41,086 bases of DNA, from NCBI GenBank assembly GCA_029269725.1, contig JARJHS010000003.1, forward strand, positions 175,110-216,195, in the 5' to 3' direction. Shown here piece by piece: positions 1 to 41,086 of this stretch. The DNA is from Pollutibacter soli. Its GTDB lineage: Bacteria > Bacteroidota > Bacteroidia > Chitinophagales > Chitinophagaceae. The translations under genes were made by a program, and so were the position numbers. Below the pieces are notes generated by a model. It was not told the DNA's origin. It did no database searches and was given only the letters and a program-made list of their open reading frames with translations. Position 1 is the stretch's first letter; the number at the start of each line of letters is the position of its first letter.

Positions 1-104
1 TCGTTGTTCGTTGTTCGTTGTTCGTTGTTCGTTGTTCGTTGTTCGTTGTTCGTTGTTCGTTGTTCGTTGTTCGTTGTTCGTTGTTCGTTGTTCGTTGTTC
101 GTTG
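1..104. repeat. Perfect heptanucleotide tandem array (TCGTTGT)n
   Basis: About 15 uninterrupted copies of the 7-bp unit TCGTTGT; the array continues beyond the left edge, so its full length is unknown. Seven is not a multiple of three, so the apparent open frame through it encodes a meaningless 7-residue periodic peptide. It belongs to the heptad family described at 3066, 9287, 25731 and elsewhere, and is the most homogeneous member. Confidence 0.95.
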
Positions 105-156
105 ATTGCAGATCGTAGAGACGCGATGCATCGCGTCTCTACGATCTGCAATCAAC
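101..156. repeat. Perfect 56-bp palindrome abutting the heptad array
   Basis: The two 28-bp arms are exact reverse complements with no spacer; the centre lies between 128 and 129. The last four bases of the heptad array form the outer end of the left arm. The core GTAGAGACGCG..CGCGTCTCTAC resembles small palindromic intergenic repeats known from cyanobacteria and other bacteria. It would form a cruciform, or a long RNA hairpin if transcribed. It lies about 100 bp beyond the bestrophin stop codon. Confidence 0.95.
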
Positions 157-256
157 ATAGGGCATTTTCCGTTTCGCTTTATTCTGTATTCCCTTTTTCC
201 TGTTTTCGGTTTTCAGTTCCAGTTTTCCTCCTGCATTCTGTATTCTCCTATTCTAC
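157..256. other. Pyrimidine-rich spacer with loose 7-bp periodicity
   Basis: This T/C-rich stretch lies between the palindrome and the stop of the bestrophin gene. CTGTATTC occurs twice and TTTTC recurs with roughly 7-bp spacing, suggesting a degraded heptad array. I see no gene in it. It would be the 3' untranslated region of the leftward bestrophin transcript. Confidence 0.5.
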
Positions 257-1258
257 TTACATCAAAATACTATTCACCGGCTGTATGGGTGGCGGCAATT
301 CTGTTTCCCCCAGCATTTCACGCAGATCGATCTCAATGGTACGACTCATAGAAGTAATTGGAACATCGTTTGCACCGCCTTCAAAAGGATTTTCGGTAGC
401 CTGTCCTACTCTCTCCAGTGTTGTAAATACCCAGGAAACAATTATACTGAAAGGTACTGCCATCCAGATCATTTTTTCGCCATGTTTACTGAACTCATTC
501 AGCATTCCTAACGGCAACATAAACACGAAAAGACGGATAAAGAACCTGCTGATGGTAGAAAACTGACGGGGATATGGAAAGTTCTTGATTCGCTCACAAC
601 GGCCCTGGTGATCGTACAATTCTTTCAACACACTTTCAAGTTGAGTATACCTGAATTCTGAAACACTTCCTGCATCTGATAGTGCACGCAGCTGCGCTGA
701 CTGCATACTGATAATCTGCGCAGCTTTGTTTTTCCTGGCCATGATGAAATCTCTTTCCACTTTGGAAACGAAATTTAAAAGCACATCGGCCATTTCAGTC
801 TCTTCTTCTTCCACTCTATAATTCCTGCGATAATCTTTGAATGCACCTATATCATGGTTCTCCCAGGTTTTCTTTTCGCGCAGCTGAAACCTTAAGGCAG
901 TAAGCCATGCAATATGGCGATAGATCATCTGATGATGAATTTCCCGATCAGTAAGCGGATTATCTGTACTGATAAAATCCCTCGCCATAATTCCCCAGGT
1001 GCGACTGCTGTTGACAATACTGCCCCATATCTGTCTTGCCTCCCATAAACGATTATAAGTGGCATTATTTCTAAAGCCGGCGATAAATGCGGCTGCCGTA
1101 CCCAACATGGTAATCGGGACCCACGGAATAGCAAGCCAATGCCATCCTGCAAAAACATATAAAGCTGTAGGAACAACGGCAAGGATTACCAGTCCGAGTA
1201 TATCCCGCTTGGTCCATGCCAGGAACTCTCCAAGCCTGTAAGATTTACCTGCATGCAT
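257..1258 (-). CDS. Bestrophin-family anion channel (RFP-TM/UPF0187)
   Basis: 333 aa, the usual length for bacterial bestrophins, which form pentameric anion or cation channels in the inner membrane. Two hydrophobic helices lie at about 20-37 and 41-61, followed by the family signature GFRNNATYNRLWEAR at 61-75. A long amphipathic region follows (about 105-220), then RCERIKNFPYPRQF at 220-233, two more helices at about 238-253 and 263-281, and the ENPFEG motif at 289-294. The start is an ATG, with no Shine-Dalgarno sequence, as usual in Bacteroidota. It is the last of five leftward genes, 73 bp after the methyltransferase. Family assignment is firm; ion selectivity cannot be read from the sequence. 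Confidence 0.9.
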   Translation of the reverse strand: MHAGKSYRLGEFLAWTKRDILGLVILAVVPTALYVFAGWHWLAIPWVPITMLGTAAAFIAGFRNNATYNRLWEARQIWGSIVNSSRTWGIMARDFISTDNPLTDREIHHQMIYRHIAWLTALRFQLREKKTWENHDIGAFKDYRRNYRVEEEETEMADVLLNFVSKVERDFIMARKNKAAQIISMQSAQLRALSDAGSVSEFRYTQLESVLKELYDHQGRCERIKNFPYPRQFSTISRFFIRLFVFMLPLGMLNEFSKHGEKMIWMAVPFSIIVSWVFTTLERVGQATENPFEGGANDVPITSMSRTIEIDLREMLGETELPPPIQPVNSILM

Positions 1259-1331
1259 ATTGAATACAGTTAGTTCAGATTCTGTGAAAATATCAACAAA
1301 AAACTAAAATGCAGCGATCGGGAAACATACA

Positions 1332-1856
1332 TCAGGGGCGCAACAGCGCACTATAAATTCTCGAACGATTATAAACGGATGGTTTGTCGCCGATCATTTT
1401 TATCATATGATATCCAAATGGATGGAAAAGATCCGCAAGTTCTGATTGAGGCAACGGATACGGCACCCAACGGCTGGCAACATAAAGATCATATTCCACA
1501 ATCACGAATGGAGCCCCTGGCTTCACCTGCTTCATCAGCTTTTCCAGGCAACTCATTTTATCACCGATAAAATGCAATGCATTTGCGATGATAACGCCGT
1601 CCAATGGCGGCAGATCCAGATCCTCTGATGCAAAATCTTTGTGTAACAGTTTTATTTCAACATTGTTCGATGGTTTTGCTTTCAGCAACGGCACATGGTT
1701 TTTTTCCACGGCATACACCACAGTTCCCGGTTTCTGCAATTCTGCAATGGCAAAACTAAACAGACCGGACCCAGCACCAAGGTCAGCCCATACACTGGGA
1801 TGATTTATCCTGATTTCAGGTGTGTCGATGAGTTGTATAGCTTCGCTGAGTTCCAA
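1332..1856 (-). CDS. Class I SAM-dependent methyltransferase
   Basis: 174 aa. Motif I is WADLGAGSGLFSFAIA at about 23-38; the acidic motif II residue is in VYAVEKN, and motif IV is in DGVIIANALHF. The substrate is unknown; close relatives are annotated only as class I methyltransferases. The only in-frame start is a TTG at 1856: the frame has no ATG back to an upstream stop codon near 1898. That TTG sits at the edge of a heptad array (1857-1895), so the repeat may have replaced the original 5' end and start codon. Family high, start uncertain. Confidence 0.8.
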   Translation of the reverse strand: MELSEAIQLIDTPEIRINHPSVWADLGAGSGLFSFAIAELQKPGTVVYAVEKNHVPLLKAKPSNNVEIKLLHKDFASEDLDLPPLDGVIIANALHFIGDKMSCLEKLMKQVKPGAPFVIVEYDLYVASRWVPYPLPQSELADLFHPFGYHMIKMIGDKPSVYNRSRIYSALLRP

Positions 1857-1895
1857 AAGTTGAAAGTTGAATGTTGAAAATGAACGTTTCTTTTG
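1857..1895. repeat. Degenerate heptad array between two genes
   Basis: The units AGTTGAA, AGTTGAA, TGTTGAA, AATGAAC repeat with 7-bp phase, then decay. It fills most of the 52-bp gap between the MmcQ/YjbR stop at 1909 and the TTG start of the methyltransferase at 1856. Confidence 0.75.
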
Positions 1896-1908
1896 TCAAT
1901 TCCCCGTA

Positions 1909-2505
1909 TTATTTTCCAGACCTGCCCTTCTTTTTTTGGATAGCTTTCAAAGTGCTTTTATCTATCGCCTTGACTTTTGTTTTACCGGGTTTTGCCTTTA
2001 TACTTTCAACTTTCAACTTCGAACTTTTAACTTCCGGCTTTCGACTGGTGGCTTTTGACTTCTGACTTTTGCCAACAGACTTCTGATTCCCCATCTTATT
2101 CGGCTGTTCCCTATTGCCTCCTGGATTCTTACTATTGCCTCGCTGTTGATGCCCGACTGCTATCCCAGCTTCTGTTTTCGCCTTCGCTGTCATTTTTGAA
2201 ACAACAAGCCCGTAAGATTTTGCAAGATGATTTTTCAATTGTGTTGCAGGCAATCCTTTCATGTTTTTATGCAACACCCAATGACTTTTTGCAAGATATG
2301 GAGCCGGAACAAAACCATCCTGGTGGATGAGTTCATCAAATTCAACAGGGTCGGTTTTGAAACCGATAGTCACTGGAACTGCATCAAGACTGATCATGCA
2401 AAAGATTTTTTCCCCTGCCATCAGGCAAAGATTGTCGCCCCATTTGATATCCTCGCGAATACCAGGAAAAGACTTGCAGAATTTTTGTATATCTTCAATT
2501 TCCAT
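1909..2505 (-). CDS. MmcQ/YjbR-family protein with repeat-derived lysine-rich tail
   Basis: 198 aa. Residues 1 to about 115 form the MmcQ/YjbR (CyaY-like) fold: an N-terminal FCKSFPGIREDIKWGDNLCLM segment, IGFKTDPVEFDEL in the middle and YLAKSHWVLHKN near the end. The family is often called DNA-binding, but its role is not established. Family members usually end near residue 115-120. Here about 80 extra residues rich in Lys, Ser and Gln follow, much of them encoded by the heptad array at 2003-2086. The tail is therefore probably repeat-derived rather than a conserved domain, although its charge could help nucleic-acid binding. Its start overlaps the end of the GNAT gene by 11 bp, which suggests translational coupling. 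Confidence 0.8.
   Translation of the reverse strand: MEIEDIQKFCKSFPGIREDIKWGDNLCLMAGEKIFCMISLDAVPVTIGFKTDPVEFDELIHQDGFVPAPYLAKSHWVLHKNMKGLPATQLKNHLAKSYGLVVSKMTAKAKTEAGIAVGHQQRGNSKNPGGNREQPNKMGNQKSVGKSQKSKATSRKPEVKSSKLKVESIKAKPGKTKVKAIDKSTLKAIQKKKGRSGK
2003..2086. repeat. Twelve-unit mosaic heptad array inside a coding region
   Basis: On the + strand the units read CTTTCAA, CTTTCAA, CTTCGAA, CTTTTAA, CTTCCGG, CTTTCGA, CTGGTGG, CTTTTGA, CTTCTGA, CTTTTGC, CAACAGA, CTTCTGA. Eleven of the twelve begin with CT while the remaining bases vary, and the phase is exact for 84 bp. Read on the minus strand it is translated as the Lys/Ser-rich tail of the MmcQ/YjbR protein. Looser 7-bp periodicity may continue to about 2165. 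Confidence 0.9.
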
Positions 2506-3046
2506 CTTTAGTTTTTTTTAGCAGACCGAAAATTTCAGTATCAAGAAATTGTCCGTCAAAAAAGAAACTCTCTTTAAAATATCCTTCACGCACAAAACCG
2601 GAACGCTCAAGAATCTTTCTTGAATTATCATTCGCAGGATTAATTCTCGCTTCGATACTATGTAATCCCATCTCTTCAAAACCATGTTTGATCACCACAT
2701 CAATTAACTTTCGCATAATTCCTTTACCCCAGAAATCGGGATGTAACATATAACCAATCTCTCCGCGGAAATGCTCAGGTAACATCCGGTAATAACCTAT
2801 CGTGCCAATCAAACGCCCATCAGGCTTATGGATGATTCCCCAGGCTTTTGTTCTGTTCATATGGAACTCCTGTTGCATTCCCCGGATCATCGCCATCACT
2901 TCATCTATGGAAACTGGTTTTGCCTTGTTGATGAATTTCATCGCCGCTTCATTTGTCCGGAGTTCGAACATTGCAGAGGCGTGATGTGGTTTAATTGCAG
3001 TTAAAAGGAATTCATCAAGCTCAATATCAGGAGGAAATTTTTCCAA
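2495..3046 (-). CDS. GNAT N-acetyltransferase (RimJ/RimL type)
   Basis: 183 aa. The acetyl-CoA-binding A motif is visible as GEIGYMLHPDFWGKGIMRKLI, with the Q/R-x-x-G-x-G/A pattern degenerate as WGKGIM. It is followed by HSIEARINPANDNSRKILERSGF, typical of RimJ/RimL-like acetyltransferases that modify protein N-termini or small amines. The start is TTG at 3046; the first ATG lies at residue 26, inside the first beta-alpha unit, too late to give a complete fold. A heptad array lies 20 bp upstream. The 3' end overlaps the next gene by 11 bp. The substrate cannot be inferred. Confidence 0.82.
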   Translation of the reverse strand: MEKFPPDIELDEFLLTAIKPHHASAMFELRTNEAAMKFINKAKPVSIDEVMAMIRGMQQEFHMNRTKAWGIIHKPDGRLIGTIGYYRMLPEHFRGEIGYMLHPDFWGKGIMRKLIDVVIKHGFEEMGLHSIEARINPANDNSRKILERSGFVREGYFKESFFFDGQFLDTEIFGLLKKTKDGN

Positions 3047-3065
3047 GAGAATTAGTTTCAGGTGA

Positions 3066-3090
3066 TTGTTCGTTGTTCGTTGTTCGTTGT
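3066..3090. repeat. Short TTGTTCG heptad array at the M28 stop codon
   Basis: About three and a half units of TTGTTCG, the same unit as the array at position 1. It begins two bases beyond the M28 peptidase stop codon (3092-3094) in the sense of transcription and fills the gap to the GNAT gene. Confidence 0.85.
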
Positions 3091-3091
3091 C

Positions 3092-5329
3092 TTATTTCAG
3101 AACAGCATTTGCTTTCTCAATTTCTGCAGTAAATGCTTCGATCACTCCAGACAACAACCCGATTTGTTCCTGCGCTTCAGCCCAGTTTTTTTCTTCGATC
3201 GCTTCACGAACGCCCGGCAATGTTTTAACACCATAACCTGTAAAATAACCAGGCGCGTAAATCAGATGTCTGTACCACGGCCGGCGCGGAAGTCCTTTGT
3301 CCAGCAACAAACTCTTTTCAGCCTGGAAAAGAATATTATTCAATTCATTTCTTTTTGCTTCCGGTAGTTGTTCCGCTTTTGCAGATAACTTCTTATAACT
3401 GTCTGCTGCTGTTTTAAACTGTACCATTGCATTATCCAATCTGCTGAAATTGAAAAAAGGAACCTTCGCGGAAACTTCTGCAGCTACATAAGGTTCTTTC
3501 GGATCCCGGGCCAGGTCATATAATTTTTCCGCTGCCATGGCTATATCATGCTCCGCATCAATACGTATATTGTCTGCAAGCGTTTTTACTTCGCCGACAT
3601 AACCATTGATAGTCGAATACAAAGTTGTAAAATCAGCAGGAATAATATCTGCATTAGCAAGGCGCAAAACCATTCTTCCCGCGGTTGACGCTAACGCTGC
3701 GCCATAGGCGAAACCTGGATCTTTGAAACGTACAAAATGATCATAGCTGTCGTAAATAGAATGATATTCACCACCGGATCCTTCACCACCAAATCCAATA
3801 TTGAAAGAAGGTATTCCCAGGTGCTGAAAGAATGGCGAATAATCTGAGCCGGCACCTAACGCAGAAAGTTTTATTGTTTTATTGCCCATGATTCGGGTGC
3901 GTTTTGCTCTGTCGCCCAAAACCATTTCTACTGCATACCTGCGATCACGAATGCTTACTCCTGTTTGCGGATCCTTTACTACACTAATGATTTCATTAAA
4001 AAAAGGTTCGAACGCATGCGAGCCGCCTCCATGGATAAAACCACGACTGTTTCCATCGGAATTGATATAGGCCACTGCTTTCTTCTGCAATTCAGATGCA
4101 TGATCTTCAACCCATTCCGTGCTACCCAGGAGTGCCTGCTCTTCACCATCCCATCCGCAGAAAATAATTGTACGTTTAGGCTTGAAACCTTGTTTTGCAA
4201 GAATGCCAATTGCTTTTGCTTCACTCATCACAGCCACCATTCCGCTGAGTGGATCAGCAGCTCCGTTTACCCATGCATCATGGTGGTTGCCGCGAATGAT
4301 CCATTCATCCGGTAGCTCAGAACCTTTCAACGTTGCGATCACATTATAAACGGGTTTCAAATCCCAGTTGAAAGCCAGTTTCAAATGAACTTTTGCTACA
4401 CTCGGGCCCATATGGTAAGTTATTGGTAATCCGCCACGCCATTCATCAGGTGCTACCGGGCCTTGCAATGATTCCAGTAAGGGTTTCGCATCTTCCCAGG
4501 AAATCGGCAACACCGGAATCTTCATGATCGTCGGAGATTCGGCAACGGACAGACGTTTCGCATCCGGTGTTGAAGCAAAGCCTGGTGTCGTGGGGTCACC
4601 TGGCGTTACAGGCATATCCATAACAGATCCGCGCTGCGCTCCATCTCCGGGACGATAAGGCCCTTTCGGGTAGGCATCACCGGCACCATATCCATCATCG
4701 AGAGGATCAGAATAAATCAGGCAACCGATAGCACCATGAAAAGCGGCTAGCTTCGGTTTAATTCCGCGCCACGATCCACCATATTTAGCTATCACAATTT
4801 TCCCTTTTACACTGATACCAGCTTTTCTCAAAACTTCATAATCAGCAGGAACTCCGCGATTCACAAATACCAGTTCAGCAGTTACATCGCCATCTGCCGA
4901 ATAAGCATTATATGTCGGTAACTGTTCAGATTTCTGACCGCTGGTGCGATCTTCTTTTAATGTCGACTCTTCAAGTTTTGCAGTGAATTTTTTAGTGCCG
5001 AGCAATTCGAGCAATCTTGTTTTCGGAGTCGGAAATAAAACCTGGTAACTTGACAATTCAGTGTCATATCCCCATTCCCTGAAAAGTTTAGCCATGTAAT
5101 CGGCATTGATCTTATCCTGCGATGAACCAAGATGATGAGGACGTGATGAAAGAAATTCCATCCACACCTGCTGATCTTTGGGACTGATCAGCGAGTCCAT
5201 TGCTTTTTCGAGTTTTATTTCCGTGGACGCGGAAGTCGGATTAAAACCGGAAATTTTTTCCTGTGCGCTGACACTTGCAGGCGCCAGGCCGGATAAAGAA
5301 AATGCAGACAGCAAAATAAGTTTTCTCAT
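3092..5329 (-). CDS. Secreted M28 zinc peptidase (glutamate carboxypeptidase II-like)
   Basis: 745 aa with a signal peptide (residues 1-22, ending SVSAQ). A protease-associated (PA) domain spans about 140-290. The M28 catalytic domain has all expected residues: H349 in NHHDAW, D359 in ADPLSG, catalytic E396 and ligand E397 in WDGEEQ, D425 in INSDG and H523 in EYHSIYD, by comparison with human GCPII H377, D387, E424/E425, D453 and H553. A C-terminal transferrin-receptor-like helical dimerisation domain follows (about 590-745). The order PA, M28, TfR-dimer matches the GCPII group, so a periplasmic or surface carboxypeptidase is likely. The gene stands apart from the Pnt operon by 232 bp. Confidence 0.93.
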   Translation of the reverse strand: MRKLILLSAFSLSGLAPASVSAQEKISGFNPTSASTEIKLEKAMDSLISPKDQQVWMEFLSSRPHHLGSSQDKINADYMAKLFREWGYDTELSSYQVLFPTPKTRLLELLGTKKFTAKLEESTLKEDRTSGQKSEQLPTYNAYSADGDVTAELVFVNRGVPADYEVLRKAGISVKGKIVIAKYGGSWRGIKPKLAAFHGAIGCLIYSDPLDDGYGAGDAYPKGPYRPGDGAQRGSVMDMPVTPGDPTTPGFASTPDAKRLSVAESPTIMKIPVLPISWEDAKPLLESLQGPVAPDEWRGGLPITYHMGPSVAKVHLKLAFNWDLKPVYNVIATLKGSELPDEWIIRGNHHDAWVNGAADPLSGMVAVMSEAKAIGILAKQGFKPKRTIIFCGWDGEEQALLGSTEWVEDHASELQKKAVAYINSDGNSRGFIHGGGSHAFEPFFNEIISVVKDPQTGVSIRDRRYAVEMVLGDRAKRTRIMGNKTIKLSALGAGSDYSPFFQHLGIPSFNIGFGGEGSGGEYHSIYDSYDHFVRFKDPGFAYGAALASTAGRMVLRLANADIIPADFTTLYSTINGYVGEVKTLADNIRIDAEHDIAMAAEKLYDLARDPKEPYVAAEVSAKVPFFNFSRLDNAMVQFKTAADSYKKLSAKAEQLPEAKRNELNNILFQAEKSLLLDKGLPRRPWYRHLIYAPGYFTGYGVKTLPGVREAIEEKNWAEAQEQIGLLSGVIEAFTAEIEKANAVLK

Positions 5330-5561
5330 TTTTCAGAAAGGTTTTGAATAGAAATTGAAAAGATGGCGAGCAATCGTTGAGTAAAGTTTCTGAGTACTGA
5401 ACTGTTTCTTTTATGAAGCAGGACAAAAGTTCGGTGGCGACTTCCAATTTCCGGATTCGTTTTGGCCGGGCAGAAGTCAGTGGTAACCACACATCACCAT
5501 GATGTCCGACATACACTACTGACTTTTAGCATCTGATTCACTTTTCCTGATATCGCTTACC

Positions 5562-7010
5562 TTATAAGTTTCTCACTTCCGCCAGCAGATCCTGCAGCAC
5601 TTTCTTTGCATCACCGAACAACATTGAAGTCTTGGGTTGAAAAAACAGCTGGTTTTCTATACCTGCATATCCTGGTTTCATGCTTCTTTTATTGACGATC
5701 ACGGTTTTTGCCTCCTCCACTTCAAGAATCGGCATTCCAAAAATTGGTGATCCGGGATCGGTTTTAGCTGCAGGATTGACAACATCGTTTGCACCCAGCA
5801 CAAGTACAACATCTGTGGTTTTTAATTCGTCATTGGCCTGTTCCATTTCCAGCAGTTTATCATAGCTCACATCTGCTTCTGCAAGTAATACGTTCATATG
5901 ACCGGGCATACGACCAGCCACCGGATGTATCGCATACTTTACTTCAACACCTTTTGCTTCCAGCGTTTTTTCGAGTTCATGACACACGTGTTGTGCCTGC
6001 GCTACCGCTAAACCATAACCGGGAACAATCATGATCCTGTTTGCATAGGCCATCACCATCGCCGTATCACTCAGTGAAATTTCTTTGTAAGCACCACCGC
6101 CCTGTTGTGCAGCACCTGCGCTTCCGTTTGCACTTCCGCCAAATGAACCGATTAATACATTCAATAAAGAACGATTCATCGCCTTACACATCAGGATCGT
6201 AAGCAAGGTTCCGGCTGCACCAACTAATATACCACCTGTAAGCATTACTTTATTGTCGTACAGGAAACCACCACAGGCGGCTGCAACACCGGTGAATGAA
6301 TTCAACAGAGAAATTACCACGGGCATATCAGCACCGCCAATGGGCATCACAAATGAAATACCGTAGATGACTGACAAGGCAACAATCGCATAGAAATACA
6401 ATACTGTTTCCTCCGGACTTGCAATAAGTATAAATGCTGCAAGACCAAAAATTAAAATGATCAGCAGGTTATTGATGATGTGCTGGCCTTTAAAATTGAA
6501 GTCTTTTATCCTGCCATTTAATTTTCCCCAGGCAATCATACTTCCGGAAAATGAAACAGAACCAATGATCAAGCCCAGCAGAATAATCAGCAAAGTGGTT
6601 TTATCAACGTTGCTGAAGAAAGAAAAGCCATCTGAAGCGTATGCTGCTTCTTTAAATCCATGGACGAGATGATTAAATTCGACAATAGATATCAACGCAG
6701 CACATGCACCGCCCATTCCATTGAAGAGGCTCACCATCTCCGGCATCGCGGTCATCTTCACTTTTTTCGCAGCAAATATCCCTATGATCGATCCGATGAC
6801 GAGTCCACCAAAAATCCAACCGTAATTATGTAAACTGTTTCCATTTTCATCACGATAAAGAAATATCGTTCCGAAAATGGCCAGCGCCATACCAGCAGCA
6901 GCGATCGAATTACCGCGCCTCGCCGTAGCAGGATTCGACAATAACTTTAATCCGAAGATAAAACTCACGGATGCCAGCAGATAACAGACGGTCAGTATGT
7001 TCAATTCCAT
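5562..7010 (-). CDS. pntB: NAD(P) transhydrogenase subunit beta
   Basis: 482 aa. The N-terminal half is a polytopic membrane domain (dII) with many hydrophobic helices from residue 5 to about 270. The C-terminal third is the NADP(H)-binding dIII domain: IVPGYGLAVAQAQH (Rossmann-type loop), HPVAGRMPGHMNVLLAEA, VLVLGANDVVNPAA and IVNKRSMKPGYAGIEN, all hallmark segments of PntB. With the two upstream subunits it couples proton entry to hydride transfer from NADH to NADP+, supplying NADPH. Last gene of the operon, 29 bp after the alpha-2 gene. Confidence 0.97.
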   Translation of the reverse strand: MELNILTVCYLLASVSFIFGLKLLSNPATARRGNSIAAAGMALAIFGTIFLYRDENGNSLHNYGWIFGGLVIGSIIGIFAAKKVKMTAMPEMVSLFNGMGGACAALISIVEFNHLVHGFKEAAYASDGFSFFSNVDKTTLLIILLGLIIGSVSFSGSMIAWGKLNGRIKDFNFKGQHIINNLLIILIFGLAAFILIASPEETVLYFYAIVALSVIYGISFVMPIGGADMPVVISLLNSFTGVAAACGGFLYDNKVMLTGGILVGAAGTLLTILMCKAMNRSLLNVLIGSFGGSANGSAGAAQQGGGAYKEISLSDTAMVMAYANRIMIVPGYGLAVAQAQHVCHELEKTLEAKGVEVKYAIHPVAGRMPGHMNVLLAEADVSYDKLLEMEQANDELKTTDVVLVLGANDVVNPAAKTDPGSPIFGMPILEVEEAKTVIVNKRSMKPGYAGIENQLFFQPKTSMLFGDAKKVLQDLLAEVRNL

Positions 7011-7039
7011 TTCTTAATTTTTATCGGCTGAAACTGAGG

Positions 7040-7354
7040 CTATGCTTTTTTCTTTTTCTTAAACATTTCCAGCATACGGTCTGTCACTACAAAACCACCC
7101 ACTACATTCAGTGTGCCGAGAACAACAGCAATAAATCCAAGTATAATGGCTGCCCAGTTTCCAGGTTCTGCCTTTCCCATGACGATGATTGCACCAATGA
7201 TCACGACTCCATGAATTGCATTTGCACCGCTCATCAATGGCGTATGCAATACACTCGGCACATGACCGATCACTTCAATTCCTACAAAAATCATCAGGAT
7301 AACTATGTATATCATCTGCTGATGTCCGGCGATCCAATGAAGAAAATTTTCCAT
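7040..7354 (-). CDS. pntAB: NAD(P) transhydrogenase subunit alpha-2 (membrane part)
   Basis: 104 aa with three or four hydrophobic helices (about 12-32, 44-62, 66-90). It corresponds to the C-terminal membrane portion of the E. coli PntA chain, here a separate polypeptide, as in the three-subunit enzymes of Rhodospirillum and many Bacteroidota. The characteristic motif LHTPLMSGANAIHGVVIIGA is present. It lies between alpha-1 (3 bp upstream) and beta (29 bp downstream), so the three are certainly co-transcribed. The very basic C-terminus (KKKKKA) is probably cytoplasmic. Confidence 0.95.
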   Translation of the reverse strand: MENFLHWIAGHQQMIYIVILMIFVGIEVIGHVPSVLHTPLMSGANAIHGVVIIGAIIVMGKAEPGNWAAIILGFIAVVLGTLNVVGGFVVTDRMLEMFKKKKKA

Positions 7355-7357
7355 GGT

Positions 7358-8428
7358 TTATAATTTTGCCATTGCTCCTTTTACCAGGTCATCATCAACC
7401 GCGGTATTCAGTTTCCCTTCTTTGTCGATGATCAGTTGTAAAAAGTTCAGCACATTTTTCCCGTATAATTTACTTGCATCATAAGGCATTGTTGCAGCAA
7501 GGTTGCTGTTTCCAATGATGGTTACTCCCTGGTAGCGAACTGTCTCATCATTCTTTGTAAATGGTGTGTTGCCACCCGTTTTCGCGGCGAGATCAACAAT
7601 CACAGAACCTGAGCGCATCTGTTTCAGCATATTTTCAGTGATCAGTATCGGCGCTTTCTTACCAGGAATTTGTGCAGTTGTAACAACTATATCCGATTTC
7701 GCAATGGCTTCGCCTATGCGTTGCTGTTGTTTCGCTTTGTATTCGTCTGACTGATCAACTGCGTATCCCCCGGCTTTGGTTGCATCTGCCGCCCCATCCA
7801 CTTCCACAAAACGTGCACCCAGGCTCATCACTTCTTCTTTGACAGCCGGCCTTGTATCAAACACTTCCACCACTGCACCTAACCTGCGTGCAGTGGCGAT
7901 TGCCTGCAAGCCGGCTACACCGGCACCGAGTATCAATACTTTTGCAGGAGGAATACTTCCAGCTGCAGTCATAAACATGGGGAAATAACGGGAATAGTTA
8001 GCCGCAGCTTCAATCACTGCTTTGTATCCGGCAATATTTGCCTGGCTGCTTAACACATCCATACTTTGCGCACGCGTGGTTCTTGGCAGCAGATCAAGAC
8101 TGAAAACCGTAACTCCATTTCCGATCCAGCTACTAACATGTGTTTTATCAAACAATGCCTGGTAAACGCCAATAAGTACAGAACCTTTTGCCGGAAGTTG
8201 TGGTGGAGGGTTTATGGAGAGTATCACATTTGCACTGGAAGCAATTTCGGCGCCGGAATGAATGGTTGCGCCGGCTTTAAGATAGTCATCGTCACTGCAG
8301 AATGCACTGACGCCAGCGCCGTTTTCTACCCATACCGTAATTCCTTTTTTAACCAATGCAGCAACAGCCTCCGACAGCAGCGACACACGGGTTTCTGGTA
8401 CAGATTCTTTCAGAACACCTATGATCAT
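7358..8428 (-). CDS. pntAA: NAD(P) transhydrogenase subunit alpha-1 (NAD-binding)
   Basis: 356 aa, the soluble dI domain of the AlaDH/PNT family. MIIGVLKESVPETRVSLLSEA is the usual N-terminus, with E8 and R14 conserved. The NAD-binding loop is VLILGAGVAGLQAIATARRLGA followed by the acidic residue in VEVFDTRPAV; the mobile loop and KAPILITENMLKQMRSGSVIVDLA complete the domain. The first gene of the transhydrogenase operon. I found no clear -7 motif in the 60 bp upstream of its start. Confidence 0.96.
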   Translation of the reverse strand: MIIGVLKESVPETRVSLLSEAVAALVKKGITVWVENGAGVSAFCSDDDYLKAGATIHSGAEIASSANVILSINPPPQLPAKGSVLIGVYQALFDKTHVSSWIGNGVTVFSLDLLPRTTRAQSMDVLSSQANIAGYKAVIEAAANYSRYFPMFMTAAGSIPPAKVLILGAGVAGLQAIATARRLGAVVEVFDTRPAVKEEVMSLGARFVEVDGAADATKAGGYAVDQSDEYKAKQQQRIGEAIAKSDIVVTTAQIPGKKAPILITENMLKQMRSGSVIVDLAAKTGGNTPFTKNDETVRYQGVTIIGNSNLAATMPYDASKLYGKNVLNFLQLIIDKEGKLNTAVDDDLVKGAMAKL

Positions 8429-8488
8429 GAGGATATTTCGGGTTTAGAACGGAAGATAAGTAAAAATAAAAAAGCAGCCGCCATCAGA

Positions 8489-9286
8489 TCAGTAACGGAT
8501 TACGAAATGCTGCTTTTCCTTAAAATCCGGATTAAAAAATACCAGTCCTATAAAAAAAAGATCAATAGTACAGGTAACCGATGGAAAGCCTTTTATCTCT
8601 TCCCAGGCTTTTTCCATTCCTTCACTCCAGTGTATATCATCAAAAATAAAAATTGATTTTTCACTAAGATGGTCCAAAGCCTGGTTGAAATAATGCATTG
8701 TTGGCTGGTATCGATGGTTACCGTCAAAAAATACCAGCCCAGGATGACCTGCAGTTTTTAATGCTTCCGAAAATGTATCATCAAAATTACCCGTAATTAT
8801 CTTAACGTTTTCTAATCCCAGCGCAGCCATATTTTTCCTGGCTACATCGGCAATGCGCGGAGCGCCTTCCAGACTGATTACATTTGACTTCTGCGATGCG
8901 CTGGCAAGATATGCCGTGGTAATTCCCAATGAAGTACCGAGCTCAACAACCGGTGTACTGTTATAATACCTTACAATTTTAAAAAGTAGCTGCGCATATT
9001 TTTTCGGCTTAGCAGCGAGTCTCGCGATCTCCGCAATTTTCCGCTTTTTTTTTGTTCCATTGACTGAACCCGCACCGAAATCGTCTACTTCAATAATTTC
9101 ATTGGAAAGCAACAACTTTTTACGCAAAGATTCTATCGAACTGAACTCCGCATATTCACGCTTATCATTTAACAACTTTACAATGAAATTGTAAACAAAA
9201 GGAGAATGCGTTCCATGACCTTTCCCGTTGGAAGCACTAAGCCAATACCTGATATACTTTAAAGCGATAATAAAGGGAGGGTGCAT
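8489..9286 (-). CDS. Class I SAM-dependent methyltransferase (O-methyltransferase-like)
   Basis: 265 aa. Motif I is VVELGTSLGITTAYLASASQ at about residue 115-134, followed by ISLEGAP (acidic residue at the end of beta-2), LVFFDGNHRY and FIFDDIHWSEGM, the pattern of cation-dependent O-methyltransferase-like proteins (Methyltransf_24 type). An N-terminal helical segment with HGTHSPFVYNFI is typical of the Bacteroidota version. The substrate is unknown. The ATG is separated from the folA stop by 28 bp made entirely of a heptad array, so the two may be co-transcribed. Confidence 0.82.
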   Translation of the reverse strand: MHPPFIIALKYIRYWLSASNGKGHGTHSPFVYNFIVKLLNDKREYAEFSSIESLRKKLLLSNEIIEVDDFGAGSVNGTKKKRKIAEIARLAAKPKKYAQLLFKIVRYYNSTPVVELGTSLGITTAYLASASQKSNVISLEGAPRIADVARKNMAALGLENVKIITGNFDDTFSEALKTAGHPGLVFFDGNHRYQPTMHYFNQALDHLSEKSIFIFDDIHWSEGMEKAWEEIKGFPSVTCTIDLFFIGLVFFNPDFKEKQHFVIRY

Positions 9287-9335
9287 GTTTACGTTTTACG
9301 TTGAACGTTATACGTTAAACGACCAAGGTTGAACG
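9287..9335. repeat. NNNNACG heptad array spanning the folA stop codon
   Basis: Seven in-phase units: GTTTACG, TTTTACG, TTGAACG, TTATACG, TTAAACG, ACCAAGG, TTGAACG. Six of the seven end in ACG. The TTA inside TTAAACG is the folA stop codon read on the minus strand, and the two distal units encode the last residues of DHFR. Confidence 0.92.
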
Positions 9336-9830
9336 TTCCCAGGTTTCGAAACTATAATCGTATGCGTGTTTATCATCCTTATAGCAGTCGATTCTGGATT
9401 TGAGAGACCATTCTTTTTCAATAAACCCTTCGAAATGAGCATCGGCATCTGGGAACTTTGCATGAACACGTGTGAGATAGATTTTATCAGCTAACGGTAA
9501 GGCCTGCGTGTAAATTTCCCCTCCCCCAATTACATATACTTCATTGCAATTCGTTTCACGTGACCTTATTAATGCGGACTCTAATGTATTTGCCACCCAG
9601 ACTCCCGGCCGGTTAGCCTGCCAGTCGCGTTGACGTGTCACCACAATATTAAATCTTCCCGGAAGTGGTTCTCCGGCAAGCGCTTCAAAAGTTTTACGAC
9701 CCATGATCACGGGCATCCCCCAGGTCGTGTTTTTAAAGAAACGCATATCATTCGGCAGATGCCAGAGCAATTGGTTATTCTTGCCAATGGCATTGTCTTC
9801 GGATGCAGCTAATACTAAAGAAACAATCAT
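9315..9830 (-). CDS. folA: Dihydrofolate reductase
   Basis: 171 aa, normal for bacterial DHFR. The N-terminal IVSLVLAASEDNAIGKNNQLLW, catalytic acid D28 in LPNDMRFFK, the GMPVIMGRKTFE NADPH-binding strand-loop, IVVTRQ and VYVIGGGEIYTQAL are all present. It reduces dihydrofolate to tetrahydrofolate with NADPH and pairs with the thymidylate synthase upstream. The natural C-terminus seems to end near FETWER; the last residues (STLVV) and the stop codon are encoded by the heptad array. The ATG at 9830 follows a TAnnTTTG motif by about 20 bp. Confidence 0.97.
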   Translation of the reverse strand: MIVSLVLAASEDNAIGKNNQLLWHLPNDMRFFKNTTWGMPVIMGRKTFEALAGEPLPGRFNIVVTRQRDWQANRPGVWVANTLESALIRSRETNCNEVYVIGGGEIYTQALPLADKIYLTRVHAKFPDADAHFEGFIEKEWSLKSRIDCYKDDKHAYDYSFETWERSTLVV

Positions 9831-10183
9831 TAAAAGGAATGATTAATCAACAAATATATTTTTTTTGGTTTAAATCGAGTCTGGAAACAGCAAGACAGGA
9901 GGCAGGCGTAATAAGGCAGGGGATTTGGGGAGGAGAAAGCAGTAACAAGCATTCTGTAACATATCACTGCAACTGAGCTTTGAGCAGGCTTTTTGAAAAA
10001 TGTAAACCTTTTAATAAAATGTTTAGACGTCAGAAAGACAATCGCGAAACATTCTCCCCTGATCATTTTTTTTGCTCACCGAGTTATTTAAAGTGCCAGG
10101 CAGGTTTGCTGATGCTATGAAATTGACGCCTGTAACTAAAAATTACTACCTACATCTCCTGTTACCTCACTACGGCCTCCCCA
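9831..10183. other. Spacer between thyA and folA without a convincing gene
   Basis: It holds the folA -7 motif near 9851 and a purine-rich patch with GGAGGCAGG and AAGGCAGGGG at about 9897-9920, resembling the GC-rich members of the heptad family. A 78-codon open frame ends at the folA start, but its composition is not protein-like. I see no strong terminator for thyA. Confidence 0.5.
9851..9858 (-). promoter_or_regulatory. Putative folA -7 element (TATATTTG)
   Basis: On the minus strand the sequence reads TATATTTG, an exact match to the Bacteroidota TAnnTTTG -7 consensus, 20 bp upstream of the folA ATG. No good -33 TTTG is seen at the usual distance. Confidence 0.45.
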
Positions 10184-10978
10184 CTATACAGCAACTGGCG
10201 CCTTTATCGCCGGGTGACTCACATAATTTTCGATAGTAATATCCTCAAACTTAAAACCGAAAATATCTTTTATTTCAGGATTTAATTTTAATGTAGGGAG
10301 AGGGAGAGGTTCTCTTGAAAGCTGAAGGTTTGCCTGGTCCAGGTGATTATTATAAAGATGAACATCACCGAAACTATGAACAAAATCTCCTACGCCTAAA
10401 TCGCAAACCTGCGCTACCATATGCGTGAGTAATGCATATGAGGCAATGTTGAAGGGAACTCCGAGAAATGAATCCGCAGAACGCTGATACAGTTGACAGG
10501 ATAACTTTCCGTTGGCAACATAGAATTGAAATAACGAATGGCAAGGCATCAATGCCATTTGTGGAAGTTCACCGACATTCCATGCGCTCACAATCAATCG
10601 TCTGCTATCAGGATTTCTTTTTATTTCATTGATGAGCCAGCTGATCTGGTCGATTTTTTTACCATCTGCGCTTTCCCAGCTGCGCCACTGCTTACCATAC
10701 ACCGGCCCCAGTTCACCATTTTCATCAGCCCATTCGTCCCAGATACTAACGCCATTTTCTTTCAGGTACCTGATATTGGTTTCTCCTTTCAGAAACCAGA
10801 GAAGTTCGTGTATGATACTCCGGGTATGGAGCTTTTTCGTGGTAACCATTGGAAATCCTTCTGAAAGATTGAAACGCATCTGGTATCCAAAAATGCTTTT
10901 GGTACCCGTACCGGTGCGATCGGATTTTTCTGCTCCATGATCGATGATATCAGCCAGAAGTCTCAGATATTGCTCCAT
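10184..10978 (-). CDS. thyA: Thymidylate synthase
   Basis: 264 aa, exactly the length of E. coli ThyA. The catalytic cysteine is C146 in [14 protein letters not shown]21 in DRTGTGT and the RRLIVSAWN segment bind phosphate; [16 protein letters not shown] and HLYNNHLDQ are the dUMP-binding segments; the C-terminus ends APVAV as expected. It methylates dUMP to dTMP using methylene-tetrahydrofolate and produces dihydrofolate, which the downstream folA product recycles. Confidence 0.98.
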
Positions 10979-11050
10979 CCGGTAAAATTACCAAATTGGC
11001 AACGAATAGGGAAGTTGATAAAAATGAATGTGTAAAAGCGGTGGAGAAGA

Positions 11051-11422
11051 TTAAGATACAGAATTCTCCTCTCTTTTCACCACCACGACTTCGTCACCCT
11101 GCAGTAATATTCCGTACTCATATGAAAAATAATAAAGAGCTCCCGACTTACTACTGAATTGATGTGTATGATAATTCAACCGAAAGCCATGATTGATCAG
11201 GGATTGTTTTCCCACTTTTGAGTGGGATTTATTCCTGTTGAAAATATTCTCGAGGATTCGACGGTTTTGTTTTAAGATGTTATTGATCTTCCGGATCGAG
11301 TTATTTGCTTTCCCATTCAATAGATTATTATAGGCATTGCGGCATTGGTCGTCACAGAATTTTTTGTCTGCGCGACCTTTTATTTTATCTCCGCAGTTAA
11401 GACACGACCTTTCTTCTTTCAT
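11051..11422 (-). CDS. Small zinc-ribbon protein of unknown function
   Basis: 123 aa. The N-terminus carries C7-x2-C10 and C23-x3-C27, a likely zinc knuckle in the context CLNCGDKIKGRADKKFCDDQC. A basic helical stretch follows (about 28-65), then a C-terminal beta-rich part ending in LLQGDEVVVVKRE. Similar short proteins are common in Bacteroidota and have no assigned function; nucleic-acid binding is plausible but is only inference. It lies upstream of thyA on the same strand, 72 bp away. Confidence 0.7.
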   Translation of the reverse strand: MKEERSCLNCGDKIKGRADKKFCDDQCRNAYNNLLNGKANNSIRKINNILKQNRRILENIFNRNKSHSKVGKQSLINHGFRLNYHTHQFSSKSGALYYFSYEYGILLQGDEVVVVKREENSVS

Positions 11423-11592
11423 AAATTGAAAATACTATACTGATTTTCCGTTTACAAGTTGTTTTCATCGTTTATGATCGGGAATAAATGGTTAAAAACC
11501 GGTTAAATACTCATGGATAATTCAACTTTGTTTCATCATCATCGGGGCCCTGGTGATGCTTTACAAAAGCGAATTATAAATGATGTAAGAAA

Positions 11593-11931
11593 ATGAAAAC
11601 GATGAAAGAGGCAGTGAACAAAGTGCAGTTAGCGGGGAATCTGGGGCGTGATCCGAGGATCAGCGAGTATGGCAACCAGAAAAAGATGGCGCGGTTTTCA
11701 ATTACGACGGAAGAGTACAAGACGAATCAGTTGGGTGAAACCATTCGGGAACTACAGTGGCATAATGCGGTAGCCTGGGGAAAGACGGCATTGCTTGTTG
11801 AGCAGTCGTTGACGAAGGGGAAACATGTTGTGATCAATGGACGTTTATCGAGTAAAAGCTATGTTGCTAAAGATGGTACCAAAAAATACGCGACGGATAT
11901 TGTCGTTAGCGATTTTGTTGTGCTGAGTTAA
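11593..11931 (+). CDS. ssb: Short single-stranded DNA-binding protein
   Basis: 112 aa, essentially a single OB fold: NKVQLAGNLGRDPRISEYGNQKKMARFSI at the N-terminus, LQWHNAVAWGKTALLVEQSLTKGKHVVINGRL in the centre and the closing strand ATDIVVSDFVVLS. It lacks the disordered linker and acidic DIPF-like tip by which housekeeping SSB recruits partners, so it is probably an accessory SSB. Translation may start at the ATG at 11593 or at the next ATG three codons later. It is a single-gene rightward unit between the thyA cluster and a gene-free stretch. Confidence 0.88.
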   Translation: MKTMKEAVNKVQLAGNLGRDPRISEYGNQKKMARFSITTEEYKTNQLGETIRELQWHNAVAWGKTALLVEQSLTKGKHVVINGRLSSKSYVAKDGTKKYATDIVVSDFVVLS

Positions 11932-12473
11932 TGAGTGTTCCCGACTGGTATTGAAGGAATTTGGAGTTTGAAATGTTTTGTAGGTAGATTGATGGCTGTG
12001 GGAAGGCTATATGCTGGTAGGATTCGGTGTGATTGACTGAAACTATAGTTGCAAAATAAAATCAGGTCTGCATTCTTTCAATTACCGGTCGGGTTCACTT
12101 TTTTAAAAGTATTTAATCTTTCAAAATGAAGGGTATTCAAGTGATGGAGTTGGCACTTAACGTCTGCTGTTTGTTGTGAATCCTGGTGGATATTGAATTA
12201 CTTAAATATTTTGATGCCAGTGTCTGTATCAAGGTTAAAATCTAAGCGTAAAAAACCTTGGTTGGCTCCACATCAGATTTATTCGTCGAATTTTTTATAC
12301 TACAATCCAGTAAATAACTCCTCTTCAATGGACAACGATGAACGAAAAACCTGCCTTTGCCTCCTGCCTGTCCGGTAGGCAGGGCAGGCAGACGAAAAAC
12401 GCCGCCTGCCTCAATTAATCATCAAGATTACATAGAGATATTATGAACGATTTTTAATGAATTGAGGACCGAT
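11932..12473. other. Convergent intergenic region, no gene seen
   Basis: 542 bp between the ends of ssb (+) and the RidA-like gene (-). The first 400 bp are AT-rich with no motif I recognise and only a 61-codon open frame of poor quality. The last part holds the GCCTGCC inverted repeats (12363-12410). Confidence 0.6.
12363..12410. repeat. GCCTGCC/GGCAGGC inverted-repeat cluster
   Basis: CCTGCCT (12363-12369) pairs with AGGCAGG (12377-12383) across a 7-nt loop. A second pair, GGCAGGC (12383-12389) and GCCTGCC (12404-12410), overlaps it. The same TGCCT words recur at 9897, 18005 and 27486. It lies just beyond the RidA-like stop and could act as its transcription end or RNA-stability element. 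Confidence 0.75.
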
Positions 12474-12938
12474 CTATTCTGGAACAATAAAAGTTGCTTC
12501 GATTTCAATCAATATGTCATCACGGAAAAGTCCGCTAACCTTTACAAGTGTGCTCGCAGGTGGCGTTGAGGTATTGATAAATTTGTTTCGCACTTCTCTG
12601 ACAGGCTGGATTTCCTGTCCATGCAGAATAAAATAATTCAGCTTCACCAGCTGATTCATATTTCCACCTATTTCCGTAATCGAACTTTTGATATTTGCAA
12701 AAACCTGTTCAGTCTGTTTCGCAATATCTGCCTTGCCAACGAGATTGCCGTCCTTATCGAGAGCGACCTGGCCGGAAAGAATTACCATTTTGCTGTTCCC
12801 AAGATCAATGATGGCAGAATGCGAATAACCATTTGGTTTATGGATCGTGAGAGGATTTAAAAACCGAACTGACTGATTATTTTGCGCACTGGCAAAAAAT
12901 GACAAACAAATCAGGAGACTGAAGACAATACATTTCAT
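12474..12938 (-). CDS. Exported RidA/YjgF-family protein lacking the catalytic arginine
   Basis: 154 aa. Residues 1-18 form a clear signal peptide ending FFASAQ, so the mature protein is periplasmic or extracellular, unlike cytosolic RidA. The Rid fold is visible: ILSGQVALDKDGNLVG, TEQVFANIKSSITEIGG, LVKLNYFILHG and ILIEIEATFIV. In E. coli RidA the deaminase arginine (R105) lies in PARSCVEV; here the aligned segment is PASTLVKV, so that arginine is replaced by S129 while E145 is kept. Imine deaminase activity is therefore unlikely and the role is unknown. Confidence 0.85.
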   Translation of the reverse strand: MKCIVFSLLICLSFFASAQNNQSVRFLNPLTIHKPNGYSHSAIIDLGNSKMVILSGQVALDKDGNLVGKADIAKQTEQVFANIKSSITEIGGNMNQLVKLNYFILHGQEIQPVREVRNKFINTSTPPASTLVKVSGLFRDDILIEIEATFIVPE

Positions 12939-13214
12939 AACATAAAAATTGAATTACAAATTAAAAGCACGGTAGATTAAATAGGGAGAATTTAATCAGA
13001 TTTTGGGGTCAAATTCAATTCGGAAATCCAACAGGATTATTCTGGAATTGAAAATTGGCGAAGTTTTTTGATGAAGGTATTTAGGTGGATCGGAACTCCG
13101 GAAAAGTGCTGAGCCTAACGATTGTGCAGCATATTGATCTATGAATTGAGCTTTCATTGCCTGGAAGCCATAAGATCTTTGACAAATTGGGACGAATCAG
13201 AGAATAATCCGAAA

Positions 13215-14699
13215 TCAATTCAGATTTTTCTTAATCATTTTTTCTGCAAGATCCATCTCCGGATCCTTTCCCTTGATGATATCCCGGATTGTTTTTGATA
13301 CGAATAGATCAGGTCGGACACATTGATCACGGACATTTGATTCCGGATCTGTGAGGTATAATCTGTATTGAGAAATCATTACCAGCATGCCGGTATTTGG
13401 AAGCCGAAAATACGAATAACCGCGACCGGATCCACCGTTAATAGTACCTGGTGCTTCTTCACCAATCAACACACCCCTTCTATTATTTTTTATCAGCGCA
13501 GCAAATTGTGGTGCTGCGGAAACTGTCAGCCCATCAATCAACACATAAACATTTCCCCTAAAATTATTTTCCTGCGGATGCTGAAAATCTAAACCGAAAA
13601 ATCTTTGTTCACCAGCATTACTATCGCGTGTACGATATTTTTCAAGCTCTCGGACATATTCATATCTGACTCCTGCAATACTATCTATCCCGTAGTTAAT
13701 CCTGTTGGTATCCATTGCGTACAAAAAGCGAAATGGCCGATCACTTAACCATGAGTACAAATACGCCGCATTTGCACTTTCACCACCTCCATTGTTACGA
13801 ATATCTATGATAAGATTTTTAACTTTTACTTCGTTGATCCTGGAAAATGCCGAATCAATAAATTTTTTAAACATCAGCCCTGCTGATTCCAGTACATCGT
13901 TCTGAAACCATTTGATAGTGAGTACAGCATTTTTATTTTGATCATCTACAGAAAGAGATAAAAATGGCTCCTGTACAAAAAGGGATTTTATAGCAGGAAA
14001 ATGCTTCTGGTTTTTTGCCCGGTTTTGCCGGATGACTGCAAATGGTAATGCATCAATATTTCGCGTGAATTTATTTTTGCTTTCGCTTAAAATTTCCAGC
14101 CTGATTTTCCTGGATTCCCCGTATGCAATGGAATGAAGAAATGCGAATCGTTGCTCTATCCGTTTGGTCTTAAAAGTCTGGTTGCTGCCTTCAGCCGAAA
14201 AATACTTTTTCATTTCGCCAATTACATCTGAGGCCTTCCTGTCATTGATTTTCAGAATTCTGTTTCCTAACCCGACTGAACTATCCTTGGTGTTATCGCT
14301 GACGACAAAAATCTTGTTATCTATTATTCTGATGTCAACAGGAATTAAAAGTGAATTGCTTGCCACTTCTGAATAGAATTCATCGGGCAATTCGATTGTT
14401 GTATGAAGGTCTCCAACGGAACTTAAAAGCGGAGAAACAAGGCTGTAAAAACCTGAAACCGAATTGACCTTGCTCAGATTTGAAGAGACAGTATTAAAAC
14501 CCGTTTCAAACTGTTCCGAAGTTTGATAACGGTATAATGCGGGATGCACTAGTTGAAGACTATCTTTAATTATCGCCAGGTCTTGCAGTAATTCCTTTGT
14601 GGTAAATTTCTTATTTAATAGAGATGCATCAGAGTTCTGTGCACTTAGAAACTGCGCCTGAAATAACAAGAATGAAAAAAGTATAATCTTTATATACAT
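13215..14699 (-). CDS. Exported S41-family serine protease (tail-specific/C-terminal processing type)
   Basis: 494 aa with a signal peptide (1-20, ending FLSAQ). A helical N-terminal region (30-95) is followed by a PDZ-like segment (about 110-170, GNRILKINDRKASDVI). The S41 core has LIIDIRNNGGGES at about 296-308 and the nucleophile region YVLIDGLTVSAAPQFAALI, with the likely catalytic serine S394; VLIGEEAPG follows. The usual catalytic lysine position is not obvious to me. It probably acts in the periplasm or on the cell surface; substrates are unknown. It shares its strand with the phosphatase gene 55 bp upstream. Confidence 0.85.
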   Translation of the reverse strand: MYIKIILFSFLLFQAQFLSAQNSDASLLNKKFTTKELLQDLAIIKDSLQLVHPALYRYQTSEQFETGFNTVSSNLSKVNSVSGFYSLVSPLLSSVGDLHTTIELPDEFYSEVASNSLLIPVDIRIIDNKIFVVSDNTKDSSVGLGNRILKINDRKASDVIGEMKKYFSAEGSNQTFKTKRIEQRFAFLHSIAYGESRKIRLEILSESKNKFTRNIDALPFAVIRQNRAKNQKHFPAIKSLFVQEPFLSLSVDDQNKNAVLTIKWFQNDVLESAGLMFKKFIDSAFSRINEVKVKNLIIDIRNNGGGESANAAYLYSWLSDRPFRFLYAMDTNRINYGIDSIAGVRYEYVRELEKYRTRDSNAGEQRFFGLDFQHPQENNFRGNVYVLIDGLTVSAAPQFAALIKNNRRGVLIGEEAPGTINGGSGRGYSYFRLPNTGMLVMISQYRLYLTDPESNVRDQCVRPDLFVSKTIRDIIKGKDPEMDLAEKMIKKNLN

Positions 14700-14754
14700 C
14701 GTATTTCCATAGTGTTTTCGCAGAGCTGGTAAAAGTCAGGGATTGCGAAAAATA

Positions 14755-16380
14755 CTATTTAATCACTTCAGGAATTACTTTTCCTATATTACCATTGGGC
14801 ATCTGTATATGAAGCAGGGCTGCGATTGTCGGTGCAATGTCAGTCATATGTACTTCACGATATAACTTACCGCCACTGTTCACTCCCCAACCCATAAAGA
14901 GAAGAGGAATGTGAGAATCATAGGGATAAGGGGTTCCGTGAGTAGTACCTGTCTTTCCGCCATAGAAATATCCCGGTTTTAACAAGACCTGAATCTCACC
15001 ACCCAGCTTCGCATTGTATCCTTTGGAAAACATTTCTTTTACTTCAACAGGAAGGCTTACTTCTCCCGCTTCCTGGTTATCGAATGCCAGTAATACGTCG
15101 GGCATTTTATTAAGCTCTGCGATAAAGGCAGATTTTACTTCAGCATAATTGAGTTTTGCACTATCGATAATTCTTCTGTCGAGATAGAACTGCATGTTTT
15201 CAAAAGCCTGAACCAGATTCTTTATCCCGTATTTTTTCTGCAATGCGATTTCAGCTTCTGTTTCAGCGTAAGGCAAAGCCTTTCCAGGAATTTTATGTTC
15301 CTGGAGGAATGTCGGCACATGTGCAACGGCATGATCAGCAGTGATGAAAAAAGTATATTGACCCTTTCCTACTTTGGCGTCAAGAAAACTGAAAAATGCT
15401 GCGAGATCTTTATCAAGGCGCAGGTACACATCTTCAACCTCAACAGAATTCGGACCGTACTGGTGACCGACATAATCCGGAGATGATATACTCACTGCTA
15501 AAAAATCCGTGATATCATCCGCGCCTAACTGTTCATTCACCAATGCAGATTTTGCAAACTCCAGCGTCATCGTTGAACCGTGAGGTGTTGCAGATATCAA
15601 CCCATAATTTTTTCCCGCCAGAAGAGAAAGTTTATGCGGGAAAGCAGGTTTGGGTTCAAAACTGAATTTACCCTCTGAAGGACTATCATCTCTGTCACTC
15701 TGGACATAAGTTTCGACAGGATACAACGTATTCCATTCGAGTTTGTATAAGGAATCAACAATCTTTCTGCCATTAAAGCCTTTCACCCAATTTGGAATAT
15801 CAGGCATATAAAAAGTACTGGAAACCCAGTTGCCGGTGGTGGGGTCATACCAGTAAGCGCCATTGGCGGAATGACCTGCAGGTAAAATACCGCCACGATC
15901 TTTTATCGCGACACCAATCACTTTCGATCTAAAATTAGTGGCCAGCCTGAGTTCGTCTGTTATTGTTGTTGTCCAAAGATTTTTTGGCGACATCGGCTGA
16001 CTCTGCGGCCCGCCGCCCACGATTTTCACATCCTGATCCTCCACGCAGTACATCGATCTGCCCAGGCTGCGGTCATACCATTCGTTTCCAATAATACCAT
16101 TGATTGCCGGTACTGATCCCGTGTATACTGAAGCATGACCCGCTGCGGTCAGGGTCTGCGCATAAGGAATCATCGTATTCTGGCAGTTAAAACCCTCACT
16201 CATCAATCTTTTAAAACCGTTTTCGCTGTAACGGTCATAATACCGGTACAAATAGTCCCACCGCATCTGGTCAACCATAAGACCCACAACGAGTTTTGGC
16301 CTGGCAATTTGTTGAGCATGCAATACAGTGATACTTAATATGAATGTGGAAAAACCAGCGAGGAAGAATTTGCTGCGCAT
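14755..16380 (-). CDS. PafA-like periplasmic alkaline phosphatase
   Basis: 541 aa with a signal peptide (1-22, ending VLHAQ). All key residues of the Elizabethkingia PafA phosphate monoesterase can be aligned: zinc ligands D37, D302, H306, D349, H350 and H481; nucleophile T78 in TLTAAGHAS; N99 in GIIGN; and the K160-x-R162 pair in AIKDRGG, which marks monoesterases within the alkaline phosphatase superfamily. It releases phosphate from organic phosphomonoesters outside the cytoplasm, and in Bacteroidota this family is typically calcium-independent and phosphate-insensitive. A TAnnTTTG motif lies 30 bp upstream of the ATG. Confidence 0.92.
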   Translation of the reverse strand: MRSKFFLAGFSTFILSITVLHAQQIARPKLVVGLMVDQMRWDYLYRYYDRYSENGFKRLMSEGFNCQNTMIPYAQTLTAAGHASVYTGSVPAINGIIGNEWYDRSLGRSMYCVEDQDVKIVGGGPQSQPMSPKNLWTTTITDELRLATNFRSKVIGVAIKDRGGILPAGHSANGAYWYDPTTGNWVSSTFYMPDIPNWVKGFNGRKIVDSLYKLEWNTLYPVETYVQSDRDDSPSEGKFSFEPKPAFPHKLSLLAGKNYGLISATPHGSTMTLEFAKSALVNEQLGADDITDFLAVSISSPDYVGHQYGPNSVEVEDVYLRLDKDLAAFFSFLDAKVGKGQYTFFITADHAVAHVPTFLQEHKIPGKALPYAETEAEIALQKKYGIKNLVQAFENMQFYLDRRIIDSAKLNYAEVKSAFIAELNKMPDVLLAFDNQEAGEVSLPVEVKEMFSKGYNAKLGGEIQVLLKPGYFYGGKTGTTHGTPYPYDSHIPLLFMGWGVNSGGKLYREVHMTDIAPTIAALLHIQMPNGNIGKVIPEVIK

Positions 16381-16409
16381 AGTATTCGATTTGAAGCCCG
16401 ATTATCATT

Positions 16410-16417
16410 CAAATTTA
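16410..16417 (-). promoter_or_regulatory. Putative -7 element of the PafA-like gene (TAAATTTG)
   Basis: The minus strand reads TAAATTTG, an exact TAnnTTTG match, 30 bp upstream of the phosphatase ATG within the divergent intergenic region. No -33 TTTG at the expected distance. Confidence 0.45.
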
Positions 16418-16506
16418 TTGGAATTCCTGAAGCACTGCTAAAAAGAACTAAAACTGTTACTTACGCACATACATTCAGGAGTAGTAAAAGGTTGCCTTAA
16501 AAGCTT

Positions 16507-16514
16507 TACATTTG
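16507..16514 (+). promoter_or_regulatory. Putative -7 element of the alpha-oxoamine synthase gene (TACATTTG)
   Basis: TACATTTG matches TAnnTTTG exactly and ends 31 bp before the ATG at 16546. A TTG at 16492-16494 is closer than the canonical -33 spacing, so only the -7 half is convincing. Confidence 0.5.
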
Positions 16515-16545
16515 CGGCAATTTTTAATCGCAATTTGTCCGTTTT

Positions 16546-17802
16546 ATGGCTGATATTTTTGAAAGATTACTAAAGAACTATGGTCCGATCGGACAGCACC
16601 GTCGTGCCGCACATGGATATTTTGCTTTCCCCAAACTGGAAGGCCCCATCGGAAGCCGGATGCTGTTCCGTGGCAAAGAAAAAATTGTCTGGAGTCTTAA
16701 TAATTACCTTGGCCTGGCTAATCATCCTGAAGTGAGAAAAGCCGATGCCGAGGCTGCCGAAAAATTCGGCCTCGCATTACCCATGGGCGCCCGGATGATG
16801 AGCGGAAACTCCAATTACCACGAACAACTCGAACGCGAGCTGGCTGCATTCGAAATGAAAGAGGATGCTATCCTGTTGAATTTCGGTTACCAGGGCATGG
16901 TGAGCCTGATCGATGTTCTTTGTAATCGTCATGATGTAATCGTTTATGATGCGGAAAGTCATGCGTGTATTATCGACGGCTTGCGCATGCATCCAGGCCA
17001 TCGTTATGTTTTTAAACATAATGATGTTGAGGATTTTGAAAAACAGCTTCAACGCGCGACTACGCTGATCGAGAGACAGCAGAGCGGCGGTATCCTGGTG
17101 ATTACTGAAGGCGTTTTCGGAATGGCAGGAGATCAGGGTAAACTGAAAGAGATCTGCGCTTTAAAAGAAAAATATACTTTCCGTTTATTGGTGGATGATG
17201 CACACGGTTTTGGAACTCTTGGCAAAACAGGAGCCGGTGCCGGAGAAGCGCAGGGTGTACAGGACGAAATTGATTTGTATTTCTCCACGTTCGCTAAGTC
17301 AATGGCCTCTATCGGGGCATTTGTTGCGGGACCAAAAGATATCATCGATTATATCAGGTATAATATCCGAAGCCAGATTTTTGCGAAATCATTGCCTATG
17401 CCATTGGTACTGGGCAATCTGAAAAGACTGGACCTGCTCCGTACACAGCCTTCCCTCAAAGACAAACTTTGGGAAAATGCTACCAAGCTTCAACAGGGTT
17501 TAAGGGAAAAAGGATTTGATATCGGTAAAACCGATTCAGTGGTAACTCCGGTTTATATGAGCGGAGGTGTGGAAGAGGCAACCGTAATGGTTTCAGACCT
17601 GAGAGAGAATTATAACATATTCTGTTCAATAGTTGTATACCCGGTAATTCCGAAAGGACATATCATTTACAGACTGATTCCGACAGCTTCTCATACAGAT
17701 GAAGATATCAGGCTCACGTTAATAGCGTTTGAGGAAACAAAACAGAAACTCGATGCCGGCACCTATAAAAGTGTGGAAATTCCACACATGGCCGAAGTTT
17801 AA
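16546..17802 (+). CDS. Alpha-oxoamine synthase (serine palmitoyltransferase-like)
   Basis: 418 aa PLP enzyme of fold type I. The PLP lysine is K251 in FSTFAKSMASIGAF; H139 in DAESHACIIDGLR stacks on the cofactor; D217, D218 and H220 in LVDDAHGFGTLG hold the pyridine ring. NNYLGLANHPEV and GARMMSGNSNYHEQLE are also typical of this family (serine palmitoyltransferase, KBL, AONS, ALAS). In Bacteroidota the likely role is condensing serine with a fatty acyl thioester for sphingolipids; a cysteate-using enzyme of sulfonolipid synthesis is the main alternative. It differs from the shorter SPT of Sphingobacterium at the N-terminus, so it may be a paralogue. A strong terminator follows. Confidence 0.8.
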   Translation: MADIFERLLKNYGPIGQHRRAAHGYFAFPKLEGPIGSRMLFRGKEKIVWSLNNYLGLANHPEVRKADAEAAEKFGLALPMGARMMSGNSNYHEQLERELAAFEMKEDAILLNFGYQGMVSLIDVLCNRHDVIVYDAESHACIIDGLRMHPGHRYVFKHNDVEDFEKQLQRATTLIERQQSGGILVITEGVFGMAGDQGKLKEICALKEKYTFRLLVDDAHGFGTLGKTGAGAGEAQGVQDEIDLYFSTFAKSMASIGAFVAGPKDIIDYIRYNIRSQIFAKSLPMPLVLGNLKRLDLLRTQPSLKDKLWENATKLQQGLREKGFDIGKTDSVVTPVYMSGGVEEATVMVSDLRENYNIFCSIVVYPVIPKGHIIYRLIPTASHTDEDIRLTLIAFEETKQKLDAGTYKSVEIPHMAEV

Positions 17803-17804
17803 GG

Positions 17805-17833
17805 TTGAACGTTAAAAGTGGATACGTTGAACG
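17805..17833. repeat. ACG-core heptad array after the synthase stop codon
   Basis: TTGAACG, TTAAAAG, an 8-bp TGGATACG and TTGAACG follow two bases after the TAA at 17800-17802. The phase slips once by one base. It is continuous with the terminator hairpin. Confidence 0.8.
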
Positions 17834-17834
17834 T

Positions 17835-17877
17835 AAGCGTTTGTGGGTGCTAACAGACATCCCCAAACGCTTTTTTA
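17835..17877 (+). terminator. Rho-independent terminator of the alpha-oxoamine synthase gene
   Basis: AAGCGTTTG (17835-17843) pairs perfectly with CAAACGCTT (17864-17872). The stem extends inward through GGGTG/CATCC-type pairs after one mismatch, and a run of T follows. Clear intrinsic terminator for rightward transcription. Confidence 0.85.
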
Positions 17878-18004
17878 TTTGCAATTGCTTTGTGAAAACG
17901 AAAATTACGAGAGAAAGAAAATGTGGCAGTCGAAACTTTTTTTGTGGTCATTCCTTCTGGCGAAAAGATCAGCGAATCACCTTGACCTGGCCGACTGTTC
18001 ACTG
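17878..18004. other. Gene-free spacer between convergent genes
   Basis: Part of the 330-bp gap between the alpha-oxoamine synthase stop and the thioredoxin-fold stop. Apart from the heptad arrays and the two terminators listed separately, I see nothing in it; open frames here have no protein-like composition. Confidence 0.5.
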
Positions 18005-18031
18005 CTGCCTCCTGCCTCCTGTCTTCTGCCT
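18005..18031. repeat. GC-rich heptad array (CTGCCTC type)
   Basis: Four units in phase: CTGCCTC, CTGCCTC, CTGTCTT, CTGCCTA. The period is the same as in the AT-rich arrays but the words are different. Confidence 0.75.
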
Positions 18032-18066
18032 AAAAAAAAAGAGGCCAGGATAGAAATCCAGCCCCG
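18032..18066 (-). terminator. Terminator for the thioredoxin-fold gene
   Basis: Read leftward, a hairpin of GGCTGGAT against ATCCTGGCC with two internal mismatches and a short loop is followed by nine T (the A run at 18032-18040). It lies about 65 bp beyond the stop codon at 18133. Confidence 0.6.
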
Positions 18067-18132
18067 TTTTAAATCCAATATCCTATGAAAAACCGAATCT
18101 ATAACGGGGGCTGTTAACGTTTTATTGTATTT

Positions 18133-18669
18133 CTATTTCCAAACTGACACAAATTTTTTCTGATAGTCCATAAATGGAGTTTTTCCATAATGTCCGTCAC
18201 CAAAATATTTCACCAGCATCTCCATATCTTTTACTTCAAGATAACCGGGAATTGCTTGTGGTGTACTTCCATCCGGGGGAAGAATGACCGTTGTTGGAAA
18301 TGAAAGCTGACCTTGCGTCAATGCAAGTGCGAAGTCGTTGACGCGGACCTGTGAATTATAATTGAAACTTTTTCCGTTCCAAAGCAAAGTTTCTTTCGTT
18401 TCCGCATCGAGTTTTACCGCATAAAAATTTTCGTTGATATATTTTGCAACCTGTGCGTTGGAATATGTTTTTTTATCCATCACTTTACACCAGCCACACC
18501 AATCGGTATACAAATCGATCAAAATCGGTTTCTTACTGGTTTTTAATTTTGTTTGCGCCTGTTGAAGACTGATCCAATCCAGTTTCACTTTTTCTGCGGA
18601 TGGGTTGTTGAATGAACTGTTCAGCACCACCACCACAATTACCAATATCACATGGGAAAGTTTTTGCAT
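18133..18669 (-). CDS. Exported thioredoxin-fold protein (CGWC)
   Basis: 178 aa. An N-terminal hydrophobic segment (6-20) is a signal peptide or membrane anchor. The redox site is C58-G-W-C61 in LYTDWCGWCKVMDKKTY and the cis-proline is P125 in LSFPTTVIL. The fold resembles the Thioredoxin_7/DsbD-gamma group. It is likely a periplasmic thiol reductase or disulfide carrier. Partners are not encoded nearby. It is divergent from ubiX with only 50 bp between the starts. Confidence 0.85.
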   Translation of the reverse strand: MQKLSHVILVIVVVVLNSSFNNPSAEKVKLDWISLQQAQTKLKTSKKPILIDLYTDWCGWCKVMDKKTYSNAQVAKYINENFYAVKLDAETKETLLWNGKSFNYNSQVRVNDFALALTQGQLSFPTTVILPPDGSTPQAIPGYLEVKDMEMLVKYFGDGHYGKTPFMDYQKKFVSVWK

Positions 18670-18700
18670 AGTATTTTGTTTATTTACATTGATTTCAACA

Positions 18701-18728
18701 CAAAATTATAACGAATTTGATGCGCAAA
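18701..18728 (-). promoter_or_regulatory. Promoter of the thioredoxin-fold gene
   Basis: Minus-strand -7 element TAATTTTG (18701-18708), exact TAnnTTTG, with a -33 TTTG at 18725-18728, spacing 16 bp. The -33 part overlaps the first codons of divergent ubiX. The predicted transcript start is about 25 bp upstream of the ATG at 18669. Confidence 0.55.
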
Positions 18729-19280
18729 ATTGTAGTCGCAGTTACCGGTGCGAGCGGGGCAATTTATCCGAAATTACTTCTCGACAAGCTCCAGTTGATT
18801 CAGAATCAATGGAATGAGCTAAACCTGGTAGTTTCTGACAATGCCCGTGAAATCTGGAAACAGGAATTGCCTGAAGCTGATTTTTCGCAATATCCATGGA
18901 AACAGTTTGCCAAAACTGATTTTAACGCCCCTTTTGCTTCCGGATCAGGTCAGTTTGATACGATGATTGTTATTCCCTGCTCGATGGGCACCCTTGCCCG
19001 GATCGCAGGCGGCATCTCCAACGATCTCGTCACCAGGGCGGCAGATGTCATTCTAAAAGAAAGAAGAAGACTGATCTGCGTCATCCGCGAAACCCCTTAC
19101 AGTCTCGTTCATATTAAAAATATGGAAGCAGTGACAATTGCCGGTGGAATTATATGCCCCGCAACACCTTCTTTCTACAGCAAACCTCAGACGCCGGAAG
19201 AAATCGCACAGACGGTTGTTGATCGCGTTATTGATTTGTGCGGATTTCAGCAGGAGACTTTTCGGTGGGGAGAGTTTTAA
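18720..19280 (+). CDS. ubiX: Flavin prenyltransferase UbiX
   Basis: 186 aa from the ATG at 18720; a TTG one codon earlier is open but not needed. RKIVVAVTGASGAIYPKLLL is the FMN-binding N-terminus. VIPCSMGTLARIAGGISNDLVTRAADVILKERR and LVHIKNMEAVTIAGGIICPATPSFY are the conserved UbiX segments for the prenyl phosphate and flavin. It makes prenylated FMN, the cofactor of UbiD-type decarboxylases. No ubiD is in the window. Its TAA stop codon lies within a perfect inverted repeat (19276-19308). Confidence 0.95.
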   Translation: MRKIVVAVTGASGAIYPKLLLDKLQLIQNQWNELNLVVSDNAREIWKQELPEADFSQYPWKQFAKTDFNAPFASGSGQFDTMIVIPCSMGTLARIAGGISNDLVTRAADVILKERRRLICVIRETPYSLVHIKNMEAVTIAGGIICPATPSFYSKPQTPEEIAQTVVDRVIDLCGFQQETFRWGEF

Positions 19281-19308
19281 CGTTCAACGTGGGACGTTGA
19301 ACGTTAAA
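19276..19308. repeat. Heptad array forming a perfect 15-bp inverted repeat at the ubiX stop
   Basis: The units TTTAACG, TTCAACG, TGGGACG, TTGAACG and TTAAAGG are in phase. Together they make 15-bp arms (19276-19290 and 19294-19308) that are exact reverse complements around GGG. The ubiX TAA is inside the left arm. The hairpin could terminate or protect the transcript, but no T run follows. Confidence 0.9.
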
Positions 19309-19350
19309 GGCAGTCGTTTGCGGAATTTTAGTGCTTCAAACCTTAAAGAG

Positions 19351-19397
19351 AAATTACTAAAAAAAACAGACCATGAATTTCTGCATTCATGATCTGT
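19351..19397 (-). terminator. Terminator for leftward lolA transcription
   Basis: ACAGACCATGAAT (19366-19378) pairs with ATTCATGATCTGT (19385-19397) with one mismatch and a 6-nt loop. Read leftward it is followed by a T run (the A run at 19359-19366). It lies about 60 bp beyond the lolA stop. Confidence 0.75.
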
Positions 19398-19443
19398 CCT
19401 TGAAAAAATATCTCCTTTTGTCAGGATATCACTTGCCGCTTAG

Positions 19444-19464
19444 GCTTACGTTTCACGTTTAACG
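19444..19464. repeat. ACG-core heptad array at the lolA stop codon
   Basis: GCTTACG, TTTCACG and TTTAACG are in phase. The TTA of the third unit (19459-19461) is the lolA stop codon on the minus strand. Confidence 0.85.
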
Positions 19465-20127
19465 TAAATCAATCACTTCCACGCCCGGAAATTTTTTCGC
19501 ATCAAAAACAAAAGTTTCGTCAGCGATCGGAGCATTTGTACTCAAAGAATTAATGGTATAGATGTACCTGTTTCCATTTTTTTCGAATACCCTGGTTGAC
19601 ATAATCGTCTTGGTTGCCTTATCTACTTCCACCAGTACTTTGAAAAATGGTTTTGTTTTATCAATAGGAGTAAGCTCAACCACCTGGTACACTTTGTTGC
19701 CTCGTTTTACATCATCATTGGTGACATAGAGAAAATCGTTGTCGTAAAAATTAGAGAACAATTTCTGAGGTGTGATATTTCCTGCACTTTCGTCAAGTTT
19801 GGAAACCTGTACTTCGTTTGCACTTTTGTCCAGCGTCCATACATTTTTTGAATCACAGAAAATCTCCTGACCGGTGATATCTACTTTGTATTTCATTCCC
19901 TTCATCTGCAACACACCGGATTTTGACCCCTGGGTTTTACCAGCTGCGTTCTCGATTTTTAAGGCGAAATTGGCTTTAACTGTTTTATAACTTTTGAATT
20001 TAGTGCTCACCTCATCAAGGATTTTTTTCGCTTCGGGATCACTCTTGCCCATGCCTTTTGGAGTCTGCGCGAAAGATAAACTACTGATCAGTAACAGGAT
20101 AAAGGATAAGATTGGGATTTTTTTCAT
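19459..20127 (-). CDS. lolA: LolA-like periplasmic lipoprotein carrier
   Basis: 222 aa with a signal peptide (1-20, ending LSFAQ). The LolA fold is visible: DEVSTKFKSYKTVKANFALKIEN at the N-terminus, SGVLQMKGMKYKVDITGQEIFCDSKNVWTLDK in the first sheet, and SKLDESAGNITPQKLFS with the later strands. It ferries lipoproteins across the periplasm to the outer membrane. The penultimate Arg codon and stop lie within a heptad array. The gene is 100 bp downstream of ftsK on the same strand, an arrangement shared by many Bacteroidota. Confidence 0.88.
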   Translation of the reverse strand: MKKIPILSFILLLISSLSFAQTPKGMGKSDPEAKKILDEVSTKFKSYKTVKANFALKIENAAGKTQGSKSGVLQMKGMKYKVDITGQEIFCDSKNVWTLDKSANEVQVSKLDESAGNITPQKLFSNFYDNDFLYVTNDDVKRGNKVYQVVELTPIDKTKPFFKVLVEVDKATKTIMSTRVFEKNGNRYIYTINSLSTNAPIADETFVFDAKKFPGVEVIDLR

Positions 20128-20227
20128 TACGAGTTTTATTTATGATAAATAGCAAATTTCATATGACATACTATAGACGAAAATCAAACCAAAAGATTAA
20201 TCAGGTACCCAATCTTAACATAAAATT

Positions 20228-22762
20228 TTAAGCCATCGTTTGAAGATACTGATCCAGCTCCATTTCGGATTTATACAGTACATCTCTTACTTTACTTCCC
20301 TGGCTTGGCCCTACAATACCTGCCGCTTCCAACTGATCCATCAACCTTCCGGCACGGTTATATCCCAACTTCATCCTGCGCTGCAATAATGAAGTTGATC
20401 CCATCTGGCTCTGCACAATTAAACGCGCTGCATCTTCAAACAGCGGATCTCTGTTCTGGATATCAAAATCCTTACCCTCCATTTCTTTCTCATCAACATA
20501 TTCCGGTAACATAAACGCCTGCGGATATCCACGTTGTTCAGCGATATAATCAGCCACCTTTTCTACTTCCGGAGTATCAACGAAAACGCACTGCAACCTG
20601 GTGATTTCACCATTATAAGAAATCAACATATCTCCCCTTCCGATCAATTGTTCTGCACCACCGGTGTCAAGTATCGTTCGACTGTCAATCTTCGATGACA
20701 CTTTAAACGCGATACGTGCAGGGAAATTGGCTTTGATCGTACCGGTGATGATATTTACTGAAGGACGCTGTGTTGCAATGATCAGGTGAATACCTACCGC
20801 ACGCGCGAGCTGTGCAAGACGGGCAATGGGCATTTCCACCTCCTTACCCGCCGTCATGATCAGATCAGCGAACTCGTCAATCACGAGTACTATAAATGGC
20901 AAAAACTGATGCCCCTTTTCAGGATTCAGTTTTCTTGCTGCAAACTTTTCATTATACTCCCTGATATTACGACAACCCGCTTCTTTCAGCAGATCATATC
21001 GATTGTCCATTTCAATACACAGGGCGTTGAGCGTATGCACCACCTTTTTTGTGTCCGTGATGATCGCTTCCTCTTCGCCTGGAAGCTTGGCAAGAAAATG
21101 TCTTTCGATCGTACGGTATAAACTCAACTCTACTTTTTTCGGATCCACCAATACAAACTTGAGTTGTGAAGGATGTTTCTTATAAAGCAGCGAAACAAGA
21201 ATTGCATTTACACCAACTGATTTACCCTGCCCGGTAGCACCGGCCATCAGCAAGTGCGGCATTGTTGCAAGATCAACAATGAAGTTTTCGTTGTCGATAC
21301 GTTTGCCCAATGCAACCGGCAATGAGAAATTATTATGCTGAAATTTTTCCGAAGCGAGCAGTGTTTTCATGCTTACAATATTCTTCTTCACATTCGGAAC
21401 TTCAATACCAATGGTACCTTTACCCGGAATAGGCGCGATAATCCTGATACCTAATGCAGAAAGACTTAGCGCGATATCATCTTCCAGGTTTTTGATACGT
21501 GAAATACGAACACCTGCAGCCGGAACAATTTCGTAGAGGGTAACGGTGGGGCCTACTGTCGCCAGGATTTTTTGAATGGCGATATCGTAATTCTTCAGCG
21601 TATTGATGATCTGATTTTTGTTGGCTTCCAGCTCTCCGGGATCCATTACTATTTTTTCACCGGAATACTGTTCAAGCAGATCAATCGGTGGATATTTATA
21701 ATCACGCAGATCAAGCACAGGATCGTAAGGCTCCATCTTCACAGGTCTTGCAGGAAGAGCTATTTCATCATCTTCATCCTCTTCTTCTTCATGTGTGGGT
21801 TTTATTTCCAATGCAAGAATTCCCGGTTCTTCTTTTGGAACAAATGGTGTATGCTCAGCTGGCAAAACCGGTTCCGGTTTGAGTTTCTTTTTTGGAAGAC
21901 CGATGATCGGTTCCCGCTCACTTTCTTTTTCAACAAGCAACATGGGACCTGATTCGGCTTCCGCTGGCTCCTCTTCTTCTTCTGGCCATTCTACAGGCTC
22001 TTCTGCTTTAGGTACAACCTTCAGTTTATTTTTCTTATTGGTGGCGGAAACTGGTGTTTTCAATAGATCTTCTTCTTCAGGTACCGCAGCAGGAACAGCA
22101 GGAGTTGCCGTTTTCTTCGTTGCCATCCAACCTGTAAATTTCTTTTTATCCGGTACATTGAACACCGGATTAAACCTCCATATGATATAAGAAAGCAATG
22201 CAACGAAAATCAATGCAGCTGTACCTACACTGCCAATAAATCCGGTCAGCCATTTGCTGATCATTTTTCCTATCTCACCGCCCCAGTTAAATGAAAATGA
22301 GCTCATAAAAAATGCTGCGCTCACGCTCACAATTAACAAACCCGTGATCAGGTATTTCAGATTCCGGGGAATGGAAAAAATCTTTTTATTGAATAAAAGA
22401 TTGGCTCCCGTTACAAAGAAAAACGTGCAGAAAAAATATGATGCAACACCAAAGCCTTCGTACATGAACACATGCGAAATATATGCACCGAAGGCGCCAA
22501 GGAGATTTGCAATTTCAATTTTGTTGGGAAGAAGTATACTGATGCCGGAACTCGTCACTTTATCCTGGTCTTTTGCCCAGGTAAACAGGTATGATGTAAA
22601 GGCTACAAATAAAAAAAAGCTGAACAGAAGGAGAAACGCACCGACAATCTTCCTTGTCCTTTCGTCCTGAATGAAAGATCTCCACTCTACCTTTTCCAGT
22701 TCTTCATTGGTCAGTTTTCCTGGATCGGGTTTTTTCTTATCGGATTTTAAGCGATTGGCCAT
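20228..22762 (-). CDS. ftsK: DNA translocase FtsK/SpoIIIE
   Basis: 844 aa from the ATG at 22762; a TTG three codons upstream is less likely. Four or five membrane helices (about 40-200) anchor it at the septum. A Glu/Pro/Lys-rich linker follows (about 220-345), then the motor: Walker A MAGATGQGKSVG (about 506-517), Walker B FIVLVIDEF (about 623-631) and ATQRPSVNIITG. The C-terminal winged-helix gamma domain (about 770-844, SLLQRRMKLGYNRAGRLMDQLE) reads KOPS-like sites. It pumps DNA to resolve chromosomes at division. The linker is short compared with E. coli FtsK, normal for this phylum. Confidence 0.97.
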   Translation of the reverse strand: MANRLKSDKKKPDPGKLTNEELEKVEWRSFIQDERTRKIVGAFLLLFSFFLFVAFTSYLFTWAKDQDKVTSSGISILLPNKIEIANLLGAFGAYISHVFMYEGFGVASYFFCTFFFVTGANLLFNKKIFSIPRNLKYLITGLLIVSVSAAFFMSSFSFNWGGEIGKMISKWLTGFIGSVGTAALIFVALLSYIIWRFNPVFNVPDKKKFTGWMATKKTATPAVPAAVPEEEDLLKTPVSATNKKNKLKVVPKAEEPVEWPEEEEEPAEAESGPMLLVEKESEREPIIGLPKKKLKPEPVLPAEHTPFVPKEEPGILALEIKPTHEEEEDEDDEIALPARPVKMEPYDPVLDLRDYKYPPIDLLEQYSGEKIVMDPGELEANKNQIINTLKNYDIAIQKILATVGPTVTLYEIVPAAGVRISRIKNLEDDIALSLSALGIRIIAPIPGKGTIGIEVPNVKKNIVSMKTLLASEKFQHNNFSLPVALGKRIDNENFIVDLATMPHLLMAGATGQGKSVGVNAILVSLLYKKHPSQLKFVLVDPKKVELSLYRTIERHFLAKLPGEEEAIITDTKKVVHTLNALCIEMDNRYDLLKEAGCRNIREYNEKFAARKLNPEKGHQFLPFIVLVIDEFADLIMTAGKEVEMPIARLAQLARAVGIHLIIATQRPSVNIITGTIKANFPARIAFKVSSKIDSRTILDTGGAEQLIGRGDMLISYNGEITRLQCVFVDTPEVEKVADYIAEQRGYPQAFMLPEYVDEKEMEGKDFDIQNRDPLFEDAARLIVQSQMGSTSLLQRRMKLGYNRAGRLMDQLEAAGIVGPSQGSKVRDVLYKSEMELDQYLQTMA

Positions 22763-22768
22763 ATGCAA

Positions 22769-22776
22769 CAAACCTA
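22769..22776 (-). promoter_or_regulatory. Putative -7 element just upstream of ftsK (TAGGTTTG)
   Basis: The minus strand reads TAGGTTTG, an exact TAnnTTTG match, ending 6 bp before the ftsK ATG. If used, transcription would start near the ATG and the message would be almost leaderless. No -33 partner is seen. Confidence 0.35.
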
Positions 22777-22860
22777 GTTATTTTCAAGGAACTGGCTAAG
22801 ACGCGCAGTACGAATGGCCAAAATTAGGATTTCTTTAGTGGGCTATAAAATTGACAGGCA

Positions 22861-23268
22861 TTATTCTTTTTCCATATTCTTCACTTTCGGAATGCCGAGG
22901 AAAAAGGAGATCCAACCGGCTACAAGCAATATACCGCCAATGGGCGTCAGAAAGCCAAATCCACCCAGCCCTACTTTTTTTGTTGATTCAAGAAATGTAA
23001 GTAGATACAATGAACCGGAAAATAGAATCATACCTGAAACGAAAAAGTATCCCGCCCATTCCATCTTTTTATTCGGATAGCGTTTGTACAAAATACCAAG
23101 TGCAAGGAGAGCAAGACTATGATAAAACTGGTAAGTCACACCAGTCTGGTAGCTTGTAAGACTTTGACCTTCCGGTAGTAATTTTTTTAATTCATGAGCT
23201 CCGAATGCGCCGAGCAGCACACTCAATGCTGCGAAAACAGTTGCGGTTTTAATCAGGTTTCTGTGCAT
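22861..23268 (-). CDS. DUF423 membrane protein (YgdD family)
   Basis: 135 aa with four hydrophobic helices (about 7-24, 44-61, 71-92, 104-125). AALSVLLGAFGAHELKK at the N-terminus and YHSLALLALG are the family signature. Function unknown; an inner-membrane protein. Its start overlaps the 3' end of aroK by 20 bp, so the two are translationally coupled. Confidence 0.88.
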   Translation of the reverse strand: MHRNLIKTATVFAALSVLLGAFGAHELKKLLPEGQSLTSYQTGVTYQFYHSLALLALGILYKRYPNKKMEWAGYFFVSGMILFSGSLYLLTFLESTKKVGLGGFGFLTPIGGILLVAGWISFFLGIPKVKNMEKE

Positions 23269-23785
23269 GTAAAATCAGGTTAATAAACGCGGGTACCGCA
23301 ATATTCGTATTTTTTAATTCAAGTTTTGCCATGCTATAAAATTCTTGCCTTTCATCAATCTTTGACTTTATAAAGTCTTTTAATCCGTTGTCACTTAGGC
23401 TTTGGAGTAATGGCCGGTGAGCTCTTTCCGGTCTCAGTCTTGCTTCAAGCTCGTCGATGGAAGGGTTAAGCCAAACTGTAATTCCGTGCTGATTCATCCA
23501 TTCCATATTATCATGAAAACATGGCGCCCCTCCACCTGTTGCAACAATTGAACTGAACCTGGTTGTGCCTTCATGCCGGTCACGACTAACCGATCTCAGC
23601 ATGTCGGCTTCCAGTTGCCTGAAATACTCTTCGCCTTGCGCTGAAAAAATTTCCCTTATGGTACGCCCCTGTTTTCTTTCAATCTCACGATCAAGGTCAA
23701 GCCAGGGAATTCCCATTTCCTTTGAAAGCTTACCGGCCCAGTAGCTTTTCCCGGAACCCATAAAACCGATCAGGAAAATCTGCAT
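23249..23785 (-). CDS. aroK: Shikimate kinase
   Basis: 178 aa. The P-loop GFMGSGKSYWAGKLS is at residues 7-21, the DxD shikimate/Mg motif is LDLDREIE, the GGG loop is VATGGGAPCF and the adenine-binding LID arginines lie in RPERAHRPLL. It phosphorylates shikimate at the 3-hydroxyl in the aromatic amino-acid pathway. It sits 6 bp downstream of the acyl-CoA dehydrogenase gene and overlaps DUF423, forming a compact leftward operon. Confidence 0.95.
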   Translation of the reverse strand: MQIFLIGFMGSGKSYWAGKLSKEMGIPWLDLDREIERKQGRTIREIFSAQGEEYFRQLEADMLRSVSRDRHEGTTRFSSIVATGGGAPCFHDNMEWMNQHGITVWLNPSIDELEARLRPERAHRPLLQSLSDNGLKDFIKSKIDERQEFYSMAKLELKNTNIAVPAFINLILHAQKPD

Positions 23786-23791
23786 CCCCGC

Positions 23792-24973
23792 TTATTTAAA
23801 AGCGTTAAAACCGGTGACGTCCATACCAGTAATCAGCAGGTGCACATCATGAGTACCTTCATAAGTGATCACACTTTCGATATTCATCATATGACGCATA
23901 ACCGAATATTCACCAGTGATACCCATACCTCCCAACATCTGTCTCGCATCTCTTGCCGCATTCTGAGCAACTTCACAACCGTTTCTTTTTGCCATACTTA
24001 CCTGCTGTGGTGTTGCTTTTCCCTGGTCCATTAAAACACCGACACGCCAGTTTAATAATTGTGCCTTCGTTATTTCGGTGATCATTTCGGCCAGCTTCTT
24101 CTGCTGCAACTGAAACCCTCCGATCGGCCGATCAAACTGTACACGCTCTTTCGAATATCTCAATGCAGTATCATAACAATCCATTGCAGCGCCAATGGTT
24201 CCCCAGGCAATACCATAACGCGCCTTTGTTAAGCATCCCAACGGCCCTTTCAATCCCTTCACAGTAGGAAATATATTTTCTTTCGGAACCTTCACGCGGT
24301 CAAAAACCAGCTCTCCGGTTGCAGATGCACGAAGACTCCATTTGCCATGGGTCGCAGGAGTGGTAAATCCCTCCATCCCCCGTTCTACAATCAACCCGCG
24401 AATATCTCCTGCTTCGTCTTTGGCCCAAACAACAGCCACCTGCGCATATGGAGCATTGCTGATCCACATCTTACTTCCATTCAACTCATAATGGTCACCC
24501 TTGTCCTTTATATTGGTAAGCATTCCCGCCGGGTTACTGCCATGATCAGGCTCAGTTAATCCAAAACAACCCAGCCATTCACCGCTTCCAAGCTTTGGCA
24601 GATATTTTTTCTTTTGTTCCTCACTTCCATATGCATATATCGGATACATCACTAAAGACCCCTGGACAGAAGCCGTGGAACGAACACCACTGTCTCCCCG
24701 CTCAAGTTCCTGCATCATCAATCCATAGCTGACATAGTCCAAACCGCCTCCACCATATTCCACTGGAATCGTCGGTCCAAACACACCCAGTTCTCCCATC
24801 TGCTTTATGATCTGCTCGGGAAACGCTGCACGCTGAGCATAATCTTCGATGATGGGTGAAATATCTTTCTTTACATAATTACGTACGGTTTCCCGGATGA
24901 GTTTTTGTTCGTCAGTGAATAAATCGTCAAGATTATAATAGTCCGGGCTCTGAAACTGATCTTTTAACGCCAT
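23792..24973 (-). CDS. Acyl-CoA dehydrogenase, glutaryl-CoA dehydrogenase-like
   Basis: 393 aa from the ATG at 24973; an upstream TTG at 25006 is open but overlaps the predicted promoter. The sequence follows human glutaryl-CoA dehydrogenase closely: R98-S99 in GVRSTASVQGSLVMYPIYAYG match the substrate-binding Arg94-Ser95; LGCFGLTEPDHGSNP binds FAD; and the catalytic base is E372 in TYEGTHDVH. It oxidises an acyl-CoA with FAD, and glutaryl-CoA (lysine/tryptophan breakdown) is the best guess. Other steps of that pathway are not nearby. First gene of the aroK-DUF423 operon. Confidence 0.9.
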   Translation of the reverse strand: MALKDQFQSPDYYNLDDLFTDEQKLIRETVRNYVKKDISPIIEDYAQRAAFPEQIIKQMGELGVFGPTIPVEYGGGGLDYVSYGLMMQELERGDSGVRSTASVQGSLVMYPIYAYGSEEQKKKYLPKLGSGEWLGCFGLTEPDHGSNPAGMLTNIKDKGDHYELNGSKMWISNAPYAQVAVVWAKDEAGDIRGLIVERGMEGFTTPATHGKWSLRASATGELVFDRVKVPKENIFPTVKGLKGPLGCLTKARYGIAWGTIGAAMDCYDTALRYSKERVQFDRPIGGFQLQQKKLAEMITEITKAQLLNWRVGVLMDQGKATPQQVSMAKRNGCEVAQNAARDARQMLGGMGITGEYSVMRHMMNIESVITYEGTHDVHLLITGMDVTGFNAFK

Positions 24974-25003
24974 GGGGTTCTGATTTGATTTATGGAAGCC
25001 CCG

Positions 25004-25011
25004 CAAAGATA
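25004..25011 (-). promoter_or_regulatory. -7 element of the acyl-CoA dehydrogenase operon (TATCTTTG)
   Basis: The minus strand reads TATCTTTGC, an exact TAnnTTTG, 30 bp upstream of the ATG at 24973. Its position supports that ATG over the TTG at 25006. No obvious -33 element. Confidence 0.5.
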
Positions 25012-25067
25012 AGCAACCGCCGATAGTGTTGATTTATCAGCTATTTTAGAGACTGGCTCCACCCGTT

Positions 25068-25730
25068 ATGCATCCATATCTTTTATCAGCAGAGAATGCA
25101 TTCAGTAAAAAAACAAATCCGGCAAATGCAGCCGCTGCAAAGGCTTATCTGCGCAATCAATTTGATTTTTTTGGGTTGAAAACCGATCTGCGAAGAGAAA
25201 TCACCAAATCTTTATTCAAAAAAGAATTACCAGGTGCAGAAGAAATACCCAATATCCTTAGGCAGGCGTGGGAACACCCGATGCGCGAAATGCAGTATTT
25301 CGCGATCGAGCTCGCAGCCTGTTATAAAAAAGAATGGCCGGAAGAAATGATTGTCCATTTCGAAAAAATGATCCTTGGCAAAAGCTGGTGGGATTCTGTT
25401 GATGCCATCGCGTCCCAGCTTACGGGTCCGTATTTCAAAAGATATCCTGAACAGGTAATTCCGGTTACCTCTGTATGGAACAAATCAGGAGACATCTGGC
25501 TGCAAAGAAGCAGTCTGATTTTTCAGCTGTTGTACAAAAAAGAAACCGACACTACACTGTTGAAAAAATACATTCTGCAACTGAGGAAATCAGATGAATT
25601 TTTTGTCCAGAAAGCCATTGGCTGGGTACTTCGACAATATGCCCGAACCAACCCGGAATGGGTGAAAATGTTTGTTGAGCAAACACAACTACCTGCACTC
25701 AGCAGAAGAGAGGCATTAAAACATTTTTAG
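25068..25730 (+). CDS. AlkD-like DNA alkylation repair glycosylase
   Basis: 220 aa, an all-helical HEAT-repeat protein. The four residues important in Bacillus cereus AlkD are all present: W108 and D112 in KSWWDSVDAIAS, R147 in WLQRSSL and W186 in AIGWVLRQYA. Such enzymes excise positively charged alkylated purines (N3-methyladenine, N7-methylguanine) without flipping the base. It is divergent from the acyl-CoA dehydrogenase operon. Its TAG stop is followed immediately by a heptad array. Confidence 0.92.
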   Translation: MHPYLLSAENAFSKKTNPANAAAAKAYLRNQFDFFGLKTDLRREITKSLFKKELPGAEEIPNILRQAWEHPMREMQYFAIELAACYKKEWPEEMIVHFEKMILGKSWWDSVDAIASQLTGPYFKRYPEQVIPVTSVWNKSGDIWLQRSSLIFQLLYKKETDTTLLKKYILQLRKSDEFFVQKAIGWVLRQYARTNPEWVKMFVEQTQLPALSRREALKHF

Positions 25731-25772
25731 TTGTGCGTTTTTCGTTGATCGTTGAATGTTGTTCGTTTTTGT
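25731..25772. repeat. Heptad array (mostly TCG core) directly after the alkD-like stop
   Basis: TTGTGCG, TTTTTCG, TTGATCG, TTGAATG, TTGTTCG and TTTTTGT follow the TAG codon with no spacer base. It is a mosaic version of the TTGTTCG array at 3066. Confidence 0.85.
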
Positions 25773-25896
25773 CGGATACAGGTTGTGTTGAAGAACCCAA
25801 GTTCAGTTGTTGAATCATAAAAACAGGCCGATCAATGGCATTGAAACCAGCATGATATTTTTAATCAGTAACTTTCTGAAACACAAATTCATCACT

Positions 25897-27261
25897 ATGT
25901 ACCGCCTGCTGATCATCACCTTGATATTTTTAAGCTGCCATATTCAGGCACAGGAATCACTCGTAGATTCAAAAGGGAAAACCATACTGATAAAAAATGT
26001 GAACCTGATCCCGATGGATAAAGAAACAGTGATTGCAGCACAGGATGTACTCGTGCGTGATGGAAAAATTGCAGCCATCGGAAAGACTGGTTCTTTGTCG
26101 GGGACCAATAATGCGTTTGTAGTGGACGGTTCGGGAAAATACCTCATGCCCGGATTAGCAGAAATGCATGCGCATGTACCACCGGAAGACAACATGCCTG
26201 CGATACAGGAAACCGGAATGCTGTTCGCATTGAAAGGTATCACCACGATCCGCGGAATGCTGGGTCACCCCACACATCTCGTTTACAGAGAAAAAATAAA
26301 CTCCGGCGAAATAACCGGACCAAGATTTATTACATCAGGTCCCTCACTCAGCGGAGGCTCTGTGAAAACACCGGAAGAAGCAAGCGCAATGGTACGTGCC
26401 GAAAAACAGGCAGGATATGATTTTCTCAAACTCCATCCGGGACTTACGCCTGAAACTTTTGCAGCGCTGGTGAAAACGGCAAAAGAAGTCAATATTCCCT
26501 TCGCGGGCCACGTATCATATAAAGTTGGTGTTTGGCGCGCTATCGATGCCGGCTATGCGACAATTGACCATATGGATTGGTTTATCGAAAGTCTTGTTCC
26601 GGGCATAGATACTATACCAGAAGCAAGTGTTGGTTTCTTTGGATTGTACGTAGCAGATCGCGTTGATGAAAGCGGAATTCCAAAACTCATTTCAGGACTT
26701 AAATCGAAAAATATCTGGGTGGTACCAACAGAATGTCTTCCACGTCGGTGGTCCTCAACGGTAAGTGCAGATCAATTGAATAATTCTCCGGAAATGATGT
26801 ATATGTCGCAGAAGACAAGAGAGAATTGGGTGAACGCGAAAAAGAATATGCTGCAGAATCCAAAATACAGTGCGGAAATTTCAGCAAAACAAATTGCAAT
26901 ACGTCAGAAGCTGCTTCGCGAGATGTATAAAAACGGAGTAGGTATTTTACTGGGGTCTGATGCCCCGCAGGTTTTTGATGTTCCCGGATTTTCCGCACAC
27001 CAGGAACTCGAATACTATGTGGATGCTGGTTTAACTCCTTACCAGGCCCTCGTAACAGGTACGGTTAATGTTGGCCGTTATCTCAACAGAAATGATATTG
27101 GTACAATAAAAGTCGGATCTGCCGCTGATCTCATCCTTTTGAACTCAAATCCGCTTAAAAATATTAAAGCAACACAGGATATCAAAGGTGTAATGCTATC
27201 GGGAAAATGGATGTCAGAAAAATACATCAGCCAGGAGCTGAAAAAACTGGTTAAAAGCTGA
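25897..27261 (+). CDS. Exported amidohydrolase-family metalloenzyme (imidazolonepropionase/prolidase-like)
   Basis: 454 aa from the ATG at 25897, which begins a good signal peptide (MYRLLIITLIFLSCHIQAQ); an upstream TTG at 25807 adds an implausible 30-residue leader. The metal-binding sites are HAH in LAEMHAHVP, a likely carboxylated lysine in YDFLKLHPGL, histidines in FAGHVSYK and TIDHMDW, and an aspartate in LLGSDAPQ. The C-terminal IGTIKVGSAADLILLNSNPL belongs to the composite beta-sandwich. It probably hydrolyses an amide or peptide bond of a small substrate in the periplasm; substrate unknown. The cysteine in the leader (LSCH) could alternatively be a lipobox. Confidence 0.88.
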   Translation: MYRLLIITLIFLSCHIQAQESLVDSKGKTILIKNVNLIPMDKETVIAAQDVLVRDGKIAAIGKTGSLSGTNNAFVVDGSGKYLMPGLAEMHAHVPPEDNMPAIQETGMLFALKGITTIRGMLGHPTHLVYREKINSGEITGPRFITSGPSLSGGSVKTPEEASAMVRAEKQAGYDFLKLHPGLTPETFAALVKTAKEVNIPFAGHVSYKVGVWRAIDAGYATIDHMDWFIESLVPGIDTIPEASVGFFGLYVADRVDESGIPKLISGLKSKNIWVVPTECLPRRWSSTVSADQLNNSPEMMYMSQKTRENWVNAKKNMLQNPKYSAEISAKQIAIRQKLLREMYKNGVGILLGSDAPQVFDVPGFSAHQELEYYVDAGLTPYQALVTGTVNVGRYLNRNDIGTIKVGSAADLILLNSNPLKNIKATQDIKGVMLSGKWMSEKYISQELKKLVKS

Positions 27262-27298
27262 GGGACAAGGCGAAGGACGAATAGCGGGGGATGAATTG

Positions 27299-27366
27299 AG
27301 TAAGTAGCAGGTAGTGGGGAGTAAGAAGGAGTGGAAAGTATAAAGTATAAAGCTTTAAGTTGAAGG
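27299..27366. repeat. Ten-unit purine-rich heptad array
   Basis: In-phase units AGTAAGT, AGCAGGT, AGTGGGG, AGTAAGA, AGGAGTG, GAAAGTA, TAAAGTA, TAAAGCT, TTAAGTT, GAAGGTC. Most keep AG or AGT at one position while other bases change. Confidence 0.75.
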
Positions 27367-27389
27367 TCGGCGCAGCCGATGGTTTTTTT
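27367..27389 (+). terminator. Rho-independent terminator after the amidohydrolase gene
   Basis: TCGGC (27367-27371) and GCCGA (27375-27379) form a tight stem with a GCA loop, followed by TGG and seven T. About 105 bp beyond the stop codon. Confidence 0.7.
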
Positions 27390-27485
27390 GTGTGTCGGTT
27401 TTGATGAGATTATGCCTCCGGAAAACTCTGAACTATTAAATGTCTACATTAAAAGTATCAATTCATCTAAGTACTGACCCCACCG

Positions 27486-27541
27486 GCCTGCTGCCCGCTG
27501 CCTCCTATCAACTTTGAACTATTGACTGTAAACTCAAAACC
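27486..27541. repeat. Mosaic heptad array switching from GC-rich to AT-rich units
   Basis: GCCTGCT, GCCCGCT, GCCTCCT, ATCAACT, TTGAACT, ATTGACT, GTAAACT, CAAAACC in exact 7-bp phase. Seven units end in CT, and the phase is kept where the composition changes, which links the TGCCT-type and TTGACT-type words as one repeat family. Confidence 0.85.
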
Positions 27542-27646
27542 AAATGGCCTTGTTTTTGCTGCTAAGTAAGCGTCTTCTTTTTCGCATGTTACGTGTATAG
27601 ACCATGGTGCCGAAGACAAGCCCGGCTTTACTTTCAATAAAAATCT

Positions 27647-27937
27647 ATGAATGAAGAAATTTTTACATCATCTTTAAAAAATACTGCGCCGCCTGAGGGT
27701 TTAAGTGTAATACTTGCTGCTCTCTGGTGGGAAAAAAAAGGCGACTGGCAAAAAGCGCATGATCTTGTGGAACATGAAAACAGCGCAGCTGGTGCATGGA
27801 TCCATGCTTACCTGCACAGAGTAGAAGGCGATACCTGGAATGCGGATTACTGGTACCGGCATGCAGGCAAAGTAAGACCTTCGGTTAGTACATCTGAAGA
27901 ATGGTCGCAACTCGTGAATAATTTTCTGCCGCGCTGA
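27647..27937 (+). CDS. Small conserved-looking protein coupled to a sugar kinase
   Basis: 96 aa, not recognised. It is acidic/aromatic, rich in Trp (ILAALWWEKKGDWQKAHDLV, DTWNADYWYRHAGK), with a helical appearance like a short TPR-type pair. There is no signal peptide. Its TGA stop overlaps the ATG of the next gene (TGATG), a strong sign of translational coupling, so it probably acts with the fructosamine-kinase-like protein. The codon pattern is like its neighbours. Function unknown. Confidence 0.75.
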   Translation: MNEEIFTSSLKNTAPPEGLSVILAALWWEKKGDWQKAHDLVEHENSAAGAWIHAYLHRVEGDTWNADYWYRHAGKVRPSVSTSEEWSQLVNNFLPR

Positions 27938-28818
27938 TGCTTTCGAATAACATTAGCAATTTTCTGCAAGATAAAATCGCCGACTTAACAGGTAAAGCAA
28001 CAACGTTATTAAACCTGACGCAGATTCACGGTGGCGATATCAATGAAACATACCAGGTAAAAACAAATACAGGTGATTTTTTTTTAAAGCTGAATAGCGA
28101 TGCACGGAATACTGATTTTTTCGCAGCAGAGGCTGATGGGCTGGAAAGTCTTTCAGGAAAGAGTGAGCTCATCATTCCAAAACCATTGTTTCATGGTAAT
28201 ATAGATGGAAATCAGTTTTTATTGATGGAGTTCCTGCCAAAGGGAATCGTACGCGGAAATTTTTGGGAGAATTTTGGTCGCAATCTCGCTATACTTCATA
28301 AAAACGCGAATCCTCAATTCGGCTGGAGCGAACATAATTATATCGGTATGCTTCCGCAGAAAAACAATTTTCAACATTCCTGGAATCAGTTTTATGCTGA
28401 ATCCCGGGTATTATTTCTGGTTTACTCCGCGGCTTCTCAAAACGATCATTATTCAGGGCTGATCCCTTTTGCGGAGAAATTCTGCTCAAGACTCGAAAAC
28501 ATAATTCCCGAAGAAACGCCCGCCCTGCTGCATGGAGATCTCTGGAGCGGCAATTTCATGGTTCATGAAACCGGTCAGGCTGCTGTTTTTGACCCTTCCG
28601 TTTATTTTGGACACCGGGAAATGGATCTTGCGATGACACGTTTATTCGGAGGGTTCCATACCCGGTTCTACCAGGCTTATGACGAAGAATTTCCATTAAC
28701 TCCAGGCTGGGAAGAACGCATCCCGATCTTTCAACTCTACCCACTCCTTGTTCACATGGTCCTTTTTGGCGGGCATTATTACGATTCCGTAAAATCCATA
28801 TTGAAAAAATTTTCCTGA
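27937..28818 (+). CDS. Fructosamine/ketosamine-3-kinase family protein
   Basis: 293 aa of the APH-like kinase fold. The ATP lysine is probably K51 in DFFLKLNS, the catalytic loop is H199-G-D201-L-W-S-G-N206 and the metal-binding aspartate is D219 in VFDPSVYFGHREMD; HGGDINETY is the N-terminal nucleotide loop. The family phosphorylates fructosamine or ribulosamine adducts on proteins and free amines so that they fall off, repairing glycation. The start overlaps the upstream stop by one base. The signature fits the family well, though the natural substrate is unproven. Confidence 0.9.
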   Translation: MLSNNISNFLQDKIADLTGKATTLLNLTQIHGGDINETYQVKTNTGDFFLKLNSDARNTDFFAAEADGLESLSGKSELIIPKPLFHGNIDGNQFLLMEFLPKGIVRGNFWENFGRNLAILHKNANPQFGWSEHNYIGMLPQKNNFQHSWNQFYAESRVLFLVYSAASQNDHYSGLIPFAEKFCSRLENIIPEETPALLHGDLWSGNFMVHETGQAAVFDPSVYFGHREMDLAMTRLFGGFHTRFYQAYDEEFPLTPGWEERIPIFQLYPLLVHMVLFGGHYYDSVKSILKKFS

Positions 28819-28888
28819 GCATCCGTTTACTGGCAACCGGGAAAGATAATGTTTCGTACTGGCACATATACTGGGCAAAAAAGCATTG

Positions 28889-28896
28889 TACCTTTA
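28889..28896 (+). promoter_or_regulatory. Near-match -7 element of the sigma-factor operon (TACCTTTA)
   Basis: TACCTTTA differs from TAnnTTTG only in its last base. It ends 19 bp before the TTG start at 28916 and is the only candidate I see in the 97-bp gap. Confidence 0.3.
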
Positions 28897-28915
28897 ATCC
28901 GCCAAAAAACCTTCA

Positions 28916-29494
28916 TTGCCTGAACAGAAGAAAATACTGGTTATTCTGAAGGGTTGTGTCCGGAACGACCGTGGCAGTCAGAAAGCACTATACACTCTGC
29001 TTGCTGACTATGCTATGTCTATTTGTTTCAGGTATTCGGCTAACCATCAGGAAGCTGAAGAAATGATGAATGAAAGTTTTGTAAAGCTCTTTAAAAGCAT
29101 TCACAAGTTTGAGAGCAACAGGTATACGGATACCTTAACCTCGCTGAAAGGATGGTTCAAACGCATCATCATCAATACCTGCATTGATCAGTTCCGGAAA
29201 AATAAACACAATGCCATGACCCATACGCTGCCGGAGGAATATGATGTTCCGTCAGAAAACCAGGCCACGGCAATAGACCAGATATCATATAAAGAAATTA
29301 TCGATTCCATAAGTCAGTTATCTCCTGCCTACCGGAATGTGTTTAATCTTTTTGTAATAGATGGTTATTCACATGAAGATATTGCAGAGCAGTTAGGCAT
29401 ATCTGTGGGCACCTCAAAATCCAACCTTTCCAAAGCCAGAGAAAAGATGAAAAAATTAATCCTGAAACTAACCCGATACAAAGCATATGCATAA
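28916..29494 (+). CDS. RNA polymerase sigma factor, sigma-70 family (ECF-like)
   Basis: 192 aa. Region 2 is visible at about 20-95: ALYTLLADYAMSICFRYSAN, EAEEMMNESFVKLFKSIHKF and LKGWFKRIIINTCIDQFRK. Region 4 at about 122-185 has LSPAYRNVFNLFVIDGYSHEDIAEQLGISVGTSKSNLSKAREKM, a standard helix-turn-helix. The only usable start is TTG at 28916: an in-frame stop lies 21 bp upstream and the first ATG is at residue 33, inside region 2. It overlaps the next gene by 8 bp, and the partner's N-terminus looks like its membrane-bound regulator. Confidence 0.9.
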   Translation: MPEQKKILVILKGCVRNDRGSQKALYTLLADYAMSICFRYSANHQEAEEMMNESFVKLFKSIHKFESNRYTDTLTSLKGWFKRIIINTCIDQFRKNKHNAMTHTLPEEYDVPSENQATAIDQISYKEIIDSISQLSPAYRNVFNLFVIDGYSHEDIAEQLGISVGTSKSNLSKAREKMKKLILKLTRYKAYA

Positions 29495-30944
29495 CCTTTC
29501 AGATGAAGAACTGGATCGCCTGAGCAGAGAAGCTGCCGGCCAGAATCTGACTCTGGCAGGTGATGCAGCCTGGGAGAAGATCAAAAGCCGACTGGATGCA
29601 GAGATGCCGTCCGGTTCAGGATTTAATTTCCATATCATTCCTGATCTCGCACTGTTGTTGATCCTGTTTATCGGTTTACCGTTACTGTTATCCCGACCTG
29701 GTAAACAAAATACTTTCAGCATAAATCAAGCCGGACTGGCCATTACCAATGACACAAAAAACAAACTGAACGGTGCTGAAAATAAATTATCTGCAGAAGC
29801 CACTTCGCAGACACAACCCTTTACAACAAACAAACGTATCGCTGAGAATAGAGGAACAACTGATGACAATGGATCAGCAACAAATAACCCGGCCTCTGCT
29901 GTACCCTCCGAAGTTCAACCAGTCGACAATGTAACGGTAACGAAAGACCGAAAACAAAAATCCGGCGACAATTCCCTCACTGAAAACAATGACAATAATG
30001 TTATTGCTGCAACCAATAATACAAATTCAGCCGGCGGTAAAGAGAAATCCACGAATCCGGATACAAAGAAAAGTAATGATGTTACCGCTGGCAACATCCT
30101 GCCTGATGAATACACAGGTTCCGGAATTGTACCTATGATAGCTGTGCTGGAAGAACCCGTTGCCCTTCATGGTAAGTATAATCTTGAAAACAAGGAAAAG
30201 ATACCAGCTTCAAAAATGAAGTCGTTTAACGGAGTTGGTATTGGCTCAGTGGCGAAAACGAATAAAACCACGGCAGAATCAGTTAAACAGTCGAAGAAAT
30301 TGAAGCTCAAGGATGCCGACTCGAAAACGAGCAGAATGCTTGAGATTGGTGCTGTATGGTCACCGGACATCAGTAAAGTAGGAGCAGCATCACCCAAAAG
30401 CGTCGGTAATATTTTTGGAATGACGGTGGGCTATAATTTCAATAAACGCTGGTCAATTCAAACAGGGGTTCTTTATTCAAATAAATATTACACGGCTACG
30501 GGTGGCGAATACAAAAAGATCCCTGGCTACAATCCTTATGATCCCTGGGTAAAGATCACTAAAGTTCAAGCTGAATGTCTGATGTGGGATATCCCGATTA
30601 ATGTAAGATACAACTGGTACTGGAGGCCGAAGCAACGGGCATTTGTGAGCACAGGTATGTCTTCTTATTTCATGAAGCAGGAAGATCTGCATTACTGGTA
30701 CAAATATTATAATAATCCGAGGTACAAGAACTGGATAAATGAGGAAGGCAGCAGCTATTGGTTTTCTGTTGTGAATTTTTCTGCAGGATTTGAACAACAG
30801 ATTATTGATGGTCTTACAATTCAGGCCGAACCATTTGTGAAATTATCTGTACGCCAGCTTGGATACGGCTATGTAAATTTAAAATCTTATGGAATTTTCC
30901 TGGGACTGAAGTACGTCCCGCCTCTCCATCGTTCAAAAAAATAA
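29487..30944 (+). CDS. Inner-membrane-anchored outer-membrane beta-barrel protein, putative anti-sigma regulator
   Basis: 485 aa with an unusual layout. Residues 1-50 are cytoplasmic in character (LSDEELDRLSREAAGQN, AAWEKIKSRLDAEMP), similar to short segments that precede the membrane helix in many Bacteroidota proteins linked to sigma factors. One strongly hydrophobic helix lies at 53-69 (LALLLILFIGLPLLL). A linker rich in Asn, Thr, Ser and Lys (70-285) follows. The C-terminal 200 residues (285-485) alternate aromatic and polar residues with GMTVGYNFNKRWSIQTGVLYSNKYY, typical of an OMP_b-brl beta-barrel. There is no cleavable signal peptide. Inference: it binds the co-encoded sigma factor and links it to the outer membrane. 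Confidence 0.8.
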   Translation: MHNLSDEELDRLSREAAGQNLTLAGDAAWEKIKSRLDAEMPSGSGFNFHIIPDLALLLILFIGLPLLLSRPGKQNTFSINQAGLAITNDTKNKLNGAENKLSAEATSQTQPFTTNKRIAENRGTTDDNGSATNNPASAVPSEVQPVDNVTVTKDRKQKSGDNSLTENNDNNVIAATNNTNSAGGKEKSTNPDTKKSNDVTAGNILPDEYTGSGIVPMIAVLEEPVALHGKYNLENKEKIPASKMKSFNGVGIGSVAKTNKTTAESVKQSKKLKLKDADSKTSRMLEIGAVWSPDISKVGAASPKSVGNIFGMTVGYNFNKRWSIQTGVLYSNKYYTATGGEYKKIPGYNPYDPWVKITKVQAECLMWDIPINVRYNWYWRPKQRAFVSTGMSSYFMKQEDLHYWYKYYNNPRYKNWINEEGSSYWFSVVNFSAGFEQQIIDGLTIQAEPFVKLSVRQLGYGYVNLKSYGIFLGLKYVPPLHRSKK

Positions 30945-30957
30945 AAAATCATTCAGG

Positions 30958-31551
30958 ATGAAAAGAACCGGTTTTCGGGGATCATATGTATCCCCTGGCA
31001 TAGCCTTGCTTTTACTGATCGTTTCCTGTAGTAAAAGTGATAGTCCTTCGACACCCTCAAACCCCTGCGATGGTGTAAACATCACGGTGGAGACAGCAGC
31101 ACAAAATGCTTCCGCGTGTAAATCTGACGGTAAGATAACGGTTACGGCCAGCGGCAGCAGCGGCCTGCAATACAGTATCAACGGTACAACCTTCCAGGCA
31201 TCCAACGTTTTTGATAATGTGGCAGCAGGGAATTATACGGTAACTGTAAAAAACTCAGGCAACTGTTCCAAAACGGCATCTGTTTCTGTAACACAGAGCG
31301 GCGGGACTGCAGGCCCTTTGTTCACAGCAGCTAAATCTGTAATCGGAACGATTTGTGTAACATGTCATGCACCCGGCGGACAACAGCCTACACCCAATTT
31401 TACCATCGATTGTAATATCGTTGCCAATGCAGCCAACATAAAAAGGCGCGCAGTCGATGAAGGTACCATGCCTCCGACAGGTCCGCTTTCACAGGCGGAT
31501 AAAGACAAAATTTCAGCATGGGTGAATGCGGGAGGGAGACTGACTGACTAA
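30958..31551 (+). CDS. Lipoprotein with SprB-like repeat and c-type haem motif
   Basis: 197 aa. A lipobox LIVSC places the lipidated cysteine at C24. Residues about 38-112 resemble a SprB repeat (KITVTASGSSGLQYSING, VAAGNYTVTVKN). A cytochrome-c-like end follows: haem-binding C133-V-T-C-H137, a possible axial M171 in DEGTMPPTG and the closing helix DKDKISAWVNAGG. It is 13 bp downstream of the barrel gene and probably in the same operon. It could be an outer-membrane electron-transfer or haem-sensing subunit, but the substrate and partners are unknown. Its TAA stop lies in a heptad array. Confidence 0.82.
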   Translation: MKRTGFRGSYVSPGIALLLLIVSCSKSDSPSTPSNPCDGVNITVETAAQNASACKSDGKITVTASGSSGLQYSINGTTFQASNVFDNVAAGNYTVTVKNSGNCSKTASVSVTQSGGTAGPLFTAAKSVIGTICVTCHAPGGQQPTPNFTIDCNIVANAANIKRRAVDEGTMPPTGPLSQADKDKISAWVNAGGRLTD

Positions 31552-31567
31552 CGTTCAACGTTGAACG
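31547..31567. repeat. ACG-core heptad array shared by two convergent stop codons
   Basis: ACTAACG, TTCAACG and TTGAACG in phase. It includes an 18-bp perfect palindrome, ACGTTCAACGTTGAACGT (31551-31568). It contains the TAA of the lipoprotein gene and the TGA (minus strand) of the SET gene, and encodes the last residues of the SET protein. Confidence 0.9.
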
Positions 31568-31941
31568 TCAAACCACACCTTCTTTCCATCATTCCAATCC
31601 CCATTATAGTTGATAAAAAGTTCTTCCCCTTTTTTGATATCCCGCATAGTCGTGATAGTTATCGTCTGTTCATCAAAATCCATTTCATATTCGCAATTTG
31701 CCGTGTAGGAATGATTGTAAATGGGAATATATCCTAAAGCCATCGCTGACGATTTTGTTCCGGGATCCCATTCAAATATATAGTCATGTAACAAGGTCTG
31801 ATCGATGACGGAACGATCTTTTTCCGGCAACACGATTACTGGAGAAATCTCAATAACAGTACCCTTATCAATGGGCTCGGTGGTAAAAACACCCCGGCCC
31901 ATTTTTTTTGTTGGCGCAATGATGAGATAAGGCTGAAGCAT
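31555..31941 (-). CDS. SET-domain protein (putative lysine methyltransferase)
   Basis: 128 aa from the ATG at 31941; an upstream TTG at 31965 is unlikely because it overlaps a -7 motif. The SET core is intact: GRGVFTTEPIDKGTVIE at the N-terminus, the NHS motif in IPIYNHSYTANCEYE and the closing EELFINYNGDW. There are no pre- or post-SET cysteine clusters. Bacterial stand-alone SET proteins may methylate ribosomal or DNA-binding proteins; the target here is unknown. The C-terminal residues DVQR are encoded by a heptad array. Confidence 0.88.
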   Translation of the reverse strand: MLQPYLIIAPTKKMGRGVFTTEPIDKGTVIEISPVIVLPEKDRSVIDQTLLHDYIFEWDPGTKSSAMALGYIPIYNHSYTANCEYEMDFDEQTITITTMRDIKKGEELFINYNGDWNDGKKVWFDVQR

Positions 31942-31962
31942 AGTGCCATGTTTTAAAGAAAA

Positions 31963-31970
31963 CAAAATTA
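31963..31970 (-). promoter_or_regulatory. Putative -7 element of the SET gene (TAATTTTG)
   Basis: The minus strand reads TAATTTTG, an exact TAnnTTTG match, 21 bp upstream of the ATG at 31941. It favours that start codon over the TTG at 31965. No -33 partner at normal spacing. Confidence 0.4.
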
Positions 31971-31991
31971 AATTAGCGCAAATTCTGCGTA

Positions 31992-33383
31992 ATGAGTATT
32001 GAATCGACGGAACTCACCCTACAGGAACAATTTGAAGAAGTGATCAGGGAAGATGACAAACTGAAAATCCAGGAGTTTCTGAACAGTCGCAATATCAGTG
32101 AAGTTGCAGAATTGATCAACGACAACGAAGAACAGGCTCCGTCCATTATTGCTTCACTATCCGTTCATCGTGCCGCGAGTACTTTCAAGATACTGGATGT
32201 CTCCATGCAAAAAGAGATCATTCATCATCTCCCCGCTTTAAAAACTGCGGAATTACTGAATGAACTTCCTGCCGATGACCGTACCGACTTTCTGGAGGAG
32301 CTAAATACAGAAGTCGTTCGTGAGCTCATTAAAATGCTTAACCCGGAGGAAAGAAAGATCACACTTTCCCTGCTGGGATATCCGGAAGATAGTGTCGGAC
32401 GCCTGATGACACCGGATTATATCGCTGTAAGTGAAGACTGGACCGTAAAAAAAGTACTGGAGCATATCCGGCGTTATGGCCGCGATAGTGAAACGATCGA
32501 TGTTATTTATGTGATCAATGAACATGGCCAACTGGTCGATGACGTGAGGATCCGTGAATTCCTTTTTGCACCGCCGGAAAAAACGGTGCGGGAACTTGCA
32601 GATGGCCGTTATATAGCTTTGCATGTAAATGACGACCAGGAGGCTGCGAGCCAGGTATTTAAAATGAATAATCGGGTGGCGCTTCCCGTAGTGGATGATC
32701 AGAAAATACTCGTGGGTATCGTTACGATTGATGACATGCTCTGGGTAGCCTCGGAGGAATTCAGTGAGGATATGCAAAAGATTGGGGGTACAGAAGCTCT
32801 TGATGAGCCCTACCTGGAAATCCCCTTGCTTCGTTTGTTTAAAAAAAGGATAGTCTGGCTGGTGGTACTCTTTCTCGGCGAAATGCTAACGGCCACGGCT
32901 ATGGGGTATTATGAAAATGAAATTGAAAAAGCGGTTGTACTTGCACTTTTCATTCCACTGATCATCGCAAGTGGGGGAAACAGCGGCTCACAGGCATCGA
33001 CATTAATCATCCAGGCTATGGCTGTACGTGAGGTTGAACTGAGTGACTGGTGGCGGGTGATGAGAAGGGAAATTATTTCAGGGGTGCTACTTGGTTCTGT
33101 GCTCGGTGTTATTGGTTTCGCACGCGTAGTAATCTGGTCGCAGTTTTTCCCGAATGTATATGGGGAGCATTATTTCCTGATTGGCCTTGCTGTTGGCCTG
33201 TCACTTATTGGTGTGGTACTTTTAGGGACGCTTACAGGCTCCATGTTGCCGATCGTGCTCAAAAAGCTGGGGGCCGATCCCGCCGTATCTTCTGCGCCAT
33301 TTGTAGCTACACTCGTGGACGTCACCGGTTTGATTATCTATTTTTCGTGCGCATATATGTTCCTCAAAGGCAATTTATTATAA
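31992..33383 (+). CDS. mgtE: Magnesium transporter MgtE
   Basis: 463 aa, usual for MgtE. The acidic helical N domain (about 1-130; LPADDRTDFLEEL, LLGYPEDSVGRLMTPDYIAV) is followed by two CBS domains (about 135-255; VIYVINEHGQLVDDVRIREFL and LPVVDDQKILVGIVTIDDML), a plug helix, then five membrane helices from about 283 with IPLIIASGGNSGSQAST, LIGVVLLGTLTGSMLPIVLKKLGADPAVSSAPFVATLVDVTGL carrying the pore aspartate D in LVDVTG. It imports Mg2+ (or Co2+) and gates shut when cytosolic Mg2+ fills the N/CBS domains. It is divergent from the SET gene with 50 bp between starts. Confidence 0.96.
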   Translation: MSIESTELTLQEQFEEVIREDDKLKIQEFLNSRNISEVAELINDNEEQAPSIIASLSVHRAASTFKILDVSMQKEIIHHLPALKTAELLNELPADDRTDFLEELNTEVVRELIKMLNPEERKITLSLLGYPEDSVGRLMTPDYIAVSEDWTVKKVLEHIRRYGRDSETIDVIYVINEHGQLVDDVRIREFLFAPPEKTVRELADGRYIALHVNDDQEAASQVFKMNNRVALPVVDDQKILVGIVTIDDMLWVASEEFSEDMQKIGGTEALDEPYLEIPLLRLFKKRIVWLVVLFLGEMLTATAMGYYENEIEKAVVLALFIPLIIASGGNSGSQASTLIIQAMAVREVELSDWWRVMRREIISGVLLGSVLGVIGFARVVIWSQFFPNVYGEHYFLIGLAVGLSLIGVVLLGTLTGSMLPIVLKKLGADPAVSSAPFVATLVDVTGLIIYFSCAYMFLKGNLL

Positions 33384-33492
33384 ATTCTTTCCGTTACAAC
33401 ACTGCATGTCATGGCTTTAACGATCTGAATTGCCCTATGCCAGTTTTATTGAATAATTTGCTGCATCAAAAATTATATTATAACATTACTAT

Positions 33493-35328
33493 ATGTGTGG
33501 AATTGTTGCTTACGTTGGACCCAAAGAAGCTTATCCGGTCATTCTCAAAGGATTAAAACGACTTGAATACAGGGGGTATGACAGCTCTGGAGTTGCACTT
33601 CTCGACAAAGAACTAAAGATTTATAAGAAAAAAGGCAAGGTTGCAGAACTCGAAGAAAGCCTGGTAGGCAAAGACCTGCACGCCCATATTGGCATTGGTC
33701 ATACACGCTGGGCCACGCATGGTGAACCCAATGACAGAAATGCTCATCCACATCTTTCTGCAAGTGGTAAACTGGCGATGATCCATAACGGTATCATCGA
33801 AAACTATGCGCAACTGAAGCAGGAATTGCTGAAGAAAGGGTATGAATTCAAAAGTGATACTGATACAGAAGTGCTTTTGAATTTCATCGATGATATCCGG
33901 GAAAATAACCAATGTTCCCTTGAAGAAGCTGTTCGCATTGCATTAAAACGCGTTGTGGGAGCTTATGTGATCATCATTGTGGACCAGGAGTCCCCGGATA
34001 CATTAATTGCAGCCCGCAAAGGAAGTCCATTAGTTATTGGCATCGGTAAAGACGAGCATTTTCTTGCTTCTGATGCTTCCCCAATAATTGAGTATACCAA
34101 GGAAGTGGTGTATGTGAATGACTATGAACTGGCCATCATCAAGCCGGATGAGCTGGTGTTGAAGAATCTTGGAAATGAGAAACTCACCCCTTTTGTACAG
34201 AAGCTGGATATCGAACTGGCAGCAATCGAGAAAGGTGGTTACGAACACTTCATGCTGAAAGAAATATTCGAACAGCCGCATACAATTTATGATTGTCTTC
34301 GCGGTCGTCTTGATCTTTCCAACGGTCAGGTCAAAATGGCGGGCGTTCAACAGAACATTGAGCAGTTGAAGAATGCCAACCGGATCATCATGGTTGCCTG
34401 CGGAACCAGCTGGCATGCGGGATTGGTTGCTGAATATATTTTCGAAGAGCTCTGTCGTATTCCTGTTGAAGTGGAATATGCTTCAGAGTTCAGGTACAGG
34501 AACCCGGTTATCCATCCCGGTGATGTTATCGTCGCTATTTCACAAAGTGGTGAAACTGCAGATACCCTGGTAGCTATAGAAAAAGCAAAAGAGCAGGGCG
34601 CATTTATTTTCGGTGTACTCAATGTGGTAGGTTCATCCATTGCGCGAGCATCACATTCAGGTGCATACACACATGCAGGGCCGGAAATCGGTGTTGCCAG
34701 TACAAAAGCATTTACTGCTCAACTGGCGGTATTAACAATGATTGCTTTAAAACTGGCAAAAGAAAAAGGCACTATCGATGCTGCGAGATATAATAACCTT
34801 TTACATGAACTGCATGCAATTCCTGAAAAGGTGGAAGTGGTTTTGCAGCAGAAAGATAAAATCCAGGCCATTGCAGCGAAATACAGCAACGCCAATGATT
34901 TCCTTTACCTGGGTCGCGGATACAATTTCCCTGTTGCGCTGGAAGGCGCTTTAAAAACAAAAGAGATATCTTATATACACGCTGAAGGATATCCTGCAGC
35001 TGAAATGAAACACGGCCCTATTGCGCTTGTTGATGAAACGCTGCCAGTGGTTTTTGTAGCGACAAAAGATGCTTATCACGAAAAAATTGTCAGCAATATC
35101 CAGGAGATAAAAGCCCGCAAAGGAAAAGTGCTGGCAGTAATCACCGAAGGCGATGAAATCATTTCCCAGTTGTCTGATGATATAATGGTCGTTCCTGAAG
35201 CTGATGAAATTGTCGCACCCATGCTGAATGTGATCCCCATGCAATTGCTTGCCTATTATATCGGAGTAAGCAAAGGATTGGATGTTGACAAACCACGTAA
35301 CCTGGCAAAAAGTGTTACAGTGGAATAA
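33493..35328 (+). CDS. glmS: Glucosamine-6-phosphate synthase (isomerizing)
   Basis: 611 aa. The glutaminase nucleophile C2 is at the exposed N-terminus MCGIVAYVG, with RLEYRGYDSSGVAL and GHTRWATHGEPNDRNAHPH binding glutamine. Two SIS domains follow (about 285-425 and 455-600): VACGTSWHAGLVAEY, ISQSGETADTLVA and VASTKAFTAQL in the first, GRGYNFPVALEGALKTKEISYIHAEGYPAAEMKHGPIALV in the second, ending DKPRNLAKSVTVE as usual. It makes glucosamine-6-phosphate from fructose-6-phosphate and glutamine for peptidoglycan and LPS. I see no glmS ribozyme in the 109 bp upstream; that is a Gram-positive feature. Confidence 0.98.
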   Translation: MCGIVAYVGPKEAYPVILKGLKRLEYRGYDSSGVALLDKELKIYKKKGKVAELEESLVGKDLHAHIGIGHTRWATHGEPNDRNAHPHLSASGKLAMIHNGIIENYAQLKQELLKKGYEFKSDTDTEVLLNFIDDIRENNQCSLEEAVRIALKRVVGAYVIIIVDQESPDTLIAARKGSPLVIGIGKDEHFLASDASPIIEYTKEVVYVNDYELAIIKPDELVLKNLGNEKLTPFVQKLDIELAAIEKGGYEHFMLKEIFEQPHTIYDCLRGRLDLSNGQVKMAGVQQNIEQLKNANRIIMVACGTSWHAGLVAEYIFEELCRIPVEVEYASEFRYRNPVIHPGDVIVAISQSGETADTLVAIEKAKEQGAFIFGVLNVVGSSIARASHSGAYTHAGPEIGVASTKAFTAQLAVLTMIALKLAKEKGTIDAARYNNLLHELHAIPEKVEVVLQQKDKIQAIAAKYSNANDFLYLGRGYNFPVALEGALKTKEISYIHAEGYPAAEMKHGPIALVDETLPVVFVATKDAYHEKIVSNIQEIKARKGKVLAVITEGDEIISQLSDDIMVVPEADEIVAPMLNVIPMQLLAYYIGVSKGLDVDKPRNLAKSVTVE

Positions 35329-35349
35329 GGGATGTCTCAATGAAAGTTT

Positions 35350-35357
35350 TAGATTTG
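35350..35357 (+). promoter_or_regulatory. Putative -7 element of the DUF4954 gene (TAGATTTG)
   Basis: TAGATTTG matches TAnnTTTG and ends 43 bp before the ATG at 35401, in the 72-bp gap after glmS. It would allow DUF4954 to be transcribed apart from glmS. No -33 element seen. Confidence 0.4.
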
Positions 35358-35400
35358 AAAACAGTTTTTTGCAGCTGAGCCTAAACCAAAATGCAGGCAG

Positions 35401-37620
35401 ATGAACCTTATCCACAAAAGACCTCTGCAATCTCTCGGTTACCAGTTTATTGCTCCGGAATTTTTACCGCCGGGAAAAGATGAGTACCATCTTCGCAATA
35501 CGCAAAACCGGAGCGGTATCCATTATCGTCACCTGAATGCAGCAGAACTTGAATCACTTGTTCGCAACAACAATACTTCCGACGACTGGAATAAAATCCT
35601 GGTTTCCGATGCGTTCAATCCGACACTTGTAAAGAATTGTAATTTTTTCGGACTGGTCAGGATCGGTAAGCTTGAATCTTATTACCTGGAGTTTCATAAC
35701 CTGCGCATGCCGGTGGGTTTGTACAACAGCACGATTATCAGTACAGATATTGGCGATAATGTGGTAATCGACAATGTAAACTTTTTATCACACTACATCA
35801 TTGGCAATGAAGTGATCATTGTCAATGTGAATGAACTGGCAACCACAAGCGCATCTAAGTTCGGGAATGGTATAATAAAAGACGGAGAGCCTGAAAACAT
35901 TCGCATCTGGTTAGAAGTTTGTAATGAAAATGCAGGTCGTGGAATTCTTCCTTTTAATGGTATGTTACCCGGCGATGCTTATCTCTGGGCCAAATTCAGG
36001 GATGATGAAGTGATGATGGACAAGTTCAAAACTTTTACCGAAAAAATATTCGATCGGCAACGTGGGTATTACGGAAAAATTGGTGATCGCACCGTAATCA
36101 AAAATTGCAGGATTGTAAAAGATGTATGGATCGGTTCTGATGCGTATATCAAAGGCGCCAACAAAATAAAAAACGTAACCATCAACAGTTCTCCTGATGC
36201 CAAATCGCAGGTGGGGGAAGGTTGTGAATTGGTGAATGGAATCGTGGGATACGGATGTCGTATATTTTATGGCGTGAAGGCTGTGCGCTTTTTTATGGCT
36301 TCTCATTCGCAGTTGAAATATGGAGCTCGTTTGATCAATGCTTATCTCGGAAACAATTCCACCATCTCCTGTTGCGAGGTGTTGAACACATTGATTTATC
36401 CTTTTCATGAACAGCACCATAATAATTCATTTTTGTGCGCTGCACTCATTATGGGGCAGACGAACATGGCCGCAGGAGCCACCATCGGCTCCAATCACAA
36501 TTCGAGAAGCCCTGACGGTGAAATCCAGGCGGGACGTGGCTTCTGGCCGGGCCTCTGCGTTAGTCTCAAACACAATTCCCGTTTTGCAACATTCACTATT
36601 CTTGCAAAAGGGGATTATCCATCGGAACTGAATATTCAGATCCCGTTTTCTCTCGTAAGTAATGATGAGAGCAAAAATGAACTGGTGATCATGCCGGCGT
36701 ATTGGTTCATGTATAACCTGTATGCTTTGACGAGAAATGAATGGAAATACAATGCACGTGATGCACGTACTGAAAAAATTCAACTTCTTGAATTGAATTA
36801 TCTCGCTCCTGATAGCGTAAATGAAATATTCCAGGCGCTGGATATTTTTTGTGTCGCTGCAGGCAAAGCATGGTCGCTAAATAAGAACGAGAAAACAAAA
36901 ACAGAAACAGAATATCATGCTATCGGGAAAGCTTTATTAGAAGCTGATGATGCAGCCGTTGATGGACTTGAAATTCTTGTGAATGGTTTTGAGAACAGTG
37001 ATCGTAAAGTAAAAATTATAAAGGTCAGAAAAGCTTACCAGGTTTTTAAGAGGATTGTACGTCATTATGGTATTGAAGCGATACTACAGAAGATTGCATC
37101 CAGCACAAATGATGATCCGGAAGCGGTGATTGCAGAACTTCCGTTTTCTGCAAAACGAAATGCATGGATGAATATCGGCGGACAATTAATACCAAAAGAT
37201 AATTTTGAAAAGTTAAGGAGCGATATTCACGCTGGCAAAACAGCTTCGTGGTCCGCAATTCACAAATTTTACATTGACCAGGGCAAAGCGTACCAGGATC
37301 AAAAACTAAAGCATGCCCTCTCCTGCCTGATGGAAATTTCTGGTTTTAAGAAGAAAGATTTTACACCGGAATTGATCAACGACCTCATCCAGGAAAACAT
37401 AGCCACCAAAACATGGATTTTTGAAGGCATAACTCTCTCACGTGAAAAAGACTATACCAATCCTTTCCGCAAAATGGTCTTTGAAAACGAAACCGAGATG
37501 AACAAGGTAATCGGTAAGTTTGAAGACAACAGCTTTATCAAACATAAAAAAGAGGAACTGGCGGATTACAAAAAGCAGGCGAAGAAGTTGACGGCGAAGT
37601 TTAAGTCATCGAAGGTGTAG
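35401..37620 (+). CDS. DUF4954 protein with left-handed beta-helix region
   Basis: 739 aa, cytoplasmic (no signal peptide). Residues about 70-420 carry hexapeptide-like turns of a left-handed beta helix (GLYNSTIISTDIGDNVVIDNVN, GKIGDRTVIKNCRIVKDVWIGSDAYIKGAN, GARLINAYLGNNSTISCCEV). A histidine-rich stretch follows (FHEQHHNNSF and IGSNHNSRSPDGE, about 335-365), then a mostly helical C-terminal part. This matches the DUF4954 family of Bacteroidota and spirochaetes. The helix fold is that of sugar-nucleotide acyl- and nucleotidyl-transferases, and glmS lies 72 bp upstream, so a link to amino-sugar metabolism is possible but unproven. Confidence 0.85.
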   Translation: MNLIHKRPLQSLGYQFIAPEFLPPGKDEYHLRNTQNRSGIHYRHLNAAELESLVRNNNTSDDWNKILVSDAFNPTLVKNCNFFGLVRIGKLESYYLEFHNLRMPVGLYNSTIISTDIGDNVVIDNVNFLSHYIIGNEVIIVNVNELATTSASKFGNGIIKDGEPENIRIWLEVCNENAGRGILPFNGMLPGDAYLWAKFRDDEVMMDKFKTFTEKIFDRQRGYYGKIGDRTVIKNCRIVKDVWIGSDAYIKGANKIKNVTINSSPDAKSQVGEGCELVNGIVGYGCRIFYGVKAVRFFMASHSQLKYGARLINAYLGNNSTISCCEVLNTLIYPFHEQHHNNSFLCAALIMGQTNMAAGATIGSNHNSRSPDGEIQAGRGFWPGLCVSLKHNSRFATFTILAKGDYPSELNIQIPFSLVSNDESKNELVIMPAYWFMYNLYALTRNEWKYNARDARTEKIQLLELNYLAPDSVNEIFQALDIFCVAAGKAWSLNKNEKTKTETEYHAIGKALLEADDAAVDGLEILVNGFENSDRKVKIIKVRKAYQVFKRIVRHYGIEAILQKIASSTNDDPEAVIAELPFSAKRNAWMNIGGQLIPKDNFEKLRSDIHAGKTASWSAIHKFYIDQGKAYQDQKLKHALSCLMEISGFKKKDFTPELINDLIQENIATKTWIFEGITLSREKDYTNPFRKMVFENETEMNKVIGKFEDNSFIKHKKEELADYKKQAKKLTAKFKSSKV

Positions 37621-37640
37621 ATCACCTCCACCGTTTTTTT
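37613..37640 (+). terminator. Weak terminator overlapping the DUF4954 stop codon
   Basis: AGGTG (37613-37617) pairs with CACCT (37623-37627) around TAGAT, which contains the stop codon. A spacer of five bases and a T-rich tract (from 37633) follow. The stem is short. Confidence 0.4.
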
Positions 37641-37932
37641 CTTTTTAACGGATGCCTTGAAGCATGTATTTAACGCCTTTTTTCTTGGGCCGGTTGAATA
37701 CAAACTCGATAAAATCCGATCAAACCTGAATCTTTTGAATTAAACAGCGAGCCCCCATTAGGACCTGCTGTTTGATGGGCGAACCCTCATTCAATATTGA
37801 ATTAGAAAGGAAATCTGCCGTCAGCGCCTACACGGAAGAAGTCAAAGCGTGAAATTCCTTGCACCGGATTTACTTCCGCTTTCGGAAAAAATTCTTATTA
37901 CTTAATTCTTCGTTTCGGCAAAATTGCAGCAG

Positions 37933-37967
37933 TTCAACGAACAACGTACAACGATGAATCAAGAACG
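37933..37967. repeat. ACG-core heptad array in the large gap
   Basis: TTCAACG, AACAACG, TACAACG, ATGAATC and AAGAACG in phase. Unlike the others it is not next to a stop codon. Confidence 0.75.
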
Positions 37968-38213
37968 CAACCAGTTCTCACTGAATCAGCTGTCCCGAAT
38001 TAAATGCAGAGGTTTCCAGGTTCTGCACTTCTGCTTTCATTTGCATTTCTCACCGCTCAAATCTTACGTCAGTTCCGCTATAAAGAAATGCTTCTACCGG
38101 AACATCGGCATAACCTTGCCGTAATATTGATGCATCGGGCTCTTACGAAAGCGAACTATATACTATGTACTAATAACTCCTGCTTACTACTTACTCACAT
38201 CTTCCCTCATGCT

Positions 38214-38241
38214 AAAAAAAAAGCCCCACATTAAGCGGGGC
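38214..38241 (-). terminator. Strong rho-independent terminator for the era-der transcript
   Basis: Read leftward, GCCCC (complement of 38237-38241) and GGGGC (complement of 38223-38227) form a stem with a 9-nt loop that can add an internal C-G pair, followed by nine T. It is about 270 bp beyond the der stop. Confidence 0.85.
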
Positions 38242-38510
38242 CTGGTTTTCTCATGTGCCCAATAAATATCTTACGAATGCAAATGCATTGAATACTTTAC
38301 GCTGAAACGGATGGCAATTGTGTTTTGGTTGATCCGGAAAAATTCCGGGCGTATACTGCAGATCGTTTGCAAGGATGCGGAACCGTCTTCTAAATACTGG
38401 TAATTTTCTCAGGGTACAGGAATACTTATTATGGCAGGCTCCGCGATTATTCGGGAACAAAAATATGGGAATCGTATAACCCGTGCAAAATACGGGACGG
38501 AATTTTGTAC

Positions 38511-39815
38511 CTATTTCTTTCTAAAAAATACCCGGATCGGCACACCTTTAAAATTGAAGTTCGCGCGAAGCTGGTTTTCAAGATAGTTCCTGTAGGGTGT
38601 TTTTATATCATCAGGATAATTACTGAAGAATGCAAAACTGGGAACAACCGTCGGAATCTGTGTGATGTATTTGATCTTTACTGCATTTCCGCGAACAACC
38701 GGTGGATGATAAGATTCGATTGCTTTCAGCATCACTTCATTCAGTTTCGAAGTAGGAATTCTTCGTTGTCTGTTCTCATAAACTTCCAGCGCAACTTCAA
38801 TTACTTTGAAAATTCTTGTTTTTTCAGTTGCTGAAATAAATACAATCGGAACATCAGAAAACGGCGCGATTCTTTCTTTTAATTCACGTTCATAATCACG
38901 CGCTGTATTGGTTTCCTTTTCCACCAGATCCCATTTGTTTACCAGTAGTACAATACCTTTCCCTTTTTTTGACGCAAGGGAGAATATGTTCAGATCCTGC
39001 TGGGTAATTCCTTTTTGTGCGTCGATCAGCATAAGGCAGATATCGGCTTCATCCACAGCTTTAATTGCACGTATTACAGAATAGAACTCCAGGTCCTCAT
39101 CTACTTTTGATTTCCGGCGTATGCCAGCGGTATCGATAAGAATAAAATCTTTCTGGAATAACTGGTATCGTGTGTGAATAGTATCACGTGTAGTGCCCGC
39201 GATATCGCTCACGATGGTACGCTCCGAACCTACCAATGCGTTAAGCAAAGAAGATTTACCAACATTGGGCTGACCAATGATGGCAATCTTTGGAAGATTC
39301 TCTTCTTCCTTTTCCTCTGCTTCCGGAATAAGTTCGGCAACTGCATCCAGCAACTCACCAGTACCACTTCCGGAAATAGCACTCAGGAAAAACACATGTT
39401 CAAATCCAAGGCTGTAAAATTCAGTGGCCTCCAGCTGACGTTGGTGATTATCTACTTTATTTACCACCAGGAACACGGGTTTCGTTGAACGTCGCATTAT
39501 TTCAGCCATGCTGTCGTCAAAAGCTGTGATACCCGTTGCAGCATCTACCATAAAAACAATAGCACTTGCTTCTTCTACTGCAATGAGCACCTGCTTACGA
39601 ATTTCACGTTCGAATACATCTTCGCTATCTGGTACAAACCCACCGGTATCAATCACGTTAAATGTCTTGCCAGCCCATTCACTCTCACCATATTGGCGAT
39701 CCCTTGTCACCCCTGGCGTATCCTGTACAATGGCTTTTCTTTCTTCAATCAACCTGTTGAAAAATGTACTCTTGCCAACATTGGGTCTTCCTACTATCGC
39801 TAATGTAAAACTCAT
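38511..39815 (-). CDS. der: Ribosome-assembly GTPase Der (EngA)
   Basis: 434 aa with two tandem G domains and a C-terminal KH-like domain. The first P-loop is GRPNVGKS at 9-16 with DTPGVTRDRQYG and NKVD; the second is GQPNVGKS near residue 180 with DIAGTTRDTIHTRY, DTAGIRRKSKVDEDLE and NKWD. The KH-like part (about 350-434) includes SYHPPVVRGNAVKIKYITQ and ends KGVPIRVFFRKK. It acts in late 50S subunit maturation and is essential. The gene follows era by 37 bp made entirely of a heptad array; the two form one operon. Confidence 0.98.
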   Translation of the reverse strand: MSFTLAIVGRPNVGKSTFFNRLIEERKAIVQDTPGVTRDRQYGESEWAGKTFNVIDTGGFVPDSEDVFEREIRKQVLIAVEEASAIVFMVDAATGITAFDDSMAEIMRRSTKPVFLVVNKVDNHQRQLEATEFYSLGFEHVFFLSAISGSGTGELLDAVAELIPEAEEKEEENLPKIAIIGQPNVGKSSLLNALVGSERTIVSDIAGTTRDTIHTRYQLFQKDFILIDTAGIRRKSKVDEDLEFYSVIRAIKAVDEADICLMLIDAQKGITQQDLNIFSLASKKGKGIVLLVNKWDLVEKETNTARDYERELKERIAPFSDVPIVFISATEKTRIFKVIEVALEVYENRQRRIPTSKLNEVMLKAIESYHPPVVRGNAVKIKYITQIPTVVPSFAFFSNYPDDIKTPYRNYLENQLRANFNFKGVPIRVFFRKK

Positions 39816-39859
39816 ACGTTATACGTGTTACGTTAAACGTTCAACGCAAGCGCTAAACG
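39812..39859. repeat. ACG-core heptad array filling the era-der gap
   Basis: TCATACG, TTATACG, TGTTACG, TTAAACG, TTCAACG, CAAGCGC then a partial TAAACG in phase. It starts inside the der ATG, contains the era stop codon (39853-39855) and encodes the extra last valine of Era. Confidence 0.9.
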
Positions 39860-40722
39860 TATCCGAATTCTTTCAGGTGTAAATCATTGTCCCGCCACTT
39901 AGGCCTTACCTTGACAAAAAGTTCCAGAAAAACTTTTGAATCAAGAAATGCTTCGATCTCTTTCCTCGCAGTTGTTCCCAGTTCTTTAATCGACTGACCT
40001 CCCTGCCCCAGCAGAATCGCCTTTTGCGATTCTCTTTGAACAATAATCTCTGCAGTAATTTTAATCAGGGTACTCTTTTCTTTAAATTCCGTTACCTGCA
40101 CAGCCGTCTGGTACGGAATCTCTTCATCGAAAAGATCATAGATTTTCTCGCGGATTATTTCAGCAACAAAAAAACGCTGTGGCATATCCGTGATATCATC
40201 TTCTGCAAAAAAAGCTTCTCCTTCAGGAAGATATTTCAAAATCGTATCAATCAGTTTATCCAGGCCGGTTCGCTTTAATGCTGAAACTGTAACTGCTTCG
40301 TTACAATAAGGTCTTTCAAGAAAAAACTGCACTGTCTTTTCCAATGCTTCCCTCTTTACCATTTCGGCTTTATTGATCACCACTATCGCCGGGACTTTTA
40401 ATTTTAAACCCGCAAAAACTTCATCCGCAGAATCAGGTGCCTGTTTGGCATCTACGATTAATAAGGCAAGGTCGGCATCCTCCAGGCTCGTTTTTACTGC
40501 ATGCATCATTCTTTCATGCAGTTTGTACTCTGGCTCAATAATTCCAGGTGTATCTGAGAAAATGATCTGGTAACCCGGTCCGTTCAAAAAAGCACGGATA
40601 CGATGCCTGGTTGTCTGCACTTTTGGTGAAACAATTGCGAGCTTTTCGCCCACCAAAGCGTTCATTAATGTACTCTTACCAGCGTTAGGCTTTCCGAAAA
40701 TGTTAACAAATCCCGATTTCAT
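39853..40722 (-). CDS. era: Ribosome-assembly GTPase Era
   Basis: 289 aa. The G domain has GKPNAGKS at 10-17, KVQTTRHRI (G2), DTPGI (G3) and NKAEM (G4, where D is replaced by E). The C-terminal KH domain is clear: IIVQRESQKAILLGQGGQSIKELGTTARKEIEAFL, followed by LFVKVRPKWRDNDLHLKEFGY. It binds the 3' end of 16S rRNA during 30S assembly. The gene starts at an ATG 8 bp after a TACCTTTG motif, divergent from the tRNA gene. It is upstream of der in one transcript. Confidence 0.97.
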   Translation of the reverse strand: MKSGFVNIFGKPNAGKSTLMNALVGEKLAIVSPKVQTTRHRIRAFLNGPGYQIIFSDTPGIIEPEYKLHERMMHAVKTSLEDADLALLIVDAKQAPDSADEVFAGLKLKVPAIVVINKAEMVKREALEKTVQFFLERPYCNEAVTVSALKRTGLDKLIDTILKYLPEGEAFFAEDDITDMPQRFFVAEIIREKIYDLFDEEIPYQTAVQVTEFKEKSTLIKITAEIIVQRESQKAILLGQGGQSIKELGTTARKEIEAFLDSKVFLELFVKVRPKWRDNDLHLKEFGYV

Positions 40723-40730
40723 CCGAGGCG

Positions 40731-40738
40731 CAAAGGTA
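40731..40738 (-). promoter_or_regulatory. -7 element of the era-der operon (TACCTTTG)
   Basis: The minus strand reads TACCTTTG, an exact TAnnTTTG, ending 8 bp before the era ATG. The transcript would have almost no leader. No clear -33 TTTG. Confidence 0.5.
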
Positions 40739-40753
40739 AAACAGTAAAATTTG

Positions 40754-40785
40754 TTTGGCAGATAAATTCATGAAGGCTACCTTTG
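40754..40785 (+). promoter_or_regulatory. Promoter of the initiator tRNA gene
   Basis: -33 TTTG (40754-40757) and -7 TACCTTTG (40778-40785) with 20 bp between them, matching the Bacteroidota primary-sigma consensus in both elements and spacing. Transcription would start near 40792, a few bases before the tRNA. The best promoter in the window. Confidence 0.75.
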
Positions 40786-40795
40786 CGCTCCACAT

Positions 40796-40867
<72 letters not shown>

Positions 40868-40873
40868 CAAGAG

Positions 40874-40903
40874 AAAGTCAATCAGCAATGGTTGACTTCT
40901 TTA
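40874..40903 (+). terminator. Terminator hairpin of the tRNA gene
   Basis: AAGTCAA (40875-40881) pairs with TTGACTT (40892-40898) across a 10-nt loop, followed by CTTTATTT. The hairpin is repeated at 40912-40937 and 41012-41037, both followed by a better T-rich tract. Confidence 0.75.
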
Positions 40904-40950
40904 TTTAAGTGAAAGTCAATCAGCAATGGTTGACTTTTTTATTTTCTCAA

Positions 40951-41005
40951 CTCGTCGGCCTCATATCCGCCGCGGCGGACGGGAGTTCGATCCTCCCCTT
41001 CGCAA
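40951..41005 (+). pseudogene. 3'-half initiator tRNA remnant with palindromic insert
   Basis: It aligns with the real tRNA from CTCGTCGG through the anticodon CTCATA and again from CGGGAGTTCGATCC to the 3' end. Between them the sequence ACCCGAAGGT is replaced by the 14-bp palindrome TCCGCCGCGGCGGA (40966-40979). The 5' half (acceptor and D arm) is absent, so it cannot fold as a tRNA. Confidence 0.9.
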
Positions 41006-41050
41006 CAACAGAAAGTCAATCAGCAATGGTTGACTTTTTTATTTTATCAA

Positions 41051-41086
41051 CTCGTCGGGCTCATATCCGCCGCGGCGGACGGGAGT
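41051..41086 (+). pseudogene. Second tRNA remnant, truncated by the window edge
   Basis: Identical to the first remnant except for one base (GTCGGGC as in the true tRNA), with the same palindrome at 41066-41079. The sequence ends within the T arm. Confidence 0.85.

Follow-up and report, generated by a model that had tools for sequence, protein, structure and literature searches.

The SPADE survey found heptamers to be the most frequent periodic repeat in prokaryotic intergenic DNA, although their function is stated to be unclear (PMC6344855). The closest precedent for the arrays described herein is provided by the degenerate GGGANTN arrays of Xanthomonas (PMC4692102). In the passages considered from that paper, heptad arrays of the types GGGAATC/(GGGANTN)n in Xanthomonas and GGGGA(C/T)T in Nostoc are reported to be dispersed (186 and 183 loci) and mostly intergenic. 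They are located downstream of genes and on the coding strand, 0-50 bp from the stop codon or overlapping it, and they form inverted pairs in 70 and 75 cases. These heptads are rare between divergent genes, have no known function, and mostly occupy matching gene intervals in the two species compared. A second described system, the TAACTGA direct repeats, occurs in Beggiatoaceae, cyanobacteria and some Bacteroidetes, and long mixed heptamer assemblages are likewise present in some Bacteroidetes. In the type genome, TAACTGA repeats are found mostly just upstream of start codons, and a role in translation has been suggested (PMC4679880).

The arrays considered here are found in a window of 41,086 nucleotides of Pollutibacter soli DNA (contig JARJHS010000003.1, positions 175,110 to 216,195; 'the window' denotes this whole stretch). 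An initial annotation of this DNA had listed 15 sites with a 7-bp phase and described them as intergenic or at gene ends. A run is present at all 15, with a shuffle p value of at most 0.004 at 14 of these reader-picked sites (uncorrected). As a correction to that description, the site at 2003 lies inside a predicted ORF. The site given as 31547 is an array whose extent is amended to span both stops of a convergent gene pair, and two further 7-bp runs in the window (177-218 and 38155-38195) had been left off. All gene positions derive from a home-built, codon-scored ORF caller and not from a standard annotator. The features are listed below.

1-119, unstranded: near-perfect TCGTTGT array, perfect over 1-104 (14.9 copies), of the slippage type and in another layer than the ACGTT family
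1856-1878, unstranded: AAGTTGA array separating two minus-strand genes
1996-2071, minus strand: mosaic CTTNNNA array, wholly within predicted ORF 1909-2505 and near its 3' end
3066-3090, minus strand: TTGTTCG array; the stop of minus-strand gene 3092-5329 is 1 bp away
9288-9321, minus strand: ACGTT-family array that fills the spacer up to gene 8489-9286 and extends over the stop of minus-strand gene 9315-9830
17805-17837, plus strand: diverged ACGTT-family array directly past the stop of gene 16546-17802; the weakest site (p 0.03)
17835-17872, plus strand: hairpin followed by a U-run, in the shape of an intrinsic terminator (-25.8 kcal/mol for 17803-17880, z -3.45)
17994-18031, minus strand: CTGCCTN array; the stop of minus-strand gene 18133-18669 is about 100 bp away
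19276-19308, plus strand: ACGTT-family array spanning the stop codon (19278-19280) of gene 18717-19280
19444-19465, minus strand: ACGTT-family array overlapping the stop of convergent minus-strand gene 19459-20127
25730-25770, plus strand: GTTNNNC array beginning at the stop of gene 25068-25730
27299-27359, plus strand: AGTAAGT-type mosaic array, with the stop of gene 25807-27261 37 bp before it
27486-27540, unstranded: mosaic array passing from GCCTGCT to TTGAACT in a single phase
31549-31573, unstranded: single ACGTT-family array containing both stops of convergent genes 30958-31551 and 31555-31965
37935-37953, unstranded: short CAACGNA array, distant from every predicted stop
39812-39846, minus strand: ACGTT-family array about 6 bp past the stop of minus-strand gene 39853-40722 and reaching the start of gene 38511-39815

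Like the heptads of PMC4692102, these arrays are dispersed, repeat every 7 bp around a fixed core with other positions variable, lie downstream of stops on the coding strand, occur in inverted (convergent) pairs and are rare between divergent genes. The initial annotation, which cited the heptanucleotide STRR repeats of filamentous cyanobacteria, had overlooked the Xanthomonas GGGANTN and Nostoc heptads. Our arrays depart from these in their core (AACGT/ACGTT), which has no G-run and places them outside the G-rich family, and in that most of the sites compared with a second genome, G006, from a related species, differ between species. Moreover, a phase lock to the stop codon and a scarcity of terminators are measured here, unlike in the passages considered from PMC4692102. 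The TAACTGA repeats share the heptamer direct-repeat form, the dispersed and mostly intergenic location and the patchy distribution, but consist of one fixed word, mostly near starts in the type genome (PMC4679880), whereas our arrays have another core and in codirectional gaps are mostly nearer stops. The SPADE heptamers are also tandem repeats of period 7 in intergenic DNA, and the passages considered describe neither a gene-end anatomy nor a degenerate core (PMC6344855). Neisserial DNA uptake sequences are similar in being short dispersed motifs with inverted pairs at gene ends (PMC2397512) and in having dialects between relatives (PMC3630211). Unlike our arrays, however, they have no 7-bp tandem phase, and their inverted pairs are Rho-independent terminators (PMC2397512). 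Among the passages considered from PMC4679880, PMC4692102, PMC6764699, PMC6344855 and PMC2397512, degenerate heptads at stops appear only in PMC4692102. Our search of open-licence papers did not find the ACGT family in print, and a query on repeats in Chitinophaga/Bacteroidetes returned no paper.

The 7-bp arrays are real and genome-wide. In predicted non-coding gaps of at least 20 bp in the window, leaving out entirely the gap at 1-256 that carries the perfect array, the lag-7 match is 0.3035 compared with 0.2619 (s.d. 0.0065) in 300 dinucleotide shuffles (z 6.4), an excess that the initial annotation had proposed as a check. Lags 14 and 21 give z values of 6.2 and 2.8, and lags 5, 6, 8, 9 and 28 range from -2.3 to 1.9. 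Ten loci in the window have at least 14 of 21 lag-7 matches. Shuffled sequences yield 0.25 such loci, and the remaining lags in the range 4-12 yield 0-1. Across a 1.64 Mb sample of the 6.12 Mb genome (G000), ACGTT pairs number 256 at a spacing of 7 bp and 0-3 at spacings 5, 6 and 8-13, and triples of 5-mers number 1203 at period 7, with 8 at period 8, 58 at period 6 and 10 at period 11. The core pattern has 763 exact matches in G006, where the same pattern read backwards has none. Given that the window is internal to its contig and that the core pattern recurs in this second genome, an assembly artefact is unlikely. An Rfam scan of the window returned one tRNA and nothing further at gathering scores.

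Two layers of arrays can be distinguished. The first comprises heptanucleotide arrays of many words, including the near-perfect run at 1-104, and is of a kind already known. The second and dominant layer is a degenerate ACGTT family whose sense unit is approximately [T/A]NAACGT, with one base nearly free. A fixed core with changing bases, as previously described for this DNA, is real, and phase does survive changes of word, for example at contig C1 411713 of the same genome (TAAGTGG TAAGTTT TGGGTAT AACGTAA AACGTAG).

These patterns might be attributed to neutral heptanucleotide slippage followed by point-mutation decay, where promoters and coding regions purge arrays and those past stops survive; the polymerase-contact idea behind slippage is that of Mrazek et al. 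2007 (cited in PMC4679880 and PMC4692102). We consider this explanation unlikely, if deserving of serious attention. Near-perfect runs and doubled 14-bp units or alternations are present among the arrays of this genome, divergent gaps are array-poor as purging predicts, and Bacteroidota at large contain arrays built from unrelated words (59 at lag 7, with 2-10 at lags 5, 10, 11 and 13, and 33 at lag 8). In G000 the free base also retains some memory, both between neighbours in looser counts (0.354 versus 0.269) and at lag three (0.447 versus 0.302, n=38). Nevertheless, plain slippage appears insufficient for the ACGTT family, as the initial annotation had argued, because agreement at the free base between adjacent units is close to or below the chance level. 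The sharing is 0.272 against an expected 0.302 in stop-proximal chains of this genome (n=162), and in G006 the free base is not inherited (32/167, or 0.192, versus 0.251). The G006 sequence was mostly chosen for its arrays, partly by similarity to those of the first genome, so its array rate is no base rate and its free-base counts are possibly biased; in the 16 chains from pattern-chosen contigs only, the free base is shared in 6 of 39 cases against 0.261 expected. Slippage also does not predict the recurrence of a single core at hundreds of sites in both species, nor the strand polarity, the double occupancy of convergent stops and the missing terminators reported below.

The main feature of the arrays, which the initial annotation overlooked while correctly recognizing core and phase, is that the stop codon usually falls within an array unit. 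Among AACGT words located 1-40 nt from where the stop codon begins, 162 of 253 fall in two of the seven phases in the first genome (1235 predicted genes; our own sum), as do 129 of 194 in G006 (206 genes). For counts of array position, arrays that are more than half coding were removed (28 of the 191 classified), and 2 of 193 were at sequence edges. Of the 144 arrays considered, 80 lie within 10 bp of a stop; placing them at random in the same gaps gives 34 (s.d. 4.5). Between codirectional genes, the stop is the closer boundary for 18 of 25 ACGT arrays but for 22 of 51 non-ACGT arrays, which show no preference for stops over starts. The proposal that differently looking repeats belong to one system is consequently too broad, the non-ACGT arrays also including plain near-perfect runs. 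Orientation is polar, with 64 sense and 14 antisense GTANAAC units near single stops (units, which are not independent arrays). In convergent gaps longer than 80 bp, arrays occupy both stops in 17 cases, one in 6 and none in 101 (Fisher p 2.8e-15). The loci are distributed as 41 convergent, 35 codirectional and 4 divergent over 39, 114 and 49 kb of gap, respectively, such that density falls in that order.

Seven equals one modulo three, and three heptads bearing stop words would thus close all reading frames. An all-frame stop signal of this type nonetheless seems very improbable. Arrays 0-30 nt past the stop do carry 123 stop words in the sense direction versus 79 (25 arrays with more, 6 with fewer), and palindromic units after a single stop favour G over C as the free base (39 versus 19, p 0.012). 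However, a sense purine bias accounts for the excess of G and A. The reading is already weakened by 80 other Bacteroidota loci, where stop-proximal arrays are purine-rich (0.65) and not stop-rich (stop words versus reversed words, ratio 0.77, 95% interval 0.56-1.06); stop-codon enrichment was rejected as a general rule on this result. A published test likewise found no selection for fail-safe stops in eubacteria (PMC6764699).

Intrinsic terminators, scored with a home-made measure (GC-containing hairpin plus T-run; thresholds 16, 18 and 20 were tried), are scarce at array ends. They are absent from all 42 ACGT-array ends, compared with 114 of 530 other ends (p 1e-4; gaps of 60-600 bp). The other comparisons used gaps of 60-420 bp, or of 60-600 bp as for the named Bacteroidota loci. 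Under a looser array definition the counts are 3/56 versus 121/500, becoming 3/79 versus 127/548 with G006 added; G006 alone gives 0/23 versus 6/48, which is not significant. Part of this scarcity may reflect competition for space, and beyond +40 nt the difference in the first genome is borderline (1/40 versus 26/186, p 0.056). At named Bacteroidota loci it is 3/18 versus 151/482 (p 0.30). In the window, the gene ending at 17802 has array and terminator shape together, and is a counter-example to their mutual exclusion.

An array might itself supply the missing structure, if palindromic GTTNAAC heptads folded into a hairpin able to terminate or shield the transcript with no need of a U-run. 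The array at 19276-19308 is predicted to form one long hairpin (19271-19315, -18.9 kcal/mol, z -5.55), and 49 arrays of this genome have a mean folding-energy difference of -0.47 (s.e. 0.18). This effect is small, though, with 26 of the 49 lower and 17 higher, and the region 9287-9316 folds no better than shuffles (z -0.59). Mirror complementarity of the free base in G006 is slight (32 versus 27.3 permuted, s.d. 2.4) and was set aside as weak. Sense GTANAAC units have no complementary word. Pairing of an array with a partner sequence downstream to form a hairpin was also rejected, as own and permuted partners match similarly in the ACGT class (11.5 versus 11.1, 58 arrays) and in the other class (9.9 versus 8.8, 30 arrays). 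Overall, we regard self-folding as quite improbable.

The same core is found in G006, but at mostly different gene ends. By eye, the family is common to both genomes at window junctions 17802 and 19280/19459, and the words of the CTGCCTN array at 17994-18031 recur at the aligned place. Junction 31551 has other words in G006, where a 636-bp stretch lies between two different heptamer arrays, and the junctions aligned with 25731 and 27299/27486 show no arrays by the same inspection. At five further array junctions of the first genome, the aligned G006 gene end is without an ACGT array, and one of these ends has a CTGCCT-type array further on. Conservation at orthologous ends, considered as proof of function, was not found in the junctions compared by eye. 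Short motifs after arrays might be what is left of coding sequence in truncated genes, but this idea was dropped, since the G006 ends stop at approximately the same place by eye. In other genera with the core, only 15 of 44 sites are at most 31 nt from a stop (our own count, with longest ORFs as genes).

Each species has fresh sites, as would be expected if heptads with the genome's own core were written or dispersed to gene ends, sometimes flanking an inserted stretch such as the 636-bp one, with the array then supplying the stop. The stop codon in array phase is in keeping with this idea, as are arrays that enter coding sequence, both in 12 of 72 ends in the first genome and in G006 (positions -5 and -12, 13 each). 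One fixed heptad order common to five loci in three genomes of two other genera (genes again being longest ORFs) points the same way. However, no enzyme was found, the free base would require a degenerate template, and the stretches between paired arrays have only short matches in common, which led us to reject a mobile element with a shared body. We judge such writing rather improbable, and the templated process that the initial annotation had suggested is not supported.

Our preferred explanation, held tentatively, is that the ACGTT arrays are a constrained gene-end element that substitutes for the intrinsic terminator. It draws on the lock to the stop codon, the strand polarity, the occupancy of both convergent stops, the fixed core with its nearly free base and the scarcity of terminators. 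Weighing against it are the junctions at which G006 lacks the array, the weaker terminator counts (G006 alone, beyond +40 nt, named Bacteroidota loci), the gene ending at 17802, the low share of near-stop sites in other genera and the free-base memory in G000. The background would be the ordinary slippage and decay of heptanucleotides seen in many bacteria, on which a lineage-specific degenerate family of approximately [T/A]NAACGT would be superposed and maintained as a 3'-end element where genes end. Selection may keep the core for a repeated contact with DNA or RNA every 7 bases, made by a putative protein array or roadblock or by a structured RNA end. Where a gene has no hairpin-plus-U terminator, such a contact would end or trim its transcript; the free base would drift and whole sites would turn over.

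In a broader form, which we consider unlikely though credible, this element would be a genus-specific gene-ending code. Polar AACGT contacts every 7 bases, read by a putative repeat-binding factor, would provide a transcription-end or insulation signal that replaces hairpins, chiefly between convergent genes, and the Xanthomonas and Nostoc arrays would be independent dialects. Since G-tracts are absent from our core, quadruplexes, as put forward for Xanthomonas, cannot explain such arrays in general, and if the code is true, quadruplexes would not be the common cause across its dialects. Three features make the question of array function testable, namely the stop codon in array phase, the convergent pairing and the presence of arrays where hairpin terminators are missing.

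The 7-bp periodicity claimed in the initial annotation rises clearly above shuffled sequence in the predicted non-coding DNA of the window, which is an internal piece (positions 175110–216195 of one contig) of a 6.12-Mb, 37-contig genome. Terrimonas, Ferruginibacter, Hydrotalea and Chitinophagaceae MAGs are among the best named hits for one window protein, which suggests that the genome belongs to Chitinophagaceae. The lag-7 match (7-bp autocorrelation) is 0.3035 versus 0.2619 after shuffling (z 6.4, with the gap that carries the perfect array excluded), and 10 strong lag-7 loci are present versus 0.25 expected. The phase was also recovered at all 15 proposed sites, if weakly at 17805 (p 0.03). 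Across 800 kb of the same genome (G000), segments scoring at least 12 number 91 at lag 7 versus 0–17 at the tried lags that are not multiples of 7. Period 7 is not absolute, given that one relative (G015) carries 13 lag-8 arrays versus 4 lag-7 arrays in the 87 kb seen, and thus has a period of 8. Its octanucleotide arrays (L166–L175) are mosaics of the AATTNGCG and TCTNNCTC types.

In a 1.64-Mb sample of G000 (the window plus two 800-kb stretches), 193 arrays score at least 12. The dominant core is ACGTT/AACGT, for which 256 pairs are spaced by 7 bp versus 0–3 at spacings of 5, 6 and 8–13. The corresponding triple, ACGTTNNACGTTNNACGTT, has 269 + 321 matches across the whole genome and none when read backwards. 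Among the remaining arrays are ordinary near-perfect ones, such as TCGTTGT, CAACTAA and AACGAAC. Neighbouring units in 52 core arrays near stop codons agree at 0.78–0.89 for six phases and at 0.57 for one. In stop-proximal chains of G000, this free base is identical at lag one in 0.272 of cases versus 0.302 expected (n = 162), and in 0.447 at lag three (n = 38); in G006, a related species with the same core, 32 of 167 neighbours are identical (0.251 expected), as are 4 of 52 at lag three. Neighbouring units in these chains appear not to inherit the free base. Looser counts in G000 reveal some memory (0.354 versus 0.269; 10 of 21 at lag two), and therefore some duplication occurs.

The 94 merged ACGTT loci are located in convergent gaps (41), codirectional gaps (35), divergent gaps (4) or coding sequence (14), and 57.5% of the 80 non-coding loci are found 10 bp or less from a stop codon, versus 7% of random intergenic positions. 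For arrays of all families, the count within 10 bp is 80 of 144, versus 34 expected for random placement inside the same gaps. ACGT arrays occupy the stop side of codirectional gaps in 18 of 25 cases (p 0.043), and other arrays exhibit no stop-side preference in such gaps (22 of 51). AACGT words fall mostly in two of the seven phases relative to the stop codon (162/253 in G000, 129/194 in G006), and thus the stop codon usually resides within an array unit (TGAACGT, TAAACGT or TAACGT). Arrays extend upstream into coding sequence at 12 of 72 G000 ends. Strand polarity is strong (64 GTANAAC units sense versus 14 antisense), and among convergent gaps longer than 80 bp, both stops carry an array in 17, one in 6 and neither in 101.

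Intrinsic terminators are scarce at these ends. For gene ends followed by gaps of 60–600 bp, a hairpin plus T-run scoring at least 18 was found at 0 of 42 ends with ACGT arrays versus 114 of 530 array-free ends (p 1e-4), and ends carrying arrays of another kind had one in 3 of 35 cases (p 0.083). An exact-core, looser array definition with a score of 16 gave 3/56 versus 121/500. G006 by itself yielded 0/23 versus 6/48, which is not significant, and samples too small to be informative, from three other genomes, gave 0/5 (G034), 1/4 (G015) and 0/1 (G024); for the 80 named Bacteroidota loci whose arrays use different words, the counts were 3/18 versus 151/482 (p 0.30). Past +40 nt, the difference in G000 is only borderline, and therefore competition for the same space may explain part of it. 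The window gene ending at 17802 is a counter-case, carrying an array and a terminator shape together. Readings based on translation stops or on hairpins account for parts of the data, but their general tests failed or were barely passed.

Slippage predicts identical neighbours and arbitrary words. It does not yield what the ACGT family shows across both species, namely hundreds of sites with one and the same core, polar and locked to the stop codon, where the free base is almost independent from unit to unit and terminators are scarce; the original argument was likewise that slippage alone makes identical copies. Neutrality combined with purging of arrays elsewhere is rather unlikely overall, and most plausible for the non-ACGT arrays. 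A dispersal or templated process that writes the ACGT core strikes us as quite improbable. We prefer, tentatively, the reading that the core is held by selection.

The exact triple is present in 3 of 41 genomes of the genus and in 39 of 394 in a family sample. G006 has 763 matches, with 68–80% DNA identity to G000 in the longer aligned pieces. The ACGT family is common to both genomes at two window junctions, and at five further G000 array junctions the aligned G006 gene end has no ACGT array. Among the matches listed from other genera, the same core has different surrounding letters (ACGTTTS, ACGTT[A/G/T]T and a uniform GTTTAAC). In seven such genomes, 15 of 44 distinct core sites are no more than 31 nt from a stop, and the stop-adjacent ACGTTTS sites read SAAACGT in the sense direction (9 of 9). 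The three nearest sites in genome G094 read in the opposite direction, and therefore polarity may vary between dialects. Where other Bacteroidota have arrays of unrelated heptamers at stops, the sense strand is rich in purines (0.65; 20 arrays).

Several separate observations were made along with these. Five loci from two other genera (L352, L362, L372, L353 and L360; G323, G375 and G386) have a common 28-bp heptad order, TCGTGAAACGTCAAACGTGAAACGTGAAA, and so resemble a fixed repeat that has dispersed rather than a free mosaic. AAGAGAA purine arrays at stops in G034 (L181, L184) have complementary TTTCTCT arrays about 70 nt downstream, an arrangement that recalls the two arms of a stem. A 636-bp stretch between convergent G006 genes (L194, 2387–3024), bordered by two different arrays (GAAGTAC and CTGCCTA), corresponds to 14 bp in G000 (window 31551–31564). 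Within 40 nt after ACGT arrays, on the sense strand, GAACCTG occurs at 5 of 72 G000 ends (0.25 expected) and GCCTATG at 4 of 72 (0.09 expected). Non-coding DNA at window 18002–18127 (126 bp), located at the 3′ end of the gene at 18133–18669, is possibly a conserved small RNA or 3′-UTR element: its identity to G006 is 96% versus 73–76% in adjoining genes, partial copies occur elsewhere in both genomes, its minus strand folds (z −2.1), and Rfam returned no match to it. Directly after the tRNA gene at 40796–40867, a 38-bp unit is present twice in tandem (40869–40944; 94% match).

Degenerate heptads on or after stop codons, on the coding strand and in inverted pairs, are described for Xanthomonas and Nostoc in a published account (PMC4692102), which leaves them unexplained and proposes quadruplexes. 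The ACGT family resembles these heptads in placement and design, but differs in having no G-tracts. G-tracts were looked for in the ACGT family and not found, and therefore we do not count it within the Xanthomonas/Nostoc family, though it works like it. To this known kind of heptad, the ACGT family adds a stop-codon phase lock and a scarcity of terminators.
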